Shown: positions 1-64,000 of the stretch, piece after piece
Numbering within the stretch: position 1 is the first letter of the stretch
How the letters are laid out: the number at the start of each line of letters is the position of its first letter
Source of the DNA: a bacterium
GTDB taxonomy: Bacteria > ARS69
DNA length: 64,000 nt
Direction of reading: 5' to 3'
Assembly (NCBI GenBank): GCA_025774805.1
Contig: JALGZR010000010.1
Location: 1 to 64,000 of the forward strand
Translations under genes and position numbers: made by a program
Notes under the pieces: model-generated
Databases searched by the model: none
What the model was told of the DNA's origin: nothing
The model's input: the letters and a program-made list of their open reading frames with translations, nothing else

Positions 1-323
1 CTCACCCGCATGTCGAGCAGCTCGATGAGCTGGCCACTCACGCTGGCCGAGTTGTAGGCATAAGATACTGAAACGGAAAGAGTTGAGAAGATACGGTAGC
101 GCGCGCCGCCTTCGAAACCGGGTGTCGGGTCCGTCTGCTCCACCTCGGATCCGCTCATGACGCCGTAGCTCCCGCCGAAGAAAAGAGCGATGCGGGAATC
201 GGACTGCCCGAGCCCTCCGGCGGTCTCGGTCCAGCCGGCGGCCGCAGCCGTGACGGCGCCGAGGAAAGCAAGAACACAGGGAAGAGTCCACGCGAGCAGC
301 GGTCGGATGGCGGAACGGGGCAT
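1..323 (-). CDS. Outer-membrane beta-barrel-like protein, truncated by the window edge
   Basis: The open frame reads leftwards from an ATG at 321-323 and runs off the window, so only the first 107 codons are visible. The first 25 residues or so form a signal peptide: Arg near the N-terminus, a hydrophobic core around LLAWTLPCVLAFLGA, then an Ala-rich cleavage region. The following residues alternate hydrophobic and polar (ALFFGGSYGVM, YRIFSTLSVSVSYAY), as in the strands of small outer-membrane barrels. A strong GGAGGAGGG ribosome site lies 4 bases before the ATG. Family assignment is inference from composition; no specific porin family is recognised. Confidence 0.6.
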   Translation of the reverse strand, partial: MPRSAIRPLLAWTLPCVLAFLGAVTAAAAGWTETAGGLGQSDSRIALFFGGSYGVMSGSEVEQTDPTPGFEGGARYRIFSTLSVSVSYAYNSASVSGQLIELLDMRV

Positions 324-568
324 GATCCCTCCTCCGTGACTCGGCGGGGAGGCCGGAACGATCCCGCCTCCGTGCGCTTCGCACCGAAGTCGAAAACCGA
401 ATGGCGTCAAAGCGGCCCCACCTTACCACCGGACCCTGGACCCGGCAAGCGGAGCGGATCGTCGTTCCGGGCCCGGCGCTGTGTTCGCACCGAGCGGCAA
501 CTCGTTGAACGCGGCCCGCTTGCGCCGCGGGGCCGGGGCCCGTCGTTGATCGTTCCTCCTCCGGCGTG

Positions 569-588
569 CTAGCCTGCACGCTCACCGG
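569..588. repeat. Single arm of the dispersed palindromic repeat
   Basis: The sequence CTAGCCTGCACGCTCACCGG matches the left arm of the repeat family seen intact at 37999-38048 (CTAG, CCTGC, then CTCACC). It lies just upstream of the ribosome site of the E1 dehydrogenase gene. No opposing arm is seen in the 324-607 interval, which otherwise holds no recognisable gene. Confidence 0.5.
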
Positions 589-607
589 ATGCTGAACCGG
601 AGAGGAT

Positions 608-2731
608 ATGGCCGTTCGAGAGACCGAGATCGCCGAAACGGGACTGTCGAGAGACGAGCTTCTCGGATTCTTCCGGAACATGGCGCTCTCCCGGGCCCTC
701 GACGACGAGGAGATCAAGCTCAAGCGAAAGAACCTGATCTTCTTCCAGATCTCCGGAGCGGGGCACGAGGCCGTCCTCACCGCGATCGGCCACGAGATGG
801 ATCCCTCCCGCGACTGGTTCTACCCGTACTACCGGGATCGGGCCCTCTGTCTGATGCTCGGCATGACCCCGACCGAGATGTTGATGAGCGCGGTCGGAGC
901 TCTCGACGATCCGAACTCCCACGGACGGCAGATGCCGAGCCACTGGGGACACGCGAAGCTGAACATCGTCAGTCAGTCCAGCCCCACCGGAACGCAGGTC
1001 CTTCAGGCGGTCGGAAACGCGGAGGCGGGGACTCTCTACGGCCGGATCGGGGAGATCCCCGACCGCGAGGCGCGCCACCGGCCCGGCGAGGTCGTCTACG
1101 TCTCCCTCGGGGAAGGGACCACGAGCCAGGGCGAGTTCTGGGAAGGGCTCAACACCTCCTGCAATCTGAGGCTGCCCGTCTTCTTCCACGTCGAGGACAA
1201 CAAGTACGCCATCTCCGTCCCGGTCGAGCAGCAGACCGCGGGGGGAAGCATCTCCGGGCTCCTGGGGTCCTTCCCGAACCTGGAGCTCCTCGAGTGCGAC
1301 GGGACCGAACCGCTCGAGAGTCTGCGGGCGGCCCGCTCCGCCCTGGCGCACTGCCGAGGGGGCCGAGGGCCCGCCCTACTGCACAGCCACGTCACCCGTC
1401 CGTATTCGCACTCCCTCTCCGACGATCATCGCGCGTACCGCTCCCCCGAGGAGCTCGAGGAGGAGGCGGCCCGCGACTGCCTGAAGACGTTCGCGCGAAC
1501 GCTGGTCGAGGCGGGCGTGACCACCGAGGAGGAGCTCGAGGGAATCCGCCGCGAGGTCGCGGAGGAGGCGACGAGGGCGTCCGAGGAAGCGCAGGCCGCG
1601 CCGAAGCCGCCGAGGACGGAGGCCGCCGCGGAGTCGTTCGTCTACTCCCCCGACGTCGACCCCACCGGGCCGGACTTCGACCGGCCGGCCACGGAGGAGG
1701 GGCCCCCGGACTCGGTCGTGGGGCTGATCAACGCGTGCCTGCGGGACGAGATGGAGCGCGATCCCCGAATCGTGCTGTTCGGCGAGGACGTCGCCGACGC
1801 GACGCGGGAACAGCCGCTGCTGCAGGGAGAGATCGGCGGCAAGGGCGGGGTGTTCAAGGTCACCCACAAGCTCCAGAAGACGTTCGGCCCCGATCGCGTG
1901 TTCAACTCCCCGCTCGCCGAGGCGAACATCGTCGGGCGCGCGATCGGCCAGGCCACCCGGGGACTGAAGCCGGTCGTGGAGATTCAGTTCTTCGACTACA
2001 TCTGGCCCGCCTACATGCAGATTCGCAACGAGCTCACGATGATGCGCTGGCGCTCGGGCGGCGACTTCAAGTGCCCGGTGGTGATTCGAACGCCGATCGG
2101 AGGCTACCTGCAGGGGGGCGCCGCCTATCATTCCCAGTCGGGCGAGTCGATCTTCACGCACTGTCCCGGCATCCGCGTCGTGATGCCCTCGAACGCGCTC
2201 GACGCGAACGGCCTCCTCCGCACCGCGATCCGGTGCGACGATCCGGTGCTCTTCTGCGAGCACAAGCACCTCTACCGGCAGCCGTACGCCAAGGGCCCGT
2301 ATCCCGGGAAGGACTACATGATCCCGTTCGGGAAGGCGCGGCTGCACCGGCCGGGGCGAGACCTGACCGTCGTGACGTACGGCGCGCTGGTTCGGCGGTC
2401 CGAGATGGCGGCCAAGGAGCTCGCGAAGGAGGAGATCGAGGCGGAGATTCTGGATCTGCGCTCTCTCTCCCCCTGGGACTTCGAGGCGGTCGCCGAGTCG
2501 GTGAAGCGGACGAGCCGCTGCCTCGTCGTGCACGAGGATCACATCGACTTCGGGTTCGGCGCCGAGGTGAGCGCGCGGGTCGCCGACGAGGTGTTCGCCT
2601 GGCTCGACGCCCCGGTGAAGCGGGTCGCGGGGATGAACACGCCGGTCGCCTACTCTCCGATCCTCGAAGACGTCATCCTGCCCCAGATCCCCGATGTCAT
2701 GAAAGCGGCCCGCGAGCTTGTGGCCTACTGA
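608..2731 (+). CDS. 2-oxoacid dehydrogenase E1 component, alpha-beta fusion (branched-chain type likely)
   Basis: Thiamine-diphosphate enzyme that decarboxylates a 2-oxoacid and passes the acyl group to an E2 lipoyl protein. At 707 aa it is the length of an E1-alpha plus an E1-beta chain. Residues about 1-290 are the alpha half, with the ThDP/Mg motif [15 protein letters not shown] at 168-182 and the metal ligand DN at 197-198. A charged Ala/Glu-rich linker spans about 290-370, and the beta half ([22 protein letters not shown]) follows. The start is ATG 608 with GGAGAGG just upstream. No E2 or E3 gene is in the window, so the substrate (branched-chain 2-oxoacids versus pyruvate) is inferred from overall resemblance only. 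Confidence 0.88.
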
Positions 2732-4688
2732 TCGAATTCTCTCCGTCGCGATAGTCGTTCTGATCGCGGTGTCCGTCGTCGGCGCGGACCGGGCGGCGGC
2801 GACGAGCCCACTCGATCCGGTGTCGCTGGAGGACGCCCGGGCCGGTCTGGACCACCTCTACCACGGACGGTCGGGCGAGGCGGTCCGGGCGTTCGAGCGG
2901 ATCCGAGAGCGGCACCCCGAGAGCCCCGCCCCCGACTTCCTGCTCGGGGGAATCGAGTGGCACGCCCTCATCACCGGACCGAGCGGCTTCCTCGCCGGGG
3001 GCGTGGCCGAGATCGCGTTCTTCCGTCGTCTCGACGCCGCCATCGAGAAGGGGGAACGGCGGCTCGAGACCCACCCCGACGATCTGTCGGCGCGGTTCTT
3101 CCTGGGCGGGGCGTACGGCTACAAGGCGCGCTACCTCGCGCTGAAAGAGAAGTGGTGGGACGCCTACCGGACCGGCAAGAAGGGAGTGAAGCACCTCGAG
3201 AGGGTCGTGAAGGCCGATCCCGAGTTCTCCGACGCATACCTCGGACTCGGCATCTACCACTACTACGCCGACGTGCTGCCTTCGATCCTGAAGTTCTTCG
3301 CCGGTTTCGTGGGACTGCACGGGGACGCGGGGCGCGGCCGCGAGGAGATCCACCGCGCCCTCCGGGAGGGCGTGCTCGTCGGGGCGGAGTGTCGCTTCTT
3401 CCTCGCGGAGATCTACACGACCTTCGAGAAGAAGCACTGGCCGGCCCTCGGGTTCGCGCGCAGCCTGCGCGCGGAGTATCCGGAGAACGAGCTGTTCACG
3501 TGGATTCACGCGCGCGTTCTTGACGAGCTGCACATCAATGATGCCGCGTTCGACGAGTGGGAGCTTCTCAAGACGAAGGCGCACGGACCGCAGCACCGCG
3601 GCTTCATCGACTACCGCCTCGCGCGGTCGTCTCTCTTCGCGGGGGACTTCCAGGGAGCGGCCCATCGCCTGAGCGCACCGCTCGCGGGGGACGGGCTCGG
3701 CAGCCGGCGGATGACGATGTGGGGCCGGCTTCGCTACGGGCAGGCTCTCGACTTCCTCGGCCGGCACACGGAGGCGATGGAGCAGTATCGCCTGGCGAAG
3801 GAGATGGACGTCTCCGACACCGCGAAGGAGCGGGCGACGAAACGTCTGGCCGCCGGCAGAAGTGATCCGTCGACGATCTCACTGGAAGAGCTTGCGGAGC
3901 TCGCCCGTATCCTGAAGGAGACCGGAGGGCACGGCGAGGAGGCCCTCCTACGGGTGGAGGTCATGGTGACCTCTCCATCGCGGGGCATGTCGCGTCCCGA
4001 GAAGGAGCTCTACTTCTCGATCCTCGAGGACCTGGCCGGGGCGCGGCTACGGCGGGGGGATCTGGAGGGATGTGTCGCAGCGATCGAACGCGCGCTGGCC
4101 GGCAGCCCCGCGCCTCCCAAGGAGAGCCGGGCCCGGTTGATCGCGATGCGGGCGAGGGCGCATCTGCGGGCGGGAAGGGTGGAGGAGGCGCGGGAAGATC
4201 TGCGGCGTGCGCGGGGCCGCGCCGGGTGGGACCTCCGGAAGCGGATCGACAGGGAGCTGGGGCTGGTGGGGGATTGGGGGCGGCGGGGGGACGCGCGTTT
4301 GGGAGGTGCCGGCGCGGCGGGCGTGAGTGGCCGCGACGGCTCGGTCGGCCCACCGGATCCCTTTCAGGGTGACGGCCCGCCCCGCCTTCCCGACACCGGA
4401 GTTTCGATCACCGTTCCGAACGGCCTCTTCCTGCACGCGCCCGACCGCGGAGAGATCCTCCTCGAGGTGGAGGTAAGCTCCCTTCCGGACGGCCCTCGGG
4501 TCGCGTGTGATCTCGTCGACGGCCGGTGGTCCGTGACGGTTCCGCGCTCACCTGGCCGCGACGAGATCCGCTACCGCTACCTCGCCGACGGCTTCGAGAT
4601 CCGCATCGATCCGAACGTCCCCGAGGTCGTGCTCGACGGAGATGAGGTGTGGTCGGTGGAGAGGTTCGAAGCATCGGTTTCGGAGTGA
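2718..4688 (+). CDS. Exported TPR-repeat protein with a C-terminal glycogen-binding-like (CBM48/AMPK) domain
   Basis: 656 aa. The TTG start at 2718 overlaps the E1 stop by 14 bases, so translation is probably coupled; an in-frame GTG follows shortly after. The N-terminus carries a signal sequence ([17 protein letters not shown]). Residues about 35-500 are helical with several TPR-like units ([52 protein letters not shown]). The last 85 residues switch to beta strands with [20 protein letters not shown], resembling the Y-x-F-x-V-D-G-x-x-x-x-D-P-N pattern of AMPK-type glycogen-binding domains. Several inserted TPR segments are Arg/Gly-rich. Function is unknown. Confidence 0.75.
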
Positions 4689-4870
4689 GTGTAGGTGGCG
4701 GCGGTGGGGATGTGAGGGTGTTGTCGAGTTCCGGGCGGCCACGCTCTCGAAGTGAAGCTACCGCCCTCTCACCCCAAGCAGACGGACTTCTCCCCCTTCC
4801 GGCAGCCCATCCCCTCCATTGTGGTGCGGATCTCCGCGCGCGCCGTTCCCGCCGACGACCGCACAAGGCC

Positions 4871-5045
4871 GCATTTCTCACCAGGCTCGTCGCGAGGCTG
4901 CGGATAGTCGTGTCTGGCGAGGAGATGGGGAGCTTGCGCCCGAGGCGGGGCTGTAGCCCCGTCGCAGGGCGGAAGTTCCCCAACGACGAAGCCAGGCGCG
5001 GCTTCGCCGCTGCCGCAGCAGAGACTGGTGAGAAATGCGGGCTAG
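4871..5045. repeat. Long copy of the dispersed palindromic repeat (arms about 140 bases apart)
   Basis: The left arm GCATTTCTCACCAG at 4871-4884 is the exact reverse complement of CTGGTGAGAAATGC at 5025-5038; the right arm continues into GGGCTAG. Inside, CTGCGG near 4898 pairs with CCGCAG near 5014, so the whole 175-base unit could fold as one long imperfect stem. No transposase is nearby. It looks like a non-autonomous MITE-like or REP-like element, but no target duplication was established. Confidence 0.7.
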
Positions 5046-5139
5046 GCCGGCTCCACCGGCGGGACATCGCTTCCCGGATCGCTCAATGGCTCCGGATTCA
5101 GGGCTCTCCCCTCCGTCCCCATCCGCCATCCGTCTCGGC

Positions 5140-5169
5140 TTGTTTCGCCGCGCGTCCGCGCAGTACGAT
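5140..5169 (+). promoter_or_regulatory. Putative sigma70-type promoter
   Basis: TTGTTT at 5140-5145 and TACGAT at 5164-5169 are separated by 18 bases, 41 bases before the ATG at 5211. The -35 match is weak, so this is a suggestion based on spacing and position. Confidence 0.35.
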
Positions 5170-5210
5170 TCCTGGCGACGACAACAACCGTGCTACGAAG
5201 AGGACCCGTC

Positions 5211-6884
5211 ATGAAGAGAAGTATCCGTCTGGTCGTGATCGCATCGCCGATATTCGCATCGTTGATCGTTCCGCGAGCGCCGAGAGCGAGTGACGTCCTC
5301 CACCCGAGCGCGCAGAGCGAGTTCGGTCCGACACCCCTTCCCCTCGTTTTGGAGCCCGCTCTCGGCGATCCGGAGGTCGAGAAAGCCGAGCTCGCGTCCG
5401 GGGGAAGCCGCGACGGGACGATCCTCTGGCACCGTCATTTCGAAGATCCCATCTACACCTCGACGGGAGTCAGCCGAACCACGGCGCTCGTTCTCGCCGG
5501 GACGTATCTCAACCCCCCGCAGCAGGTCGAGGCGACCCCATTGTCCGGCGACGGCACTCCCGACTGGACCTCGCCCGGTACCGAGTTCTTTGTGGACGCG
5601 TCCCGGGGCGGCAGCGTGCTCGCGGCCGTGGACTTCACCACCCAAGACTCGACGGCCGTCATCAGCCAGTGGGGGCCCGGATCCGCCAGACCGCTCTGGA
5701 GCTACCGGGTCCACCCCTGCCGCTCGATGGTCTATCAGGGGTGGGCCAGTCGCAAACCGATCCAGGTCTCGGACGACGGCTCCACCATCGCCGTCGCCTT
5801 GGTCATGTGGACCCAAGAGGGGCAGCGGGGTCGCCTCCATGTCTTCGACGCGGGGAACGGTACCCCCGTGGTCGAGTACGATCTGCCCACCGGAAACGTC
5901 GTCGCCACGGCCATCTCTTCCTCCGGCGACTACGTGGCGATGGCGGGGTGGCCCAACATCTACGTGTACGACCGCTCCGGGCTGAGCTTGCGCTGGAGCG
6001 GGCCCATCGGCAGCGGCAACGACGCCCTGGCCATCTCCGGCGACGGCCGTTATGTCGCGTGGGGTTGGACCACCTTCCACCTGCGTGAATGGACGGGAGT
6101 ATCCTACACGCCGCTCTGGACCCATACGCCGGGAGGAGGCACCTATGTCGGCCAGTGCGCCCTGGATACGGCCGGCAACACCCTTGCCGTATCCTGGGAC
6201 AATGGCAACGTCACTCCCAACGAGATCAGCCTCGATCTCTACGAGCTGCCCTCGCTGAACCGGCTCTGGCGGTACGAGTACCTGGGCACACCGGCGAGCA
6301 CTCACGTGGACATCGCTTCGCAGATGGACTTCTCGCCGGACGGCCAGCGTCTGGCGGTCGGCTCCTGGGGCGGCAGCTTCCCGGAGATTCACGTCTTCGC
6401 CCGCACGGATTCCATCCCTCTTTACACGCTGGACACTCCCGGCTCGATATTCGACGTCGACATCGTCTCGACTCCGGACGGCGGCAGTCACGTGTCCGCC
6501 TGCGGCAAGGGCGTGCACGCCGGCCAGTCGGGACGCGGCGGTGACCTCTACGCGATCGAGATTCCCGGCGACGCCACGGGTGTCGAACCGCGACCGCGGG
6601 GACCGGATGCCGTGGCCCTCCAAACCGGCCATCCGAATCCGTTCCGCGCCGACACGGAGATCCGCTTCACCTTGGAGAACCCGGGGCCCGTGCGGCTGAC
6701 CGTCTACGATGCCCGCGGCCGTCTCGTGCAGGACCTGGTGAACGGTCTGGTGGATGCCGGCGAGCAGGTCATCACCTGGCGAGGGCGCAACGCGGCCGGC
6801 GACCCCGTTGCCTCGGGCATCTACTTCTACCGGCTGGAGACGGAGAGCGCGGTGAAGAGTCGGAAGGTGCTCGTGCTCCGGTGA
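5211..6884 (+). CDS. Secreted beta-propeller (WD40/PQQ-like) protein with FlgD-like C-terminal module
   Basis: 557 aa from ATG 5211 (AGAGGA seven bases upstream); an in-frame GTG at 5190 would add seven residues before the signal peptide and is less likely. The signal peptide is about residues 1-27. The body repeats blades of the type ALDTAGNTLAVSWDNG, AISGDGRYVAWGW and MDFSPDGQRLAVGSWGG, as in WD40/quinoprotein propellers. The last 85 residues are a FlgD-like Ig module beginning near HPNPFRADTEIRF and ending GIYFYR...VLVLR, which in FCB bacteria is typically found on exported proteins. No catalytic residues were recognised; a binding or scaffold role is possible. Confidence 0.8.
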   Translation: MKRSIRLVVIASPIFASLIVPRAPRASDVLHPSAQSEFGPTPLPLVLEPALGDPEVEKAELASGGSRDGTILWHRHFEDPIYTSTGVSRTTALVLAGTYLNPPQQVEATPLSGDGTPDWTSPGTEFFVDASRGGSVLAAVDFTTQDSTAVISQWGPGSARPLWSYRVHPCRSMVYQGWASRKPIQVSDDGSTIAVALVMWTQEGQRGRLHVFDAGNGTPVVEYDLPTGNVVATAISSSGDYVAMAGWPNIYVYDRSGLSLRWSGPIGSGNDALAISGDGRYVAWGWTTFHLREWTGVSYTPLWTHTPGGGTYVGQCALDTAGNTLAVSWDNGNVTPNEISLDLYELPSLNRLWRYEYLGTPASTHVDIASQMDFSPDGQRLAVGSWGGSFPEIHVFARTDSIPLYTLDTPGSIFDVDIVSTPDGGSHVSACGKGVHAGQSGRGGDLYAIEIPGDATGVEPRPRGPDAVALQTGHPNPFRADTEIRFTLENPGPVRLTVYDARGRLVQDLVNGLVDAGEQVITWRGRNAAGDPVASGIYFYRLETESAVKSRKVLVLR

Positions 6885-6902
6885 GCGCGACCGCGGCGAC
6901 CG

Positions 6903-7802
6903 TCACTCTCCACCGAGAGATCGGAAGACCATCTCCGTGAACATCTCGGGTGAGAAGTGCACTCTCCCCCACTTCTCATCGAGGGTCGCCGTGGGCGTCG
7001 CGGCCTGAATCGAGGCGAGATCCTTACCCGCGGCCATCTCCTCGGCGATGACGGCACGGAACCGTCTCAGCATCGCGACATAATCCGCGAGGCCCGTCCG
7101 GTCGGAGAGCGGCCCATGGCCCGGGACGATCTTCGTATCCTCATCACACTGCAGAAGCACCGTCTCGATCGCCGCGATCATACCGTCGATGCTTCCCTCC
7201 GCCGAAACATCGATGAACGGGTAGCCTCCCTCGAAAACGATATCGCCCATGTGAAGGACGTTCGCGCGTCTGAAATGGACGATCAAGTCTCCGTCGGAGT
7301 GAGCGGGGGACGGATGGAAGGCGACGATCTCCTCGTCGTTGATATGAAAGGTCAGCGAGTCCCGGACGGTGATCACCGGGAGCGCCTCCGGAGGGGAGGC
7401 CGGAACATCGACCTCGATGATCGCGATGTGTTGTGGGGTGGCCATCCGAGTCCGAACCCTCTCGTGGGCCACGATCCGGCTTCCCCCTCCGGCGAAGTCC
7501 GCGTTCCCTCCGGTGTGGTCGAAGTGCCAGTGGGTATTCACGATGAACGCGATCGGCTCACGAGAGATCTCCGCGATCGCCCGTCGGACCTTGTCCGTCA
7601 GCTCGGCATATTCCGAATCGACGAGGAGCACCCCGTCCTTCCCGGCGCAGACGGCAAGGTTTCCACCCGCCCTCGAGGCCAACATGTACACGTTCCCGCT
7701 CAAGTGCAGGGTCTCGATCCGGATGTCATCGAATCCCTGGCCCGGCAGCGGATTCGGCACCAGAAGCGCGACGAGCAGGAGGGGAATTTGCAGTCGGATC
7801 AT
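6903..7802 (-). CDS. Secreted metallo-beta-lactamase-fold hydrolase
   Basis: 299 aa. ATG at 7802 is preceded by GGAGAGGAG; a longer frame upstream is open but lacks support. The N-terminus is a signal peptide (IPLLLVALLVPNPLPGQG). The metal-binding motif HWHFDHTGGN is present, then HSDGD, GDIVFEGGYPF and the later His of PGHGPLS, covering the usual MBL motifs 2-5. It resembles cyclase/quinoprotein-relay-type MBL proteins rather than true lactamases. It lies 18 bases from, and convergent with, the propeller gene. Substrate is unknown. Confidence 0.85.
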   Translation of the reverse strand: MIRLQIPLLLVALLVPNPLPGQGFDDIRIETLHLSGNVYMLASRAGGNLAVCAGKDGVLLVDSEYAELTDKVRRAIAEISREPIAFIVNTHWHFDHTGGNADFAGGGSRIVAHERVRTRMATPQHIAIIEVDVPASPPEALPVITVRDSLTFHINDEEIVAFHPSPAHSDGDLIVHFRRANVLHMGDIVFEGGYPFIDVSAEGSIDGMIAAIETVLLQCDEDTKIVPGHGPLSDRTGLADYVAMLRRFRAVIAEEMAAGKDLASIQAATPTATLDEKWGRVHFSPEMFTEMVFRSLGGE

Positions 7803-7933
7803 CGCTCCTCTCCATTCGTAGAGTGCGTGGACAGGATATCTCCCGTCCTCCTCGGTCGACCAGGACAAAGGATGCACGAGTGATCGCGTAGGCGGCCGAC
7901 TTCGACGCGTGTCGATCCCCTGGCGAGATCCCC

Positions 7934-8992
7934 CTACCCCAAACAGACGAACTTCTCCCCCTCCCGATAACCCATCTCCTCCATCGCGGCTCGGATCTCG
8001 GCGCGCGCGCCCTTGATGCCGACGACCGCGACCACGAGGCAGCCCGGCTCTTCGGCCAGGCTCTCGGGGGAGAGGACCTCGACCCCCAGCATGCGGCGGC
8101 CGACCTTCGTCGGCGCGATGTCGACGAGGTGACGGAGGCGCGCGCCTCGTCGCCGGAGCGCCTTCGCCGCCCGCTTCCCGTCCCTCCCCGCTCCCCACAC
8201 GATCACCTCGCGGCCGCCCAGCCCGTAAGCGGCGACGAGGTGCTCGGCCTTGCACTCGAGAAACGCTCGTCCCGCGTAGCGCGGGTCCGTCTTCGTGAGC
8301 CGCCCCGCGTGATCGCGGATCTGCGTCAGGACCTCCGCCCGCTTCGCGAAGCGCCAGCCCGCGCGCCAGCCGCGCAGCCAGAGATCGTAGTCCTCGGGGT
8401 ATTCCACGTCCCGGTAGCCCCCGACGCCTCGGATCGACTCGGTCCGGATCGTCACCGACGGATGGGGCAGCGGGGACTCGATGAAAAGGTCGCGAACGAT
8501 CTCCTCATGGGTGAGGGTGGCGTTCAGCCACCCCTCGTAGTGCCGCAGATTCGAGGAGACGCGATCCCCGAAGAACCGGACGCGGCTGGAGATCACGTCG
8601 GTCTCCGGGTGCCGCCGCATCGTCTCGACCTGGAGGGCGAGGCGCGCCGGCTCCATTCGATCGTCCCCGTCGATGCGGGCCACGAGAGGGGCGGTCGCGA
8701 GATCGAGACCCCGGTTGAGGGTCGCGACGAGCCCTCGCGCCGGTCCCTCCACCGGTACGAACCGGGAGTCCTCCGCCGCCAGCCCCCGAACCAGGTCGAG
8801 GGACCCGTCCGCCGAGCCGTCGTCGAGGACGAGACATCGGAAGTCAGTCAGGGTCTGGCCTCGGATCGACTCCAGCGCCTCCGCGAGCGTCGCGGCGGCG
8901 TCCCGAACCGGCAGAAGGACGTCGACCGCCGCTCCGAAAGCGGCTGATCCCGCAGCGTCGGATTCACGGGCATCGGACCTGGGAGCGGTCAT
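7934..8992 (-). CDS. Family 2 glycosyltransferase with C-terminal Rossmann-like extension
   Basis: 352 aa. ATG 8992 has GGGAGGAGGG seven bases upstream; the frame stays open much further 5' through the neighbouring receptor gene and that part is a shadow. The GT-A core starts near residue 22 (VDVLLPVRDAAATLAEALES), with the DDGSADGS turn, the D-G-D metal motif in ARIDGDDRMEPARL, and YPEDYDLWLRGW as the acceptor/catalytic region. After about residue 260 comes a separate segment opening VIVWGAGRDGKRAAKALRRRG, which looks like a nucleotide-binding glycine loop. The role is probably in surface glycan synthesis, but no glycan cluster is adjacent. Confidence 0.85.
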   Translation of the reverse strand: MTAPRSDARESDAAGSAAFGAAVDVLLPVRDAAATLAEALESIRGQTLTDFRCLVLDDGSADGSLDLVRGLAAEDSRFVPVEGPARGLVATLNRGLDLATAPLVARIDGDDRMEPARLALQVETMRRHPETDVISSRVRFFGDRVSSNLRHYEGWLNATLTHEEIVRDLFIESPLPHPSVTIRTESIRGVGGYRDVEYPEDYDLWLRGWRAGWRFAKRAEVLTQIRDHAGRLTKTDPRYAGRAFLECKAEHLVAAYGLGGREVIVWGAGRDGKRAAKALRRRGARLRHLVDIAPTKVGRRMLGVEVLSPESLAEEPGCLVVAVVGIKGARAEIRAAMEEMGYREGEKFVCLG

Positions 8993-9133
8993 GGGGCCCT
9001 CCTCCCGGCCGACCGGTAGCGGCCCGCAGGGCGGATCGTCAAGGGGGGAGCCGCCTTGGCCGACGAGAGGGGAGACGGATTGGACGGCCGCCGGCATGCC
9101 AACGGCCACCACGCCGCCCCGAGGACCCGCTCC

Positions 9134-11527
9134 ATGACCCTGAGAAACCGACTTCTCCTGCTCGCCGGACTCGGAGGCTTCGCTCTGATCGTAATCGGAG
9201 CGACGTCGGTGTTGAACCTGAAGGCGACCCGCGACGAGTGGAAGCGGATTCTGGCCGTTGACCAGGCCAAGCGGCGGCATCTCACCGACATCCGATCCGC
9301 GATGGGTTACGGAGACCGAGCGGAGGAGGCTCTGTCCGCCATCGAAGCCTATCGCGGGCTCGGTCCGCTCACCGAGAGCGAGCGGGAGTCCCTGGCCCGC
9401 ATCGAGACCATGATCCAGGACTACCTCAGCGCGACCCGGACCGCGCAGCGACTTCTCGGGGAGCGAAGGACGGTTCGGGAGATCGATCGGGCCCTCTCCA
9501 TCGAGCACGGACCGTACGTCGAGGAGGTCGCGACGCTCTCCCGCGAGGCGGATCTGGCGACGGAGCGGCGCGTGAAGGCGCTCGAGAACCGGATCGGGGC
9601 GGCCGGAGTATTTCTCGGAGTTCTCGTCGCCGTCGCGATCGTCCTTCTCGTTCTGGCCGTGCAACGGTTCGCGCGCCGAACCGTCCGGCCCCTCGAGAGT
9701 GTCGTAGAAGCCTGTGACGCGATCACCCGGGGCGACTCGAGACCGCGTGACCTCGACACCACCACCCGCGGCGAGATCGGTGACCTCGCGCGGTCCTTCC
9801 GCGCAATGACCGAAGCCCTGGCCGGCTACGATCACGAGATGGCCCGGATGCACGAGGCGGTGCGAACGGGAGACCTCCGGCACCGCTGCCGGGAGCACCG
9901 CCTCGAAGGGGAATGGGCGAACCGGCTGGGCCGCGTGAATCTCACCGTCGAGGCGCTCGCGGCACCGACGCGGATCGCCGCGGACTACCTGAATCGGCTC
10001 ACCCGGGGAGAGCTCCCCCCATCTCTCCCTCCCGATCTCTCCGGACCGTGTGAGGAGATGCGGGAGAGTCTCGACCGGTTCGTGCAGACGATGACCGCGC
10101 TTCACGCGGAGGCGCGGGCCCTGACCGAGGGCGTGCGCGACGGACGTCTCGAGGCGCGGGGCGACACGTCTTCTCTGGAGGGTCGCTGGGGTGAGTTGAT
10201 CCGGGGGATGAACGAGATGATCGAGGCCGTCGCCCACCCGGTCCGCAGGATGGCGCGGACCGTGCACCGGATCGGACGGGGCGACATCCCTCCGCGCATC
10301 GAGGCCTCCTACCGGGGCGAGTTCGACGGGATCCGCGAGGATCTGAATCGCTGCATCGACGTCACGAACGATCTGACCACCACATCGAGGCGCCTGATCG
10401 AGTCGGCTCGGGAAGGAAAGCTCGACGCGGTCGGCGACTCCGCCGGATTCGACGGAGAGCTCGACGGAAGCTGGGCCGAGATCTTCCGAGGAATGACCGA
10501 GGTGCTGGTCGGGATGATGAATCCGCTCCGGGAGACGATGCGCATCATGGGAGCGCTCGAGAGCGGGATCCTCACCGAGACCATGGAGGGTCGCTTCCCG
10601 GGAGAGTACGGAGCCCTTCGCGACGGGGTGAACGCCTCGATCCAGAGCCTCTCCCGAACCATCGGACGCATCGCCGACAAGACGTCGAGGATCGCCGCGC
10701 GCTCGGCCGACGTCGTCCGGGGAAGCTCGGACCTGAACGAGCGGTGCCATCGCCGGGCGTCGGCCATCGAGGACGCGGCCGCGACCATGGAGCAGATGGC
10801 GAGCGCGGTGCGCCAGAACGCGGATCACGCGAGAGAGGCCCGAAGGCTCGCCCAGGAGGCCCGCGAGCGGGTCGAGCATGGCAGGACCGCGTTCGCCCGG
10901 TCGATCGAGGGAATGGACGAGATCGACGCCGGCTCGAAGAGAACCTCCGAGATCGTGGGCATGATCGACGAGCTCTCGTTTCAGACGAGCTTGCTCGCGC
11001 TCAACGCATCGGTCGAGGCGGCACGGGCGGGCGAGTGGGGCCGCGGCTTCGCGGTGGTGGCGGAAGAGGTCCGGAATCTCGCCCGGAGAAGCGCGGAAGC
11101 GGCGCGGGAGATCTCGGTGTTGATTCGCGAAGGAGATCGAAGCGTGGAGAACGGGATCGCCCTCGTCCGCAGTTCAGGAGAGACGCTGAAGGAGATCGTC
11201 GAGGCCACGCGGAGGGTCAGCGACATCGTGGCGGAGATCGCGGTCTCGAACGAGGAGCAGGCGCTCGGGATCGAGCAGATGAACACGACCATCGCCCACC
11301 TGGACGAGGGCACCCGGCGCGAGGCCGCACTCGTCGAGGAGACGACGGGCGCGACCCGTTCTCTGGACCGGGAGGCGCGGGAGCTTCAGGAGCTCGTCGC
11401 GTTCTTCCGAACCGACGGGGCGGCGGACGGCGACGGGGACGATCGCACGAACGGACGCGGCTCCGGCCCTTCCCCGAAGAGCGATTCCCAGGGGACGCTC
11501 GCCTTCGGGCTCGAGGATCCAGAGTAG
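9134..11527 (+). CDS. Methyl-accepting chemotaxis protein with tandem HAMP array
   Basis: 797 aa from ATG 9134 (GAGGA upstream; an upstream in-frame extension to 9056 is hydrophilic and would bury the first membrane helix). TM1 is about residues 8-27, followed by a roughly 125-residue helical periplasmic sensor and TM2 at about 155-177. About 330 residues then show repeated HAMP-like units, each with a short Asp/Glu-Gly turn (RGDIPPRIEASYRGEFD, GILTETMEGRFPGEYG). The signalling tip IDELSFQTSLLALNASVEAA with GRGFAVVAEEVRNLARRS marks the MCP hairpin. No cheA, cheW, cheR or cheB is in the window, so this is an orphan receptor. The C-terminal tail lacks an obvious CheR-docking pentapeptide. Confidence 0.92.
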   Translation: MTLRNRLLLLAGLGGFALIVIGATSVLNLKATRDEWKRILAVDQAKRRHLTDIRSAMGYGDRAEEALSAIEAYRGLGPLTESERESLARIETMIQDYLSATRTAQRLLGERRTVREIDRALSIEHGPYVEEVATLSREADLATERRVKALENRIGAAGVFLGVLVAVAIVLLVLAVQRFARRTVRPLESVVEACDAITRGDSRPRDLDTTTRGEIGDLARSFRAMTEALAGYDHEMARMHEAVRTGDLRHRCREHRLEGEWANRLGRVNLTVEALAAPTRIAADYLNRLTRGELPPSLPPDLSGPCEEMRESLDRFVQTMTALHAEARALTEGVRDGRLEARGDTSSLEGRWGELIRGMNEMIEAVAHPVRRMARTVHRIGRGDIPPRIEASYRGEFDGIREDLNRCIDVTNDLTTTSRRLIESAREGKLDAVGDSAGFDGELDGSWAEIFRGMTEVLVGMMNPLRETMRIMGALESGILTETMEGRFPGEYGALRDGVNASIQSLSRTIGRIADKTSRIAARSADVVRGSSDLNERCHRRASAIEDAAATMEQMASAVRQNADHAREARRLAQEARERVEHGRTAFARSIEGMDEIDAGSKRTSEIVGMIDELSFQTSLLALNASVEAARAGEWGRGFAVVAEEVRNLARRSAEAAREISVLIREGDRSVENGIALVRSSGETLKEIVEATRRVSDIVAEIAVSNEEQALGIEQMNTTIAHLDEGTRREAALVEETTGATRSLDREARELQELVAFFRTDGAADGDGDDRTNGRGSGPSPKSDSQGTLAFGLEDPE

Positions 11528-11545
11528 TCGAGCGAGGCCGGCGGG

Positions 11546-12523
11546 CTAGCCGGGAGAGAGCCGACTCCAGCTCTTGCCGAGGTCGCGGGCCCGGGCGAGC
11601 TCGATGTCGGAGAGCGCGGGCGCGTTCTGGGCGTCGATCAGGCTCTCGACCTGCTCCTCCCCGCGGAATCCCGGAATCGTCGTCGAGACGGCGGAATGCG
11701 CGAGAACGAACTGGAGAGCCGCCTCGGTCAGCGATCGAACTCCCGAAGCGGCCAGGAAACGGAGCCTCTCGACCCGATCGAGGCGGGCCGCGACCTCCTC
11801 GCGCGTCAGCCGGCTGCGCCAATCGTCCTTGCCGAAGACCGTGGCGCTCGTGTAACGACCCGAGAGGAAACCGTAGGCGAGCGGGGAGGACACGACGATC
11901 CCCACCTCATAGCGGTGAGCTTCGTCCAACAGCTGCCGTGCCGCCCCCTGGTGTAACAGGTTGAAGTGAACCTGAATGGCGTCGAGGCGACCCGATCGGA
12001 CCAGTCGCAGGCCGGCCTTGAGGTCCCATCCCACGCTCACCCCCGCGAGACGGATCACCTGCCGGGTGCGCAGCTCGTCGAGCGCGTCGAGGACGGCCTC
12101 CGTCTCCGCGCCTTCCACCGGAACCGCGTGGACCTGGTAGAGGTCGATGACGTCCACCCCGAGGCGGAGCCGGGATCGATTCGCGGCCGCCCGGAGGTGA
12201 TCGGCGGAAAGGTCTTGCATCCACCTCGCAGCGCCGTCGGGAACCCATCCTCCCTTCGTGGCGAGCACGATCTGGCCTCGACGATCCGCCACCGCCCGCC
12301 CCAGCAGGCGCTCGCTCCGTCCCAGTCCGTAGGAGTCGGCCGAGTCGAAGAAGTTGACGCCGAGGTCGAGGGCGCGACGGATTCCCCGGATGACTTCGCT
12401 TTCCGGCACCAGCCCGTAACCGGTGGGCGCTCCGCCGAGGAGTATGGAGCCTCCCGCCGGCCAGGTCCCCAATCCGATCTCGGAGACGCGGACACCGGTC
12501 TTTCCGAGAGTACGGTATTCCAT
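11546..12523 (-). CDS. Aldo/keto reductase
   Basis: 325 aa NADPH-dependent oxidoreductase of the AKR superfamily. The N-terminus MEYRTLGKTGVRVSEIGLGT is typical. The catalytic tetrad is visible as Asp in FFDSADSYG, Tyr five residues later, Lys in ATKGGWVPDG and His in YQVHAV. The start is ATG 12523, but no clear Shine-Dalgarno precedes it. A short dyad TAGTC-N6-GACTA lies directly at the start codon, so the message may be leaderless or controlled there. The physiological substrate cannot be told from sequence. Confidence 0.9.
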   Translation of the reverse strand: MEYRTLGKTGVRVSEIGLGTWPAGGSILLGGAPTGYGLVPESEVIRGIRRALDLGVNFFDSADSYGLGRSERLLGRAVADRRGQIVLATKGGWVPDGAARWMQDLSADHLRAAANRSRLRLGVDVIDLYQVHAVPVEGAETEAVLDALDELRTRQVIRLAGVSVGWDLKAGLRLVRSGRLDAIQVHFNLLHQGAARQLLDEAHRYEVGIVVSSPLAYGFLSGRYTSATVFGKDDWRSRLTREEVAARLDRVERLRFLAASGVRSLTEAALQFVLAHSAVSTTIPGFRGEEQVESLIDAQNAPALSDIELARARDLGKSWSRLSPG

Positions 12524-12693
12524 AGTCGTAACAGACTACCACGACCCGCCGTATGGGGGATACACGACGGACGATCTGCCGGAACGGTCCGCTGCTTCCG
12601 GTGTTCAGTCCAAAAGGAAAGATCGTTGCACGCATTCCACAGGAGACTGCTTTTCTTTACGAGCACTCTGCTCGCATCGCAGCTATGATGCCG

Positions 12694-12760
12694 CCCTGCG
12701 AGCCGCAGGGTGTCGTGAAGGAGCCGTTCCTCCGGGGTGCGAACCTTCGGAGTGAGGAAC
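12694..12760 (+). promoter_or_regulatory. Two consecutive hairpins ahead of signal peptidase I
   Basis: CCCTGCG (12694-12700) and CGCAGGG (12704-12710) form a perfect 7-bp stem with loop AGC. GTTCCTC (12726-12732) pairs with GAGGAAC (12754-12760), ending nine bases before the GAGGAGG ribosome site. They could act as leader or attenuator structures for the gene starting at 12780. No poly-T follows either stem. Confidence 0.4.
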
Positions 12761-12779
12761 AGGGCACGAGGAGGTCCAC

Positions 12780-13340
12780 GTGAAGGAAGATACCGGACGA
12801 GAGGGAAGACGGAGAGTGCGACCCGAACTCGTCGAGTGGGCGAAGACGTTGGTCTTCTCGGTCGTTCTCTTTTTCGGACTTCGGGCCGCGGTCGTCGAGG
12901 CGTACGTGATTCCTACCGGATCGATGTTACCCACGATTCACGAGGGCGATCGGGTCCTCGGCTCCAAGTTCCACTACTGGTTCTGGAATCCGGGGCGGGG
13001 CGACGTCGTCGTGTTTCGGCCTCCCGAGGCGGCTGGTCGGAACGGCCAGGAGAGACCTCCTCGATACGTGAAGCGCGTGATCGCGGTGGGCGGAGATCGG
13101 GTGGAGGTGCGCGGAGGCCAGGTGTTCGTGAACGACGAGCGCATCCACGAGCCCTATGTGTCCGTACCGGCACGCTACGGCATGGGGCCGGTCATCGTTC
13201 CGGAGCGCCAGCTCTTCGTGCTCGGCGACAACCGCAACAACTCGCTCGACAGCCACGTGTGGGGGTTCATCGGCGAGGACCATCTGATTGCCCGCGCCTT
13301 CGTGCGCTACTGGCCCCCGAATCGGATCGGCCGGATCTAG
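12780..13340 (+). CDS. lepB: Signal peptidase I
   Basis: 186 aa membrane serine protease that removes Sec/Tat signal peptides; the many exported proteins in this window are plausible substrates. GTG start at 12780 with GAGGAGG five bases upstream. One N-terminal membrane segment (LVFSVVLFFGLRAAVVEAYVI) is followed by the catalytic Ser48 in PTGSMLPT and Lys98 in RYVKRVIAVGGD, then LGDNRNNSLDSHVWG near the C-terminus. It is short, as in single-TM Gram-positive-like forms. It stands alone, transcribed away from the aldo/keto reductase. Confidence 0.95.
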   Translation: MKEDTGREGRRRVRPELVEWAKTLVFSVVLFFGLRAAVVEAYVIPTGSMLPTIHEGDRVLGSKFHYWFWNPGRGDVVVFRPPEAAGRNGQERPPRYVKRVIAVGGDRVEVRGGQVFVNDERIHEPYVSVPARYGMGPVIVPERQLFVLGDNRNNSLDSHVWGFIGEDHLIARAFVRYWPPNRIGRI

Positions 13341-13346
13341 CCCGGA

Positions 13347-13428
13347 CTAGCCTGCGTTCCTCACCGGACTCTGAGGCAGCTGCGGCTCGCCGCGCCTCGC
13401 GACGAATCTGGTGAGAAACGCGGACCGG
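13347..13428. repeat. Paired copy of the dispersed palindromic repeat, about 80 bases
   Basis: The left arm CTAGCCTGCGTTCCTCACCG begins 7 bases after the lepB stop. The right arm CTGGTGAGAAACGCGG lies at 13408-13423. GCGTT..CTCACC pairs with GGTGAGAAACGC. The sequence between is GC-rich and partly self-complementary. It sits between lepB and the convergent small acidic ORF, so it may also act as a transcript-end structure. Confidence 0.65.
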
Positions 13429-13461
13429 AAGGACGAATACCGGTCGCCCCCGCCGCCGCGA

Positions 13462-13686
13462 TCAGCAACCACCGCGTCCGAACAACGAATTGTCCTCGCC
13501 CTCCTGGTGAATGGCCCACTTCAGCTCGTCCTCTTCCACGTCCAAGTCCTCCCCATTCCCATCCCACTCGTCTTCGTCGAGGAGGTCTTCTTCCAGGTCC
13601 TCTCCATCGTCCTCGGGCCAATCGAGATTCTCTTCGTCCTCGAGGAGGCCCCGATCGGGGTCGTCTTTCCGGCCCATCAGCTTCAT
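13462..13686 (-). CDS. Small highly acidic hypothetical protein
   Basis: 74 aa, about half Asp/Glu, with an acidic central stretch (PEDDGEDLEEDLLDEDEW) and C-terminal Cys. ATG 13686 is preceded by AAGGAG ten bases upstream, slightly long spacing. No domain is recognised. Low-complexity acidic frames can arise by chance opposite Arg/Ser-rich shadow frames, so reality is uncertain. It precedes no clear operon partner; thiS lies 130 bases upstream on the same strand. Confidence 0.45.
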   Translation of the reverse strand: MKLMGRKDDPDRGLLEDEENLDWPEDDGEDLEEDLLDEDEWDGNGEDLDVEEDELKWAIHQEGEDNSLFGRGGC

Positions 13687-13815
13687 TGTGCGATCGCTCC
13701 TTCATCGACCGGCGGGCCTCCTCCGTGGATGCGGTCCCGTTCCGGTCGTTGAGAGCCAGGTTTCCGATGCAGAGAAGCCGTAGCTTCCGGGAGTGAACGA
13801 TCGCGGGACGGTCTC

Positions 13816-14019
13816 TCAACCCCCCGCGACGGGACGAACCAGCTCCAGACGATCTCCACGCGAGAGCCGAACGGAGCCGAACCGCTCTCTCGGGAGCGGC
13901 TCACCATTGAGTTCGGCCACGACCCACCGTCGGTCGAGCCCGAGCTCCGTCAAAAGATCCTCCAGGGTCGCCCCCGCCGCGATGGACCGGGGTGATCCGT
14001 TCACGATGATCTCATTCAT
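13816..14019 (-). CDS. thiS: Sulfur carrier protein ThiS
   Basis: 67 aa ubiquitin-fold protein whose C-terminal thiocarboxylate supplies sulfur for the thiazole ring of thiamine. The required Gly-Gly terminus is present (RPVAGG), and [13 protein letters not shown] and LNGEPLPRERFGSVRLSRGD match the family. It overlaps the end of thiH by 8 bases, so the two are translationally coupled. No thiF adenylyltransferase is in the window; activation must use a homologue elsewhere. Confidence 0.92.
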   Translation of the reverse strand: MNEIIVNGSPRSIAAGATLEDLLTELGLDRRWVVAELNGEPLPRERFGSVRLSRGDRLELVRPVAGG

Positions 14020-15124
14020 TGAGCACCGCTTCCCAGTCCTTCCAGACGGGATCCCGACCGCCGACCCGGATGGCCTCCGCCACCTCCTCCGGACTGCGGG
14101 AGTCCACGACGTCGAACTGTACCTCCGCCTCCTCGGGCGCGGTATAGCCCCCGGGCTCCGTGCGGGAGCCGGCGCTCATCTGGGTCACCCCCAGCGAGAG
14201 CATGCCGTCCCGGAACTCCGGGCTCTCGCGCGTGGAGAGGACGATTCCGACGTCCGGCTGGAAGATGCGGAAGGCGCAGACGAGCCGCGCGAGCTCCCGG
14301 TCGCCGACCGGACGGGGCGCCTCGATCGCGAACGCGGCGCGGCGCAGGCGGGGGAAGGAGACCGTCACGAACGACCTCCAGTGGCGGCGCACGAGGAAGG
14401 CGGCATGGGCGGCGACGTGCACGGCCTCGAGCCGCCAGTCCGCGAGGCCCAGGAGCGCCCCGATGCCCAGGCGCTTCATGCCCGCTTCCGCGCCCCGCTC
14501 CACGGTCGCGAGCCGCCAGTCATAGTCCCTCTTTCTGCCGGCGAGGTGAACGCGTTCGTAGACGCGGCGATCGTAGGTCTCCTGGTAGGCGACGAGTCCC
14601 TCCGCCCCGGCCGCGACCCACCGCCGGTAGACGCTCACGTCCTGAGGCTGCACCTCGACGGAGAGGCTCGGCACGCGACACCGCAGGCGCTCGAGCACGG
14701 CGACCACGTACTCGGGAGACACGTGGCGGGGATGCTCCCCGGCGACGAGCAGCAGATGGCGGAAGCCTCGCTCGATCAGGAGCTCGGCCTCCTCCACCGC
14801 CTCCTCCACGCTGAGGGTGCGCCGGCGGATCGGATTCGGAAGCGCGAAGCTGCAGTAGGTGCAGGTCTCCACGCACTCGTTCGACAGGTAGAGCGGAGCG
14901 TAGAGCTGGATGACGTCGCCGAAACGGCGGGTGGTGAGATCGCGCGCCCGCCGGGCGAGCTCCTCGAGCCGCCGGTCGGCGGCCGGGGAGAGAAGCGCCG
15001 CGAAGTCGAGGAGATCGGGACGGTCCGCGACCAACGCGCGATCGACCTCATCGTCCCCCGCGTTCCGCGCTGTCTCGAGGAGCCTCCCGAGAGGCAGCCG
15101 CGGCAGCTCGGCTCCGAAGCTCAC
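14012..15124 (-). CDS. thiH: 2-iminoacetate synthase ThiH (radical SAM)
   Basis: 370 aa radical-SAM enzyme that cleaves tyrosine to give dehydroglycine for thiazole formation. The cluster motif CX3CX2C is at Cys84, Cys88 and Cys91 ([13 protein letters not shown]). [18 protein letters not shown] and the C-terminal [15 protein letters not shown] region also fit ThiH. Length matches the family. The start ATG 15124 overlaps the thiG stop by 4 bases and its end overlaps thiS, giving a tight thiG-thiH-thiS unit. Confidence 0.93.
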
Positions 15125-15900
15125 CGGTCTCCTCCGAGAAATCCCGTGAGGGGGCTCGATGCCTCGGCCCTCTCCCGCACGGGAGCGGAGCCGGCGAGAA
15201 ACGCCTCCCTCCCCGCCTCGACGCCGAGGCGGAAGGCGCCGGCCATCGCCTCCGGATCGCGGGCCACCGCGATGGCGGTGTTGACGAGCACGGCGTCCGC
15301 CCCGAGCTCCATCGCCTCCGCCGCGTGCGAGGGGAGACCCAACCCCGCATCCACGACGACCGGCACCTCCGCCTGCTCGACGATGATCTCGATCGAGTCC
15401 CGCGTCTTCACCCCGCGATTCGAGCCGATCGGGGAGCCGAGAGGCATGACGGTGGCGGTGCCGATCTCCTGCAGCCGCTTCGCGAGCACGGGATCGGCGC
15501 CGATGTAGGGAAGCACCGTGAAGCCCTCGTCGACGAGCTGCTCCGCCGCCTTCAGGGTCTCCACCGGATCGGGCAGCAACCAGCGGGGATCGGGCGTCAC
15601 CTCGAGCTTGACCCAGTCGGAGAGACCGGCCGCGCGGGCCAGCCGGGCGAGGCGCACCGCCTCGTCGGCCGTCTCCGCGCCGGACGTGTTGGGAAGGAGC
15701 CGGTACCGGTCCCGGTCGATGAACTCGAGGAGGTTCGGCTCCCGCGAGTCGAGATCCACACGGCGGAGCGCCACCGTGACGATCTCGGTCCCCGACGCGT
15801 CGATCGCCCGGCGCATGATCTCGGGGGACGCGAACTTCCCCGTACCCAGAAGGAGGCGGGAGCGGAACGTCCGTCCGGCGATGGTGAGAGAATCGGCCAT
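15121..15900 (-). CDS. thiG: Thiazole synthase ThiG
   Basis: 259 aa TIM-barrel enzyme joining deoxyxylulose phosphate, dehydroglycine and ThiS-borne sulfur. The Schiff-base lysine is Lys98 in [10 protein letters not shown]; the phosphate loop is [10 protein letters not shown] and [20 protein letters not shown] is conserved. ATG 15900 gives the standard N-terminus but has a pyrimidine-rich 5' region with no Shine-Dalgarno; upstream in-frame sequence does not look like ThiG. First gene of the thi operon; see the putative promoter with inverted repeat just upstream. Confidence 0.94.
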
Positions 15901-15933
15901 GGCGGAAAGGGGAAAGCGGGGCGAGTCGCGTGC

Positions 15934-15966
15934 GCGGTGTCTCCGAGCCTCAAAGGTAGACACCGC
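15934..15966. promoter_or_regulatory. Inverted repeat (possible operator) over the putative thiG promoter
   Basis: GCGGTGTCT at 15934-15942 and AGACACCGC at 15958-15966 are perfect 9-bp reverse complements with a 15-base centre. The dyad contains the proposed -10 hexamer (15953-15958, minus strand) and the expected start site. This geometry suits a dimeric repressor, although a leader hairpin is possible if transcription begins further upstream. Confidence 0.5.
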
Positions 15967-15981
15967 CTCGGCCCGAGTCAA
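15953..15981 (-). promoter_or_regulatory. Putative sigma70 promoter of thiG-thiH-thiS
   Basis: Read on the minus strand: TTGACT (15981-15976), a 17-base spacer, TACCTT (15958-15953), then about 50 bases to the thiG ATG. The -35 matches 5 of 6 consensus bases and the -10 three of six. No TPP-riboswitch signature (CUGAGA, ACCUGAUC) was found in the short leader. Confidence 0.5.
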
Positions 15982-16129
15982 TCGGGCGGAGCGCGACCTC
16001 CCGTCGGCCGGGGCCATCCTCCGAGCCCCGCGAACCGGGTCCACCCGCCGGGCCGAAAGGCCCCCGGGAGAGAGGCGGAGCCGGTATGCTCGTTTCGGTC
16101 ACGCGCCGGATCCGGCGCGAGGAGAAGCC

Positions 16130-16765
16130 GTGCGTTCCTCCCCACGCCGTCCCCTCGGTCTCGTCTCCTGGATCGCCGACCTCGACGTCCTCGGAGGTCC
16201 GGAGGAGATCGCGAGTCGTCTTCAGTCCCTTCTCGCGGCGGGCCTGTCGTCGGTACAGCTCCGCGGGAAGTCGCGCGCGACCGCGGAGCTCGTCGAGGCC
16301 GGCCGGGCGCTTCGGGAACGGACGGTCTCGCGGGGGGCGCTCTTCGTGGTGAACGGCGACCTCGAAGCGGCCGCGCTGCTGGAGGCCGACGGCGTCCACC
16401 TCCCGGCCGCCGGGCCGACCGTGCGGGAGGCGCGGGCCGTGCTCCCCGCCGGCACGAGGGTCGGAGTCAGCGCCCACGACCCCGCGGAGATCGCGCGGGC
16501 GAGCGGTGCCGACTGGGTTCTTCTCTCGCCGGTCTTCCCCACCCGGTCGAAGCCGGGTGCCCCCGCCCTGGGACTGAGCCGCTTCCGTGAGCTCGTCGGC
16601 GGAACGAGAGCGGCGGTCTACGCGCTGGGAGGCATCACCGCGGGGAACGTCGAGGAGTGTCTCTCCGCGGGGGCCGCCGGAGTCGCGGCGATTCGCGGCC
16701 TGGCCGAACCGGACGGGGAGACGCTTCTGCGAGAGGCCCGCGCCTGGGCGACGCGCGCGGAGTAG
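16130..16765 (+). CDS. thiE: Thiamine phosphate synthase (ThiE/TenI family)
   Basis: 211 aa TIM-barrel protein that in ThiE joins hydroxymethylpyrimidine diphosphate to thiazole phosphate. GTG 16130 has GAGGAG five bases upstream; the frame is open far upstream but this start gives family length. Recognisable parts are SVQLRGKSR, FVVNGDLEAA, DGVHLP, GVSAHDPAEIARA, LLSPVFPTRSKP and YALGGI. The H-L-P-A-A segment differs from the canonical HLGQEDLP of ThiE, so a TenI-like role (thiazole tautomerase) is possible. It is transcribed divergently from thiG, 230 bases away. Confidence 0.85.
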   Translation: MRSSPRRPLGLVSWIADLDVLGGPEEIASRLQSLLAAGLSSVQLRGKSRATAELVEAGRALRERTVSRGALFVVNGDLEAAALLEADGVHLPAAGPTVREARAVLPAGTRVGVSAHDPAEIARASGADWVLLSPVFPTRSKPGAPALGLSRFRELVGGTRAAVYALGGITAGNVEECLSAGAAGVAAIRGLAEPDGETLLREARAWATRAE

Positions 16766-16833
16766 CGACCCCCCCCACCTCACCGGTCTCCGCTGCGGCA
16801 GCGGCATCGCCGCGCCCGGGCGACGCGCGCGGA
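16739..16833. repeat. 23-bp direct repeat at the thiE 3' end
   Basis: CGCGCCTGGGCGACGCGCGCGGA at 16739-16761, inside the last codons of thiE, recurs with one change at 16811-16833, 72 bases on. Between them is a CTCACCGGTCTCCGCTGCGG segment resembling a degenerate arm of the dispersed palindromic repeat. This looks like a local duplication of the gene end, perhaps linked to element insertion. Confidence 0.55.
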
Positions 16834-16843
16834 ATCGAAGTAG

Positions 16844-17752
16844 CTACCGCCGCTCCTTCCTCTTCGTCCAGAGGATCCCTTTCTTCTCCGGCTTCTTCCA
16901 GGCGGCGAATCTTCCCTCCCCGCGCTTTCTCAACGGGATCATCATCCCGGTGGCCTGGGCGAGGGCGAAGCGGAGCTCGATGGGCTCGACCGAGAAGTGC
17001 TTCCACGCGTTGACCCGCCGGGGGAGGAGACCTCTCCGCAACGTCTCCAGCCAGTGGGCGACCGCCGGTCGCGGGAACTCCGACGTCGCGTACAGGGGCG
17101 CAAAGGCGGAGACGGGCATCCCCGGCACGGGGACGATCCACCTCCTCAGCCCGAGGTTCTCCGCCAGCCCTTTGACGAGCAGTCCGGCGGTGAGGATCTC
17201 TCCGCAGCCGAGATCGTAGACGGGATCGAGAGGTCCCGCCGCCGTGGCCGCCTCGATGCAGTAGCGCGCGAGGTCCTCCGCCGCCAGCGGCTCGAACTTC
17301 ACCCGACCGATCGCGGGAAAGGGAATCACCGGCGACCGCTCGATGGTCCCGCGCAGGGCTCCGACCAGACCGCCGGATCCGAGCAGGATGCCGGTCCGCA
17401 GTCGAACGACGTCGTGCCCGGCCGATGCGAGAGCCTCCTCGGCGGCGGCGCTCGCTCGCTGCAGGGAGGCGGGTGCGTCGGCCGCGGCGCCGAGAACCGA
17501 GCCGCGAACGATGCGAACTCCGGCGGGCACGCGGCTGACGAGAGCTTCGCAACGTGACCGCTCCGCCGCCGGCAGGGCGTCCCCCGGTGGAACCTCGTCC
17601 GGCGCGAGCCCCAGATCGATCACCGCGTCGCCGGGGCGAACCTCCTCCCCGGCCTCGAGGTCGAGCCTCCGCACCGGTCGCTCCGCGGCGGCCTCCGTCA
17701 CCGCGTCCGCAAGGGCGGGGTCCCCCCCGATCACCCAGATCGTACCGCTCAC
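16844..17752 (-). CDS. NAD(P)-binding atypical SDR/NmrA-like protein
   Basis: 302 aa. GTG 17752 overlaps the Nudix stop by 4 bases (GTGA), with GGAGAGGGGGG upstream. The N-terminal IWVIGGDPALADAVTEAA resembles a degraded G-x-x-G nucleotide loop; the middle VRLRTGILLGSGGLVGALRG and FEPLAAEDLARYC follow the pattern of extended/atypical SDRs. The N-terminal half is shorter than usual, so the Rossmann fold may be reduced. A strongly basic tail (WKKPEKKGILWTKRKERR) ends the protein. Function is unknown. Confidence 0.65.
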   Translation of the reverse strand: MSGTIWVIGGDPALADAVTEAAAERPVRRLDLEAGEEVRPGDAVIDLGLAPDEVPPGDALPAAERSRCEALVSRVPAGVRIVRGSVLGAAADAPASLQRASAAAEEALASAGHDVVRLRTGILLGSGGLVGALRGTIERSPVIPFPAIGRVKFEPLAAEDLARYCIEAATAAGPLDPVYDLGCGEILTAGLLVKGLAENLGLRRWIVPVPGMPVSAFAPLYATSEFPRPAVAHWLETLRRGLLPRRVNAWKHFSVEPIELRFALAQATGMMIPLRKRGEGRFAAWKKPEKKGILWTKRKERR

Positions 17753-18366
17753 GGATCGTCCCCCCTCTCCGGAGCGTTCCCGTCCCGGACGTCCGACCGG
17801 TCGACGCGGGCGAAGATCGCGTCGTGAAGCCCGACGCGATAGAGGATCCCCGCGGCTCGCTTCGTCAGGAGTCGCTCCCGGATCGGCCCCAACAGCGAGT
17901 CGCGATCGATCCAGCGCGCGTCCCGGATCTCGGTCCGGTCGATCGGGCGCAACTCTCCACCGACGGCGACCGCCTCCAGCACGTGGGAGATCCAGTGAAT
18001 CGAATCCTCCTCCGACTCCGGAGCCGCCTCGAAGACCACCCGCGACCGGAGGAGGTAGCGTCGGATCTCGATCTCGAGACCGGTCTCCTCGAGACCCTCC
18101 CGTTTCGCGCCTTCCTCCACGGTCTCTCCCGGAGCGATTCCCCCGCTGGGCAATCGGTACGCGCCGTCGGGGTAGTCCGGCTTCGCGATGACGGCATACC
18201 GGTCTCCCCGGCGAATGACCAGGGTGATGTCGTGAGCGCGACCGTGCCTCTGCGTTTCCCGGATGAAGGCCAATTCCTCGTCGGAGGTGGGCACGCGAAA
18301 CGAGACCTCTCCCGGAACGCCCCACGCCCGTTCCGCCTCCCGAACCCGCTCCTCACCCACGTACAT
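17749..18366 (-). CDS. Nudix hydrolase
   Basis: 205 aa from ATG 18366 (GGGAG seven bases upstream); an in-frame GTG at 18384 would add six residues. The Nudix box is clear: GGIAPGETVEEGAKREGLEE followed by TGLEIE, with the REGLEE core that binds Mg2+. About 60 residues precede the Nudix fold (LVIRRGDRYAVIAKPDYPDG), with no recognisable domain. Coupled by a 4-base overlap to the SDR-like gene downstream. Substrate is unknown. Confidence 0.88.
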   Translation of the reverse strand: MYVGEERVREAERAWGVPGEVSFRVPTSDEELAFIRETQRHGRAHDITLVIRRGDRYAVIAKPDYPDGAYRLPSGGIAPGETVEEGAKREGLEETGLEIEIRRYLLRSRVVFEAAPESEEDSIHWISHVLEAVAVGGELRPIDRTEIRDARWIDRDSLLGPIRERLLTKRAAGILYRVGLHDAIFARVDRSDVRDGNAPERGDDP

Positions 18367-18449
18367 CCCGCATCTCCCGTCCACTCGCTTGCCGCTCTCG
18401 AGGCGATCGATCAGAATCCGACCGTCCGACCGAACCCCGGGAGAGAGCC

Positions 18450-19298
18450 GTGCCCCCCGTCGTTCCGTTCGCCGTCGTCCTCGGAACCGTCCAAGACGGG
18501 GGCTTCCCCCACGTCGGGTGCGCCTGCCCCGCCTGCGAGCGGGCGACCCGCGAGCCGTCTCTCCGCCGGAGCGTCGCGAGCCTCGGCCTCGTGACCCGGA
18601 AGGGCATCGCGGTGATCGACGCGACGCCCGACTTCGCGTCCCAAACCCGGCGACTGGCCGAGCTCGCGGGCCGATCGGTGGCGGATCCGCCGCGGGCCCT
18701 GCTCCTCACCCACCTGCACGCCGGACACGTCCTGGGCCTGGCGCTGATGGGACGGGAGGCATGGGCGAACACGGGAACTCCGGTTTGGGCGACGGAGAAG
18801 TGCCTCGCGTTTCTCCAGCGGAACGAGCCGTTCGCGGCGCTCTTCCGCGACGGTCATCTCTCCGGGCGAGCCCTCCCCCTCGGGTGGGACGCCTCTCTGG
18901 ACGACCTCGTGATCCAGCCGATCCCGGTTCACCACCGCAGCGAGAACGGCGACACCGTCGGCTACCGCGTGGAGGGGCCGGAGAGATCGATCTTCTATGC
19001 TCCCGACCTCGATTCCGTGACTCCGGACGTGATCGGACAGATCCGCGCGGCGGATATCGCGATCCTCGACGGAACCTTCTTTCGGAGAGGAGAGCTCTCG
19101 CGAACCGACGCGAGCGCCGTGCCCCACCCCGCGATCGCCGACACGATGAGCGCCGTCTCCCGCATCGACACGAAGGTGCTCTTCACCCATCTCAATCACA
19201 CGAATCCCGGTCTCGATCCCGATTCGCGGGAGAGCCGCGCGATCCGAGCCGTGGGGATGCGGGTTGCGCGGGAAGGCGAGGTGATCGAGCTCGGGTAG
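18450..19298 (+). CDS. PqqB-like metallo-beta-lactamase-fold protein
   Basis: 282 aa. GTG 18450 with GGGAGAG upstream. The N-terminus LGTVQDGGFPHVGCACPACE matches PqqB-type proteins, including a Cys cluster (CACPAC). The first metal motif is THLHAGHVLGL, where canonical MBL H-x-H-x-D-H has Ala for Asp, as is tolerated in PqqB-like proteins. FYAPDLDSV and FTHLNHTNPGLD close the fold. No pqqA, pqqC, pqqD or pqqE is nearby, so this may be a stand-alone PqqB paralogue rather than a PQQ-biosynthesis enzyme. Confidence 0.82.
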   Translation: MPPVVPFAVVLGTVQDGGFPHVGCACPACERATREPSLRRSVASLGLVTRKGIAVIDATPDFASQTRRLAELAGRSVADPPRALLLTHLHAGHVLGLALMGREAWANTGTPVWATEKCLAFLQRNEPFAALFRDGHLSGRALPLGWDASLDDLVIQPIPVHHRSENGDTVGYRVEGPERSIFYAPDLDSVTPDVIGQIRAADIAILDGTFFRRGELSRTDASAVPHPAIADTMSAVSRIDTKVLFTHLNHTNPGLDPDSRESRAIRAVGMRVAREGEVIELG

Positions 19299-19301
19299 CC
19301 G

Positions 19302-19369
19302 GTGCTCCTCACCGGCCTCTGCCCCGACCGCGACGGACCACGGCGAGCCCGGGGAAAGACGCAGGCTAG
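19302..19369. repeat. Degenerate paired copy of the dispersed palindromic repeat
   Basis: GTGCTCCTCACCGGCCTC at 19302-19319 and AGCCCGGGGAAAGACGCAGG with CTAG ending at 19369 correspond to the two arms of the repeat, here diverged. It fills the gap between convergent genes, and its CTAG carries the stop codon of the minus-strand gene. Confidence 0.5.
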
Positions 19370-19980
19370 CGAACCATCGAGATCCCGACGGAGACCCCGG
19401 AGACGAAATCGGAAGTCGTCGGCAGATCGTCCCCGAGCCCGAGCGCGGCGTAGTCCTCTTCGTCCTCGTTGAGGTAGAGGTACTCCCCACGGTATTCCAC
19501 GTTCAGGTGGTACGTGTTCAGGAAGTCGAGGCCGAGACCCTCCAAGGAGACCTTGACGCCGATGCCCGCCCTCGCCGACGCGTCGAAGCTCGATTCCAAG
19601 CGCCGGTCGGGCGGAGTGATGCGCGCCCCTCCCCCCCCGATCAGGAGGTACATGTTCCGGGATTGGGCCCCCAGATTCGGAAACCACAGGATCTGGAGGG
19701 CCCCGCCGTAGCCCTTGGGGGCTCTCCTCCCGAGCGGCCACACCCGGGTCTCCCCCAGAAGCTGGAGCTCGACTCCCTCGACCACGAACATCCCCAGCCT
19801 CAGCTCGGGCTGCGCGCTGAACGGCCCGTCGTAGAGCTCGGGCAGGGAGGTCGCCGAGGCGCCGATCTGGATCTCCCGGCTTCCGGCGACGACCGGAAAG
19901 GACTGGGCTTGGGCCTCGCCGCCGGCGAGGAGAAGAGCGGGGGCCAAAAGGACTACGCCGGCCCGGCGCATGGAAGTCAT
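19366..19980 (-). CDS. Exported beta-barrel-like protein
   Basis: 204 aa. ATG 19980 has a strong AGGAGG seven bases upstream. Signal peptide about residues 1-26 (VVLLAPALLLAGGEAQAQ). The mature part is made of alternating strands with aromatic ends (LRLGMFVVEGVELQLLGET, MYLLIGGGGARI, VEYRGEYLYLNEDEEDY) and ends SVGISMVR, compatible with a small outer-membrane barrel. No family is identified. Confidence 0.65.
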   Translation of the reverse strand: MTSMRRAGVVLLAPALLLAGGEAQAQSFPVVAGSREIQIGASATSLPELYDGPFSAQPELRLGMFVVEGVELQLLGETRVWPLGRRAPKGYGGALQILWFPNLGAQSRNMYLLIGGGGARITPPDRRLESSFDASARAGIGVKVSLEGLGLDFLNTYHLNVEYRGEYLYLNEDEEDYAALGLGDDLPTTSDFVSGVSVGISMVR

Positions 19981-20103
19981 CGGGTCCTCCTCTCGGGCCT
20001 CCGTTCGGAACCCCTCTCGGGGGAGCGGGATCGATTCGCCTCGTCTCGGGCAAGCGGCCCTACCATACCATCGCACGGGAAGTTCCGCCTCCCCTGCCCC
20101 GAC

Positions 20104-20132
20104 TTGACATCGCCCGGACCGACCCGGATCCT
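20104..20132 (+). promoter_or_regulatory. Putative promoter of the NAD kinase gene
   Basis: A consensus TTGACA at 20104-20109 is followed after 17 bases by GATCCT at 20127-20132, about 55 bases before the chosen start codon. The -10 is poor, so confidence rests on the perfect -35 and location. Confidence 0.4.
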
Positions 20133-20186
20133 GGAATGCGCGGAGTCGTGCGGCCTCGATCTACGGAGGGAGGCTTGGCGATCGGA

Positions 20187-20894
20187 ATGGCCATGACGCG
20201 CGTCCTGGTGCTCGGAGACGATGTCGAGGGGATCCTCCACCAGGTGGAGGAATCGGGACTGGAGCCGGTCACCGAGTCGCCCGACGTCGTCCTCACGTAC
20301 GGCGGGGACGGGCTCCTGCTGCACAGCGAACGCGAGTGGCCGGGAGTGCCCAAGCTCCCCTTGCGCAACAGCCGCCACGGAAAGAAGTGTGAGCCGCATC
20401 AGATCCAGGTCGCGCTCGCCCGGTTGATCTCCGGCGACCTGCACCGCAGAGAGCACATCAAGCTGCGGGGGGAGGCCAAAGAACGGGTCCAGATCGGACT
20501 GAACGACGTCCTCGTCCACAACAGCCGACCGACGTCGAGCGTGCGGTGCCGGATCTGGGTCGACGACCGCGAGTTCGGAGACGAGATCGTCGGCGACGGC
20601 GTCGTCGTCGCCACCCCCTTCGGGTCCACCGCGTACTACCGCTCCATCACCCGGGGCGTCTTTCGTTCCGGGATCGGTCTCGCCTTCAACAACTCGACCG
20701 TTCCGGTCGACCACATGGTGCTCCGCGAGGAGTCACGAATTCGTGTCCGCATCACCCGGGGCCCGGCCATCGTGGCCGCCGACAATCACATCGACTGGAT
20801 TCCGCTCGAACGAGGAGACGAGGTGGAGATCCGGCGAGACGAGGGGAAGGCGGTCATCCTCGGTCTGACGGGAGGCCGGAAGCGGATCCCCTAG
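20187..20894 (+). CDS. nadK: NAD kinase (short form)
   Basis: 235 aa enzyme phosphorylating NAD to NADP. The GGDG motif is in VLTYGGDGLLLH, the N-D motif in IGLNDVLVH, and the family hallmark GDGVVVATPFGSTAYYRS is intact. It is shorter than typical 290-aa NadK and resembles archaeal/plant-type short forms. ATG 20187 is preceded by GGAGGGAGG at 13-base spacing; a TTG at 20175 sits too close to that site, and ATG 20193 is also possible. The 3' end overlaps the convergent SGNH gene by 41 bases. Confidence 0.85.
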   Translation: MAMTRVLVLGDDVEGILHQVEESGLEPVTESPDVVLTYGGDGLLLHSEREWPGVPKLPLRNSRHGKKCEPHQIQVALARLISGDLHRREHIKLRGEAKERVQIGLNDVLVHNSRPTSSVRCRIWVDDREFGDEIVGDGVVVATPFGSTAYYRSITRGVFRSGIGLAFNNSTVPVDHMVLREESRIRVRITRGPAIVAADNHIDWIPLERGDEVEIRRDEGKAVILGLTGGRKRIP

Positions 20895-21969
20895 CCTGAA
20901 TCTCGACGACTTGGACGAGGGTCTCTCGGAGGTGTCGAGCCGCGAGCTCGTGCCCCAGCGGAGTCCAGTGTCCGTCCCCCCTGTAGTTCGTAATCTTCCC
21001 CCGCTCGGCCGCGCTCGCGAAGGAAGGGCGGAGGTCCACCGTGGGAAACCCCTCCCGCTCCAGGAACTCGACGACGTCGGCCATGCGGTCGACCCCCTTC
21101 CCCTTGTCGAGAAGGGGCGGGACGATCATCGCGACGAGCGCGGCGCCGTCGGCCTCGCACGCCGTGCGCAGGGATCGTACGAGCCGCCGCATGAGCTCGC
21201 GAGTACGGCGCTCCAGCTCGGCGCGGTCCTGGCCCTTGACCGACCGTGCCGACAGGGTCTGCTGATGGAGCATGGCGAATTTGTGCCGGACGGTGTTGAG
21301 AAGGTGGGACCGGGCGAGAAAGGACTGGAGACCGGGGATTCTGCGCGAGATCCGCTGGATGTCCGCGGCGGACGTCCGGCGCGCCGTCCGCTTCGCGAGG
21401 GATTCGCCCTCCAGGACGTACAGGCCGCTCGTCACGTTGTCCCAGAAGTCGTTCGGACTGATGCACAGGACCACGACGTCGGGGGAGTAGCGGTGTCCCT
21501 CCGTCCGATAGTAGGCCAACTGGTGGGCGGTCCCGGTCCCTCCCACCCCGGCGTTCAGGACCTCCCAGGTCTCGGCTGGATCGCCCGCGGAAGCCAGGCT
21601 CCGCTCCAGCACTTCGGCGAACGTCTCCTCGCGGGCGACGCCGTGACCGCAGGTGAAGGAGTCCCCGAGGCAGAGAATCCGACGCGTTCCCGGCGGCTTC
21701 TCGAGGGGGTGCTCCCGATCCCGGAGCCCTCGCGAGTTGATCACGAGGTCCATGTCGTACTCGGAGCAGGTGATGAAACCGCGGGAGTCCGGAATGTGCT
21801 TCACCCCCACGTCGGGATCCCACATGACCGGAAGGTAGGCCATGCGAGGCACCGGCGCGACGAGGCGAATGCCGATCTCCAGAATCGCCAGAAAGAACCC
21901 GAGGGAGAGGAACGCCTTGCCGAGGATCGACGCGATGCGAAGAAGGGGACCGGGCGAGGTTGCGCCCAC
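20854..21969 (-). CDS. SGNH/GDSL-family hydrolase, membrane-anchored
   Basis: 371 aa. GTG 21969 (weak ribosome site). One N-terminal membrane helix (AFLSLGFFLAILEIGIRLVA) is followed by a periplasmic SGNH domain: block I ILCLGDSFTCGHGV, block III-like CISPNDFWDNV, and block V GDGHWTPLGHELAA with the Asp-x-x-His pair. This form often occurs with MBOAT/AlgX-like or DUF5989 genes in cell-surface modification clusters; here the DUF5989 gene starts 72 bases away in the divergent direction. Substrate is unknown. Confidence 0.85.
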   Translation of the reverse strand: MGATSPGPLLRIASILGKAFLSLGFFLAILEIGIRLVAPVPRMAYLPVMWDPDVGVKHIPDSRGFITCSEYDMDLVINSRGLRDREHPLEKPPGTRRILCLGDSFTCGHGVAREETFAEVLERSLASAGDPAETWEVLNAGVGGTGTAHQLAYYRTEGHRYSPDVVVLCISPNDFWDNVTSGLYVLEGESLAKRTARRTSAADIQRISRRIPGLQSFLARSHLLNTVRHKFAMLHQQTLSARSVKGQDRAELERRTRELMRRLVRSLRTACEADGAALVAMIVPPLLDKGKGVDRMADVVEFLEREGFPTVDLRPSFASAAERGKITNYRGDGHWTPLGHELAARHLRETLVQVVEIQARGSASGLPSDRG

Positions 21970-22041
21970 GATGCAAACCCGCTAGCGTGGAAGGGGTGAC
22001 GACTATCTCCGGGCACTGCAGGCTAGGATAAGGGGGAGGGC

Positions 22042-22215
22042 ATGTCCAGATCGAGCGCCGATGGAGCCCCGGAACCACCTCGACGCGGCCTCAGGGCCGC
22101 ACTCTGGAGGAACCGGATCTGGTGGCTTCCCCCGCTCGTGCTGGTTTTCGTGATCCTGGGCCTACTCGTCGTGATCGGGCAGGACGTGCCTCCCTTCCTC
22201 TACACGCTGTTCTGA
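22042..22215 (+). CDS. DUF5989-family single-pass membrane mini-protein
   Basis: 57 aa, too short for common length cut-offs. ATG 22042 lies directly after AGGGGGAGGG. A basic cytoplasmic segment (PPRRGLRAALWRNRIWW) leads into one membrane helix (LPPLVLVFVILGLLVVIG) and the signature end GQDVPPFLYTLF, which matches DUF5989 proteins as I know them. The family commonly neighbours SGNH hydrolases and carbamoyltransferases of unknown role; here the SGNH gene is divergent. Its last 16 bases overlap the convergent methyltransferase gene. Confidence 0.8.
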   Translation: MSRSSADGAPEPPRRGLRAALWRNRIWWLPPLVLVFVILGLLVVIGQDVPPFLYTLF

Positions 22216-23057
22216 CCCGCGCCCCTCGGGCGGACTGCCCGCCGGCCGTACGCCACGAGGTGCCCTCCCCACCGCCAGCGATCGAAGATCGGGTTCACGA
22301 GACGGATCCACGGGCTCATCTCGCCCCACTGCTGCGCGGGTGCGCGGGTCGACAGAACGGAGAGCCCGCTCGTCTCCATGGTGTGCACGAGCGTCCGCGG
22401 AGTGAAGTACCAGTAGTGGTGCCCGGTGGCGTAGTGCTTCCAGGGATTTCGTTTGAGGCGGTACCGGCTCTGAAAGCTCTTCCACCGGGAGGAGAGGCTT
22501 CCCAGGTTCGGCACCTCGACGCGGACCACGCCGCGCTCCCGAACCAGGCGCGCCACGGTTTCCAGCGTCGTGAACGGGTCGGAGACGTGCTCGAGGACGT
22601 GGTTCAGAACGACCGCGTCGTAGCGATCCGATTCGAGGGAGAGCTCTTCCAGGGGACCGTGGTGGGCGGGGATCCCCAGGTTCTCCCCGACGTGGCGCGC
22701 CATGACCGAGGAGATGTCGGTCGCCTCGGGGCTCCAGCCCCGCTCGAGCGCGACGCGGACGAGCGCACCGTCCCCCGCCCCAACGTCGAGGAGGCGTCCC
22801 GGACCCCCCGTGAAGGACTCCACCTCCGCGAGCAGCGCCGAGAACACGAGCCGGCGTCTCTCGACCTTCTGTTCCAGCTCGGGCCGGAAGTACTCGTAGC
22901 CGTAGATCGACTCGTCCGCCTCGCCCGGCTCCGGGACGAGCTGCGCGTACTGGATCCCGCAGTCGGGACACTCGACGACGTCGTTCCCGGGGGCGATGGA
23001 GAAGACCCGCTTAAGCGGCGCGCCCTTGCGGCACCGGCACTTTCTTGCGGACGTCAC
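22200..23057 (-). CDS. SAM-dependent methyltransferase with N-terminal zinc-ribbon-like segment
   Basis: 285 aa. GTG 23057; no clear ribosome site. The N-terminus has Cys pairs (CRC, CPDCGIQY) like the C-x-x-C ribbon of methyltransferase 13/23-type proteins that modify sugars. Motif I is LLDVGAGDGALVRVALERG, with NHVLEHVSDPFTTL as motif IV and FTPRTLVHTMETSG later. HYWYFTPRTL is common among surface-polysaccharide methyltransferases. It lies 16 bases downstream of the aminotransferase gene on the same strand. Confidence 0.85.
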   Translation of the reverse strand: MTSARKCRCRKGAPLKRVFSIAPGNDVVECPDCGIQYAQLVPEPGEADESIYGYEYFRPELEQKVERRRLVFSALLAEVESFTGGPGRLLDVGAGDGALVRVALERGWSPEATDISSVMARHVGENLGIPAHHGPLEELSLESDRYDAVVLNHVLEHVSDPFTTLETVARLVRERGVVRVEVPNLGSLSSRWKSFQSRYRLKRNPWKHYATGHHYWYFTPRTLVHTMETSGLSVLSTRAPAQQWGEMSPWIRLVNPIFDRWRWGGHLVAYGRRAVRPRGAGQNSV

Positions 23058-23073
23058 GGCCGAGACCGCGGCG

Positions 23074-24204
23074 TCAACCGCGTATGCCCGATCCCGACTC
23101 TCCGATCGACACCGACAGCTCCTCGGCCGTGGGATCCAGCGGCAGTCCGTTCTTCGGATCGGCCATCATCGCCTGGAGGTCGTCCACGAGCTCGAGGGTG
23201 ATGGCTCCCGGAGTGCCGTCCCCGACCCGCACGCCCTCGATCTCGGTGATCGGCATCACCCCGGCGCCGGTGCCCGTCATGAAGCACTCCTTGTCGGAAC
23301 CGACGAAGTCGATGGGCATCAGGTCGTCGCGTACGGAGACGCGGTACCCGCGCTTCTCCGCCAGCATGATGACGGTCTCGCGGGTGATCCCCGGCAGGCA
23401 GTACTCGGTGATCGGAGTTCGCAGGGTGACCTGGCTCGGCTCGCGCTCCCAGCCCTCTCCGCGGATGACGGAGAAGATATTGTCCACGGTCGCCTCGGCC
23501 ACGAAGCCGTCGGCCGTGAGCATCAGGGACTCGACGAAACCGGTGCCCAGGGTTCCCTCGATCAGCGCGAGCACGTTGTTGAGGTAGTTGTTGCTCTTGA
23601 TGTTCGGATTGATGAAGCGACGATCGGGTCGGCGCACCCTCCGCGTGAGACCCAGCGGAATGCCCCGCCGGTAGGCCTCCTGTGAGTAGAGGCGGATCGT
23701 GCTCACGATCGCGAATACGGTGGGCGAGATGCACTTCCGGGGATTGATCCCCAGATCGCCCAGCCCCCGCGTGACGACGAGCCGGATGTACCCGGCTCCG
23801 CCCTCGGGGAACTCGACCTGGCCACAGGTCTCCAGGAGGCGCTCGGTCAGGGTCCGGCGGTCGACGGGCGAATCGATGTCGATCAGCTCCATGGATCGAT
23901 CCAGGCGATCCATGTGCTCCCGGTACAGGAAGATCGATCGATTGCGGATGAGGATTCCCTCGAAGACCGCGTCCCCGTACAGGGCCACGTGATCCAGGCA
24001 CGAGAGACCGACCTCGTCCAGCCGGAAGATCCCGTCCTTGCGCGGGAGGCCCGAAGGGTCCTCCGAGGTCACTCCCTCCGAGGACTCCACGAGCGCCCGC
24101 GGGGTCAGGCCCTCGATCACGGGCATGCTGAGGTAGACGCGAGCCCGACTGCCGACCTCCCGGAGAGTGTCGATCGCCCCTTGGTATTCCTGTCGACTTC
24201 TCAA
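23074..24204 (-). CDS. ilvE: Class IV (branched-chain-type) aminotransferase
   Basis: PLP enzyme moving the amino group between branched-chain amino acids and 2-oxoglutarate. Key parts: YGDAVFEGI, the PLP lysine in NPNIKSNNYLNNV, EATVDNIFSV and TGTGAGVMPI. From TTG 24204 (GGGGGTG four bases upstream) the protein is 376 aa; from ATG 24126 it is 350 aa but has no ribosome site. Both exceed the usual 300-310 aa because of N- and C-terminal extensions. D-amino-acid transaminase or ADC-lyase activity cannot be excluded by motif alone. Confidence 0.85.
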   Translation of the reverse strand: MRSRQEYQGAIDTLREVGSRARVYLSMPVIEGLTPRALVESSEGVTSEDPSGLPRKDGIFRLDEVGLSCLDHVALYGDAVFEGILIRNRSIFLYREHMDRLDRSMELIDIDSPVDRRTLTERLLETCGQVEFPEGGAGYIRLVVTRGLGDLGINPRKCISPTVFAIVSTIRLYSQEAYRRGIPLGLTRRVRRPDRRFINPNIKSNNYLNNVLALIEGTLGTGFVESLMLTADGFVAEATVDNIFSVIRGEGWEREPSQVTLRTPITEYCLPGITRETVIMLAEKRGYRVSVRDDLMPIDFVGSDKECFMTGTGAGVMPITEIEGVRVGDGTPGAITLELVDDLQAMMADPKNGLPLDPTAEELSVSIGESGSGIRG

Positions 24205-24347
24205 ATCACACCCCCGGTGTTCGGTGGACGAAAATGGCCTCGCCGACGTTTCCGGCCCATTGTACCGGCCTGTCCGCGGAACGGGGAGTCTTTCCTGGCC
24301 TCGACCCGCACTGTTCGTGAAAGGCCGTCGCGAGATCGTGGAGACGG

Positions 24348-24438
24348 CCACCGGACGGGCACCCGCAGGGGCTCGAACCCGAGGCGTATCTGAATGATAC
24401 GTCGCAGGGTGCGAGGGGCGAGGACGCCCGTCCGGTGG
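24348..24438. other. 91-nt highly structured element (possible non-coding or leader RNA)
   Basis: CCACCGGACGGGC at 24348-24360 is the perfect reverse complement of GCCCGTCCGGTGG at 24426-24438, a 13-bp terminal helix. Inside are CTCG-AACC-CGAG (24372-24383), CGTATC-TGAAT-GATACG (24385-24401) and an ACCC/GGGT pairing (24361-24364 with 24407-24410), giving a multi-branched fold. On the minus strand it could lie in the aminotransferase leader; on the plus strand it is upstream of the promoter of the next gene. It is not a convincing tRNA: the T-arm-like GGTTCGAGCC lacks a full stem and D arm. Confidence 0.5.
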
Positions 24439-24535
24439 TGCGTTTCCGCGGTCGCAGCAGGTCGTTCACGAATAGTCCGGGTCAAGAGGAACCTGACGGG
24501 AGTTCCGCGGGTACAGCAACCGAGAGCGGGTCCGG

Positions 24536-24564
24536 TTGTGCGATCGGGCGCCCTTGGCTAGAAT
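24536..24564 (+). promoter_or_regulatory. Sigma70-type promoter of the exported protein gene
   Basis: TTGTGC (24536-24541), 17-base spacer, TAGAAT (24559-24564; five of six consensus bases). The ATG follows 47 bases later. Confidence 0.55.
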
Positions 24565-24611
24565 CTCGCCCCCGCTCTCGATCCCGGGCTCTTCCGACAG
24601 GTGGTCTACCC

Positions 24612-25385
24612 ATGTCCGTAACGCGTTTCACAGGTTTGATCGCGCTCCTTCTGGCGGTGACGCTTCCGCCACGGGTCGCGGAGGGTCAGATCCTCCGGGA
24701 CCTGGAGGACGTTTCGCTGGGCTATGAGATCTATCTCGACGAGGACCCCGAACCGATCGGGACCTTCGACATCTCCTTCGTCCGGGGGGAGTCTTCGCGA
24801 GGACCGCATCTCGAGGTCCGGGCCCGCAGCGACTATACGGTCCCGCTGACCAATCCCTTCCGACACCAGGAGGATGTCGAGCTCTACTGCAACGAGGAGG
24901 GGATCTACCGGTTCGTGGCGACCCGGCGCTCCGGGGACGTCGAACGAAAGGTGTCGGCCCTCCGGAAGGACTTCGACTATCACGTCACGAGCGAGTTGCA
25001 GGGCAAGACCACCCAGACGATGATCACCGCGGGGGTCCGGAGGTCGAACCTCGGCCTCTTCTGCGGCGGCTTCCTGGAAACTCCCTTGGATCAAGACGAG
25101 ATGTTCGTCGACTTCCCGCTTCTCTACCCGGTCTACGCGAACCACGAGGCGCGGCAGAAGTATCGTGAGATGACCATTCCCATGGACGTCGGCGCGGACG
25201 AGCCCGTGCCGATCATCGTCTCTCGCGTCCAGCGGAAGGACAAGAAGTCCGACGCGATGTGGAACACGGCCAGCCCGCATCAGATCCTGATCAGGTACGA
25301 AGAGCCGACCTCCTACGGGAAGATGGTCTACCAGCTCGTGACAGTGAACGGGGAGCCTTTCGCGGAGAGCGAGCTCATCCGATGA
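24612..25385 (+). CDS. Exported DUF6134-like protein of unknown function
   Basis: 257 aa from ATG 24612. Signal peptide about residues 1-24 (GLIALLLAVTLPPRVAEGQ). The mature part is beta-rich: LGYEIYLDEDPEPIGTFDIS at the start, then FVATRRSGDVERKVSALRKD and a VYQLVTVN ending, in the manner of periplasmic proteins that measure or bind through antiparallel sheets. The DUF6134 assignment is a memory-based guess. It overlaps the next gene by 4 bases (ATGA), so they form one operon. Confidence 0.65.
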   Translation: MSVTRFTGLIALLLAVTLPPRVAEGQILRDLEDVSLGYEIYLDEDPEPIGTFDISFVRGESSRGPHLEVRARSDYTVPLTNPFRHQEDVELYCNEEGIYRFVATRRSGDVERKVSALRKDFDYHVTSELQGKTTQTMITAGVRRSNLGLFCGGFLETPLDQDEMFVDFPLLYPVYANHEARQKYREMTIPMDVGADEPVPIIVSRVQRKDKKSDAMWNTASPHQILIRYEEPTSYGKMVYQLVTVNGEPFAESELIR

Positions 25386-26868
25386 CGCCGCCCGGGCGGC
25401 TCGAGTCGATGGTCGAACACCACGTGGCGAAGCGGGGCCCTCTGGAGAGGGAGGCCAACGAGGCCGCGTGGCGGCTCGCCACGACCGGCGCCGAGGAGGC
25501 GGAGCGTGAGGCGGCCAGGGCCGAGGAGGAGATCGCGCGCCTTCTCGCGAATCGGGAGTCCTACCGGAATCTCCTCGCGATCCGCGACTCGGGGGAGGTG
25601 ACCGAGCCGCAGGCGCGCCGTCAGCTCGAGCTCCTCCTTCTCGATCACCGACGGCACCAGGCCGACGAGAGGATCCTGGCCGAGCTCGTGGAGCTCGGCC
25701 TGCGGGCGGAGTCGACGTTCGCGAAGTTCCGGCCGAATCTCGACGGTCAGCCGGTGAGCGAGAACCGCATTCGGGAGATCCTGCGGGACTCCCGGGACGC
25801 GGGCGAGCGGCGCCGGGCGTGGGAGGCCTCGAAGGCGATCGGTCCCGAGGTCGCCCCTCTGATCCTCGAAATGGTGGCGAAGCGGAACCGGGTCGCCGAG
25901 TCGGTCGGCTATCGAGACTTCTATGCCCTGGATCTGGCCTGCCAGGAGATCGAAGAGGAATTCCTGTTCGAGACGCTCGACCGGCTCGAGCAACTGACGC
26001 GAGCGCCGTACGAGGAGTTCCTCGACACGCTCTTCACCCGTCTCGGACGCGCCTACGGCATCCCGAAGACGGAGATCCGGCCGTGGCACCTGGCCGACCC
26101 GTTCTTCCAAGAGGTGGTCCCCTCGGAGGACGTCCCGATCGCTCCGCTCTACGCCGATCGGGACCTGGTCGAGATCACGCGACGCTTCTACGTCTCGCGA
26201 ACGTCGCACCCGACGACCACTGGATGGACACGATGCTCCACGAGTTCGGGCATGCCGTGTACGACCTCTATCTGGATCGCCGACTTCCGTGGCTGCTTCG
26301 CCGGTCGGCACACACGCTCGCCACGGAGGCCGTGGCCATTCTGTTCGGTCGCCTGGCCACCGACGCCGATTGGATGATCCGTCACGTGGGGATGGCACCC
26401 TCGGACGTGGAGCCGCTGCGCGAGGGGCTGCGAGAGACGGCCCGGACGAGGCAGCTTCTCTTCCCGCGCTGGGTGTTGGTGATGGTCCACTTCGAGCGGG
26501 CGCTCTACCGCGACCCCTCGGCCGATGTGAACCGGCTCTGGTGGGATCTCGTGGAGCGCTACCAGGGGGTGTCCCGCCTCGAAGGTCGGGACGCGCCCGA
26601 CTGGGCATGCAAGATCCATCTCGCCGTGGCGCCCGTCTACTACCACAACTACCTTCTCGGCGACCTGATGGCCTCCCAGATCCAGGCCCTTCTGGACGGG
26701 AAGGGGGACGCCCCGCGGTGGTTCGACGGGGCGGGGAGCGGGACGGTCCTGCGGGAGCGGCTCTTTCGGGACGGGGCCCGGTACGACTGGAACGAGACCC
26801 TCCGTCGCCTCACGGGCGAGCCGCTCGACCCCCGGCACTACGTCGCGCAGTTCGTAGCGACGTCCTGA
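25382..26868 (+). pseudogene. M2/M3-clan zinc metallopeptidase broken by an internal deletion and frameshift
   Basis: The first part, from ATG 25382, encodes the helical N-terminal half (REANEAAWRLATTG, RREILRDSR-type helices, YGIPKTEIRPWHLADPFFQE) and runs in one frame to the YADRDLVEITRRFY segment near 26193. Downstream, the catalytic part (DDHWMDTMLHEFGHAVYD with HEFGH, then LATEAVAILFGRLATDADW and YYHNYLLGDLMASQ) is in another frame and ends at 26868. Intact relatives carry about 35-40 residues between the F-Y segment and the L-A-N segment (including a conserved F-C-x-D-I-D). These are missing at the junction around 26193-26203. Read through, the first frame ends out of phase at 26377. 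Confidence 0.75.
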
Positions 26869-29006
26869 TGCCCGCCTCCTCCCTCTCCGACGAATTCGAC
26901 GTTCGGGAGGTTCTCCGGGAGCTCTCCCTCGCCTCGAGAGGGAGCCTCACGTTCCACGACCTCGCCGATCGCTGCGCCGTTCCGGCGCGAAAGCGTCCGC
27001 GGTTCCGCCGCTTCCTGCGGTTGCTCACGCGGGAGGGAACGATCCGGCCGGCGAAGGGACGGGGCTACCGCCTCGGCCGACGGCCCCGGCCGGAGAGCGA
27101 ATGGGCGGTCGAGGGAATCGTGCGCCGCCACCGGAACGGTTTCGGTTTCCTCGAGCGGGCCGAAGACGAGGATCTCTTCCTCTCCGTACGGGAGACGGAG
27201 GACCTCCTCGACGGGGACCGGATCCGTGCCGTTCCCGTTCCCGGTCGATTCGGACGGCAGGCGGGACGGGTCGTCGAGGTCGTGGAGCGGGGGCGCGCGT
27301 CGGTGACGGGCGTGTACCGGAAGTCGGGCATCCGGGAGTGGGTCGATCCCGACCCCGAGCTCGCGGGTGGTCCCATCGAGCTCGTGCCGGGTGCGGTCTC
27401 GCCGCGGGACGGGGAGATCGTCGACGTGGAGATCCGCGATTACCCGGCGGGTCGGCGGCCGGCCGTCGGCCGAATCGTGGAGATCCTCGGCGCGCCCGGC
27501 GAGCTGGGCACTCTCGTCGAGGCGGTGATCCGACGACACCGACTCCGGCGTCGATTCCCCCCCGATGTGCTCGAAGAGGCGGAGGCGCTGCCCGCCGTTC
27601 CGTGCGAGGAGGATCTCCGTGACCGCGAGGACCTCCGGGACGAACCGACGTTCACGATCGACGGCGAAGACGCCCGCGACTTCGACGACGCCGTTTCGGT
27701 GCACCCCCTGCCCGGAGGAGGCATGAGGCTGCGCGTCTCGATCGCCGACGTCTCCCACTACGTGAGACCGCGCTCCCCCCTCGACACGGAAGCCCACGAG
27801 CGCGGGACGAGCGTCTACCTTCCCGACCGCGTGATCCCGATGCTCCCCGAGCGGCTGTCGGACGGAATCGCGAGCCTGCGCCCGGGCGAGGACCGTCTGA
27901 CGGTGACGTGCGAGATGCGGTTCGACGGGGACGGGAGGCGCACGGGGTTGCGGGTCTACGAGAGCGTCATCCGGTCCTGGGGTCGCTGGACCTATCGCGA
28001 GGTCGCCCGGGTTCTCGACGGCGAGGAGGTCGCGGGGGTCACGGAACACCGGGAGCAGGTAATCCTCATGCACTCGCTCATGGGGAGGCTTCGCGGGCGG
28101 CGGGAGGCGCGCGGCAGTCTCGACTTCGACCTGCCGGAGCCGCAGGTCGTTCTCGACCGGTCGGGCCGTCCCGAGGACGTGCGGCGCGCGGAGAGAAACG
28201 ACGCCCACCGGATCATCGAGGAGTTCATGATCGCCGCGAACGAGACCGTGGCGGACTGGCTCGTCGAACGGGAAGGCCCTGCGGTGTTCCGGGTTCACGC
28301 CCCTCCCGATCCGGGCAAGCTCCGCCAGTACGTCGAGTTCGCGCGAAGCTACGGGCACTTCCCGCCGTTCGGCGGTCTCGCCTCCGGGCGCGTGCTCGCA
28401 TCGTTTCTCGAGAGCGTTCGCGGCGTACCCGCGGAGCACGCGCTCCACCATCTGCTGCTGCGGACGATGATGCGCGCCGAGTACTCGGACCAGAACACCG
28501 GGCACTTCGGGCTCGCGTCCGAACGCTACGTGCACTTCACAAGCCCGATCCGTCGATATCCCGATCTCACCGTTCACCGTTTCGTGAAGGCGCGGCTGGC
28601 CGGCGAGGCACCGTCGAAACAGGGTCTCGCCCGGCTCGCCGCCCACACCAGCGAGCGGGAGAGGGTGGCCGCGACGTGCGAGCGCGACGTCGTGGACGTG
28701 ATGCGGGCGTACCTGCTCGCCGACCGGGTCGGGGACGTCTTCGAGGGGATCGTCTCGGGGGTCATCGAGGAGGGCTTCTTCGTCGAGCTCCTCGATCTCT
28801 ACGCGGAAGGGATGGTCCGCGTGGAAGACCTGACCGACGACTACTACCGCTTCCTGCCCGAGCCCCGGGTTCTGGTGGGTCGCCGGCTCAAGCGGCGCTT
28901 CGCCATTGGGGATCCCGTTCGGGTGGCCATCCAGGCCGTCCATGTCGCCGTCGGTCGCGTGGAGCTCGCGCTGGTTCGGGGGGGCAGCCGCGTGCGGAGG
29001 CGCTGA
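26868..29006 (+). CDS. rnr: Ribonuclease R
   Basis: 712 aa 3'-to-5' exoribonuclease. ATG 26868 overlaps the previous stop (TGATG). Domain order: winged helix about 8-65 (VREVLRELSLASRGSLTFHD), cold-shock domains about 75-220 (EGIVRRHRNGFGFLE), catalytic RNB domain from about 250 with the metal site FTIDGEDARDFDDAVSV, SIADVSHYV, DQNTGHFGL and FTSPIRRYPDLTVHR, and a C-terminal S1 domain (FEGIVSGVIEEGFFVELLD). The Lys-rich tail of E. coli RNase R is absent; the end is short and Arg-rich (GGSRVRRR). Confidence 0.95.
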   Translation: MPASSLSDEFDVREVLRELSLASRGSLTFHDLADRCAVPARKRPRFRRFLRLLTREGTIRPAKGRGYRLGRRPRPESEWAVEGIVRRHRNGFGFLERAEDEDLFLSVRETEDLLDGDRIRAVPVPGRFGRQAGRVVEVVERGRASVTGVYRKSGIREWVDPDPELAGGPIELVPGAVSPRDGEIVDVEIRDYPAGRRPAVGRIVEILGAPGELGTLVEAVIRRHRLRRRFPPDVLEEAEALPAVPCEEDLRDREDLRDEPTFTIDGEDARDFDDAVSVHPLPGGGMRLRVSIADVSHYVRPRSPLDTEAHERGTSVYLPDRVIPMLPERLSDGIASLRPGEDRLTVTCEMRFDGDGRRTGLRVYESVIRSWGRWTYREVARVLDGEEVAGVTEHREQVILMHSLMGRLRGRREARGSLDFDLPEPQVVLDRSGRPEDVRRAERNDAHRIIEEFMIAANETVADWLVEREGPAVFRVHAPPDPGKLRQYVEFARSYGHFPPFGGLASGRVLASFLESVRGVPAEHALHHLLLRTMMRAEYSDQNTGHFGLASERYVHFTSPIRRYPDLTVHRFVKARLAGEAPSKQGLARLAAHTSERERVAATCERDVVDVMRAYLLADRVGDVFEGIVSGVIEEGFFVELLDLYAEGMVRVEDLTDDYYRFLPEPRVLVGRRLKRRFAIGDPVRVAIQAVHVAVGRVELALVRGGSRVRRR

Positions 29007-29146
29007 CCTCCCGAGCTGGAATTCGGATGAGGTGAATCGTCCTATCTGACTGTCGATTAATCGATTCGGCGCTGTCGCGACCGGCGCCGTGCCGCGCCGG
29101 GAGACCCCCGCCGGAGGGCCCCGGCACGGCCTCCGGGGGGGGGAGG

Positions 29147-29175
29147 TTGCGGCGGGTCCCGGCACCTCCTATAAT
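29147..29175 (+). promoter_or_regulatory. Sigma70-type promoter of the secreted zincin gene
   Basis: TTGCGG (29147-29152), 17 bases, consensus TATAAT (29170-29175), with the ATG 41 bases downstream. The clearest promoter in the window. Confidence 0.65.
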
Positions 29176-29215
29176 CTTTCAAGTCATTCCTTGGAAACCG
29201 ATTCCGGGAAACGCC

Positions 29216-30997
29216 ATGCTCTGCCCCCTGGGTCGATTCGTCGCCTGGAAATCGGGCCTCGCCCTCCTGTGCGCCGCAGTCCTGCTGACCCCCGTCGGCA
29301 ACGCGAGGGCCTCCGCCCCGGCGGACGGGCCGGGCTTCCGCCGGCATCTCGACCGGCTCGTGGACGAGGGCGACCTCAACTACGAGCAGGCTCTCGTCCA
29401 CCGCTTCCAGCGCGTATTCGCACCCGACGACCTTCCCTCCCCCCTGGAGAGCGAGGGGGCCTGGCCGGCGAAGTCGGCGACCCTTCTCGTGCACGAGTTC
29501 GACCGCACGCGGGGGCATCTCACGGTCGCGGCGATCCGCACGATCGAGGGCTATCTGGGACGCGGAGCGTCGAGCGAGGACGCCTCCCTCGAGACCGCCC
29601 ACTTCCGCATCGGATACTCGCTGTCGGGCGCGGACGCCGTTCCCTCGGTGGACGTGTCTCCGGAGAACGGGATCCCCGATCTCGTGGACTGGGTCGGCGA
29701 GCACGCGGAGACGGCGTGGTCCCGCCTCATCGCCGGGATCGGATTCACGCCGCCGGTGCCGGCCGGCCAGCGGGTCCGGATCTCCTTCCGGGAGATGAGC
29801 GCCTTCGGATTCACCCGGATCGTCGGCGACGTTCCCGAGATCATTCTCCATCGCGACTTCAACGGTTTCCCCGAGAACCGGGATCCCGCGGGCTCGCGGC
29901 GCGGGGCGGTGAAGGTGGCGGTCGCCCACGAGCTCAAGCACGCGTCGCAGCACGCCGCGAGCGATTGGACCGAGGGGGGCTGGCTCGAGGCCGACGCGAC
30001 ATGGGCCGAGGACTTCGTCTTCGACGAGGTGGACGACTACCTGCGCTACCTCCCCCTGGGCTCGCCCGTGAGTCACCCCGAGGAGTGGCTGCCCGCCTCG
30101 TACGAGGACTGTCTCTGGAACCACCTCCTGGTCGAGACGCACGGCCCGGGATTGCTCGTCGACTTCTTCGCGCGGCGCGGTGACCACCGGGAGGAAGCGG
30201 TTCTCGAGTCGTTCGATCGGGTCCTGCGGTTCCGTGGCTCGGACCTGCAGACGGCGGCGGCGTCACTCGCGCTCTGGTGCTACTTCACGGGGGCGAACGC
30301 CTCGGGACGACCGGTCGGGTTCCGGGAGGCCGAGCTCTATCCCACCCCTCCGATCTCCTCGGTGCTGGACACGCCCGAGGACACGGACGCGGCGGGTCTG
30401 ATCGGCCTCGGTACCCGGCACGTGGTCGTGAACGGAGCGGGTCGCTCGGGCTCCCCGCAGGTCGAGTTCGTGGGCGAGACCGCGTCCCAGTTCTCCGTGA
30501 GCGCCGTGATCCTCGACCGGGCCGGTCGGCGCATCGTCGTCGAGGTTCCGCAGGGATCCCTCGGGGCCGGGGACCAGCAGCTTCCGGTCGAGTGGGAGTC
30601 GACGGCCCTGCTCGTCGTCTTGGTGAGTCACGTGGAAGCCACCTCGGGCCGGGCGGAGTACTTCCTCACCGTCGACGATCACCACGCCACCGGGGTCGAG
30701 GGGCTGTCTGCCCGGGACCGCTTCCGACTCGACCCGAATCGGCCGAACCCGTTCCGCGTCTCGACGACCATCCCGTTCGAGCTGCCGGTCGAGGGTCCAG
30801 TTCGCCTGACGATCTACGACGTGGGCGGCCGACTCGTGAGACACCTCGTCGACCATCGGACCCTGACGGCGGGACGTCACGAGCTCGTCTGGGAGGGTGT
30901 CGACGACGGCGGTCGCCCCGTCCGGCCGGGCGTCTACTTCTATCGGCTCGAGGCGGATTCGCGCAGCGCCACGCGCCGCCTGCTTCTGCTCCGGTAG
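29216..30997 (+). CDS. Secreted zincin-type metalloprotease with FlgD-like C-terminal module
   Basis: 593 aa from ATG 29216. Signal peptide about 1-31 (SGLALLCAAVLLTPVGNARA). A helical prodomain-like region follows, then FRIGYSLSGADAVPSVDVSP, which opens a catalytic region with the H-E-x-x-H motif in VAVAHELKHASQHAASDWTE and a downstream Glu in GGWLEADATWAED. The C-terminal 85 residues (NRPNPFRVSTTIPFELPVEG to GVYFYRLEAD...LLLLR) form the FlgD-like module. It resembles exported MXAN_6640-type putative metalloproteases. Activity is inferred from motif only. Confidence 0.8.
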   Translation: MLCPLGRFVAWKSGLALLCAAVLLTPVGNARASAPADGPGFRRHLDRLVDEGDLNYEQALVHRFQRVFAPDDLPSPLESEGAWPAKSATLLVHEFDRTRGHLTVAAIRTIEGYLGRGASSEDASLETAHFRIGYSLSGADAVPSVDVSPENGIPDLVDWVGEHAETAWSRLIAGIGFTPPVPAGQRVRISFREMSAFGFTRIVGDVPEIILHRDFNGFPENRDPAGSRRGAVKVAVAHELKHASQHAASDWTEGGWLEADATWAEDFVFDEVDDYLRYLPLGSPVSHPEEWLPASYEDCLWNHLLVETHGPGLLVDFFARRGDHREEAVLESFDRVLRFRGSDLQTAAASLALWCYFTGANASGRPVGFREAELYPTPPISSVLDTPEDTDAAGLIGLGTRHVVVNGAGRSGSPQVEFVGETASQFSVSAVILDRAGRRIVVEVPQGSLGAGDQQLPVEWESTALLVVLVSHVEATSGRAEYFLTVDDHHATGVEGLSARDRFRLDPNRPNPFRVSTTIPFELPVEGPVRLTIYDVGGRLVRHLVDHRTLTAGRHELVWEGVDDGGRPVRPGVYFYRLEADSRSATRRLLLLR

Positions 30998-31057
30998 ACC
31001 GCGCCCGCGCTCACGACCGCGCCCCCTTCTCGGAAACACCGGCTCGTCGGACCCGCG

Positions 31058-31078
31058 CGCATATCTCACCAGGCTCGG
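31058..31078. repeat. Single arm of the dispersed palindromic repeat
   Basis: GCGCATATCTCACCAGGCTC at 31058-31077 matches the left arm. It lies between convergent genes and touches the stop codon of the minus-strand glycosyltransferase. The right arm is not visible. Confidence 0.5.
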
Positions 31079-31079
31079 T

Positions 31080-32726
31080 TCAGCGCGCGGGGCTCCGGCG
31101 CACGAGCAAATCGAACTTCCCGATCGTGTGAACGAGCTCGTAGCTCCCCAGAAGGAAGTTCTTCAGCTCGTCGAAGTCGGTGAGCACCGTGTGGCTGTCC
31201 AGCTCGTTCCCCGTGACGCGGGGAAACACGTCGTCGCGTTGCACGACGAACACTCGCGGGGGCTCGGCGCGGAGATCGGCCATGAGCTCTCGCTGCGCGC
31301 GCTCCCGGCCCCACCCCACCCGCTGCGGAAGGTTGATGACGTACCGGCTCGCGGGGCGTCTTCCGGAGCGACGATAGATCCCCGCGTCGAAGCCCCAGAC
31401 GAAGACGGGATCGGTGGCGGCCGTCCGAGCGGCGATCCAGTCCGCCACCTCCCGGATGGATCGGGCATCCATGTCCGCGGTGCTGTACAGCCGATCGTGG
31501 ATCTCCGTACTCCTCTCCGGATGCCGCAGCGCCTCCATTCGCGAGGCGCTGCGCTCCCAGAACGTGTTCGAGATCTCCCCGCGCGGGATGCGCGCCACGA
31601 GGAGGATCGCGAGCAGGAAGAGCGCGGCGGCGGCGGCGAGGAGCCGCGGCCGGGCACCGACCCAGAGCTTCCAGAGGCCCCACCCGCCGAGCAGGGACCC
31701 GAGGGGGATCACCGCGCCGAAGTGATAGCCGAAGAACTTCGCCTGGAGAGCGACCCCCACGAGGAGCACCCCGGAGACGAGCGCCACGTGAAGCGCTCCC
31801 TCCCGCTCACGGCGGTGGAGGGGCGGGAGAGCGAGGAACAGGGCGAGACCGAGAAACGTGAAGGGAGAGAACTTCACGACCCACTGGACGACGGCGTAGT
31901 ACAGAAGACCGACGACGAGATTCCCCTGGAGGTCGACGCGGGTGTAGTTCGGCGCATAGACGAAGAGCGTCTCGAGGAAGGCGCCGAGCGCCCCGCCCGC
32001 GGCGAGCCAGACGGCGACGAGCACCAGCGGCAGCACGGCGCCTCCCGCGAACCAGAGAACCGGTGAGACCGCGGCTCGCAGCCGTTCCCCGGAGGACGCG
32101 CGTCGCCCCTCGCGGACCGCCGCGAGCGCGGCGGAGACGAGGACGGGCACGCCGAGCATCGGCTTGAGGAGCCCCCCGATCGCGTAGAGAGCTCCCGATC
32201 CCGCCCAGGCGATTCGCGTGGGGGTGCGGTCCTCCCGGGAGCCGTCTTTCGATCCGGTGCCCCTCATCGCGAGCACGAGCGCCCACGCCACCGCCACGCC
32301 GCCGAAGCTCTCCGGCTGCGCGGTGTTCCAGAACTCCTGGCGCGCGTGGGCGAGGATCGCGACCACGCCGGCGAGGCATCCCGCCCGCGCCGATCCCACG
32401 ATCCGACGGGAGAGGAGAGCGAACGCTCCCACGACCGAGATCACGGAGACGATCTCCAGCATCCGGATCGAGCGCATGCTCTCGCCGAAGAGAGTCTGGG
32501 CGAGCGCGTACACGAGGAAGATCCCGGGAGGCTTGACGTCCCACGCCTCGACGTAGAGCGACTTCCCGTCCCGGAGCATGGCGCCGATGACGGAGAACGT
32601 CTCCTGGTCGCGCCCGTGGTGGAAGAGCCCGAGCTGGAGCAGGACGAACGCACCCAGAACGCCGGCCGCTCCGAGAAGGAGCCACTCGGCGGCGGCCGAG
32701 ATCCGGGTACGGTCGGTGGATGTCAT
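31080..32726 (-). CDS. Polytopic glycosyltransferase family 39 (ArnT/PMT-like) protein
   Basis: 548 aa. ATG 32726 with GAGGTGG five bases upstream. The first membrane segment (WLLLGAAGVLGAFVLLQLGLF) is followed by a luminal loop HHGRDQETFSVIGAMLRDGK and WDVKPPGIFLVYALAQTLFG; the Asp-Gln-Glu and K-P-P motifs are characteristic of the GT39/RgtA_B_C_D_like superfamily that uses polyprenyl-phosphate sugars. About 9-10 further membrane segments and a soluble C-terminal part (FVWGFDAGIYRRSGRRPASR) follow. Acceptor is unknown. Confidence 0.8.
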   Translation of the reverse strand: MTSTDRTRISAAAEWLLLGAAGVLGAFVLLQLGLFHHGRDQETFSVIGAMLRDGKSLYVEAWDVKPPGIFLVYALAQTLFGESMRSIRMLEIVSVISVVGAFALLSRRIVGSARAGCLAGVVAILAHARQEFWNTAQPESFGGVAVAWALVLAMRGTGSKDGSREDRTPTRIAWAGSGALYAIGGLLKPMLGVPVLVSAALAAVREGRRASSGERLRAAVSPVLWFAGGAVLPLVLVAVWLAAGGALGAFLETLFVYAPNYTRVDLQGNLVVGLLYYAVVQWVVKFSPFTFLGLALFLALPPLHRREREGALHVALVSGVLLVGVALQAKFFGYHFGAVIPLGSLLGGWGLWKLWVGARPRLLAAAAALFLLAILLVARIPRGEISNTFWERSASRMEALRHPERSTEIHDRLYSTADMDARSIREVADWIAARTAATDPVFVWGFDAGIYRRSGRRPASRYVINLPQRVGWGRERAQRELMADLRAEPPRVFVVQRDDVFPRVTGNELDSHTVLTDFDELKNFLLGSYELVHTIGKFDLLVRRSPAR

Positions 32727-32757
32727 GCGGCCACCTCGGGGAACCGCGGGTCGGGTC

Positions 32758-33645
32758 TCAGGTCGGTTCGATCTGCAGGAGTACGAGGCGGAACTCTCCC
32801 CGGCGCCGGAAGCCGGCGCGTTCGTACGCCCGTCGGGCCGGAGCGTTCTCCCGGTCCACGTGCAGCGAGACGAACGAGGAGCTCTGGAGGAGCTCCGCCG
32901 AAACCGCCGCGACCCCCTCCCGGGCGAATCCGCGCCCGCGTCGGCCGGGACGGGTGAACACTCCCTCGATCTGCGACCCGCCCGAGTACTGGGCGGACAC
33001 ATCGACCTTGAAGACGATCTCTCCGTCGTCCTGGAGCAGCCAGGTCCGGCCGTCCCGGATCTTCACCCGCATCGACTCGCGGATTCCCTCGCGGGAGAGG
33101 CTTCCCGGCCGCAGCGCGAAGTCCTCGAGCAGCATCTGCTCCGACATCTCGACTACGTCGTCCAGATCGGAGATCTCCGCCGGGCGGACGATCGCGTGAA
33201 TCGGAGGGAGATCCTCCTCCACCAGAACGTAGAAATCCTGGATCCGGTTGAGATGCATGGGACGACCGCGCCAGCGGTAGTGGGAGAGGAAGCTGTCCGA
33301 GGGGCCCCGGGGTCCGACGAGGATGATCCAGTCCGCTTCGCGCCCGAGGGCGAGGGTGGCGGCGGCTCGAACGAAATCCTCGTCGTCGCCGGCGAGGACG
33401 ACCCCCTTCCGGTGTCCGAAGAAGACGACGCCATCGAGACCGGCGGCTCCGAAGTGCCCGTAGAACCGACCGTGGGACGGTGAGTTCTCGTTGACCACGC
33501 CGTCCATCGCGACCCGGGCCAGAAGAAAGACGTTCTCCATGGGCCGCTGCCGCAGAAAGTCGACCAGATCCCCCCGGTCGGTCTCCAGGAGGAGCCTTGT
33601 ATCGATCGGCATGGTCTCGACGCGGGAATCTGAATGCGGTCTCAT
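32758..33645 (-). CDS. GNAT-family N-acetyltransferase, two-domain
   Basis: 295 aa from ATG 33645; ATG 33612 is an alternative, and neither has a strong ribosome site. The N-terminal half (residues about 15-150) resembles DUF4081-type degenerate GNAT folds. The C-terminal half has the acetyl-CoA loop GRRGRGFAREGVAAVSAELL and the motif B region VSLHVDRENAPARRAYERAG. It lies 31 bases upstream of, and on the same strand as, the GT39 gene. Substrate is unknown. Confidence 0.85.
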   Translation of the reverse strand: MRPHSDSRVETMPIDTRLLLETDRGDLVDFLRQRPMENVFLLARVAMDGVVNENSPSHGRFYGHFGAAGLDGVVFFGHRKGVVLAGDDEDFVRAAATLALGREADWIILVGPRGPSDSFLSHYRWRGRPMHLNRIQDFYVLVEEDLPPIHAIVRPAEISDLDDVVEMSEQMLLEDFALRPGSLSREGIRESMRVKIRDGRTWLLQDDGEIVFKVDVSAQYSGGSQIEGVFTRPGRRGRGFAREGVAAVSAELLQSSSFVSLHVDRENAPARRAYERAGFRRRGEFRLVLLQIEPT

Positions 33646-33823
33646 GACATCTCATTCTGGGGGCATTTTAGCGGGGAGTCCACGGGAGATGAGGGCTCCG
33701 CCGATCGTCGCTCTCCCCTCGGTGCCCTCTCCCTGGTCCCGGCGGCCGCTTCCCTGCGGCCGGACTCCTTGCGGGATGAGGGGCCCGGAACCTATGCTCG
33801 ACGAGACCTCACCCGGAGGAGCC

Positions 33824-34594
33824 GTGCCGTCCGACAACGTTCCCGAATCGCGACTGGGCTCCCCCGAGTCCGACCTGCGGTTCAAGGGGCTTTCCCGCTC
33901 CACTCGAGACTTCTTCACGTCGCTGGAGGCGGCTCCCTGTCCTCCGGTCTGGCCGGGCGGCGATCGCGTCGCGTACGCGGCCCACGTCCTCTCCCCCTTC
34001 AAGGCGCTGGTCGCCGACCTCGACCGCCTGCTGTCCTACGTCACCCCGCCGCTCGGGCTCGAGCCGCGGGTCGGACGCTCCCTCTACTGGAGCGGGCCTC
34101 TCCCCCCCTGCCCGGGGGACTGCCCCGTACGGCAGATCCGGGTCTGGGACGCCCGTCGGGCTCCGGAGGAGTCGCCGGCGCTCTATGCGACGTTCTCCCG
34201 GAGCGGCATCGAAGTCGGTCTGGCGGCGGCCGGGGGCGATCCGGAGGCGACGCGCCGCTTGACCGATGCGCTCCGCGAGGAGAAGGGGAGCGAGATTCGG
34301 GGCCGGGCCGATGATCTCCTGGCGCGCGGTTGGGTCGCGGAGGGCGAGACGGCCGACGCCGACCGGGGGGACGCGAGAGACGGGGACATCCGACCTTGGG
34401 CGTGGGAGCGAGGGTTGCGCGTCTACCGAACCCTCGACTGGAATCGGTGGATCGACGAGCCCGGATTCGTCGTGGAGCTGGCGGACCTCTTCCGTGAGCT
34501 CCTCCCTCTCTTCGACCGAATGCGCGAAGCACGCGCCGCCCCTCCCCGCCGCGCCTCCACGGCCGCGTGCCCTCCGACCGCGGGCGGCCGATGA
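33824..34594 (+). CDS. DUF2461-like protein
   Basis: 256 aa from GTG 33824, chosen because CGGAGGAG lies two bases upstream; ATG 33794 would add ten residues. FKGLSRSTRDFFTSLEAAPC, VLSPFKALVADLDRLL and ALYATFSRSGIEVGLAAAGG follow the layout of DUF2461 (F-x-G-F-x-x-x-x-x-F-L, P-F-x-x-L, then a beta region) but are diverged. The function of the family is not known. Its stop overlaps the next start by 4 bases. Confidence 0.65.
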   Translation: MPSDNVPESRLGSPESDLRFKGLSRSTRDFFTSLEAAPCPPVWPGGDRVAYAAHVLSPFKALVADLDRLLSYVTPPLGLEPRVGRSLYWSGPLPPCPGDCPVRQIRVWDARRAPEESPALYATFSRSGIEVGLAAAGGDPEATRRLTDALREEKGSEIRGRADDLLARGWVAEGETADADRGDARDGDIRPWAWERGLRVYRTLDWNRWIDEPGFVVELADLFRELLPLFDRMREARAAPPRRASTAACPPTAGGR

Positions 34595-35370
34595 TCCCCG
34601 CCTCCTCGCCGGAATTCCGTCTCGACGGCAAGGTGGCGCTGGTGACGGGCGGCGGAACGGGGATTGGAAGGTCCATCGCGGAGGCGTTCGTCGGGGCCGG
34701 AGCGCGCGTCGTGGTCTCGGGTCGACGGGAGGAGCCGCTGCTGCGGGCCGTCGAGAACCTGGGCGGAGAGGAGCACGTGGCCGTCGCGCCCGGCGACGTC
34801 ACGTCGGGGGTGGACCGGGGGCGGATGCTCGATACGGCCGTCCGCACCTGGGGAAGGCTCGACGTCCTGGTGAACAGCGCGGGCCGCGTGGGCGCGACCG
34901 GTCCGTTGGAGCGGCTCCAGGAGGACGAGTGGTCGGCCCTGCTGGCCGTCGATCTCACCGCGCCTCTCCTGCTCGCGAAGGAGGCGCTTCCCCTACTCCG
35001 CAAGCAGGGCGGATCGATCCTGAACATCTCGACCGGGGCCTCGCTCCGACCGGTCTCCGGCTTCGGCGCGTACGCGGCCGCCAAGGCGGGACTGAACTAC
35101 GTCTCCCAGGTGCTGGCGCTGGAGGCGGCGCCGCGCGTCCGCGTGAACGTGATCTGTCCGGGCGGAACCGACACCCCGATCTTCGGGACCTTTCTGGAGA
35201 GCGAGGAGAAGATCGCGGAGATCAAGAAGCGGTTCGCGGAGATGACGCCCCTCGGCCGCCTCGGTCACCCCAGGGACATCGCCGCCGCCGCCCTCTTCCT
35301 GAGCTCGGACGCCGCCCAGTGGGTGACGGGAGCCGTCCTGACCGTCGACGGCGGGATGAACCTGGAGTAG
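34591..35370 (+). CDS. Short-chain dehydrogenase/reductase
   Basis: 259 aa classical SDR. ATG 34591 overlaps the preceding TGA. Cofactor loop TGGGTGIGRS at about 18-27, the N-S-A-G motif in LVNSAGRVG, catalytic Ser in LNISTGASL, and Y-x-x-x-K in FGAYAAAKAGL. The N-terminal Arg pair SGRREEP after beta-2 suggests NADP preference. The C-terminus VTGAVLTVDGGMNLE is standard. Substrate is unknown. Confidence 0.92.
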   Translation: MIPASSPEFRLDGKVALVTGGGTGIGRSIAEAFVGAGARVVVSGRREEPLLRAVENLGGEEHVAVAPGDVTSGVDRGRMLDTAVRTWGRLDVLVNSAGRVGATGPLERLQEDEWSALLAVDLTAPLLLAKEALPLLRKQGGSILNISTGASLRPVSGFGAYAAAKAGLNYVSQVLALEAAPRVRVNVICPGGTDTPIFGTFLESEEKIAEIKKRFAEMTPLGRLGHPRDIAAAALFLSSDAAQWVTGAVLTVDGGMNLE

Positions 35371-35396
35371 GGGTGCCGGCCTATCCGCAGCCGCGC

Positions 35397-35424
35397 GACG
35401 AGCCTGGTGAGAAATGCGGGCTAG
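35397..35424. repeat. Right-arm copy of the dispersed palindromic repeat
   Basis: GACGAGCCTGGTGAGAAATG followed by CGGGCTAG, between two convergent genes. The final CTAG provides the stop codon of the minus-strand propeller gene. Confidence 0.65.
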
Positions 35425-37946
35425 TGGGAGACGACGACCCTTCTTTCGTGTTCCTCGCCGCCGGCCTCCAGCCGAAGGAAGTAGACGCCGGCCGCGACCG
35501 CGGATCCTCCATGCCGGAATCTGCTCCACCGTACCGTGTGAACGCCGGCGTCTCGAACGGCGTCGAGAACTCGCCCGACTCGCCGGCCTCCGACATCGTA
35601 GACCGTGATGCGAACGGGACCGCTACGGTCGACCCGGAAGCGGATCGAGGCCTCCGTGGAGACGGGATTCGGCGAAACCGAGAGGATGTCGGTCGTCTCC
35701 TCGATCCGGGCCTCTCGCTCGAAGCCCGGGATGTCCGTTGCGAGCAGGCTCCAGTCGATGCTCTCCCACCGTGCGATGTGAAAGGAGGGAATCGAGCCCG
35801 CCTCGGTGAAATCTCCTGCGACGTACAGCCTGTCGCCGAATTCCCGAACTCCGGTCACGTAGGAGTTGAGACCGCTGCCGAACCCGAACCACTGCCCTCC
35901 CGTCCAGAGAGCCAGATTGTTGACCGGCTGAAAGTCGACCAGATCGAAGTTGCCGCCCACGACCAGCGAGCCGTTCGAGACCGCCAACGCTCCGGCGTCC
36001 GGAGGATTGAAGCTAGTCCCCAGGGACTTCCACGACACGCCGTCCCAGCTAGCGATCCCGCCCGAGTAGACCCCGCCCATCAGGAGAAAGTGACCGGCCG
36101 CCATCAGCTTGTTCGAGTAGACGAGGAGAGCATTGACCCACGCACCGAAGTTGGGATGATCATGAGCCCCCGATCCCACACTTCCCCATTCGGACCCGTT
36201 CCAGCGACCGATGCGATTCAAATCCACGACGCCGGAGGAGTCGAAATACCCTCCCGCGTAGAGCTCACCCTCGAACACCGCGAGTGCGTTCACGGTCCCG
36301 TCCAGGCCGTCGCCCAAGGGGCTCCAGGAGGCCCCGTTCCACTGGGCGATGTTCTGGCACGGAACGCCATCTGCCGCTCCGAACAGACCCCCTGCAACGA
36401 GTCGACCTTCATAGGTCGCGAGTGCTCGGACGGTGAACCCCGTGATCCCCTCACCCAGCGGAAGCACGGTCTCTCCGTCCCATGCCACGATCCGATTCGC
36501 ACTCTCCCCGTTCGCCACCGAGAAGCGGCCTCCCAAGATCAGCTGGTCATCGTGGTAGGCGACCGCCTCGACGTGGTCGTCCAGGGTAACGGGAAACGCC
36601 TCCCAGTCAGCGCCGTTCCAGAGAGCTGCATATCGGAAGTCGTTGTCCCCCGCCTTCGTGAACGAGCCGGCCGCGAGGAGCTCCCCCTCGTAAGTATTGA
36701 AGAGCGCGCCGCGGTTCAGGCCTCGCGCCCGGTCCCAGATCGTCTTCCACTCCTCCTCTTCGGAGAGACGGACGACGTTGTAGACCGGCCTTCCCCCCGG
36801 CGTGTGGAGCGCACCGCCGATCACGATCGACGAGCCTTCGGCCCCGATGGCGTGGACCCGGGCGTCGTTCGGCCGGAGATCACTGCCCAACGGGATCCAG
36901 GTCGAGTCCTGCCAGCGGACGACGGGGCAGTGAGGAGGCCACGGATCGTTCACCAGTTCCACGCCGCCGGCGATCAGCGAACCGGCCGTCGATGAGAGCG
37001 AATACACCACGGCCTGCGCGTAGGTGAAGCCGGGTCCCAGGCTCGACCAGCTCGATCCGTCCCAGGACGCGATTCGGGCCGCTTCCTGACCCCCGATGAT
37101 CGAGAATTCGCCCCCGGCGATCAGCTCGGCCCCGTGAACGGTCAGCGCATGCACTTCCCGATCGGCTCCCCCGCCCAGGTCAAGCCAGGCCGCCCCGTTC
37201 CAGCGCGCGATCCGGGACGCCACCGTCCCTCCCGCCTCGTCGAATCGACCGGCCGCGATGAGATCTCCACCGAAGACCTCGAGATCCAACACCTCATCCG
37301 ACAGACCCTCACCGAGAGGGAGCCAGTCCGAACCGTTCCACCGGGCCACGCGGTTGACCGGCGTCCCTCCCGCCTCGAGGAACCGCCCTCCGATCACCAG
37401 ATCGCCGTCGAGCGTCGTCATGGCGTTCACGTTGTCGTCCGTGCCACCGGCGAGCTCTTCCCAGGCGTCACCGGTCCATCTCGCCACCCGCCTCGCGGCG
37501 TGATCACCGGACATCGTGAATTCCCCTCCCGCGACCAGGTCGCCCGAGAAGACGCCGAGGGAGTGAACGGCGCCGTCGAGACCTGCGCCGAGGGGCTTCC
37601 AGGACTCCCCGTCGAAGCGAGAGACACGGTTCACATCGACCTCGTCGACTTGTTCGAAATTGCCCCCGATCACGATGTCGCCGTCGTAAAAGAGAACCGC
37701 CCGGACGAGGCCGTTCGCCCCGCGGAACGAGGGCAGGATGAACCCGTCCCACCAGTTGTCATTCGGGTCGGGACCGTGATCGGACGGGTCCGGAGGATCC
37801 CGCGGAACGGATCCGTAGGCCGCCGCCAGTGCGGTCGTGTCGGACGGATCGACCTCGGCGGCTACTGGACGGAGATCGAATCCCGAGTGCAGAAGTGCGA
37901 CGAAGAGCAGCGCGAGAAGGAGGACTCGCGGCCGGAAGGGATCCAT
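35421..37946 (-). CDS. Secreted kelch-like multi-repeat propeller protein with FlgD-like module
   Basis: 841 aa. Signal peptide about 1-30 (VLLLALLFVALLHSG). At least twelve units of about 45 residues repeat the pattern G-G-x-F-x-x-A/V-G-G...R-I/V-A-x-W-N/D-G-x-x-W-x-x-L-G-x-G (for example GGRFLEAGGTPVNRVARWNG). This suits one or two beta-propellers. The C-terminal 85 residues are the FlgD-like Ig module (SPNPVSTEASIRFRVD to GVYFLRLE). The ribosome site is weak. Probably a surface or secreted binding protein; no catalytic site seen. Confidence 0.82.
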   Translation of the reverse strand: MDPFRPRVLLLALLFVALLHSGFDLRPVAAEVDPSDTTALAAAYGSVPRDPPDPSDHGPDPNDNWWDGFILPSFRGANGLVRAVLFYDGDIVIGGNFEQVDEVDVNRVSRFDGESWKPLGAGLDGAVHSLGVFSGDLVAGGEFTMSGDHAARRVARWTGDAWEELAGGTDDNVNAMTTLDGDLVIGGRFLEAGGTPVNRVARWNGSDWLPLGEGLSDEVLDLEVFGGDLIAAGRFDEAGGTVASRIARWNGAAWLDLGGGADREVHALTVHGAELIAGGEFSIIGGQEAARIASWDGSSWSSLGPGFTYAQAVVYSLSSTAGSLIAGGVELVNDPWPPHCPVVRWQDSTWIPLGSDLRPNDARVHAIGAEGSSIVIGGALHTPGGRPVYNVVRLSEEEEWKTIWDRARGLNRGALFNTYEGELLAAGSFTKAGDNDFRYAALWNGADWEAFPVTLDDHVEAVAYHDDQLILGGRFSVANGESANRIVAWDGETVLPLGEGITGFTVRALATYEGRLVAGGLFGAADGVPCQNIAQWNGASWSPLGDGLDGTVNALAVFEGELYAGGYFDSSGVVDLNRIGRWNGSEWGSVGSGAHDHPNFGAWVNALLVYSNKLMAAGHFLLMGGVYSGGIASWDGVSWKSLGTSFNPPDAGALAVSNGSLVVGGNFDLVDFQPVNNLALWTGGQWFGFGSGLNSYVTGVREFGDRLYVAGDFTEAGSIPSFHIARWESIDWSLLATDIPGFEREARIEETTDILSVSPNPVSTEASIRFRVDRSGPVRITVYDVGGRRVGRVLDAVRDAGVHTVRWSRFRHGGSAVAAGVYFLRLEAGGEEHERRVVVSH

Positions 37947-37998
37947 CGTCGCCCCCGAGTCAGCCGTCGGACCGGACGGCGAAGCGGCACAACCCTGG

Positions 37999-38048
37999 CC
38001 TGCCTATCTCACCAGCCTCGTCGCGAGGCTGGTGAGAAACGCAGGCTA
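37999..38048. repeat. Most intact copy of the dispersed palindromic repeat
   Basis: TCTCACCAGCCTCG at 38007-38020 and CGAGGCTGGTGAGA at 38024-38037 are perfect 14-bp reverse complements around a TCG loop. The outer CCTGC (38000-38004) pairs with GCAGG (38041-38045) and CTAG follows. The RNA would be a very stable hairpin on either strand. It lies between two minus-strand genes and could end the peptidase transcript, but lacks a T-tract. Confidence 0.8.
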
Positions 38049-38260
38049 GGGGAAGAACCGTCGTCGGCCCGCTATGAGGACCATACCGATTGCTGCCCGC
38101 CGATCCCAGAGAAAACGCGGGTCCCGGCGGACTCTCGAGGAAACACGCGCGGAGGAGCCGGGTCGCTCAATACCCCGCCCGGCTTCCACATCCATCCTGT
38201 TCAAGACCTGAGCGAACTCCAGCGGCGAGAGAGCGAGATCCTATCCCCCTTGTCCTTTCT

Positions 38261-39535
38261 TTACTTCCGCTCACTCAGCACCACGTCGCACTCGAAGCTC
38301 TGCCCCTCCCGCAGGTATTTCACCCGGACGCGGTCCCCGGGCTCGCGCGCCGCGAGCGCCCCCTGGAAATCCACGATCGTGTCCAGGGTCTCGCCGTCCA
38401 ACTCGACGAGAAGATCCCCCTGCCGGAGTCCCGCCTCCTCGGCGGGACCGCCCGGCATCACCCCGGAGAGCAGAATCCCCCCCGACTCCCGGGAGAAGTC
38501 CGGAATGGACCCGAAGGAGACGCGCCGACGCTTCGTCTCCCGATCGGCGAGGGAGGCCTCCATCCGCTCGGCCCCGGCGGGTCGAAAGGTCGGAGGAGCA
38601 TCGGTCGTCGCCAGGTAGAGAGCGACCTCCGCGACGAAGTCGGCGACCTTTCCGACTCCCTCGACGTTGACCGTCGCGGGATCGTCGCCCGGGCGGTGGT
38701 AGGTCGGCCGGGCGCCGGTAAAGAAGTGGAGCGCGGGAATCCCGCGGGTGAGGAACGGGGCGTGGTCGCCCGCCGTGTGGCTCTCCTGATTCATCGCGAG
38801 GTCGAACCGAAAGCCGTAGTTCACTCCCTTCAGCAGGTCGGGAAACTCCACCGCGCTCGCGGTCCCGAAGACGATCAACCGGTCGTCCGCGAGCCCCCCG
38901 ACGGTGTCGAGGTTCAGCATGGCGACGGCCTTTTGCAGATCGACGGGAGGACGGCTCACCCAGTGCTCGGAACCGAGCGCCCCGATCTCTTCCCCGCTGA
39001 ATCCGATCACGTACACCGTCCGCAGGAGATCGCCCGCCTCGAGGAGACGTTGCGCGACCCGGAGGAGCGCGGCGATCCCCGATGCGTTGTCGTCCGCGCC
39101 GTTGTGGATCTCCCCCGGGAACTCGGACTCGGGTGCACCGATCCCCAGTCCGTCGTAGTGGGCGCCGATCACCAGGCATTCCTCCCCGTTCCCGGGGATC
39201 CGCCCCACGACGTTGTGGAGGGTCACTCCCCCCGGACCGGAGAACGGCTGGAGCCAGCCCGACTCGAGCCCGGGTCGGACCCCGGACTCCTCGAGCCAGG
39301 TCCGGACCAACCGGCCGGCGTTCTCGAGCTCGGGGGATCCGGCGCCGCGCCCCTTCATCGCGTCGGAGGCCAGCTCGTCGACGACGCGGCGGGTGTCGGC
39401 GTCGGTGGGCTCCGGGAACTGCGCGGACGACACCGTTGCGGTGAGAGCGAGAACGGCGACCGTTGAGATCGCGACCCCCGCGCGACGGAGACCGGCAAGG
39501 CCATCCTGCCGGACCTCTCGATGAGATCGAGTCAC
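38261..39535 (-). CDS. Exported M28-family aminopeptidase with PDZ domain
   Basis: 424 aa. GTG 39535 overlaps the M1 peptidase stop by 4 bases, with GAGGAGG upstream. Signal sequence about 15-40 (GVAISTVAVLALTATVSSAQ). The M28 metal site is visible: His and Asp in IGAHYDGLG, Asp in HNGADDNASG, the Glu pair in GFSGEEIGALGSEHW, Asp in LNLDTVGG and a C-terminal His. A PDZ domain (GGPAEEAGLRQGDLLVELDG) occupies the last 90 residues. Paired with the M1 peptidase, it suggests extracytoplasmic peptide degradation. Confidence 0.9.
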   Translation of the reverse strand: MTRSHREVRQDGLAGLRRAGVAISTVAVLALTATVSSAQFPEPTDADTRRVVDELASDAMKGRGAGSPELENAGRLVRTWLEESGVRPGLESGWLQPFSGPGGVTLHNVVGRIPGNGEECLVIGAHYDGLGIGAPESEFPGEIHNGADDNASGIAALLRVAQRLLEAGDLLRTVYVIGFSGEEIGALGSEHWVSRPPVDLQKAVAMLNLDTVGGLADDRLIVFGTASAVEFPDLLKGVNYGFRFDLAMNQESHTAGDHAPFLTRGIPALHFFTGARPTYHRPGDDPATVNVEGVGKVADFVAEVALYLATTDAPPTFRPAGAERMEASLADRETKRRRVSFGSIPDFSRESGGILLSGVMPGGPAEEAGLRQGDLLVELDGETLDTIVDFQGALAAREPGDRVRVKYLREGQSFECDVVLSERK

Positions 39536-41781
39536 GTTCGGCCCTCCTCGGGATCGTCTTCCCCGCGCCGGGGCGATTCGATCGAAGGATCGCTTCCGTG
39601 CGCACCGGAGACCTCGGCCTCCACCCGCACCGCGAGCGGCGACTCGCCGGCCGGCCAGAGCCCCTTCGCCACGTTCCTCTCTCCCTCGAAGCGCAGGAAG
39701 CTGTACTTCGAGTAGTGCGGGATCTTCCGCCCGAGAGAGGGAACCACCTCCGCGCTCTGCGGCAGGAAGAGGCCCGCCGGGCGATCGACGCGCCCGCCGA
39801 TCCGGCCCGCGGCGACGAGCGACGCGGTTCCCGGCCCGACGTCGCCGACCGCGGCCTCGCTCTCCGGCAGAAGCACCCGGAGCTCGGCGGCCGCCGGTCC
39901 GTCCCCGAAGAACCAGGTGCCGCCGTCGAAATCGTCGAGCCCGGTCCCGGCGACCTCCTCGACGGCGACGATGGTGGAATCCTCCGCCCACGACTCGGCC
40001 AGCGTGACGAGCGCGTCCCGCAGCGCTCCCTGCGCGTCGGCACCGACGACGATGCGTGTGCTCTCCGCTCCGAGGACGCCGCTCAGCGTGGGGGCGACCT
40101 CTTCGGTGTGCAGTAATCGGAACAGATCGAAGCCGGGATCGGCCGCCACGACCTCGGGACGGAAGCAGGTCCTCACCTCGAAGGGCGATCGAGCCCGGTC
40201 ACACGCGACCTCGAGGTGCACGACCTCCCCCGCGCCGGACACCGTCAGGGGAACCCGCGCGTCGAACACCGGCTCCTCCTGCACGAGGACGCCCCGCGTC
40301 ACCCACTCGATCGGCCCCTCGGACCCGCTCGCCACGGATGCGAGCGTGAGTCGGACCGCCCCGGGTCGCCGAATCCACTGATCGAACCAGGGGCGGAGAT
40401 CCTCTCCGGTCTCCGCCTCGAAGGCGGCTCGCACGTCGTCCCAGGCGGCGTGGCGAAACCGATTGCCATCGGTGAAGCGGCGCAGCGAGGCGAAGAAGTC
40501 ACGATCCCCCAGACGACGGCGCAGCATGTGGAACACCATGAGGGTCTTCCCGTACCCGACCGCCTGCGTGCGGGCGGAGTCGCGCTCCCGGAACTGCGCC
40601 AGGGCGAAGTCGCGCCCTCCCCCGGCGGCGAAGTCCCGGTAACCGAGCAGCGCGTTTCTCCGGTAGTCCCGGGCCGCGCTTGCTCCCTCCTCCTCCTTGG
40701 CCATGTAGTCGGCGCAGTAGGTGGTGAGCCCTTCGCACCAGTTGCCCTTCTCGGAGTCCACGTACACGCAGTTGCCCCACCAGTTGTGCAGGATCTCGTG
40801 CGGATAGCTCGTGTGCAGGATGAACGGAAGCCGGATCACGCGGTCGCCGAGAAACGTGAAGCTCGGCATCCCGTAGCCGGTCTGCCAGTAGTTCTCGACG
40901 AGGGCGAACTTGCCGAAGGGGTACGGACCGATGAGCGATGCGTAGCGGTCGAGAATGGGGCCGGTGGCCTCGAGATACCGGTCGGTGATCTCCGGTCCGG
41001 TGTTCTCGTAGCAAAACGTCTGGACCTTGACCCCGCCGTGCTCGATCTCCCGGAACTCGTACGGACCGGCGATGAGGTAGATCTCCTCCATGGGGTCCCG
41101 GCAGCTCCAGCGCATCGAGCGACGATCCCCCGAGGTCTCCTCCGAGACCAGGTCTCCCTGGCTGACCGTCCGCCAACCGGAGGGTCCCTCGACCTCCAGG
41201 TCGAAGGAGAAGAGTCCCTCTCCGCCCCACGGGATCCAGAAGCTGCCGCCGGAGAGGAAGGCCCCGCGCTCGACGATCCGTCCCGACGTCGTCTCGAAGC
41301 TCCGCTCGTACGCGCGCTCCGGCGCGTGAAGGCTGTCGGCGATCACCCCCGCGTACTCGATCTCGAGCGAGACGGGCGCCTCGCCCCACCCCTTCGGGGG
41401 CGGGGAGACCACGACCTCCCTCGCGATCTCGAACCCCTCGAGGTCGGCGTAAGGAGGACGTCTCCAGAAGTGACGCGGATCCCATCCGGACTCGGTCTCG
41501 ACCTCGAGATCTCTCCCCTCTCCCCCGATCCGAACGCTCTCGACCGAGAGCCCGGTGTGGAGGAGGAATCGCCACGGTTCGCCGGCGGCGGGCGCCGTCG
41601 CGAGGCGGACCGTGTCGAGCGCCTCCAGGCGATGGGCGGGAACGTCGAGGGAGACCCGGATCTCGTGATGCATGACGGGGACAGCCCGGTCGGAGAGGCC
41701 GTCGGAGGGATTCGGGGTCCCGGCCTCGCCCGCGCCCGCGATCAGGACGGCAAGACCGAGGATCCAGGCTGGTTTCGGCAT
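39532..41781 (-). CDS. Exported M1-family (gluzincin) metallopeptidase
   Basis: 749 aa from ATG 41781 (TAGGAG nine bases upstream). Signal peptide about 1-20. An N-terminal beta domain precedes the zinc site HEILHNWWGN at 328-337 with Glu350 in NWCEGLTTY; the spacing and NWWGN differ from classic aminopeptidase N. A substrate tyrosine region (GYGKTLMVFHML) follows. The last 250 residues have no recognised catalytic function. Co-transcribed with the M28 peptidase; the upstream thioredoxin-domain gene ends 10 bases away. Confidence 0.88.
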   Translation of the reverse strand: MPKPAWILGLAVLIAGAGEAGTPNPSDGLSDRAVPVMHHEIRVSLDVPAHRLEALDTVRLATAPAAGEPWRFLLHTGLSVESVRIGGEGRDLEVETESGWDPRHFWRRPPYADLEGFEIAREVVVSPPPKGWGEAPVSLEIEYAGVIADSLHAPERAYERSFETTSGRIVERGAFLSGGSFWIPWGGEGLFSFDLEVEGPSGWRTVSQGDLVSEETSGDRRSMRWSCRDPMEEIYLIAGPYEFREIEHGGVKVQTFCYENTGPEITDRYLEATGPILDRYASLIGPYPFGKFALVENYWQTGYGMPSFTFLGDRVIRLPFILHTSYPHEILHNWWGNCVYVDSEKGNWCEGLTTYCADYMAKEEEGASAARDYRRNALLGYRDFAAGGGRDFALAQFRERDSARTQAVGYGKTLMVFHMLRRRLGDRDFFASLRRFTDGNRFRHAAWDDVRAAFEAETGEDLRPWFDQWIRRPGAVRLTLASVASGSEGPIEWVTRGVLVQEEPVFDARVPLTVSGAGEVVHLEVACDRARSPFEVRTCFRPEVVAADPGFDLFRLLHTEEVAPTLSGVLGAESTRIVVGADAQGALRDALVTLAESWAEDSTIVAVEEVAGTGLDDFDGGTWFFGDGPAAAELRVLLPESEAAVGDVGPGTASLVAAGRIGGRVDRPAGLFLPQSAEVVPSLGRKIPHYSKYSFLRFEGERNVAKGLWPAGESPLAVRVEAEVSGAHGSDPSIESPRRGEDDPEEGRT

Positions 41782-41791
41782 GATCCGGCTC

Positions 41792-43915
41792 CTACCGGGG
41801 TCGGCCCCGGTGCTCGGAGAGCGCCCGCTCCACCCCGGCGACGCTCGTGACCGGAGCCCGGCAGGCGTAGCTCCGACAGACATACACCGCCGGGCCGCCG
41901 TCGACGAGAGTCTTTCCGTGCAGGAGGGGAACGCGCGACTCGACCTCCGCCCCGTTGCCCTCCGGGTCGAGGAGCGCGAGGGCCACCCCCGGAAGGTACT
42001 CCGAATGGATCTTCCGCAGAAGCGTTCGGGTGCTCTCCTCTCCCGGCGGCCCGACGATGGCGATCTCTCCGTCCTCGTGCAGCCGCTCGTCGAGTGCGAT
42101 CAGAAGCCCGAGCGTGGCGCGGGAAGCGCGCTCCATGGCCCCGGCGAAGCGGCGCAGCGCCGCGTCGGCCCGCTCGCGGTAGCCCTCCTCCCCCGTCAGA
42201 ACCGCGAGCCGCAGCATCACCTGCGTCGCCGCCCCGTTGCCCGAGGGGATCGCGCCGTCGTGGGGCGTCATGCTTCGGGTGAGAAGCTCCTCGGCGTCGA
42301 TCGCGGTGTGGTACCAGCCGCCTTCTTCCTCGTCGGAGAACAGACGGTTCATGTCGTCGGCCAGGGATCGCGCCTCGTTCAGCCAGCGGAGGTCGAACGT
42401 GGCCTCGTAGAGATCGAGACAGGCGTCGATCAAGAACGCGTGATCCTTCAAGAAGGCTCGAATCCGGGACTCGCCGGCACGATGGGTTCTCAGCAGTCGA
42501 CCCTCCCCGTCGCGCAGCTCGCGGAGCACGAAGTCCGCGGCCCGCACCGCCGCGTCGAGGTAGCGGGGCTCGTCGAGGACGCGCCCGGCGTACGCGAAGG
42601 CGGCGATCATCAGTCCGTTCCACGAGGCGAGCACCTTGTCGTCGAGCCCGGGACGGATGCGCGACTTCCGGCGCTCCAACAGCCGGTCGCGCTGCTCCGC
42701 CAGGAGGTCTTCCAGCTCGTCTCGGGCCCTGCCCTCGGCCCGAGCCAGATCCTCGAGCGAGGTCGGAAGGTGGAGAACGTTCATCCCGGGCTCGCCGGGC
42801 GGGGTCGGATGGTGCACGTCGGTGAAGTTGCCCGCACGATCGATCCCGTAGGCGCGCTTGAACAGCGCGGCCCCGTCCCCGAGGAGCTCGTCGATCTCCG
42901 GCTCGGTCCAGACGAAGAAGACCCCCTCACGCCCCTCGCTGTCCGCGTCGGTCGCGGAGCGGAACCCCCCGGACTCCTCGGTCATCTCCCGGAGAACGTA
43001 GTCGAGGGTCTCGCGGACGACGCGCTCGTACTCCGGGTCTCCCGTCACCTGGAAGGCCTCGACGTACGCCCGGGCGAGCTGGGCGTTGTCGTACAGCATC
43101 TTCTCGAAGTGGGGCACGAGCCACCTCTCGTCGGTGGAGTAGCGGTGGAAGCCCCCGCCCAGTTGGTCGTAGATGCCGCCCGCCGCCATCCGGCGCAGCG
43201 TGTGCTCCACGATCTCCAGAGGCCTCTCGTCCCCCGTGCGGACGTGGTGCCGCAGCAGGAAGCGCAGGGCCAGGTGCGGCGGGAACTTCGGCGCGCCCCC
43301 GAAGCCGCCGTACTTTTCGTCGAAGTTGGCCCCGAGGTTTCGCGCCGTTCGCGCGAGGAGATCGGGCTCGGGCAGATCGTCCGCCGCCGCGTACCGAGAG
43401 CTCGAGCGCAGGGCCTCCACGAGCTTCGAGCTCTGCTCGAGGATCCGGGACCGGTCCTCCTTCCAGGCCGCCGAGATCCTCTGCATCAGATCGGGCCAGC
43501 CCATCCGGTTCGCGTACGTCTTCGGCGGGAAGTACGTGCCCCCGAAGAAGGGGACCCCGTCGGGCGTCACGAACACGTTGAGAGGCCATCCCCCACCGAC
43601 CCCCATCATCTGGACCGCGGTCATGTAGATCTCGTCGACGTCGGGACGCTCTTCCCGGTCGACTTTGACGCAGACGAAGTGCTCGTTCATGATCGCGGCG
43701 ATCTCGGGATCCTCGAAGCACTCGTGCTCCATCACGTGGCACCAGTGGCACGAGGAGTACCCGATCGAGACGATGATCGGCTTGTCCTCCCGCGTCGCTC
43801 GCTCGAACGCCTCGTCCCCCCACGGGTACCAATCCACCGGATTGTCCGCGTGCTGGAGGAGGTACGGACTGGTCTCGAACGCGAGACGGTTTCGGCCTTC
43901 GGGCGGGGTCTGCAT
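41792..43915 (-). CDS. YyaL-type protein: thioredoxin-like domain plus six-hairpin (N-acylglucosamine epimerase-like) domain
   Basis: 707 aa. ATG 43915 has GGGAGG eight bases upstream. The N-terminal DUF255 domain begins [20 protein letters not shown] with the C-H-W-C pair at Cys56 and Cys59; the alpha/alpha barrel follows ([55 protein letters not shown]). Upstream in frame to TTG 44056 lies a possible lipoprotein signal ([16 protein letters not shown] then a Gly-rich linker), so an exported form is possible. Related to spermatogenesis-associated protein 20; biochemical role unknown. Confidence 0.9.
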
Positions 43916-44045
43916 GGTGGATCCTCCCCCCGCGGGCTGTCCGTCGCCCGCCTCTCCCCCGCAGGAGATCGGGCCGAAGGAGAGCGCGAGAGCGAACGTG
44001 AACGGACGCGCGATGCGGCGCGCGAAGGCGCGGCCCCCGAGACGG

Positions 44046-45152
44046 TCAGTCGGCAAATCGTACTGAGTAGACCGGGGGGAAACTCGCTCCGAGGCAGTCC
44101 CACGACCGCCCGCGATCGCCCGACCAGAACACGTTGCCCGTGGTCGTGCCGAAGGCCAGGGTGCCGTGCGACTTGTCCAGCGCGTGGCGGAAGACGACGT
44201 CATAGCAGTTCTTCTGCGGCAGGCCCTTGCGCTGGGCCTTCCAGGTCTTCCCGCCGTCCGTGGTCCGGCAGACGCAGAGCTTCCCGTCGACCGCGTACCG
44301 CAGTGTGTCGGACGTCGCGGGAACGACCCAGGCGCACTCGGAGTCCCGCTCGTCGGCGGCGATCGCAAAGCCGAAATAGGCGAGGTCCCCCTTCTTCGTG
44401 AGGAGCTTCCAGCTCCTCGCCCCGTCGGTGCTCCGGTAGACTCCGGCGTGGTTCTGCTGCCAGAGGACGTCCGGCGCCGCCGCGCAGGCCTCGAAGTAGT
44501 GGGGGTCCTGACCCACGTCCGCCTTGGGATCGGGGAGGAAGTCGGCCAGCATTCCGCGGTTGAGCGGCCGCCAGCTCTTCATGTCGTCGGTGGTCTCGAA
44601 GACCCCGGCGCAACTGATCCCCACGAGAACGCGTCGGCTGTCCCTCGGGTCCACGAAGACGGAGTGGATGCCCGGCAGGTCGCGGCCGCCCCCGAACCAC
44701 TTCTCGAAACGCGTCGGGTGGTTCCACAGACCCTTGATCAGGCGAAACGAGTCGCCGCCGTCGTCGCTGCGGAACAGGCCGCCCGGGTCGGTGCCGAGAA
44801 GCAGCGTGTCGGGCCGGTCGTCGCCGCCCGGCGCGATGACCCAGATGTAGCGAAGGGTCGCGGGCCGGGACTTCGTCGTCGTCCAGGGCTTGACCCGGGC
44901 GCTCTTAGGAAACTTCGGCGCCGGGACCTCCTCCCAGCTCCCTCCCCCGTCGCGGGAGCGCTGGAGCTTGCAGCCCCAGTGCCCGTGATCGAGGCTCGCC
45001 CAGAGGACTCCGCTGCGGGGATCGCGCTTCGCGTACGGGACCGGGGATCCCGCGTGGGAATGGCTCTTCACGCGCCAGCCGCTCTTTCCGCGGGCCAGGA
45101 CGAAGAGGCCCTTCCGCGTTCCGAGGATGAGGGTGTCCGAGGGAGCTGCCAT
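44046..45152 (-). CDS. BNR-repeat/sialidase-like propeller (exo-alpha-sialidase annotation type)
   Basis: 368 aa from ATG 45152 with GGAGGAAG upstream. Contains Asp-box/BNR-like units S-x-D-x-G-x-x-W ([42 protein letters not shown]), plus [20 protein letters not shown]. There is no signal peptide and no sialidase Arg triad was identified, so hydrolase activity is doubtful; a binding or Ycf48-like assembly role is possible. It lies 56 bases downstream of the MoaD/ThiS-like gene on the same strand. Confidence 0.8.
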
Positions 45153-45208
45153 CGTCTTCCTCCGGTAGCGTCTGCCGGGCGGCGAGCGGGATGATCGGGT
45201 CTCGGGGA

Positions 45209-45481
45209 TCAACCCCCCGACAGCGCTTGCATGACGAAGAGCCGATCCGACGGCCCGACGGGGTCGCTGAGCGACGTCCGGTCCGTCAGGAGCTCTTCGT
45301 TGATGAACACGTTCACGTGGGGGCGCAGAGCGCCCCGATCGTCCACGAGATAGGCGGCGAGGCCCGGGTGCAGCCGGTCGAGGGCGTCCATGATCTCGGC
45401 CACCGTCCCTCCCTCCACGTCGACGTCGCGCAGCTCGGGGAAGTGGAGGTTCAGGTGGCGCGTGAACTGCACGTGGGGCAA
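45209..45481 (-). CDS. MoaD/ThiS-family ubiquitin-like protein
   Basis: 90 aa beta-grasp protein with the C-terminal Gly-Gly needed for adenylation and thiocarboxylation (FVMQALSGG). TTG 45481 with GGGGAGG five bases upstream. RPHVNVFINEELLTDRTSLS matches the N-V-F-V/I-N pattern of MoaD/SAMP-like proteins. No moaE, moeB or cysteine-biosynthesis gene is adjacent; the neighbour is the BNR propeller gene, a pairing I believe recurs in other genomes. It could donate sulfur or modify a protein. Confidence 0.85.
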   Translation of the reverse strand: MPHVQFTRHLNLHFPELRDVDVEGGTVAEIMDALDRLHPGLAAYLVDDRGALRPHVNVFINEELLTDRTSLSDPVGPSDRLFVMQALSGG

Positions 45482-45697
45482 CGTTGCCTCCCCGTTCTCG
45501 GATCGAGGGGCTGATACTTTACGGGGAGAAGAGGCGGCGAGTCAAACGAGCGGGGGGTCGGGTTTGCGGTGGGCGGACGGCCCACTGGGGCTGAAGGGCG
45601 AAGCGCGCGAGGGGCACCGAGCGGCTGGAGTCGAGTGGAGAGTCCGGTTTATGATGGAGACGCCCTCCCGGATCCGAGTTGAGCTGAGGCGGTCCCC

Positions 45698-46459
45698 ATG
45701 CGCTTCGACCTGCTAAGGCTTCGTCCGCGGCCGGTGCTCGCGGCCGCCCTCCTGAGTCTCGCCCTCGCCGCAACTGCGGCGGCCCTGCAGAAAACGCCGG
45801 CCCGGGCACCGGCGGAGATGAGAGAAGACCGGTGGCTCACCGGGGGTACGTGTAGCATCGCCTATTACAACCTGTGCTCGGGGTGGGTTTGGATCTGGTC
45901 GGGGTGGGATCCGGGAGAGCGGTTCGGAATCGCCTATGGTCCGGTTCGTATCTGTAGCGACATCGGATCTGTCGTGACGGACTCGTTTCTTCACGTGATG
46001 ACGGGCAGTCCCGCGGGCTACGGTTTCACGGGAACCGTTTCGGTGGAAGGGAACTACCCCGATCCCTGTCCCGATGATCCCGGGCCGTACTCTCAACCAT
46101 TCCTGCCGACGATGGGCTGGAACCACCACACTTGGTACGCCCCCGTCTACCAATACGCCGTGGTCACGTACACGATCGGTCCGGCACCGGGTAATCCCTG
46201 CGGGATCTCCACGGATCAGGCCTCCGCGCTCGGGCCGACGGGGGAGCCCGCCTGCGGCTCCTGCTTTCCGGAGAGTCGACAGACCCACTCCTATCGATGG
46301 GGAACGGAGGGGTCCCCGATCTGCCCCGGAATCCCGTTCGAGGACGACCTCTGTCCCGTCGAGCTCCTGGCGGCGATCGAGGGGTACGTCTACGACCCCG
46401 GCGGCACGATTTCGGTCGAGTCGTCTTCCTGGGGCAAGGTGAAGTCGCTCTTCCGGTGA
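45698..46459 (+). CDS. Exported Cys/Trp-rich protein of unknown function
   Basis: 253 aa from ATG 45698. Signal peptide about 1-29 (RPVLAAALLSLALAATAAA). The mature start carries CSIAYYNLCSGWVWIWSGW, a striking aromatic motif between two Cys, followed by a beta-rich domain with further Cys pairs (DPCPDDPGPYSQP, ACGSCFPES, CPGIPFEDDLCP) suggesting disulfides. It has no FlgD module. I do not recognise a named family. Confidence 0.65.
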   Translation: MRFDLLRLRPRPVLAAALLSLALAATAAALQKTPARAPAEMREDRWLTGGTCSIAYYNLCSGWVWIWSGWDPGERFGIAYGPVRICSDIGSVVTDSFLHVMTGSPAGYGFTGTVSVEGNYPDPCPDDPGPYSQPFLPTMGWNHHTWYAPVYQYAVVTYTIGPAPGNPCGISTDQASALGPTGEPACGSCFPESRQTHSYRWGTEGSPICPGIPFEDDLCPVELLAAIEGYVYDPGGTISVESSSWGKVKSLFR

Positions 46460-46655
46460 GAAGTGCCGCGGGCCGAGCTTCGCCCGGTTTCCGAACACGT
46501 CAATCGAGGGGCCGAGGGGGTGGGCTCCGCGCGCAGTTCCCGGAGGCGAGCGAAGCGAAGCCGGAGGGGTGTTTGAGCACGGAGTCCACCCCGAGGCCCC
46601 GTCGAGACCGCGCCTATCGACACGGTAGGAGGGCGGGTCCCACCTGCAGTCCCCC

Positions 46656-48065
46656 TCAGAATTCCGCGCTCCGCGGCGTCCGGGGAAAAGGGATCACGTC
46701 GCGGATGTTCGCCATTCCGGTGGCGTACTGGATCATGCGCTCGAAGCCGAGGCCCCAACCGGCGTGGGGCACGGTGCCGTAGCGGCGGAGGTCGCGGTAC
46801 CAGCCGTAAGGTTCCCGCGGAAGTTCCATCTCGTCGATGCGCCGGTCGAGGACGTCGAGCCGCTCCTCGCGCTGGGATCCCCCGATGATCTCGCCGATGC
46901 CCGGGGCGAGGACGTCCATCGCCGCCACGGTCTTCTCGTCGTCGTTGAGACGCATGTAGAACGCCTTGATCTCCTTCGGGTAGTTCATCACGACGACCGG
47001 GCGACCCGCATGCTCCTCGGTGAGAAAGCGCTCGTGCTCGGACTGGAGGTCGATGCCCCAGCTCACCGGGAACTCGAACTTCGTCCCCTTCGCCTGAGCC
47101 CTCTCGAGGACGGCGATGGCCTCCGTGTACTCCATCCGCTCGAAGCTCGCCTCGATGAACTTTTCCAGCCGCTCGATGCACTCCGGGTGGATCCGCTTCC
47201 GGAAGAACTCCATGTCGTCGGGACGCCGCTGCAGGAGATCGCTGAAGATCGCCTTGAGGAACTCCTCGGCGAGAGTCGCGCAGTCGTCGAGATCGGCGAA
47301 GGCGACCTCGGGCTCGATCATCCAGAATTCGGAGAGGTGGCGGCTCGTGTTGCTGTTCTCGGCGCGAAACGTCGGCCCGAACGTGTAGACCTTGCTCAGC
47401 GCGCAGCAGTACGTCTCGACGTTGAGCTGTCCGGACACCGTCAGATACGCCTCCCTCCCGAAGAAGTCACGGTCGAAGTCGACGGCGCCGCTCTCGGTGC
47501 GCGGGAGGTTCGCGAGATCGAGGGTGGAGACCCGGAACAGCTCCCCCGCCCCCTCGGCGTCGGAGGCGGTGATGATCGGGGTGTGGATCCAGTAAAAGCC
47601 GCGGTCGTGAAAGAACCGGTGGATCGCGAGGGCGAGGCAGTGTCGCACGCGGGCCACCGCCCCGAACGTGTTCGTCCGGGGTCTCAGGTGCGCGACCTCC
47701 CGCAGGTACTCGAAGGTGTGGCGCTTGGGCGCGACCGGATACGTCTCCGGGTCGTCCACCCATCCCACTATCTCGATCGACGACGCACGGATCTCGACGG
47801 CCTGCCCCTTCCCCTGGCTCTCGACGAGCTCGCCGGTCGCGACGACCGAGCACCCGGCCGAGATCCTCTTCACGTCCGACTGATAGTTCGGAAGCGTCCC
47901 GGGGGCGACGACCTGGACCGCATCGAACGCGGAGCCGTCGCTCACCTGGATGAACGAGAGGCCGGCCTTCGAGTCGCGGCGCGTCCGGACCCACCCCTTG
48001 ACAGTGACCGTCGTGCCGAGGTCGACTTCCCCCTGCAACAGACGGGAGATCGGTTCGAGTGCCAT
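46656..48065 (-). CDS. asnS: Asparaginyl-tRNA synthetase
   Basis: 469 aa class IIb synthetase. OB-fold anticodon domain at about 15-110 ([20 protein letters not shown]). Motif 2 is [20 protein letters not shown], motif 3 is [20 protein letters not shown], and [19 protein letters not shown] is the Asn-specific region. ATG 48065 has AAGGAGAG nine bases upstream. Full length and intact. A promoter on the minus strand is proposed at 48137-48165. Confidence 0.96.
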
Positions 48066-48136
48066 CGGGGGCGCTCTCCTTCCGAAGCGGGGCCCGGCGC
48101 ACGATCCTCTCGCGGTCGCTCATTCCGCGGTCACTC

Positions 48137-48165
48137 AGTATGCCGGGCCGACCCGCAAGGGACAA
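48137..48165 (-). promoter_or_regulatory. Putative promoter of asnS
   Basis: On the minus strand, TTGTCC (48165-48160), 17 bases, CATACT (48142-48137, four of six -10 bases), about 70 bases before the asnS ATG. No T-box structure was recognised. Confidence 0.4.
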
Positions 48166-48231
48166 TGTTTCGCGCGGCGCTTCCGGAGCTCTCCGGAGAG
48201 CCGGAGGATCCGAGGAGAGGACGCGAGAGCG

Positions 48232-49068
48232 GTGCCGGAGCTGCCGGAGGTCGAGCGGGGACGCAAGCTGGCCGAGACGGTCGGGCGGGGCCGGGTGATC
48301 ACCCGGGTCCGGTGCGCCTCCGACGCGATCGTCTACGACGGGGTGAATCCCGGCCGGGTCCGACGGGCGCTGACGGGGGCCCGCGTCATGGCCGTGCACC
48401 GGCGCGGCAAGCACCTCTGGTTCGAGCTCGACTCCCCGCCCCACCCGCTCTTCCACTTCGGCATGACCGGAGCGTTCCGGACTCCCGACGAGGTCCCGGC
48501 CCGGCTCGCGTCGAGCCCCCGGCAACGGGACGGCCGGTGGCCTCCCCGGTTCGCCAAGATCCGACTCTCGTTCGACGACGGCGGCGAGCTCGCGATGACG
48601 AACTCACGGCGCCTCGGCCGGATCCGGCTCCGGGACGATCCGATCGGCGAGCCCCCGATCAGCCTCCTCGGATTCGATCCGCTGCTCGATCCGCCGTCCC
48701 CCGGAGGGTTCGCGGTGCTCCTGCGGGAGCGGGCCCCGCGGATCAAGAGCCTCCTGATGGATCAGGCGTTCGCGGCCGGCGTCGGCAACTGGATCGCGGA
48801 CGAGGTTCTCTACCAGGCGGGCATCGATCCCCGGCGTCGGGCCCGCTCCCTCTCCTCTGAGGAGGCCCGGCGCCTCCGCGCGAAGCTGGTCTCGGTCGTC
48901 CGGCGTGCGGTCCGCGTCGACGCCGACAAGAGCCGCTTCCCCCGGACGTGGCTCTTCCACCGTCGCTGGGGCCGGGGGTCGGACGCCCGCACGGTGAAGG
49001 GAGAGCCGATCGAGTTCCTCACGATCGGGGGGCGGACGACCGCCTGGGTTCCGTCCGCGCAGCGGTAG
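48232..49068 (+). CDS. mutM: Fpg/Nei-family DNA glycosylase lacking the zinc-finger cysteines
   Basis: 278 aa base-excision repair glycosylase/AP lyase. GTG 48232 gives the essential processed N-terminus Pro1-Glu2 (PELPEVERGRKLAE). The beta-finger lysine region RRGKHLWFEL, FHFGMTGAFR and the helix-two-turn-helix FAAGVGNWIADEVLYQAGI are present. The C-terminal region that normally holds CX2C-X16-CX2C reads WGRGSDARTVKGEPIEF and IGGRTTAWVPSAQR: the finger fold signature G-G-R-T-T survives but no Cys remains. This is the zincless-finger layout known from NEIL1 and plant/fungal FPG. Substrate preference may differ from MutM. Confidence 0.88.
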   Translation: MPELPEVERGRKLAETVGRGRVITRVRCASDAIVYDGVNPGRVRRALTGARVMAVHRRGKHLWFELDSPPHPLFHFGMTGAFRTPDEVPARLASSPRQRDGRWPPRFAKIRLSFDDGGELAMTNSRRLGRIRLRDDPIGEPPISLLGFDPLLDPPSPGGFAVLLRERAPRIKSLLMDQAFAAGVGNWIADEVLYQAGIDPRRRARSLSSEEARRLRAKLVSVVRRAVRVDADKSRFPRTWLFHRRWGRGSDARTVKGEPIEFLTIGGRTTAWVPSAQR

Positions 49069-49160
49069 GCGCGGATCCCGGCGTCCCCGGTCCCCGGGCC
49101 GTAGTCGGGCCGCGCCTCTTCCCGCGCTCCCCCGGTGAGGTCGAGCGCGGACCGGCCGGC

Positions 49161-49184
49161 GAGTCTCACCAGGCTCGCCGCGAG
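49161..49184. repeat. Partial arm of the dispersed palindromic repeat
   Basis: GAGTCTCACCAGGCTCGCCG then CGAG, matching the left arm and the start of the loop; the right arm has decayed. Lies 93 bases after the glycosylase stop. Confidence 0.5.
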
Positions 49185-49250
49185 ATGGCGGGAACCTCGA
49201 CTTCGCCCCGGGGTACCTCCCCCCGGAGAGCAGAGTCCACGAACTTTGGC

Positions 49251-49279
49251 TTGGCCCCCCGGGGAGAATCCGCTACGAT
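49251..49279 (+). promoter_or_regulatory. Putative promoter of the ABC-transporter operon
   Basis: TTGGCC (49251-49256), 17 bases, TACGAT (49274-49279), 69 bases ahead of the ATPase ATG. Both hexamers are partial matches. Confidence 0.4.
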
Positions 49280-49347
49280 TTGCCCCCGTTTCTCAGAGAG
49301 CGAACGACTTCTCAAACCCCTCAAGCAACCAACCCTAAGGTGTTGAA

Positions 49348-50304
49348 ATGATTGAAGTTCATGGCGTATCGAAGTCCTTCGGGACGACGGTGGCCCTGAA
49401 CCGCGTGTCCTTCTCCGTCGAGAAGAACCGCGTGCTCGGCTTCCTCGGACCGAACGGGGCTGGGAAAAGCACGGCCATGAAGATCATCACCACGTTCCTC
49501 TCCCCGGACGAGGGACGGGTGACGGTCGACGGGATCGACGTCACCCAGGATCCGCTCGCGGTCCGGCGCAAGATCGGCTACCTGCCGGAAGTGGCGCCCC
49601 TCTACGACGACATGCGGGTGGTGACCTACCTCGAGTTCGTCGCGCGGGCTCGGGGGCTGCATGGAACCCAACTGGCCCAGCGACTCGACTGGGTCTACGA
49701 CGCCACCAGCATCCACAGCGTCCTCTACCGGAACGTGAACGAGCTCTCAAGGGGCTTCCGGCAGCGGGTGGGCCTGGCCCAGGCGCTCGTCCACGATCCC
49801 GCCGTGCTGATCCTCGATGAGCCGACCTCCGGCCTGGACCCGAGGCAGATCATCGGAATCCGCCATTTGATCCGGGATCTCGCGAAGACGAAGACCGTCA
49901 TCTTCTCCTCTCACATCCTGGCCGAGGCCAGCGCGGTCACCGAGCGCATCGTGATCATCAACGAGGGCGAGATCGTGGCCGACGGGCTCGTCGACGACCT
50001 CCGGCGGCAGGCGCGGCGGATGAACCGCTACCGGATCGATCTCGGGGACGCGGGCGAGGGAGGCGGCGAGGCGCTGAAGTCGCTCGAGGGCGTGACCTCC
50101 GTCACTCCGTCGGGCGACGGCGAGGGGCCGGGCCGCGTCTGGATCGTCGAGACCGCTCTCGAGCGGGACCTTCGCCGGGACGTCAATGACCTGGCCCGGG
50201 ACAAGGGGTGGACCCTGCTCGAGCTCCACTCGATGGAGCCGACGCTCGAGGAGGCGTTCATCGAGCTGACGGCCGAGTCCGGAACGGGGGGTGGCAAGCG
50301 ATGA
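49348..50304 (+). CDS. ABC transporter ATPase, GldA-like
   Basis: 318 aa nucleotide-binding subunit. Walker A GPNGAGKST at 34-42, signature LSRGFRQRVGLAQ, Walker B VLILDEPTSGLDP and the switch His in FSSHILAEASAV. The C-terminal 90 residues after the ATPase core are typical of GldA/NatA-type proteins. AAGGTG lies about six bases before ATG 49348. It overlaps the permease by 4 bases. The four-gene set matches the ABC machinery tied to gliding or surface processes in Bacteroidetes, though it also occurs in non-gliders. Confidence 0.92.
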   Translation: MIEVHGVSKSFGTTVALNRVSFSVEKNRVLGFLGPNGAGKSTAMKIITTFLSPDEGRVTVDGIDVTQDPLAVRRKIGYLPEVAPLYDDMRVVTYLEFVARARGLHGTQLAQRLDWVYDATSIHSVLYRNVNELSRGFRQRVGLAQALVHDPAVLILDEPTSGLDPRQIIGIRHLIRDLAKTKTVIFSSHILAEASAVTERIVIINEGEIVADGLVDDLRRQARRMNRYRIDLGDAGEGGGEALKSLEGVTSVTPSGDGEGPGRVWIVETALERDLRRDVNDLARDKGWTLLELHSMEPTLEEAFIELTAESGTGGGKR

Positions 50305-51026
50305 GAGACGCCGCCATCATCTTCCGCCGGGAGATGGGAGCGTACTTCCACTCCCCCATCGCCTACATCTTCATCATCGTGTTCCTGCTCCTCACGAGCG
50401 GGTTTTACACGAACGGCTTCTTCCTGGCGGGGGTCGCGGACATGCGCGACTTCTTCGGGACCCTTCCGCTCTATCTTCTCTTCTTCATTCCCGCGCTGAC
50501 GATGCGGCTTTGGGCCGAGGATCAACGGCTCGGGACGTTCGAGCTCCTGATGACTCTGCCCATGCGGCCGTCGAGCATCGTTCTGGGCAAGTATCTGGCC
50601 AGCCTCGTCTTCTTCTGCCTGGCTCTGGCCGGCACGCTCACGATCCCCATCACGGTGGCCTGGATCGGGGATCCCGATCCCGGAGCGGTGATCTGCGGGT
50701 ACTTCGGATCGGTTCTGCTCGGGGGCCTGTTCCTGTCGGTGGGGATCTTCATCTCGGGGCTCTTCAAGGACCAGATCGCCGCCTTCGTGCTGGCGCTTCT
50801 CGCCTGCTCCCTGTTCGTGCTGGCGGGCACCCCGTTCTTCGTCGCCATCCTCGACGGCTGGATCCCGGGGCTCGGATCGGTGCTGAGCAAGTCGTTCGCC
50901 GTCTCCTCCCACTTCGAGGGGATTCAGCGCGGGGTCATCGGTTTCGACGACGTGGTCTTTTTCGTCTCGATCTCGGTCGTGTTCCTGGTGCTGAACACGT
51001 ACTCCCTCGAAAGCCGGAAGTACTAG
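50301..51026 (+). CDS. ABC-2-type permease, GldF-like
   Basis: 241 aa integral membrane protein; ATG 50301 overlaps the ATPase stop. Starts MRDAAIIFRREMGAYFHSPI, then six predicted membrane segments (IAYIFIIVFLLLTSGFY, LYLLFFIPALTMRLW, YLASLVFFCLALAGTLTIPI, GSVLLGGLFLSVGIFISGLF, AAFVLALLACSLFVLA, VVFFVSISVVFLVLNTYSLE). RLWAEDQRLGTFELLMTLPM is the conserved cytoplasmic loop of this family. Confidence 0.9.
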   Translation: MRDAAIIFRREMGAYFHSPIAYIFIIVFLLLTSGFYTNGFFLAGVADMRDFFGTLPLYLLFFIPALTMRLWAEDQRLGTFELLMTLPMRPSSIVLGKYLASLVFFCLALAGTLTIPITVAWIGDPDPGAVICGYFGSVLLGGLFLSVGIFISGLFKDQIAAFVLALLACSLFVLAGTPFFVAILDGWIPGLGSVLSKSFAVSSHFEGIQRGVIGFDDVVFFVSISVVFLVLNTYSLESRKY

Positions 51027-51037
51027 GAGGCGATGAG

Positions 51038-52828
51038 ATGACGGCGAAAGGAATCAGTTTCCGTACCGGTCTCACGGTGGGAGCGTTGCTCCTTCTGGGC
51101 ATCGCGATCTTCCTGAACCAGACGGTCTCGAGCCTCGGCGTCGGGCGCTTCGACCTGACCGAGGAGAAGATCTACACCGTCTCGGAGGGCACGAAGAACA
51201 TCCTCGCCTCCCTCGAGGTCCCGGTTCAGATCAAGTACTACGTGACCCCCGAGAGCGAGATGCCGGCCATGTTGAAGACGCTCCGGCAGGACGTGACCGA
51301 CAAGCTGCAGGAGCTCTCGATCGCGTCGAAGGGCATGCTGGACTTCAAGCTCGTCGATCCGAAGGAGTCGGAGGAGCTCGAGGAGGCGCTGATCGGGAAG
51401 GGCATCCGTCCCTTCCAGGCGCAGAGCCTCGAGCGCGACGCGATGGCCATCAAGCTCGTCTACTCGGCGATCGCCATCGGCTACAAGGACGAGCCGGAGG
51501 AGATCCTACCGCAGATCCTCCCCGATAATCTCGGTAGCCTCGAGTACGAGCTCCTCTCCCGCATCGTGAAGCTCACGCGGGAGGAGGACCCGGTCCTCGC
51601 GATCTACTCCACGAAGGAGCCGATCGATCCTCAGATCGCGAGTTTCTATCTCCAGTCGGGGCAGCCGTTGCCCGAGCCGAACGACCCCTTCCAGCCGATC
51701 CCCGAGTATCTCCGAGGACAGGGATACGACGTGCGCCCGATCGAGCTGACGGAGGACAGCGCGATCCCGGAAGAGGCCAGCTCCCTTCTCGTCCTCGCCC
51801 CCCGGGGGCTGAACGATCGGCAGCGCTGGGAGATCTACCAGGTTCTCCGCCGGGGAGGAAACGTCATCGTGGCCGCGCAGGCCACGACGTACGACTACAG
51901 CGCCTCTCCGCGCGGCGGCTACCAGATCACGGTCCGACCCCAGACGCTGGGCATCAACGATCTGCTCTCCGAGTTCGGGATCCGGATCGACGACCGCCTC
52001 CTGTTCGATCAGCAGATGGCGACCCTCGCGATTCCGCGCACCGCGAACATCGGCGGCATCCGCTTCCAGATGTCGGAGCCGGTGCAGGCGCCCATGCAGA
52101 TCCGGGTGATGGGAGAGGCGATCTCCCGGGACATCCCGATCACCGCGGGCGTTCCCGAGCTCCTCTACCTCTGGGGCACGCAGGTCGTGATCGACGACGC
52201 GGGCCTCGAGGAGAAGGGGTTGACGGCCACCACCGTCTTCACCGGGAGCGCGAACAGCTGGACGATCGAGAAGCCGGCGGGAGCGCTCGCCCCCACGGAC
52301 ATCGACCCGGCCGGCCATCCCCCGCTCGAGCACCCCACGCTCGCGGTGCTCGTCGAAGGGGTCTTCCCCGATCCGTGGGCGGACGGGGAGAAGCCGGAAT
52401 GGCCCTCCACCGGGGCGGACGAGACCGAGGGGGAGGAAGACGAGGAGGAACCCGCCGAGGCGGAGGAAGGGGACGAGGTCGCCGGTCCCGAGCCCGCTCC
52501 GGAGTCCGGGCGGCTGCTCGTCATCGGGTGCGCCAAGCTCTTCGAGGAGTTGCTCCTGGACCAGGCCGGCCACGCGATGTTCCTCCTGAACTCGGTGGAC
52601 GCGCTGACCTCGGGGGACGACCTCATTTCGATCCGGTCCAAGAGCTTCGCCCAGCGCACGTTCGGTGAGGTCTCGGACGGGAAGAAGCTCGCGTTCCGCA
52701 TCGTGAACATGGCGCTGGTCCCGGTGGTCGTCGCGGTGTTCGGCTTGGGACTGCGCATCAAGCGCCGGCGGGAGGCCGAGGAGTACGCGGAGCGCCTCGA
52801 ACGCTCGGCAGGGGGATCGACCCGATGA
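51038..52828 (+). CDS. GldG-like ABC-associated periplasmic protein
   Basis: 596 aa. ATG 51038 with AGGAGG seven bases upstream. N-terminal membrane helix (GLTVGALLLLGIAIFLNQTV) followed by RFDLTEEKIYTVSEGTKNIL, the hallmark opening of the GldG/ABC-type uncharacterised family, and a large periplasmic Rossmann-like region (LLVLAPRGLNDRQRWEIYQV). An acidic low-complexity linker lies at about 465-490 (EGEEDEEEPAEAEEGDE), then a C-terminal membrane helix (ALVPVVVAVFGLGLRI) and a basic tail. Confidence 0.9.
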   Translation: MTAKGISFRTGLTVGALLLLGIAIFLNQTVSSLGVGRFDLTEEKIYTVSEGTKNILASLEVPVQIKYYVTPESEMPAMLKTLRQDVTDKLQELSIASKGMLDFKLVDPKESEELEEALIGKGIRPFQAQSLERDAMAIKLVYSAIAIGYKDEPEEILPQILPDNLGSLEYELLSRIVKLTREEDPVLAIYSTKEPIDPQIASFYLQSGQPLPEPNDPFQPIPEYLRGQGYDVRPIELTEDSAIPEEASSLLVLAPRGLNDRQRWEIYQVLRRGGNVIVAAQATTYDYSASPRGGYQITVRPQTLGINDLLSEFGIRIDDRLLFDQQMATLAIPRTANIGGIRFQMSEPVQAPMQIRVMGEAISRDIPITAGVPELLYLWGTQVVIDDAGLEEKGLTATTVFTGSANSWTIEKPAGALAPTDIDPAGHPPLEHPTLAVLVEGVFPDPWADGEKPEWPSTGADETEGEEDEEEPAEAEEGDEVAGPEPAPESGRLLVIGCAKLFEELLLDQAGHAMFLLNSVDALTSGDDLISIRSKSFAQRTFGEVSDGKKLAFRIVNMALVPVVVAVFGLGLRIKRRREAEEYAERLERSAGGSTR

Positions 52829-53835
52829 TGAGCCGGAAGACTCTGGGCATCCTCGCGCTGGTTCTCATCGCGCTGGCTGCCCTCTCGTACACCACGTCCC
52901 AGCGCCGCTACGCGACCACCGAGGGCGGAGGATTCGTCGAGATCCTCCCGGCGGGAATCGACCCCGGGTCGATCTCGTCGGTCAAGGCCTGGCTCGGAAC
53001 GGCCCCCGAGGACGAGATCGAGCTCCAGAGGTCGAGCGATGGGTGGATCGTCGCCTCCCGGTGGGGTTGGAAGGCGAAGGACGATCTCGTCCAGCGGCTC
53101 CTGGACGATCTCGGCGGGCTCACCGGCGAGCTGCGCTCCTCCACGGAAGAGGTGCTGTCCGACTACCAGATCGACGACGAAACGGGGCTCCACGTCCTCG
53201 GGTTCGGCGACGGAGGCTCGGAGATGTTCCACCTCGTCGTGGGGAAGGCGGCCACGCGGGGAGGCACGTTCGTCCGCCGCGACGGGGTTCACGACGTCTT
53301 CCTGTCCAGCGCCTCGCTCCGCTCCTCGTTCGGGATCTGGGGCGAGGAGCCCAAGCCGCCCGACGCGAAGCGATGGATCGAGCTGCGGATCCACAAGGCG
53401 GAGAGGAACGACGTCGACCGGGTGGTGCTCCGCGACGGAGAGCAGGAGATCCGGCTGGAGAAGGTGTTCGAGGAGCCCGAGGAAGAGGACGCCGAGGTCG
53501 ATCGGACGAAGTGGACCTGGAAGCCGGACACGGCGGGCGAGTTCGACAAGAACAAGGCCGACGGGATCGTGAGCACGCTCTGCAATCTCTATGCGAACGA
53601 CGTCGTGGAGCCGGGGGACGACGAACGTTACGGCCTCGGAGAGGGCGCGCGTCGCGCCGAGATCACGTTCGTCGACGGAACCGTGACGTCGGTCTTCTTC
53701 GGTGACACGAAGGAGGAAGACGACAAGTTCGTCTACTTCCGCGTCGGCGAGGACGGGAACCCGGCCCAGATCTACAAGAGCACGGTGGACCGGGTCTTTC
53801 CGGGCCGCGCCGAGCTGAAGCCGACGGAGGGTTGA
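52825..53835 (+). CDS. DUF4340-domain protein
   Basis: 336 aa; ATG 52825 overlaps the GldG-like stop by 4 bases. N-terminal anchor (LGILALVLIALAALSYTTS), then two tandem DUF4340-like units with W-x-V/W-K motifs (SDGWIVASRWGWKAKDDLVQ, WTWKPDTAGEFDKNKADGIV). DUF4340 genes regularly close this ABC operon; the product is probably a periplasmic partner of the GldG-like subunit. Precise role unknown. Confidence 0.85.
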   Translation: MMSRKTLGILALVLIALAALSYTTSQRRYATTEGGGFVEILPAGIDPGSISSVKAWLGTAPEDEIELQRSSDGWIVASRWGWKAKDDLVQRLLDDLGGLTGELRSSTEEVLSDYQIDDETGLHVLGFGDGGSEMFHLVVGKAATRGGTFVRRDGVHDVFLSSASLRSSFGIWGEEPKPPDAKRWIELRIHKAERNDVDRVVLRDGEQEIRLEKVFEEPEEEDAEVDRTKWTWKPDTAGEFDKNKADGIVSTLCNLYANDVVEPGDDERYGLGEGARRAEITFVDGTVTSVFFGDTKEEDDKFVYFRVGEDGNPAQIYKSTVDRVFPGRAELKPTEG

Positions 53836-53848
53836 CCCGGCCGGGGTC

Positions 53849-55665
53849 ATGAGCGCGCCGTCCTGCGGGCCGTCGGCCCCACGTGTCCCGACGGCCCCGG
53901 ACGGCGCCCGCCCGTTCCCCTACCCCGTCTTTCCCGGAGAGCCTCCGATCCGGGACCCCGTCCGGAAGTCCCCCATGGGGAAGCGCCGGGCCCTCGTGCT
54001 CGGCGCCCTGCACGTCGCCATCCTGATTCACGTCGTGCACTGGCTCGTCGCCGGCCGGACGCTTTCGCCCGTCGAGCCGTCCGAGTCGATGCGGACTCTC
54101 GAGCTCGGCGAGCTCAACGCCGGCTTCCTGTTCTTCGTCCTGGCCCTTCTTTCGACTCTCGTCTTCGGACGCTTCGTATGCGGCTGGGGGTGCCACGTCG
54201 TGGCCCTCCAGGATCTGTGCGCCTGGATCATGAAGCGTTTCGGAGTGAGACCGAGACCTTCCGATCGCGCCTCCTGCTGTGGGCGCCGCTCGTGCTCGCC
54301 CTCTACATGTTCGTCTGGCCGACGTTCAAGCGCGTGGCGCTCCTCCCGCTTCTGGAGCGCTTCCTCCCCGGGGCGGTTTCCCACTTCACCCCGCCCCCGC
54401 CGTTCCCCGGGCTGACGAGCCACCTCACGACCGAGCACTTCTGGGCCACGATGCCGGGACTCGCCGTCGCGATGCCGTTTCTCCTCATCTGCGGTTTCGT
54501 CACGGTCTACCTCATGGGCGCGAAGGCGTACTGCTCGTACGGGTGCCCCTACGGAGGGTTCTTCGCTCCCGTCGACCGCTTCGCCCCGGGGCGAATCCGG
54601 GTCACCGACGCGTGTCGTCAGTGCGGTCACTGCACGGTCTCGTGCTCCTCGAACGTGCGGGTGCACGAGGAGGTGCGGGAGTACGGAATGGTCGTGGACC
54701 CGGGGTGCATGAAGTGCCTCGACTGCGTGAACGTCTGCCCGAAGGGAGCGCTCTACTTCGGCTTTGGGCCTCCGGCCGCGGCCAAGCCTTCTCCCCGCAC
54801 GGGGACGTTCTTCCGGGCGTACGACCTCCCGCTCTCGGAGGAGATCGTCCTCGCGGCGGTGTTCGCGCTCTCGTTCTTCGCGCTCCGCGGGGTCTACGAC
54901 GTGATCCCGGTGCTCATGGCGATGGGCATGGCGGGGTGTACGGCCTATCTCGCGTGGATCGGGGGGAGGCTCCTCCGGATGCCCGACGTCGCGCTGCAGA
55001 ACGTGACGCTCCGGGCCGAGGGGCGGCTGACGGGGGCGGGACGGGTGACCGCGGTCGGGGTCGCGGTCGTGGGGCTCCTGGTGGCGCACAGTGCCCTGGT
55101 GAACGCCCACCGCACCCGCGCGGAGCGGTGGGATCGCGAGGTCCGCGTGCCCGTGTCCGAGGCCTTCCGGAAGCACCGCGCGCCGCTGGACCCGGTGGAT
55201 CGCGAGAGGGCGCAGGCCGCCGCCCGCCACTACCGGCGGGCGGACCGCATCGACCGCGGCGGCTTCGGCCTGCTCGCGACCCCCGAGATGACCCTGCGTC
55301 GCGCCTGGCTGGCCCTGGTGCTCGGTGAGATCGACGAGGCGGAGGCGCACCTGCGGCACCGGATCGCCGCGGGCGGAGAGGTCGCCCCGATGCGAGTGGA
55401 TCTCGCCCGCACGCTGCGGTTGGCCGGCAAGGACGCGGGCGCCGAGCGGGAGCTACGCGACCTGATCGCTCTCGATCCCGCCGATCCCGCGCCCCAGCGG
55501 GAGCTCGCCGCGCTGCTCGAGAGCCGGGGCGATTTGGAGGGGGCGGTGGCGGCGCTCGTCGTCGTGCACCACCTCGCCCCCGAGGACCGGGGATCGCGGG
55601 AGAGACTCATCTACCTGTTGCTGCGGCTCGGCCGCCCGCGCGAGGCGGCACGCTACCGGGACTAG
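53849..55665 (+). pseudogene. NapH/RdxA-like 4Fe-4S membrane protein with TPR tail, split by a one-base frameshift
   Basis: From ATG 53849 the first frame gives a membrane helix (ALVLGALHVAILIHVVHWLV), another (FLFFVLALLSTLVFGRFV) and CGWGCHVVALQDLCAWIMKR. At 54257-54261 the frame must slip: cct then ttc share a T, so one missing T in CCTTTCC would restore it. The second frame continues LLLWAPLVLALYMFVWP, YCSYGCPYGGFFAPVDRF, two cluster motifs CRQCGHCTVSC and CMKCLDCVNVCPKGAL, more membrane helices and a TPR-like tail. Intact, it would be a 605-aa electron-transfer or maturation protein. Sequencing error is as likely as true decay. Confidence 0.75.
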
Positions 55666-55760
55666 CTGCCTTGTCACCCCCCCCTTCGCGGCGTAGCATG
55701 CGTTGCGATCTGTTTTCGAGTTCCATCCGACCGGGGAGCGGGGCTCCCGGGAGACGGCGA

Positions 55761-56456
55761 ATGAATCTGTGGTCGAGAATCTGGAACTCCTCGATCGGGA
55801 TGAAGATGATCATGGGGCTCACCGGCCTCGCGCTCGTCCTTTTCACGATCGTACACATGCTGGGGAACCTGCAGCTCTTCTTGGGGCCCCATGCACTCAA
55901 TCGATACGCGAGCTTCCTTCAGAACCTCGGGGAGCTGCTCTGGCTGATGAGGGGCGGTTTGCTGATCCTCTTCGTGCTCCACGTGATCTGCGCCATCCGT
56001 GTCACGTACCTGAACCGCGTCGCGCGTCCCGTCCGATACCGCCGGGCGGCCCAAGTCCAGCTCGGCCTGGCTCCCCGCACTTTGATCTACACCGGTGTGC
56101 TCGTGTTCATCTTCCTCGGGTACCACCTGGCCCACTTCACGCTGGGCGCGACGGATCCGTCGTTCAAGGAGCTGCACGACTCACTCGGTCGCCACGATGT
56201 CCATTCGATGGTCGCCAAGGGGTTCGGAGATCCTCGGGCCGCCTGGTCTTACATGATCGCCATGATCCTGCTGGGCTATCACCTGAGCCACGGCATTCCG
56301 AATCTCTTCCAATCGGTCGGCTGGAATCATCCGAAGTACCAGCCCGTCCTGAAGCGATGGGGCGCGATTCTCGCGATTCTGATCGTGATCGGGAACATCT
56401 CGATGCCGTTGGCCGTCCAGCTCGGACTGGTCCGGGTCGTCGCGGGAGGTCACTAG
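55761..56456 (+). CDS. sdhC: Succinate dehydrogenase cytochrome b subunit
   Basis: 231 aa membrane anchor, five predicted helices, of the B558-like type found in Bacteroidetes and Bacillus SdhC/FrdC. ATG 55761 has GGGAGA close upstream; an in-frame start at 55671 would add a hydrophilic leader. Haem-ligand histidine candidates lie in [36 protein letters not shown] and [14 protein letters not shown]. Ends one base before sdhA; the C-A-B order supports a menaquinone-linked complex. Confidence 0.93.
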
Positions 56457-56457
56457 C

Positions 56458-58374
56458 ATGAAGCTCGATGCGAAGATCCCGTCCGGGGCCATTGCCGAGA
56501 AGTGGGATCGGCACCGCTTCGAGATGAATTTGGTCAACCCGGCGAACAAGCGGAAGTTCGAAGTGATCGTGGTGGGCTCGGGGCTGGCCGGGGGGTCGGC
56601 CGCCGCGACCCTCGCCGAGCTCGGATACCGCGTGAAGTGCTTCTGTTACCAGGACAGCCCGCGGCGGGCCCACAGCATCGCCGCCCAGGGCGGAATCAAC
56701 GCCGCGAAGAACTACCAGAACGACGGCGACAGCGTCTATCGCCTCTTCTACGACACGGTGAAGGGAGGCGACTTCCGCTCTCGCGAGGCGAACGTCTACC
56801 GGCTCGCCCAGGTGAGCACGAACATCATCGACCAGTGCGTTGCGCAGGGAGTTCCCTTCGCCCGCGAGTACGGCGGACACCTCGCGAACCGCTCCTTCGG
56901 GGGCGCTCAGGTGTCCCGTACGTTCTACGCCCGGGGACAGACGGGGCAGCAGCTCCTCCTCGGAGCCTACTCGGCGCTGAGCCGGCAGATCGGGGCGGGC
57001 GCGGTGGAGATGCACTCCCGCAGCGAGATGCTCGACCTCGTCGTAATCGACGGGCGCGCGCGGGGCATCGTCACGCGCGATCTGATCACCGGCAAGATCG
57101 AGACTCACGTCGCAGACGCGATCGTATTGGGGACGGGTGGATACGGTCCGGTGTTCTTCCTCTCGACGAACGCCAAGGGCTGCAACGTCACCGCAACGTG
57201 GCGCGCGCACAAACGGGGCGCGGGTTTCGCGAATCCCTGCTTCACCCAGATCCACCCCACCTGCATTCCCGTCTCGGGCGAGCACCAGTCCAAGCTCACC
57301 CTGATGTCCGAGTCGCTCCGCAACGACGGGCGCATCTGGGTGTCGAGGAAGCCTGGAGACACTCGTCGCCCGGGAGACATCCCCGAGGGCGAGCGCGACT
57401 ACTTCCTCGAGCGCAAGTATCCGAGCTTCGGCAACCTCGCCCCGCGCGACATCTCCTCGCGCTCCGCGAAGGAGGTCTGCGACGAGGGCCGAGGGGTGGG
57501 CGAAACCGGTCGCGGGGTCTACCTCGATTTCGCCGACGCGATCGAGCGCCTCGGGCGCAGGGTGATCAGCGAGCGCTACGGCAACCTGTTCGACATGTAC
57601 GAGAAGATCACGGGGGAGAATCCCTACGAGGTGCCGATGCGCATCTACCCCGCCTCCCACTACACGATGGGAGGGCTCTGGGTGGACTACAACCTGATGA
57701 GCACCGTGCCCGGTCTCTTCGTGATCGGCGAGGCGAACTTCTCCGACCACGGCGCCAACCGGCTCGGGGCGAGCGCGCTCATGCAGGGGCTCGCGGACGG
57801 CTACTTCGTCCTCCCCTACACGATCGGCAACTATTTCGCCTCGGAGGGAAAGCCCCCGGAGGTGGCGCCCGATCATCCCGAGGCCCGGAAGGTCGTCGAG
57901 GAGGTCCGCAACCGCATCGATCGGCTCCTCGGCGCGAACGGAAGACGCACACCCGATACGTTCCACCGGGAGCTCGGCGAGCTCGTCTGGGAGGATTGCG
58001 GCATGTCCCGCAACGAGGCGGGTCTGAAGAGGGCTCTCGAGCGGATTCCCGAGCTGCGGGCCGAGTACTGGGAAGACGTCAACGTCCTCGGAACGGCGGA
58101 GTCGCTCAACGTCTGCGTCGAGAAGGCGACGCGGGTCGCCGACTTCCTCGAGTTCGCCGAGACGATGTGCCGCGACGCTCTCGAGCGTGACGAATCGTGC
58201 GGAGCCCACTTTCGGGAGGAGCACCAGACCTCCGAGGGCGAGGCGAAGCGGAACGACACCGAGTACGCTCACGTGAGCGTCTGGGAGTACCGGGGAGAGG
58301 ACGAGGCGCCGGTCATGCACAAGGAGCCTCTCACGTTCGAAGAAGTCCGGCTCGCGACGAGGAGTTACAAGTGA
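56458..58374 (+). CDS. sdhA: Succinate dehydrogenase/fumarate reductase flavoprotein subunit
   Basis: 638 aa. FAD-binding [20 protein letters not shown] near residue 36; the covalent-FAD His is in [20 protein letters not shown]. Active-site parts are [10 protein letters not shown], the [10 protein letters not shown] histidine in [10 protein letters not shown], and [20 protein letters not shown]. Full length for the family. Its stop overlaps the sdhB start (TGATG). Confidence 0.96.
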
Positions 58375-59123
58375 TGAACCTGACCCTGAAGGTGTGGCGC
58401 CAGAAGGATGCCCGGGACAAGGGGAGCATCGTCACTTACGAGGTGAAGAAGATCAGCCCGGACTCCTCGTTTCTCGAGATGCTGGACCAGCTCAACGAGG
58501 ACCTCCAGAACCGCGGGGAGGAGCCGATCGCCTTCGACCACGACTGCCGCGAGGGGATCTGCGGCATGTGCTCCCTCGTGATCAACGGAATTCCCCACGG
58601 ACCGGAGCGGGCGACGACGGTCTGTCAGCTTCACATGCGTCACTTCCGCGACGGAGACACCATCTTCATCGAGCCGTGGCGGGCCCGCGCGTTTCCCGTG
58701 ATCCGGGATCTGGTGGTCGACCGGACCGCATTCGACCGGATCTTCCAGGCGGGGGGATACGTCTCCGTGAACACGGGCGGTGCCCCCGACGCCAACGCGG
58801 TGCCGATCGCCAAGGCCGATGCCGACCTGGCCATGGACGCGGCCTCCTGCATCGGGTGCGGGGCCTGCGTCGCCTCCTGCCGGAACGCGTCCGCGATGCT
58901 CTTCGTGGGGGCCAAGATCTCCCAGTTGCGCCACCTGCCCCAGGGGCAGCCCGAGAGAAAGCGGCGGGCCCTCGCCATGGTGGCGCAGATGGACCGTGAG
59001 GGCTTCGGCAACTGCTCGAACCACTACGAGTGCGAAGCGGTGTGTCCCAAGGAGATCAAGCGCGACGTCATCAACGAGCTGAACCAGGACTATCTCGTGG
59101 CGAGTCTCACGGGGAGGGAGTGA
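58374..59123 (+). CDS. sdhB: Succinate dehydrogenase/fumarate reductase iron-sulfur subunit
   Basis: 249 aa. The [2Fe-2S] motif is [20 protein letters not shown] with the later Cys in TTVCQLHM; the [4Fe-4S] and [3Fe-4S] ligands are in [11 protein letters not shown] and [19 protein letters not shown] 58374 is coupled to sdhA; its TGA overlaps the ATG of the next gene, the ArsC/YffB-like selenoprotein candidate. Confidence 0.96.
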
Positions 59124-59464
59124 TGGCCCGGATCCGGATGTACGGAAAGGGCACCTGAGGCACGGTCCGCAAGGCAAGAGGTCTCTTGCGCGAACTGGGG
59201 ATCGAGTACGATTTCCGCGACACCGCGAAGGAGCCGCTGAGCGCGGCGGAGCTGAAGAGGCTCGTCGGGAAGCGCCCGATCGAGGACTTCCTGAACCCGC
59301 GCAGCACCTCCTACCGCAAGATGGGACTGAAGAACCGGAAGATCTCCCGCACCGAGGCGATCCGGCTGATGGTCGAGGACGGCAATTTCATTCGACGGCC
59401 GATCCTGATCTCCGGGTCGCGCGCCGTCTTCGGGTTCGACGACACGGTCTACCGAGAGCTCTAG
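59123..59464 (+). CDS. Probable selenoprotein: ArsC/YffB (Spx-like) family with in-frame UGA at the redox Cys
   Basis: Reading from ATG 59123 (GGGGAGGGAG just upstream, overlapping the sdhB stop) gives [11 protein letters not shown], then TGA at 59156-59158, then GTVRKARGLLRELGIEYDF and an intact ArsC/YffB-like remainder to the stop at 59462-59464, 113 residues in all. Family members have the form Y-G-x-x-x-C-G/D-T-x-x-K-A; the UGA is exactly at that Cys, so Sec12 is proposed. FLNPRSTSYRKMG and FIRRPILISGSRAVFGFDD match conserved family parts. A hairpin at SECIS position follows (59174-59189). A conventional call from TTG 59186 would lose the active site. Alternative: a nonsense mutation. Confidence 0.82.
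59174..59189 (+). promoter_or_regulatory. Bacterial SECIS-like hairpin
   Basis: GCAAG (59174-59178), loop AGGTCT (59179-59184), CTTGC (59185-59189). It begins 15 bases after the UGA and its loop 20 bases after it, within the known bacterial SECIS window, and has G at the second and third loop positions. The loop hexamer equals, to my recollection, that of E. coli fdhF. An alternative 6-bp stem CGCAAG/CTTGCG (59168-59173 with 59185-59190) would expose the same GGTC. Confidence 0.7.
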
Positions 59465-59489
59465 CCCGGACCGGAGTCGAGCGTTGGCA

Positions 59490-59515
59490 GGGATTCTCCC
59501 TTGTGCGAGAATCCC
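59490..59515 (+). terminator. Hairpin after the selenoprotein candidate
   Basis: GGGATTCTC (59490-59498) and GAGAATCCC (59507-59515) form a perfect 9-bp stem with an 8-base loop. There is no downstream T-run, so it may act as a pause, processing site or Rho-assisted end before the CDGSH gene. Confidence 0.4.
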
Positions 59516-59559
59516 CGTCCGGCGCCCGTCCGTCGTGAAGCGTTTGACAGGAGGATGAC

Positions 59560-59793
59560 GTGCCCTACGGGAAGGGACCGTGGGTCGGTCCGGTCGAAGA
59601 GGGAACCAAGGCGTTCTGCGCCTGCGGCGAATCGAGCGACAAGCCGTACTGCGACGGCAGTCACCATCGCCTTGGCACGGGGAAGACGCCGTGCGTCTAC
59701 GAGATCACCGAGAAGAAGAACTATGCCATCTGCCAATGCGGCACGAGCCGGACACCCCCCCTGTGCGACGGCTCCCATAAGACGCTGAGCTGA
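59560..59793 (+). CDS. Double CDGSH iron-sulfur protein
   Basis: 77 aa with two complete CDGSH motifs: Cys20, Cys22, Cys31, His35 (CACGESSDKPYCDGSH) and Cys58, Cys60, Cys69, His73 (CQCGTSRTPPLCDGSH). Each binds a labile [2Fe-2S] cluster with 3Cys-1His ligation, as in mitoNEET/Miner2-type proteins. No membrane anchor is present, so it is cytosolic. GTG 59560 has AGGAGG five bases upstream. Follows sdhCAB and the ArsC-like gene; an electron- or cluster-transfer role is plausible. Confidence 0.93.
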   Translation: MPYGKGPWVGPVEEGTKAFCACGESSDKPYCDGSHHRLGTGKTPCVYEITEKKNYAICQCGTSRTPPLCDGSHKTLS

Positions 59794-59821
59794 GCTCTCC
59801 GTCGGAGGAGGAGAGGCGAGT

Positions 59822-60604
59822 ATGAGCGAAACGCGCGTCCTGGCTTCGGCCGACGGTGCCGTCGGCACCATCACCCTGAATCACCCGAGGACGAACAGCT
59901 ACGATCTCGAGTTCTTGAAGGCCCTGGACATCGCCCTCGACTCGATGATCCGGCAGACGGAGGTGAAGGTGGTCGTCCTCAAGAGCGCGATGGAGAGGTT
60001 CTTTTCGGTCGGCGCCGACATCAACACGCTCCGGTCGCGCACGGCCGCCGGGAACATGAAGCTCATCCGTTTCGGTCACGAGACCCTGGTCAAGATGAGA
60101 TCGTCGTCGAAGATCTTCATCGCCGCCATCGGAGGCCACGCTCTGGGCGGGGGACTCGGAATCGCCCTCTCCTGCGATCTCCGGTTCGCCGGCGACGGCG
60201 ACTACCGGCTCGGCCTTCCTGAGGTCAAGCTCGGGCTCTTTCCGGCCAACGGGGGAACGCAGCGCCTCCCGCGGCTCATCGGCCCGACGAGGGCGCTCGA
60301 CCTGATGATTACGGGCGCCCTGGTGAACCCGCGCGAGGCCCATGAGCTCGGAATGGTGGAACGCCTATTCCCGATGGGCTCACTGCTCGAGGAGACGATG
60401 GCGTACGCCCGCCGGGTCGCGGCCGGCGCTTCGCTGGCGATCGAGCACATCAAGCGGGCCGTCTGCGACGGTTCCGACCTGTCCCTGGACAACGCGCTCG
60501 CGCTGGAACGCGAGCTGTTCGAGCCCCTCCTCGAAACGCAGGATGCCCGGGAGGGAATGGCCGCGTTCGTCGAGAAACGTCCGCCGATCTTCCGGGGACG
60601 CTAG
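59822..60604 (+). CDS. Enoyl-CoA hydratase/isomerase-family (crotonase) protein
   Basis: 260 aa. ATG 59822 with GGAGGAGGAGAGG upstream. The oxyanion-hole segments FFSVGADINTL and IGGHALGGGLGIALSCD and the trimer-contact GGTQRLPRLIG are present. Of the two catalytic glutamates of enoyl-CoA hydratase, the second is kept (Glu134 in LGLPEVKLGLF) but the first is Gly113 in GGGLGIALSC. Hydration is therefore doubtful; isomerase or other crotonase chemistry is more likely. It lies 28 bases after the CDGSH gene, same strand. Confidence 0.9.
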   Translation: MSETRVLASADGAVGTITLNHPRTNSYDLEFLKALDIALDSMIRQTEVKVVVLKSAMERFFSVGADINTLRSRTAAGNMKLIRFGHETLVKMRSSSKIFIAAIGGHALGGGLGIALSCDLRFAGDGDYRLGLPEVKLGLFPANGGTQRLPRLIGPTRALDLMITGALVNPREAHELGMVERLFPMGSLLEETMAYARRVAAGASLAIEHIKRAVCDGSDLSLDNALALERELFEPLLETQDAREGMAAFVEKRPPIFRGR

Positions 60605-60626
60605 CCTGCACTTCTCAGCGGGCTCG
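60601..60626. repeat. Single arm of the dispersed palindromic repeat
   Basis: CTAGCCTGCACTTCTCAGCG then GGCTCG, starting within the crotonase stop codon (TAG at 60602-60604). The opposite arm is not evident before the next gene. Confidence 0.55.
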
Positions 60627-60721
60627 ACCGGACCGGTGGCCGGCGGCCGCACCGAACCCGGAGTCCGGCGGCCGGACCGGTCCGGCAGGCCGCGAGGGCG
60701 GCCCCACCGAAGGGAGAGTTC

Positions 60722-61270
60722 GTGGCTCACATCGTGACGGTTAGGGACTGGACTCCCCGGATCCACCCGGACGCGTTCGTCGCCCCCACCGCGGTGGTGA
60801 TCGGCAACGTCGTGGTGGAGGCCGGAGCCAACATCTGGTTCGGTGCGGTCCTGCGGGGCGATCAGAACGTGATTCGGATCGGGGAGCGCGCGAGCATCCA
60901 GGACAACGCCGTCCTCCACTGCAACGAGCCCAATGCCACGATCATCGGGCGCGACGTGATCGTGGGCCACGGCGCCGTCATGGAGGGCTGCCGCCTCGAG
61001 GACTTCGCCTACGTCGGTATGAACGCCGTGGTGCTGGATGGATGCGTGATGGAAGAGGGCGCTCTCCTCGCCGCCGGGGGCGTCCTCAAGGACGGAGACC
61101 GGATTCCGGCCTGGACGCTGGCGGCCGGTGTTCCGGCCAAGCCGCGCAAGAGGCTCGAGGGGGCGATCCTCGAGGAGGTTCGGGGAGGAGGCTCGAGGGT
61201 CTATCAGAAACTCATGAAGCTCTACGAAGACCTCGGCGTGCCTCTCTCCGGCGAGTCCGGCTCTTCCTGA
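60722..61270 (+). CDS. Gamma-carbonic-anhydrase-like hexapeptide protein
   Basis: 182 aa left-handed beta-helix protein. GTG 60722 with GGGAGAG upstream. FVAPTAVVIGNVVVEAGANI, WFGAVLRGDQNVIRIGE, SIQDNAVLHCNEP and GHGAVMEGC trace the hexapeptide repeats. Two of the three zinc histidines are recognised (His66, His83); the third, usually in L-H-G-C, is Glu88 in VMEGC. This is unlike most YrdA/PaaY/CamH proteins and may alter metal binding. Helical C-terminal tail as usual. Confidence 0.9.
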   Translation: MAHIVTVRDWTPRIHPDAFVAPTAVVIGNVVVEAGANIWFGAVLRGDQNVIRIGERASIQDNAVLHCNEPNATIIGRDVIVGHGAVMEGCRLEDFAYVGMNAVVLDGCVMEEGALLAAGGVLKDGDRIPAWTLAAGVPAKPRKRLEGAILEEVRGGGSRVYQKLMKLYEDLGVPLSGESGSS

Positions 61271-61590
61271 GTCACGGTTCGGGTATGATTCGATCGTGAT
61301 CTGGGAGGAGGCCGCCACCCGGCCCGCGTTCCCCCCAGGCTCTCCGACGGCAGCGGCAGTCCGCATTCTCGCGACGAAACGGGCGGAACGAGCAAGGTCG
61401 GCCCGTCATTCCCGAGTGTCCGCTCACCATTGCCGCCGCGACCGACGGGGACGCGACGGCGGCGTCTCTCCCGTTCCTCTTTCTCGTTGGTGAACGGTCT
61501 GATAACATCGGGCCGCTGCGGACCGGTTCGCTTCCGGCCCCCTGCTCCGCTCTCCCTATTCACTCCGCAATCCCCTTCTCGGAGACATCC
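61271..61590. other. Intergenic stretch of 320 bases without recognised features
   Basis: Separates the carbonic-anhydrase-like gene from the GSDH-family gene. It contains a TATGAT at 61284-61289 and a GATAAC at 61501-61506 that could be -10 elements, but neither has a credible -35. No repeat arm, RNA or convincing ORF was found. Confidence 0.5.
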
Positions 61591-63138
61591 ATGATCCTTT
61601 TTCAGCGTACGTGCATCCTGGCATTCCTCGGTCTGCTCGGCTTGGCAACCTCCTCGACCGCCATGATCCGGGCGGAGAACGTCGCCACCGGGTTCATCCG
61701 ACCCGTTTTCGTCACTGCGCCGACGGGAGACACCCAACGCCTCTTCGTGGTCGAAAAGCGGGGACTCGTCAAGATCATCGTGAGCGGTTCGGTGCTCGCG
61801 CGGCCCTACCTCGACATCCGGTCGCTCGTGAACTCGGCCGACACCGAGCAGGGGCTGCTCGGGCTCGCGTTCGACCCGGACTACGGTTCGAACGGTTACC
61901 TGTACGTGTACTACACCCGGACGGGGGGTGGGCCGGCGGGATCCTCCCAGATCGCACGGTTCACGGTTTCGACCGATCCCGACAGCGTCGATCCGAGCAC
62001 GCGACACGACATCTTCTCGGTGGGGCAGCCGTTCACGAATCACAACGGCGGACACATCGAGTTCGGCTCCGATGACCTTCTCTACTGGGCGAGCGGAGAC
62101 GGAGGCGGCGCGAACGACCCTCTGAACAGTGGCCAGAACGGGTTGTCCCTCTTGGGAAAGGTCCTTCGCCTCGACGTTCGCGGAGACGACTTCCCCCTCG
62201 ATCCCACCCGCAATTACGCGATCCCGGCGAATAATCCCTTCGTCGGGAATCCGAACGTCCTCGACGAGATCTGGGCATTGGGCCTCCGAAACCCCTACCG
62301 GTTCTGCTTCGACTCGGGCTCGGGGGACCTCTATATCGCCGACGTCGGTCAGAACTGCTGGGAGGAGATCGACTACCAGCCGGCCTCGAGCGGCGGGGGC
62401 GAGAATTACGGGTGGCGGATCCGTGAGGGAAGTCACTGTTTCGACCCGCAGGACGAGTACAACTGCAACATTCCCGGTCCCTGTGGAGCCGGACTGACGG
62501 ACCCGATTCACGAATACTCCCACACCACCGACGTGTTTTCCTGTTCGATCACGGGGGGCCGCGTCTACCGCGGCAGCGTCTTGCCGGCACTCTCCGGACA
62601 CTACTTCTACGCGGACTATTGCAGCAACCAGGTGTATTCGCTCCGCTACGACGGAGCGACCGTTCACGATCTGACGAATCGGACGGCGGAGCTGAACCCG
62701 CCGATCGGCGGCGGCACGATCGATCAGATTACGGCCATCGGAGAGGACGGCGTCGGCGAGCTCTACATCGTCAAGGAGACGACGTTCGGCGCGGGCGGCA
62801 CGATCTTCAAGATCGTCCCCGACCCGTCGATCCTGGACGCCCCGCAGGTCGATCGGCCCGTCTCCTTTCGGCTGAGCGGAGGAGCGCCGAATCCGTTCAC
62901 GACGACGACGCGCTTCCGGGTGCGTCTCGATCGGCGGAGTCCTCTGGCCGTGTCGGTCTACTCGGCGACGGGAGGGCTCGTCCGGCACCTCCACCGCGGC
63001 GTCACCGCCCCGGGAGTGGTTCCCGTGGAGTGGGACGGGCGTGATGCCCGGGATCGCCCGGTGCCCGCCGGGGTCTATTTCATCCGGGCGGAGTCGGCGG
63101 GCCGGGTCGACACGGAGAGAATCGTCCGCATCCGCTGA
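61591..63138 (+). CDS. Secreted PQQ-dependent sugar dehydrogenase-like (GSDH/sorbosone family) protein with FlgD-like module
   Basis: 515 aa from ATG 61591. Signal peptide about 1-24. The propeller shows GSDH landmarks: RLFVVEKRGLVKII, EQGLLGLAFDPDYGSNGYLY, HNGGHIEFGSDDLLYWASGD, GKVLRLDV, WALGLRNPYRFCFD, YIADVGQNCWEEID and GGRVYRGS. Cysteines in the SHCFDPQDEYNCNIPGPCG insertion suggest disulfides. The last 80 residues are the FlgD-like module (GAPNPFTTTTRFRVRLD to GVYFIRAES). Whether PQQ is bound cannot be judged; the only PQQ-related gene nearby is the distant PqqB-like one. Confidence 0.87.
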   Translation: MILFQRTCILAFLGLLGLATSSTAMIRAENVATGFIRPVFVTAPTGDTQRLFVVEKRGLVKIIVSGSVLARPYLDIRSLVNSADTEQGLLGLAFDPDYGSNGYLYVYYTRTGGGPAGSSQIARFTVSTDPDSVDPSTRHDIFSVGQPFTNHNGGHIEFGSDDLLYWASGDGGGANDPLNSGQNGLSLLGKVLRLDVRGDDFPLDPTRNYAIPANNPFVGNPNVLDEIWALGLRNPYRFCFDSGSGDLYIADVGQNCWEEIDYQPASSGGGENYGWRIREGSHCFDPQDEYNCNIPGPCGAGLTDPIHEYSHTTDVFSCSITGGRVYRGSVLPALSGHYFYADYCSNQVYSLRYDGATVHDLTNRTAELNPPIGGGTIDQITAIGEDGVGELYIVKETTFGAGGTIFKIVPDPSILDAPQVDRPVSFRLSGGAPNPFTTTTRFRVRLDRRSPLAVSVYSATGGLVRHLHRGVTAPGVVPVEWDGRDARDRPVPAGVYFIRAESAGRVDTERIVRIR

Positions 63139-63202
63139 CGCGCGGCGGGCGCGGCCGCCGGATCGACCGCTCTCGGGCGACCCGCGAGGTTCCCCACGAC
63201 GA

Positions 63203-63228
63203 GGGGCCCCGACACCGGTCGGGGCCCC
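63203..63228. terminator. Strong bidirectional hairpin between convergent genes
   Basis: GGGGCCCCGAC (63203-63213), loop ACCG, GTCGGGGCCCC (63218-63228): an 11-bp perfect GC stem in the 125-base gap between the GSDH-family gene and the edge gene. No T-tract, but position and stability suit a shared terminator. Confidence 0.6.
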
Positions 63229-63263
63229 CTCACCAGGTGCGATCGGGAAGGCGCGTGCGGGCG

Positions 63264-64000
63264 TCAGGAGACGCCGGGACTGCACCCCGCCGACTCGGTG
63301 CCGCTGTCGACGACGACGCCGTTTTCCTTCATCGTCCAGGTGTAGTCCGCGTCACCGTCGAACACCGCGTCGAGCGTGTACACCTCCGCAGCGCCCGAAC
63401 CGGCCTCCATCGTGATCGTCATGGTGCCCGAGGGACAGCCGTTGGCCGGGGCGAGAACCTCCATGTCCCACGCCATCGCGGCGTCGAGATCGATGTCTCC
63501 CTCCCCGAAGCCGGACCAAAGCATGGCCATGTCCAACTGTCCCGTGCTGTCGATGGTGTACGGTCCGTCGGGCAGTCCGCCGAGGGCCATGTCCATCTCC
63601 ACGGCGAGCTCGAGGTCGATCACCTGCCCGTCGTCCTCGGCGTGCATGTCCAGGAACATGTCGGCATCGACGAGCACCTGCCACGTCGTGGAATCGGGCT
63701 CATACTGGGCCAGGCCGAGGGGATCGATGTACTGCACCCAGAAGAGCACGTCCACGACGGTGGTGCCGTTCGCGTCGACGACGGTGTCCTGAACGACGAG
63801 CTCCCACCTCTCTCGCTCGTCCACCCACTCGGGCTGCTCCCCTGCGCGCAGGGTGGACCCGGAGGGAAGACCGAGGTCCTCGGTCGCCCCGGAGAGGTCT
63901 CCTTGGCTGTAGGCCTCGGCGTCGTCGACGAACTCGTTCACGAAGGAGATGGTGTCGAGCGCCTGCTGCCGGATGGCGTCGAGCTCGCTGTCGTCTCCCG
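63264..64000 (-). CDS. Exported-type beta-rich hypothetical protein, 5' end beyond the window
   Basis: The frame is open to the right edge, so 245 residues of the C-terminal part are visible and the start is not. The part is acidic, with repeating strands such as GPYTIDSTGQLDMAMLWSGF and TWQVLVDADMFLDMHAEDDG, and ends in TYTWTMKENG-like strands with GCSPGVS. A Cys pair (NGCPSG, AGCSPG) near the end may form a disulfide. It resembles lipid- or polymer-binding beta-sheet domains only loosely; no family is recognised. Confidence 0.6.
   Translation of the reverse strand, partial: GDDSELDAIRQQALDTISFVNEFVDDAEAYSQGDLSGATEDLGLPSGSTLRAGEQPEWVDERERWELVVQDTVVDANGTTVVDVLFWVQYIDPLGLAQYEPDSTTWQVLVDADMFLDMHAEDDGQVIDLELAVEMDMALGGLPDGPYTIDSTGQLDMAMLWSGFGEGDIDLDAAMAWDMEVLAPANGCPSGTMTITMEAGSGAAEVYTLDAVFDGDADYTWTMKENGVVVDSGTESAGCSPGVS

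Follow-up and report, generated by a model that had tools for sequence, protein, structure and literature searches.

Enterobacterial ERIC sequences, or intergenic repeat units, are imperfect intergenic palindromes of about 127 bp with no gene inside, and differ from the repeats described here in their sequence, hosts and target and in having no IS1380 ends. Bacterial MITEs are usually viewed as the decayed ends of insertion sequences around a meaningless middle. Two that have been described, Chunjie of Geobacter (178-235 bp, with many partial copies; PMC10969869) and the sRNA-producing QMITE1/2 of Coxiella (PMC5896051), are like the present family small, non-coding, bordered by terminal repeats and mostly intergenic, with many deleted copies and a stable hairpin. 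The present MITEs differ from both in their IS1380 ends and CTAG target, and also in having one core over many phyla with compensatory changes, a feature that is not reported for Chunjie or QMITE1/2 in the texts compared. REPs tagged with GTAG or CGTC and associated with RAYTs are palindromic, intergenic and abundant as well, but they measure 20-40 bp and are tagged at one end, and the GTAG type is tied to Y1 transposases (PMC3733652), which are absent here. The insertion sequences of the IS1380 family (NF033539 / PF13701) share with our repeats the terminal repeats CTAG-CCCGCATTTCTCACCAG and CTAG-CCCGGATTATTCATGAA and the CTAG borders, but they are autonomous, about 1.6 kb long, carry a transposase and are without the hairpin core; for one member, IS1247, a 5-bp duplication has been reported (PMC3281130), whereas 4 bp are inferred for these MITEs. 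Prokaryotic MITEs were reviewed in 2024 with no mention of IS1380, and text searches of the literature, with most subscription papers outside their scope and absence therefore being weak evidence, gave no IS1380 MITE of such a kind and no paper that prints the ends. We describe the family as MITEs, a known kind of element, with IS1380 ends and a folded, conserved core as the new features.

The stretch of DNA that was analysed, called the window in the following, is the first 64 kb of contig C55 in a 5.1-Mb MAG of 284 contigs. A sequence-only reading of the window had proposed a dispersed palindromic repeat family, and the family is real: CTGGTGAGAAA occurs exactly 104 times in the genome and its reversed control 0 times, the window has 7 occurrences of TTTCTCACCAG with at most one mismatch where 0.5 are expected (0 of 100 shuffles reach 7), and the 17-bp end with at most one mismatch occurs 208 times in 883 kb of sampled DNA from the same genome, against 0 in shuffled DNA. 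One of the proposed arms, CTAGCCTGC, does not hold by itself, with 14 sites against 7.5 expected and 5 of 100 shuffles reaching 14. The scan of the whole genome with a profile, which the reading had called for, was made with a covariance model and gave 121 matches at about 118 places, at least 2 of the matches being the opposite strand of a place already listed. Instead of arms at variable spacing, as had been claimed, there is an element of 182 bp, too short for a transposase gene, together with its internally deleted and truncated derivatives. Taken from the first 30 places, the intact unit is CTAG-CCYGCATWTCTCACCAG ... CTGGTGAGAAAYGCRGG-CTAG, with the 17-bp inverted repeat CCYGCATTTCTCACCAG adjoining CTAG at both ends, and as a whole it is about 70% like its own reverse complement. 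A consensus search of the genome gave 40 full-length places with 92-98% identity, at the scoring limit of the search. Of the 103 paired copies in our catalogue of the 883 kb, 58 measure about 180 bp and 43 measure 50-98 bp; the short forms are internal deletions of the 182-bp unit, and some of them look like deletions between short direct repeats, e.g. GCCTGG. That no copy lies inside a gene was nearly right, the exceptions being 5 of the 103 paired copies which are more than 30% within predicted coding sequence.

Two elements in the window are of full length. The first, 182 bp at 4864-5045 on the plus strand, belongs to family 1 with 95% identity to the consensus (R1 124.9 bits, E 2.5e-26); it has the IS1380-type ends CATTTCTCACCAG, a left tetramer that has decayed to CAAG and a right one that is CTAG, and its orientation is that of the best-folding strand (T1). 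The second, 185 bp at 24301-24485 on the plus strand, is a family 2 element (R2 102.1 bits, E 2.6e-17; R1 E 6.9e-15) with GGACTATTCATGA-type ends and the family 1 core, and aligns to family 2 over positions 5-180; it had been missed, and the earlier list of sites was to that extent incomplete. The paired arms of 4864-5045, already recognised in that list, are confirmed, as are those of two internally deleted copies, one of 82 bp between convergent genes (13347-13428, minus strand; R1 E 1.8e-8, and gene context) and one of 55 bp that is an almost pure terminal-repeat hairpin (37995-38049, strand unassigned; R1 E 4.1e-9). A degenerate short copy at 19295-19369 on the minus strand is supported by R1 (E = 0.006) and by the gene call, its right CTAG (19366-19369) holding the stop codon of the minus-strand gene 19366-19971. 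The sites listed near 35397, 60601, 31058 and 49161 are fragments. At 35381-35424 (minus strand) there is a truncated copy, the terminal 44 bp (local alignment score 39, shuffled maximum 14), and its CTAG (35421-35424) holds the stop codon of the minus-strand gene 35421-37946; at 60601-60626 (plus strand) a terminal fragment (alignment score 18.5 against a shuffled maximum of 14) begins with the CTAG 60601-60604, in which the enoyl-CoA hydratase gene 59822-60604 (Pfam ECH_1) has its stop. The other two, both on the plus strand, are a terminal-repeat fragment at 31059-31077, with one mismatch to the 11-mer and an alignment score of 16.5, and a terminal-repeat and subterminal fragment at 49164-49184, with a score of 18.5. 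Site 569 is not convincing as a copy of the family. The window genes 5349-6884, 29216-30997 and 35421-37946 have C-terminal domains of the FlgD_ig or Por_Secre_tail type, a hint that the host is a relative of the FCB group.

The earlier interpretation was that of a REP/BIME- or MITE-like family, of which the MITE-like half stands and can now be tied to IS1380, and the REP/BIME-like half is given up. We find it likely that the repeats are non-autonomous MITEs whose ends are those of insertion sequences of the IS1380 family, that they are moved by IS1380, and that their folded core is needed for propagation. The family 1 end matches ends that lie next to IS1380 transposase genes (L147, L148, L152, L159 and L166), the transposases being identified by NF033539 with E <= 4e-116. 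Two of these are plasmid copies of IS1380 from Pseudomonas and Bradyrhizobium with CTAG at both ends (L147, L148), a third is an IS1380 with a matching right end in an Eisenbacteria genome that also carries these MITEs (L152, G031), and the others are internally deleted IS1380 copies with family 1-type ends (L159 in G029, L166 in G009). Ends of the same kind belong to an IS1380 copy or remnant in a further MITE-carrying MAG (L168, G012), and for family 2 the matching end is that of the IS1380 copy L155. The IS1380 transposase would act in trans: it would bind the 17-bp terminal repeats and insert the element at CTAG, whereby the tetramer would be duplicated. What we see directly is that the elements share their ends with IS1380, have CTAG sites and a high copy number, lie in non-coding positions and have deletion derivatives; the movement itself we infer, because no intact IS1380 gene is present in this assembly: among its 284 contigs there is no intact IS1380 with CCTGCATTTCTCACCAG ends, and the sole remnant is a 131-codon fragment on contig C17 (L150, G000:C17:1747-2085), near which we found no recognisable ends. 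In the plasmid collection the joined flanks of the Bradyrhizobium IS1380 gave no empty site, and those of the Pseudomonas IS1380 were rejected as one, because what aligned was just the end of an IS30 element. A search of viral contigs for carriers of the element gave no match, and the core had only short, chance-like matches inside genes in plasmids.

That a RAYT (Y1 transposase) mobilises the repeats as a REP/BIME family is extremely unlikely. The family is intergenic and palindromic with more than 100 copies, its short 55-bp forms look REP-like and one strand folds better, but the search for a RAYT that had been suggested found no Y1_Tnp gene in the genome (PF01797, 0 matches), and the same search finds Y1_Tnp in control genomes. 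There is also no hairpin of 20-40 bp with a GTAG or CGTC tag; the unit has 182 bp, the terminal repeats of IS1380 and CTAG borders. For these reasons a RAYT is not the mover, and the reading is refuted for this genome unless a RAYT gene is missing from the assembly.

The IS1380-type MITEs have apparently inserted at CTAG with a 4-bp duplication. CTAG stands at both borders in 42 of the 103 paired copies, most of the others differ by one or two bases, and in four pairs of adjacent copies (C8, C80, C130, C156) the neighbours overlap by exactly one CTAG. For close empty sites of the window genome the comparison covered the five available genomes of its phylum, all from other genera. For L123 the joined flanks are found in one piece, 79% identical, in a related Thiodiazotropha genome (L279), where this diverged empty site has one tetramer-like CTAC and the filled site has CTAG twice; for the copy L101, which is nested inside a 248-bp element, the un-nested copies of that element have a single tetramer. 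As the empty sites are either diverged or nested, the 4-bp duplication is supported short of proof. CTAG is rare in the genome, 0.34 per kb, and stop codons account for 118 of 300 sites in the 883 kb sampled, with genes called by a simple codon-usage caller (85% coding). The border CTAG holds the stop codon of the next gene in 44 of the 103 copies (43%), and the free CTAG sites of the same DNA comprise 47 stops, 59 intergenic sites and 33 sites in genes, i.e. 47 of the 106 non-coding sites are stops (44%); the share of stop codons is what random hits on CTAG would give when insertions within genes are lost. Target choice together with this loss thus accounts for the intergenic habit, and many copies lie at stops because CTAG is rare, is common at stop codons and gives the stop back when an element inserts, which is a simple reason why so many copies adjoin gene ends harmlessly. 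The positions at stop codons and between convergent genes would also suit host sequences, and not mobile DNA, that serve as transcription terminators or promoter elements, a very improbable reading for copies which match a single consensus at 92-98% identity across 182 bp, nest in each other, share the ends of insertion sequences and occur in all gene orientations, divergent ones included. We rejected it as there is no orientation bias: the proposed check of orientation relative to genes showed no preference, with 11 copies in the same and 17 in the opposite direction among tandem genes.

An exact search of genome contigs with the 21-bp end gave at least 115 stretches. Among the matches listed there are MAGs labelled Gamma-, Delta- and Alphaproteobacteria, Acidobacteria and Eisenbacteria, and further Planctomycetes, Nitrospira, Verrucomicrobia, Latescibacterota and others, the labels being those of metagenome bins, of which single cases may be mis-binned. 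From four compared genomes of the same family the 21-mer is absent. Across many phyla this end surrounds at least two unlike cores, and the core of family 1 is found with other ends as well: family 2, with about a dozen or more copies in the genome of the window, has the same core and the end CTAGCCCGGACTATTCATGA, the Eisenbacteria genome G031 has IS1380-type ends of at least two types on the core, and in G058 the 37 core copies have a third variant of such ends. G001, which is of the same family as the window genome and of another genus, has four core copies on unlike basal stems (L301, L303, L305 and L307), besides further partial copies of the core; each copy lies close to a stop codon, and the stems of about 20 bp are almost perfectly paired and not IS1380-like, which counts against the IS1380 explanation.

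The consensus of the window genome folds into a single rod (z -7.4), and so does an element with a different interior from a Delta MAG (z -15.4), the two ends forming the base of a long hairpin. When aligned, ten elements from several phyla (182-186 bp) show conserved internal loops and varying stems, and the asymmetric internal loops that are conserved across phyla are TCGTCGCGAG facing GCAGYAGA and AGGCGUA facing UACGUCGAG. When family 2 and the four G001 copies are added to these ten and the basal stems are left out, 30 of the 39 pairs in the core are changed on both sides, and the covariation is 0.601, against 0.250 +/- 0.019 shuffled and at most 0.174 when slid; for the 248-class, which folds into a terminal stem and a separate hairpin, it is 0.422 against 0.154. 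In the alignments A2, A3 and A4 the covariation exceeds every one of 500 shuffles and lies well clear of the slid controls, and since the structures were drawn from the same alignments in which the changes were counted, and the sequences are related, the shuffle results are not probabilities and the slid controls are the fairer comparison. With stems that covary, and with the G001 core on basal stems unlike the IS1380 ends, the comparison suggests that the structure is constrained beyond the ends alone. It also suggests that the folded form itself may be needed, in which case propagating copies would require the folding of one strand, as a transcript or as single-stranded or cruciform DNA.

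Covariation could, however, also result from the copying of one arm onto the other with no selection, and the family would then be an ordinary MITE with a neutral palindromic interior, whose arms are kept matching by template switching (quasi-palindrome correction). This we hold to be rather unlikely, even if the arms do match within the element (CCTGC with GCAGG, TATCTC with GAGATA), the excess of G.U pairs is not significant, and the young copies in the window genome decay mostly by single changes, 319 unpaired ones against 52 paired double changes. Copying between arms would remove the asymmetric internal loops, yet these are kept across phyla, and the motif is found neither in the IS1380 ends that were examined nor in the 248-class, whose terminal repeats are the same. 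At positions 7/176, 10/173 and 43/140 paired double changes are present in 7-13 copies, and the pattern of changes is the one expected from decay of most copies together with pairing that is kept up in the lineages that propagate, with arm-to-arm copying as the main alternative.

It is not implausible, yet we find it doubtful, that the core is a structured non-coding RNA which acts in trans or at the 3' ends of mRNAs and for which the IS1380 ends are just a vehicle. The covarying helices, in A3 and A4 above every shuffle, agree with this, and so does the core on unrelated basal stems adjoining stop codons in G001; moreover, in all ten families of the approximately 185-bp class and in each of the 58 copies from the window genome, the strand with TCGTCGCGAG at the 5' side has a fold that is 16-36 kcal/mol better than that of the complement. 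An RNA would fit less well with the missing orientation bias, with the lack of any Rfam family at the gathering score (other Rfam matches being weak and chance-like), and with strand-fair counts of G.U versus A.C of 31/22, 41/31 and 27/20, where there is no significant excess. A stronger RNA claim built on the strand folding was dropped, G.U versus A.C being non-significant when pairs are chosen strand-blind. Our claim is that intrastrand pairing is probably selected or maintained, and RNA function is left outside it because much of the strand difference comes from loops that go back to a common ancestor and the G.U count is non-significant. Tentatively, and with somewhat less than even confidence, we suggest that the MITEs carry a conserved structured RNA (or single-stranded DNA) module that is unknown to Rfam and spread over many phyla, with IS1380 ends as its basal stem. 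Its ends would be exchangeable and its internal loops fixed, and because the ends change while the loops stay, the fold could be part of how the module propagates or acts. The middle of these elements, with covarying stems and conserved loops across phyla and end types, makes it testable whether a bacterial MITE depends on a folded strand for its movement, and IS1380 provides a named family of movers.

The class of about 248 bp, which has the same terminal repeats as the class of about 185 bp, is found mainly in Gammaproteobacteria and Acidobacteria. Elements of this class at L064:1910-2229 and L085:6692-7010 contain a further nested palindrome with GGGTGCGCCATGCGCACC, which is another small repeat, and a Thiodiazotropha contig has a TPP riboswitch (Rfam RF00059) at L106:344-449.

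What the first reader, a model, noticed from the sequence alone, without database searches (positions are those of the whole stretch)
59123..59464. Candidate selenoprotein of the ArsC/YffB (Spx-like) family encoded directly after sdhB
Seen: one continuous frame from ATG 59123 to the stop at 59462 is interrupted only by a TGA at 59156-59158, and both sides match one ArsC/YffB-like protein. The TGA falls on the catalytic Cys (YGKGT-U-GTVRKA). Known: UGA with a downstream SECIS encodes selenocysteine, and Sec commonly replaces redox Cys; ArsC-like selenoproteins have been predicted in metagenomic surveys. Inference: Sec12 is the active residue. A normal gene caller would report a TTG-started, active-site-less fragment or miss the gene.
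Basis: partly seen in the sequence, partly recalled or inferred. Interest (0 to 1): 0.9.

Follow-up and report, generated by a model that had tools for sequence, protein, structure and literature searches.

The report
Selenocysteine ArsC/YffB-like protein behind sdhB
An uncultivated bacterium encodes a small ArsC/YffB-like redox protein whose active-site residue is almost certainly selenocysteine, read from an internal UGA that gene callers take for a stop; such selenoproteins were already known, and this is a new, cysteine-free member in the succinate dehydrogenase operon.

Summary
Window 59123-59464 is one 113-codon ArsC/Spx/YffB-like frame with a single UGA at codon 12, the catalytic position. 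Evidence: (1) the same UGA sits at the same codon in a 63%-identical homologue, also directly after sdhB, in a genome of the same family (deposited as Gemmatimonadetes bacterium HKST-UBA01), and in five genomes of one family in another phylum plus three more distant ones; Cys stands there in open-frame ArsC/YffB homologues. (2) The source genome has selA, selB and tRNA-Sec(UCA). selD is missing from this 284-contig MAG, but all four family mates have it, itself with an in-frame UGA. (3) 21 nt after the UGA is a hairpin, GCAAGA-GGUC-UCUUGC, written in rare codons (synonymous-codon test p=1.5e-4), conserved across phyla, with the AGGUCU apical sequence of E. coli fdhF. (4) dN/dS is about 0.3 downstream of the UGA. 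ArsC-type selenoproteins (UxxS, UxxC) have been known since 2005-2008; this one is UxxV, has no Cys, lacks two of three arsenate-binding arginines, and scores below the curated ArsC selenoprotein model. Most likely a YffB-like mono-selenol thiol reductase; substrate unknown. A new member of a known kind.

The parts
59123..59464 (+). Sec-containing ArsC/YffB-like protein, 113 aa plus TAG stop; ATG overlaps the sdhB stop codon by one base
   Evidence: homologue with the same UGA also after sdhB in G001
59156..59158 (+). UGA codon for Sec12, at the catalytic Cys position of the ArsC/YffB family (motif YGKGT-U-GTV)
   Evidence: aligned UGA or Cys in homologues
59174..59189 (+). Candidate bacterial SECIS apical hairpin GCAAGA-GGUC-UCUUGC, loop beginning 21 nt after the UGA
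   Evidence: same AGGUCU as E. coli fdhF
58374..59123 (+). sdhB, iron-sulfur subunit of succinate dehydrogenase/fumarate reductase, directly upstream
56458..58374 (+). sdhA, flavoprotein subunit
55782..56456 (+). Sdh cytochrome b-type membrane subunit, first gene of the presumed operon

Best explanation
The gene encodes a selenoprotein. Ribosomes that finish sdhB restart at the overlapping ATG (inferred); at codon 12 SelB, bound to the hairpin at 59174-59189, delivers Sec-tRNA(Sec) to the UGA (inferred from machinery, hairpin and conservation). The product has the ArsC/Spx/YffB fold with Sec12 as the only redox-active chalcogen, since the protein has no Cys. It most likely works as a YffB-like mono-selenol thiol reductase: Sec12 attacks a disulfide or similar oxidised substrate, and an external thiol (glutathione, another low-molecular-weight thiol, or glutaredoxin/thioredoxin) resolves the intermediate, with Arg92 as the conserved active-site arginine. 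The link to succinate dehydrogenase suggests a role in redox maintenance near this respiratory complex. Shown by sequence: frame, conserved UGA, SECIS-like hairpin, Sec machinery, purifying selection, fold family. Inferred: incorporation of Sec, reductase activity, reductant, link to Sdh. I put Sec at about 0.95 and the YffB-like reductase role at about 0.5.
For: Single UGA at the active-site codon within one ArsC-family frame. UGA at the same codon in G001 (63% identical, after sdhB), in five genomes of family f155 in another phylum, and in G035, G003 and G086; Cys in open-frame ArsC/YffB homologues. dN 0.29 against dS 0.93 after the UGA between window and G001; dN 0.016, dS 0.19 between G320 and G321. 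selA, selB and tRNA-Sec(TCA) in the genome; Sec-SelD in all four family mates. Hairpin: synonymous-codon test p=1.5e-4; run GCA AGA GGT CTC TTG rarer than any of 2470 five-codon runs in neighbouring genes; same stem in five genomes of two phyla; AGGUCU as in E. coli fdhF. Model with pLDDT 92.5 matches YffB 1rw1 (TM 0.87) and Spx 3gfk (0.84). Two of the three ArsC arginines are replaced, as reported for YffB (PMC3169414).
Against: selD was not found in this MAG with the family model or a relative's SelD. The MAG is 96.33% complete with 5.06% contamination, and the sel genes lie on other contigs than the window. Overall folding energy of the UGA region is unremarkable (z -0.13 to -0.60), and an energy-only synonymous test on the window gene gave p=0.44; the significant test used a loop rule (GU at positions 2-3) set after seeing the hairpins, though E. 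coli fdhF supports it independently. No biochemical data; nothing found identifies substrate or reductant.
Confidence: 0.85

Rival explanations
1. The protein is a Sec-containing arsenate reductase that reduces As(V) with glutathione/glutaredoxin.
For: Pfam family is ArsC; TIGR00014 matches at 46.7 bits; UxxS selenoproteins are named arsenate reductase in surveys.
Against: Below the TIGR00014 cutoff (46.7 against 106.05). Of the three arginines of E. coli ArsC only the Arg94 equivalent (Arg92) is kept; the positions of Arg60 and Arg107 carry Asn and Phe (triad from PMC3169414). No ars genes among the neighbours checked.
Confidence: 0.08
2. It is a Sec variant of the Spx/MgsR RNA-polymerase-binding regulators, with Sec12 as the redox sensor.
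For: TIGR01617 is passed narrowly (79.5 against 75.05 bits); Foldseek's best hits include Spx bound to the RNA polymerase alpha CTD.
Against: The CxxC switch of Spx is absent: U-G-T-V, no other Cys. The G001 orthologue is below the TIGR01617 cutoff (67.8). Spx-specific models score far below cutoff (46.6 against 123 and 35.6 against 159). YffB 1rw1 fits at least as well (TM 0.87).
Confidence: 0.15
3. The UGA is a real stop, a sequencing error or a pseudogene mutation; only the downstream TTG-started fragment, or nothing, is made.
For: selD is missing from the assembly; a 92-aa ORF starting with TTG exists downstream.
Against: Same UGA in separately assembled genomes of two phyla; purifying selection downstream; the fragment would lack strand 1 and the catalytic residue; rare-codon hairpin conserved.
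Confidence: 0.03
4. UGA is read as another residue (Trp, Cys or Gly) through a general change of code or a suppressor rather than as Sec.
For: A UGA inside a frame alone would not tell Sec from other recodings.
Against: Only one read-through UGA candidate in 64 kb; sdhB ends in TGA; tRNA-Sec(UCA), SelA and SelB are present; homologues have Cys at the site.
Confidence: 0.01

Closest known systems
ArsC-family selenoproteins of marine metagenomes: 'Arsenate reductase (ArsC) 1' UxxS and 'Arsenate reductase 2' cd03032 UxxC (PMC1088965, PMC2398784)
   Same: COG1393/PF03960 fold family; Sec at the catalytic Cys position; bacterial SECIS downstream of the UGA; Cys homologues exist.
   Different: Motif here is UxxV and there is no Cys in the protein; start codon overlaps the sdhB stop; found in MAGs of a phylum represented by 5 held genomes.
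NCBIfam NF041106 ArsC_rel_Se_1, 'ArsC family (seleno)protein' (listed as UxxC in PMC13188914)
   Same: Same superfamily, Sec in place of Cys, similar length.
   Different: Window protein scores 28.4 and the UxxC relatives G161 and G035 37.3 and 25.4 bits against a cutoff of 85; the G001 protein is not listed at E<=0.001.
YffB (1rw1 Pseudomonas aeruginosa; 2kok Brucella melitensis, PMC3169414)
   Same: Best or near-best sequence and fold match; single catalytic chalcogen without CxxC; one of the three ArsC arginines kept; GF motif near the C-terminus.
   Different: Cys in YffB, Sec here; about 31% identity.
Spx / MgsR (TIGR01617)
   Same: Fold and overall profile; narrow pass of the TIGR01617 cutoff.
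   Different: No CxxC switch; far below Spx-specific models.

Membership tests
Bacterial selenoprotein (Sec by UGA recoding) | In-frame UGA aligned with Cys/Sec of homologues | tested here: met
Bacterial selenoprotein (Sec by UGA recoding) | SECIS hairpin just 3' of the UGA with G (GU) in the apical loop | tested here: met
   loop rule set post hoc, energy alone not significant
Bacterial selenoprotein (Sec by UGA recoding) | selA, selB and tRNA-Sec in the genome | tested here: met
Bacterial selenoprotein (Sec by UGA recoding) | selD in the genome | tested here: inconclusive
   Absent from this MAG, present in all four family mates
Bacterial selenoprotein (Sec by UGA recoding) | Selenium in the protein | not testable with these tools
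   needs mass spectrometry or 75Se labelling
ArsC/YffB/Spx superfamily (PF03960) | Sequence profile and fold | tested here: met
Arsenate reductase ArsC (TIGR00014) | Curated score cutoff 106.05 bits | tested here: not met
   46.7 bits
Arsenate reductase ArsC (TIGR00014) | Arginine triad equivalent to Arg60, Arg94, Arg107 | tested here: not met
   only the Arg94 equivalent, Arg92 (PMC3169414)
ArsC_rel_Se_1 (NF041106) | Curated score cutoff 85 bits | tested here: not met
   28.4 bits
Spx/MgsR regulator (TIGR01617) | Curated score cutoff 75.05 bits | tested here: inconclusive
   window 79.5, G001 orthologue 67.8
Spx/MgsR regulator (TIGR01617) | CxxC redox switch | tested here: not met
   U-G-T-V, no Cys
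YffB | Single catalytic chalcogen, one Arg of the triad, GF motif near the C-terminus, fold | tested here: met
YffB | Glutathione binding / thiol reductase activity | not testable with these tools
   bench assay needed

The most novel reading that the evidence does not exclude
A distinct, cysteine-free UxxV selenoprotein subfamily dedicated to succinate dehydrogenase: a mono-selenol reductase that is translationally coupled to sdhB and services or regulates the Sdh iron-sulfur subunit.
Probability: 0.2. Interest if true: 0.6.

Novelty: new member of a known kind. Interest (0 to 1): 0.42.

Why it matters
Standard annotation loses this gene or reports an active-site-less fragment. It widens the ArsC/YffB selenoproteins beyond the curated model (UxxV and no Cys), shows Sec in a lineage represented by few genomes, and offers a clean test case: with a single chalcogen in the protein, any redox activity must come from Sec12. 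The operon link with sdhB gives a concrete lead on physiology for a family whose substrate is unknown.

Tried and rejected
Rfam gathering scan of the window: no hits. First genome-contig scan with the single protein found no relatives; its patterns included the C-for-U stretch. Energy-based SECIS tests were not significant for the window gene: in a high-GC gene most synonymous versions also fold, so codon choice and loop were tested instead. Covariation is nearly absent, one compensatory pair in seven, because the stem hardly varies. Sdh linkage was not seen in the UxxC clade: three of its loci (L055, L056, L058) are followed by a membrane protein that looks like an EamA-type transporter (my reading, not profile-checked). 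My first regex for SelD found nothing and was replaced. Considered and rejected: assembly error, pseudogene, general UGA reassignment (see rivals).

Full report
What is there. Window 59123-59464 (+) is a 113-codon frame from ATG to TAG with a single internal stop, UGA at 59156-59158, codon 12. With the UGA read through, the protein is [22 protein letters not shown]... and matches Pfam ArsC (4.4e-17) over residues 7-112, across the UGA. The ATG overlaps the sdhB stop by one base; Pfam confirms SdhA, SdhB and a cytochrome subunit upstream. Table 11 gives only a TTG-started 92-aa fragment. In a codon-usage scan of every in-frame TGA on both strands this was the only read-through candidate in the window.

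Is the UGA translated? The same UGA lies at the same codon in G001, a genome of the same family (63% identity), again directly after sdhB. That contig is JAGQIB010000393.1, deposited as 'Gemmatimonadetes bacterium isolate HKST-UBA01'. In another phylum all five family-f155 genomes that match (G161, G318-G321) carry UGA there (YGKFT-U-TSC), while related families f174 and f177 have open frames (in these the alignment at the active site is less certain). More distant UGA members are in G035, G003 and G086. Open-frame YffB/ArsC homologues have Cys at the site, including the close matches G476 (YGVPT-C-QKI) and G327. Between window and G001, dN is 0.29 and dS 0.93 downstream of the UGA; for G320/G321 0.016 and 0.19. 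A stop followed by decay does not look like this.

Machinery. The genome (5.1 Mb MAG, 284 contigs, 96.33% complete, 5.06% contaminated) has selB (383 bits), selA (536 bits) and tRNA-Sec with anticodon TCA. selD was not found with the family model or with the SelD of G001. All four family mates have selD, with an in-frame UGA of its own (in G001 read as SHCAG-U-ASK). The simplest reading is a gap in the MAG, but it is a real hole in the evidence. SelB is present in all four mates too.

SECIS. 21 nt after the UGA begins the loop of GCAAGA-GGUC-UCUUGC (59174-59189). Its codons GCA AGA GGT CTC TTG are unusual here (AGA 2.2% of Arg, TTG 4.8% of Leu, GCA 3.9% of Ala, GGT 9.4% of Gly); none of 2470 five-codon runs in seven neighbouring genes is as rare, and synonymous recoding gives as long a stem on a GU-type loop in 1.5e-4 of trials. 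The same test gives 2.0e-4 for G001 and 8e-4 to 4.6e-3 for G319, G318 and G321, but is not significant for G035 (0.39); twelve Cys homologues show no such hairpin. The stem is nearly identical in five genomes of two phyla, with loop GGUC or AGUU. The AGGUCU apical sequence is that of E. coli fdhF (sequence verified). Caveats: the loop rule was set after seeing the hairpins, minimum energies alone are not significant, and the protein sequence explains part of the nucleotide conservation.

What does it do? A model (mean pLDDT 92.5) matches YffB 1rw1 (TM 0.87) and Spx 3gfk (0.84); the best PDB sequence hit is YffB 2kok. The protein has no Cys, so Sec12 is its only redox chalcogen. Of the ArsC arginine triad only the Arg94 equivalent, Arg92, remains; the other two positions are Asn and Phe, the condition described for YffB, which binds glutathione and is proposed to be a GSH-dependent thiol reductase (PMC3169414). 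Arsenate reductase is therefore unlikely, and Spx lacks support because the CxxC switch is gone. I favour a YffB-like mono-selenol reductase (about 0.5), with Spx-like regulator (0.15) and arsenate reductase (0.08) behind it, the rest unknown.

Is it new? ArsC selenoproteins were reported from the Sargasso Sea (14 sequences) and the Global Ocean Sampling (UxxS, 77; UxxC of cd03032, 42), and are in reviews and in NCBIfam NF041106. The window protein is 28.4 bits against the NF041106 cutoff of 85. In a tree of 47 homologues the Sec label needs 3 changes, at least 2 forced by well-supported branches, so Sec/Cys exchange occurred more than once in this superfamily; the window and G001 form one supported pair. 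The UxxV motif is not among the ArsC motifs in the passages of the papers read, but not all earlier sequences were available, so I call it a new member of a known kind.

Noticed in passing
window 59560-59793 (+): A double CDGSH iron-sulfur protein (PF09360, two stretches) follows the selenoprotein gene; in G001 a different gene follows, so only the sdhB-arsC(Sec) pair is conserved there.
   Followed up: partly
window 59490-59515: Perfect 9-bp inverted repeat GGGATTCTC/GAGAATCCC with 8-nt spacer between the selenoprotein gene and the CDGSH gene, without a T-run; possible attenuator or processing site.
   Followed up: no
G003, locus L031:1480-1815 (+): A same-family genome has a second kind of Sec-ArsC (TRT-U-GTC), closer to true ArsC (96.4 bits on TIGR00014), next to what looks like an aconitase gene on the opposite strand.
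   Followed up: partly
loci L055, L056, L058: The UxxC clade of family f155 is followed by a membrane protein resembling an EamA-type transporter in three genomes, a different conserved neighbourhood.
   Followed up: no
G000 as a whole: selA, selB and selC are present but selD is not found in the assembly, while all four family mates have SelD with an in-frame UGA.
   Followed up: partly

Follow-up and report, generated by a model that had tools for sequence, protein, structure and literature searches.

A probable bSECIS element in a UGA-containing ArsC/Spx-like gene downstream of sdhAB

In bacteria, selenocysteine (Sec) is decoded by SelB. In complex with GTP and Sec-tRNA(Sec), it binds to the loop of a hairpin (SECIS) and delivers Sec to a UGA codon that occupies the ribosomal A site. 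The intragenic SECIS of Escherichia coli fdhF (formate dehydrogenase H, Sec140) lies just after its UGA; in strain MG1655, UGA codon 140 is followed by 17 nt and then by the apical loop AGGUCU. Bacterial SECIS (bSECIS) elements are described by an apical loop of 3–9 nt, a stem of 4–16 bp, a G at loop position 1 or 2 that precedes a G or U, a spacing of 16–37 nt and a minimum free energy (MFE) of −7.5 kcal/mol or lower (PMC13188914). A Sec-containing arsenate reductase (COG1393) with its bSECIS has been known since the Sargasso Sea selenoproteome of 2005 (PMC1088965), and the Sec forms UxxS and UxxC of ArsC have been listed (PMC13188914).

Here we analysed a candidate of this kind in a stretch of 64,000 nucleotides (the window), in which the following features are relevant:

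56458–58374, forward strand: sdhA/frdA flavoprotein gene, operon partner, with UGA as stop (NF005749, 1184.7 bits)
58377–59123, forward strand: sdhB/frdB iron-sulfur protein gene, operon partner, with UGA as stop (NF005746, 434 bits)
59123–59464, forward strand: ArsC/Spx-family ORF of 113 codons, with U12 encoded by UGA (TIGR01617, PF03960 and read-through homologues)
59156–59158, forward strand: in-frame UGA, probably read as Sec, at the catalytic Cys column of ArsC/Spx
59174–59189, forward strand: probable bSECIS upper stem-loop GCAAGA-GGUC-UCUUGC, with hexaloop AGGUCU when the A-U pair is left open
59180–59183, forward strand: apical tetraloop GGUC, RGUY among same-register homologues, with G-U at the tip
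59168–59173 and 59185–59190, forward strand: arms of an alternative stem CGCAAG/CUUGCG, not conserved

The apical loop is identical to that of E. coli fdhF, a match that the sequence-only reading had correctly pointed out, and the hairpin is likewise intragenic and placed after the UGA. However, the UGA-to-loop distance is 20 nt instead of 17 nt, the stem sequence is unrelated and lacks the bulged U of the upper stem, and the host gene is ArsC/Spx-like and not a molybdoenzyme.

The ArsC/Spx-like gene and the selenocysteine machinery

The ORF starts with an ATG at 59123 that overlaps the sdhB stop (ATGA) and ends with a TAG at 59464, the UGA being codon 12. Its product matched TIGR01617 (Spx/MgsR, ArsC-related) over its full length with 79.5 bits (cut-off 75.05) and PF03960 (ArsC) with 62.6 bits, above the cut-off, and scored below the cut-off for TIGR00014 (ArsC, glutaredoxin-dependent arsenate reductase; 46.7 bits versus 106.05). 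Sec at the catalytic position would be the sole Cys/Sec-type residue of the protein, which is devoid of Cys and contains Val at position +3 (UxxV), often occupied by the resolving Cys in relatives. The ORF is located directly 3′ of sdhA-sdhB, and sdhB also adjoins the homologue of the sister genome (L020/L025), the only other genome in the wider clade where this neighbour was seen among the loci looked at. Gene order in these two genomes suggests a link between the protein and succinate dehydrogenase/fumarate reductase. Directly downstream, at positions 59560–59793, is a gene with a GTG start whose product is a CDGSH iron-sulfur protein, matched by PF09360 in two stretches.

The sdhA and sdhB genes of the same operon terminate at UGA, and the reading of this codon must therefore depend on context. 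Their stops speak for the alternative that the UGA at codon 12 is also an ordinary stop, or the product of pseudogenization or sequencing error, with the downstream ORF translated separately from TTG 59186 and a hairpin that is a chance product of GC-rich DNA. Nevertheless, a start at TTG 59186 would delete the active site, and the genome encodes SelB (382.9 bits), SelA (535.7 bits) and a tRNA-Sec (72.3 bits) with anticodon UCA. We did not find SelD in the source MAG (96% complete, 5% contamination), but all four phylum-mates contain it, each with an in-frame TGA, and its absence is thus likely an assembly gap. SelD of these phylum-mates (L076–L079) is itself a selenoprotein, with the motif GUASK, and AGGU-type hairpins occur approximately 34–36 nt downstream of the SelD TGA in three of the four (L077–L079).

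A further possibility is that a reassigned code or a suppressor tRNA gives the UGA some other amino-acid meaning and that the hairpin only promotes read-through, like the stimulatory hairpins of other systems. We consider this hardly credible, because UGA terminates nearby genes, a canonical tRNA-Sec(UCA) is present together with SelA and SelB, and the homologues carry exclusively UGA or Cys codons in this column (see below).

Structure of the hairpin and its significance in a single sequence

The sequence-only reading had proposed a SECIS-like hairpin, GCAAG-AGGUCU-CUUGC, with its loop 20 nt past the UGA, and considered that its distance, loop G and loop sequence fitted bacterial SECIS rules. 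Its location was exact, with arms GCAAG at 59174–59178 and CTTGC at 59185–59189 enclosing AGGTCT at 59179–59184, and the published model bore out the fit, since the hairpin lies within every sequence, spacing and energy limit of the consensus bSECIS. Pairing of A59179 with U59184 produces a 6-bp stem capped by the tetraloop GGUC, 21 nt from the UGA, whereas leaving them unpaired results in 5 bp and the AGGUCU hexaloop. The predicted MFE of the region was −9.9 kcal/mol in a 39-nt fold and −14.5 kcal/mol in a 44-nt fold, although this criterion discriminates poorly here, with fold energies no lower than those of shuffled sequences (z from −0.7 to +0.7). Folding, which had been put forward as a check, gave the SECIS stem as the predominant structure (predicted probability 0.74–0.96), and the loop G stayed unburied. 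An Rfam scan of the region returned a single chance match (mir-602, 19.9 bits versus a gathering score of 90).

It had also been noted that a second 6-bp stem, CGCAAG/CUUGCG, could form and that two conformers might compete. Both pairings do exist in the window and their isolated helices have similar energies (−5.8 and −6.2 kcal/mol), which speaks for a conformational switch regulating Sec insertion through mutually exclusive stems. Nonetheless, the predicted occupancy of the alternative stem was only 0.02–0.07 in all contexts folded, the stem is disrupted in the sister homologue and, among 11 homologues, 75.8% of its cells pair with covariation not above that of shuffles. The idea of competing conformers was consequently rejected, and we regard a regulatory switch as extremely unlikely.

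The immediate context of the hairpin has 68% GC, and a hairpin of equal or higher stability with any G-containing loop appeared in 40% of synonymous recodings; an equally good hairpin with a GG or GU tip appeared in 23%, under a slightly different codon model, and AGGUCU anywhere within 66 nt in 2.2%. These frequencies of 23–40% speak for an ordinary stop with a fortuitous hairpin. Taken alone, the window hairpin is weak evidence and is not significant with respect to synonymous recoding. The SECIS inference made from this one sequence was right yet under-determined, because 23–40% of recodings equal the hairpin and its fold energies equal those of shuffles. Within this one sequence, a hint comes from the use by the hairpin of codons that are rare here, namely GCA (5.1% of Ala), AGA (3.4% of Arg) and TTG (4.6% of Leu).

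Conservation of the hairpin among UGA homologues

The homologue from the sister genome, with 64% protein identity and also located after sdhB, keeps both the UGA and the unbroken block AGAGGTCTCTTGC, which requires the rare codons AGA (3.4%) and TTG (4.6%). By HMM-anchored extraction we aligned 80 loci, whose UGA column contained 34 UGA and 46 Cys codons, and no others. Removal of duplicates left 29 UGA and 43 Cys sequences, 42 of the latter being included in the tree (one was too short). Besides the window gene, the UGA set comprises 28 distinct homologues from the sister genome, many Acidobacteriota, Tectomicrobia, Chloroflexi and one other phylum; a search of viral contigs found no relative.

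UGA homologues lacking any hairpin at this position had been named as evidence that would count against a SECIS, but all 29 UGA forms contain a hairpin with a GU or GG tip at a permitted spacing (16–30 nt), whereas the Cys homologues are mostly without one. Hairpins of −3.5 kcal/mol or lower were found in 28 of 29 UGA forms versus 4 of 42 Cys forms, and those with a GU tip in 26 of 29 versus none of 42. The tree requires at least four Sec/Cys changes; in four independent contrasts the hairpin accompanied Sec in approximately 3.7–3.9 on average and the reverse never occurred, a number of contrasts insufficient for a formal p below 0.05. A combined synonymous-recoding test yielded p values of around 1e-25 for the Sec forms and 0.99 for the Cys forms, which serve for ranking only because the sequences are related.

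We evaluated covariation, as had also been suggested, in the 11 sequences sharing the register of the window. The SECIS stem pairs in 97.7% of cells, with double substitutions between G-C and A-U both within the stem and between the two ends of the loop: stem pair 20–27 is G-C in seven sequences and A-U in four, and the first and last loop bases (pair 22–25) change together, being G..C in eight and A..U in three. The covariation score of this stem was reached by none of 500 shuffles and matched by no slid version, and RNAalifold recovered the same stem unprompted. SelB contacts loop bases in the fdhF SECIS, which the conserved GU tip would fit. Two more groups of homologues have the hairpin in other registers, with a pentaloop of the AGUUU type and with a GGUC/AGUU type at +17, respectively. 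As judged from these alignments, the comparative evidence for the hairpin is far beyond chance.

Several individual homologues deserve mention. UGA homologues L113 and L129 show a SECIS-like hairpin at +28/+29 with the loop UGGAU/GGA instead of the GU tip; within a single gene family, the element has shifted its register. Just past its Cys codon, the Cys-form homologue L106 (from the search of the phylum Acidobacteriota, G671) retains AAGAAGUUUUCUU, a hairpin of low stability (0.1 kcal/mol) with the Sec-type pentaloop AGUUU that may be a fossil SECIS left after a Sec-to-Cys change. In L124 (G602), a second in-frame stop, TAG, occurs around 36 nt past the TGA and inside the conserved region, which may reflect gene decay or faulty assembly.

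The co-occurrence of hairpin and UGA among homologues, the position of the UGA exactly at the catalytic Cys in several phyla and the conservation of the downstream protein also argue against termination at codon 12, which we consider very unlikely. It is highly probable, on the comparisons described here, that the hairpin is a bona fide bSECIS of a selenocysteine-containing ArsC/Spx-like protein. We infer that, during translation, SelB carrying Sec-tRNA(Sec), with its UCA anticodon, would bind the stem-loop just past the UGA at 59156–59158, and that Sec would be inserted in the cell at codon 12 instead of termination. The outcome would be a full-length, 113-residue thioredoxin-fold protein of the ArsC/Spx family, with a putative redox role needing an external thiol.

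Comparison with known selenoproteins

An annotation pipeline would probably cut this gene at codon 12; its sequence indicates a full-length selenoprotein. The homologues provide 29 natural SECIS variants, all from a single gene family and accompanied by Cys-form controls, and this set separates the RNA features tied to Sec decoding (the GU tip, the closing changes G..C/A..U and a movable spacing) from those that are not.

Among curated families, NF041106 (ArsC_rel_Se_1, ArsC family (seleno)protein, UxxC) is ArsC-related and, by its name, has Sec at the same position; however, the window protein matched it only weakly over the full length (28.4 bits, cut-off 85), and five further proteins of the clade were also below this cut-off, with at most 34.5 bits. 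The window protein and these five relatives being well under the cut-off, the clade appears to be uncurated and missed by the NCBIfam selenoprotein models, and our results point to a selenoprotein clade outside them. Spx/MgsR (TIGR01617) gives a full-length match, yet Spx/MgsR are Cys proteins, and some close Sec relatives score under its cut-off of 75.05. We tentatively propose, at somewhat less than even likelihood, that the gene belongs to a broad uncurated clade of Sec ArsC/Spx-like proteins that is common in Acidobacteriota. Across this clade the SECIS would have been rebuilt with its loop at +17, +21, +23 and +28, mostly retaining the GU tip, and in this phylum the protein may serve a Sec-only redox step, free of Cys, together with succinate dehydrogenase/fumarate reductase.

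The Sec arsenate reductase of COG1393 shares with the window protein the ArsC fold family, a Sec at the catalytic Cys and a downstream bSECIS. Compared by description, it is typed as TIGR00014 and UxxS, whereas the protein described here is best matched by TIGR01617, is UxxV, contains no Cys and neighbours sdhAB. Thus, bSECIS elements and Sec ArsC proteins were already known, and what is new is a UGA-containing member in a branch outside the curated models.
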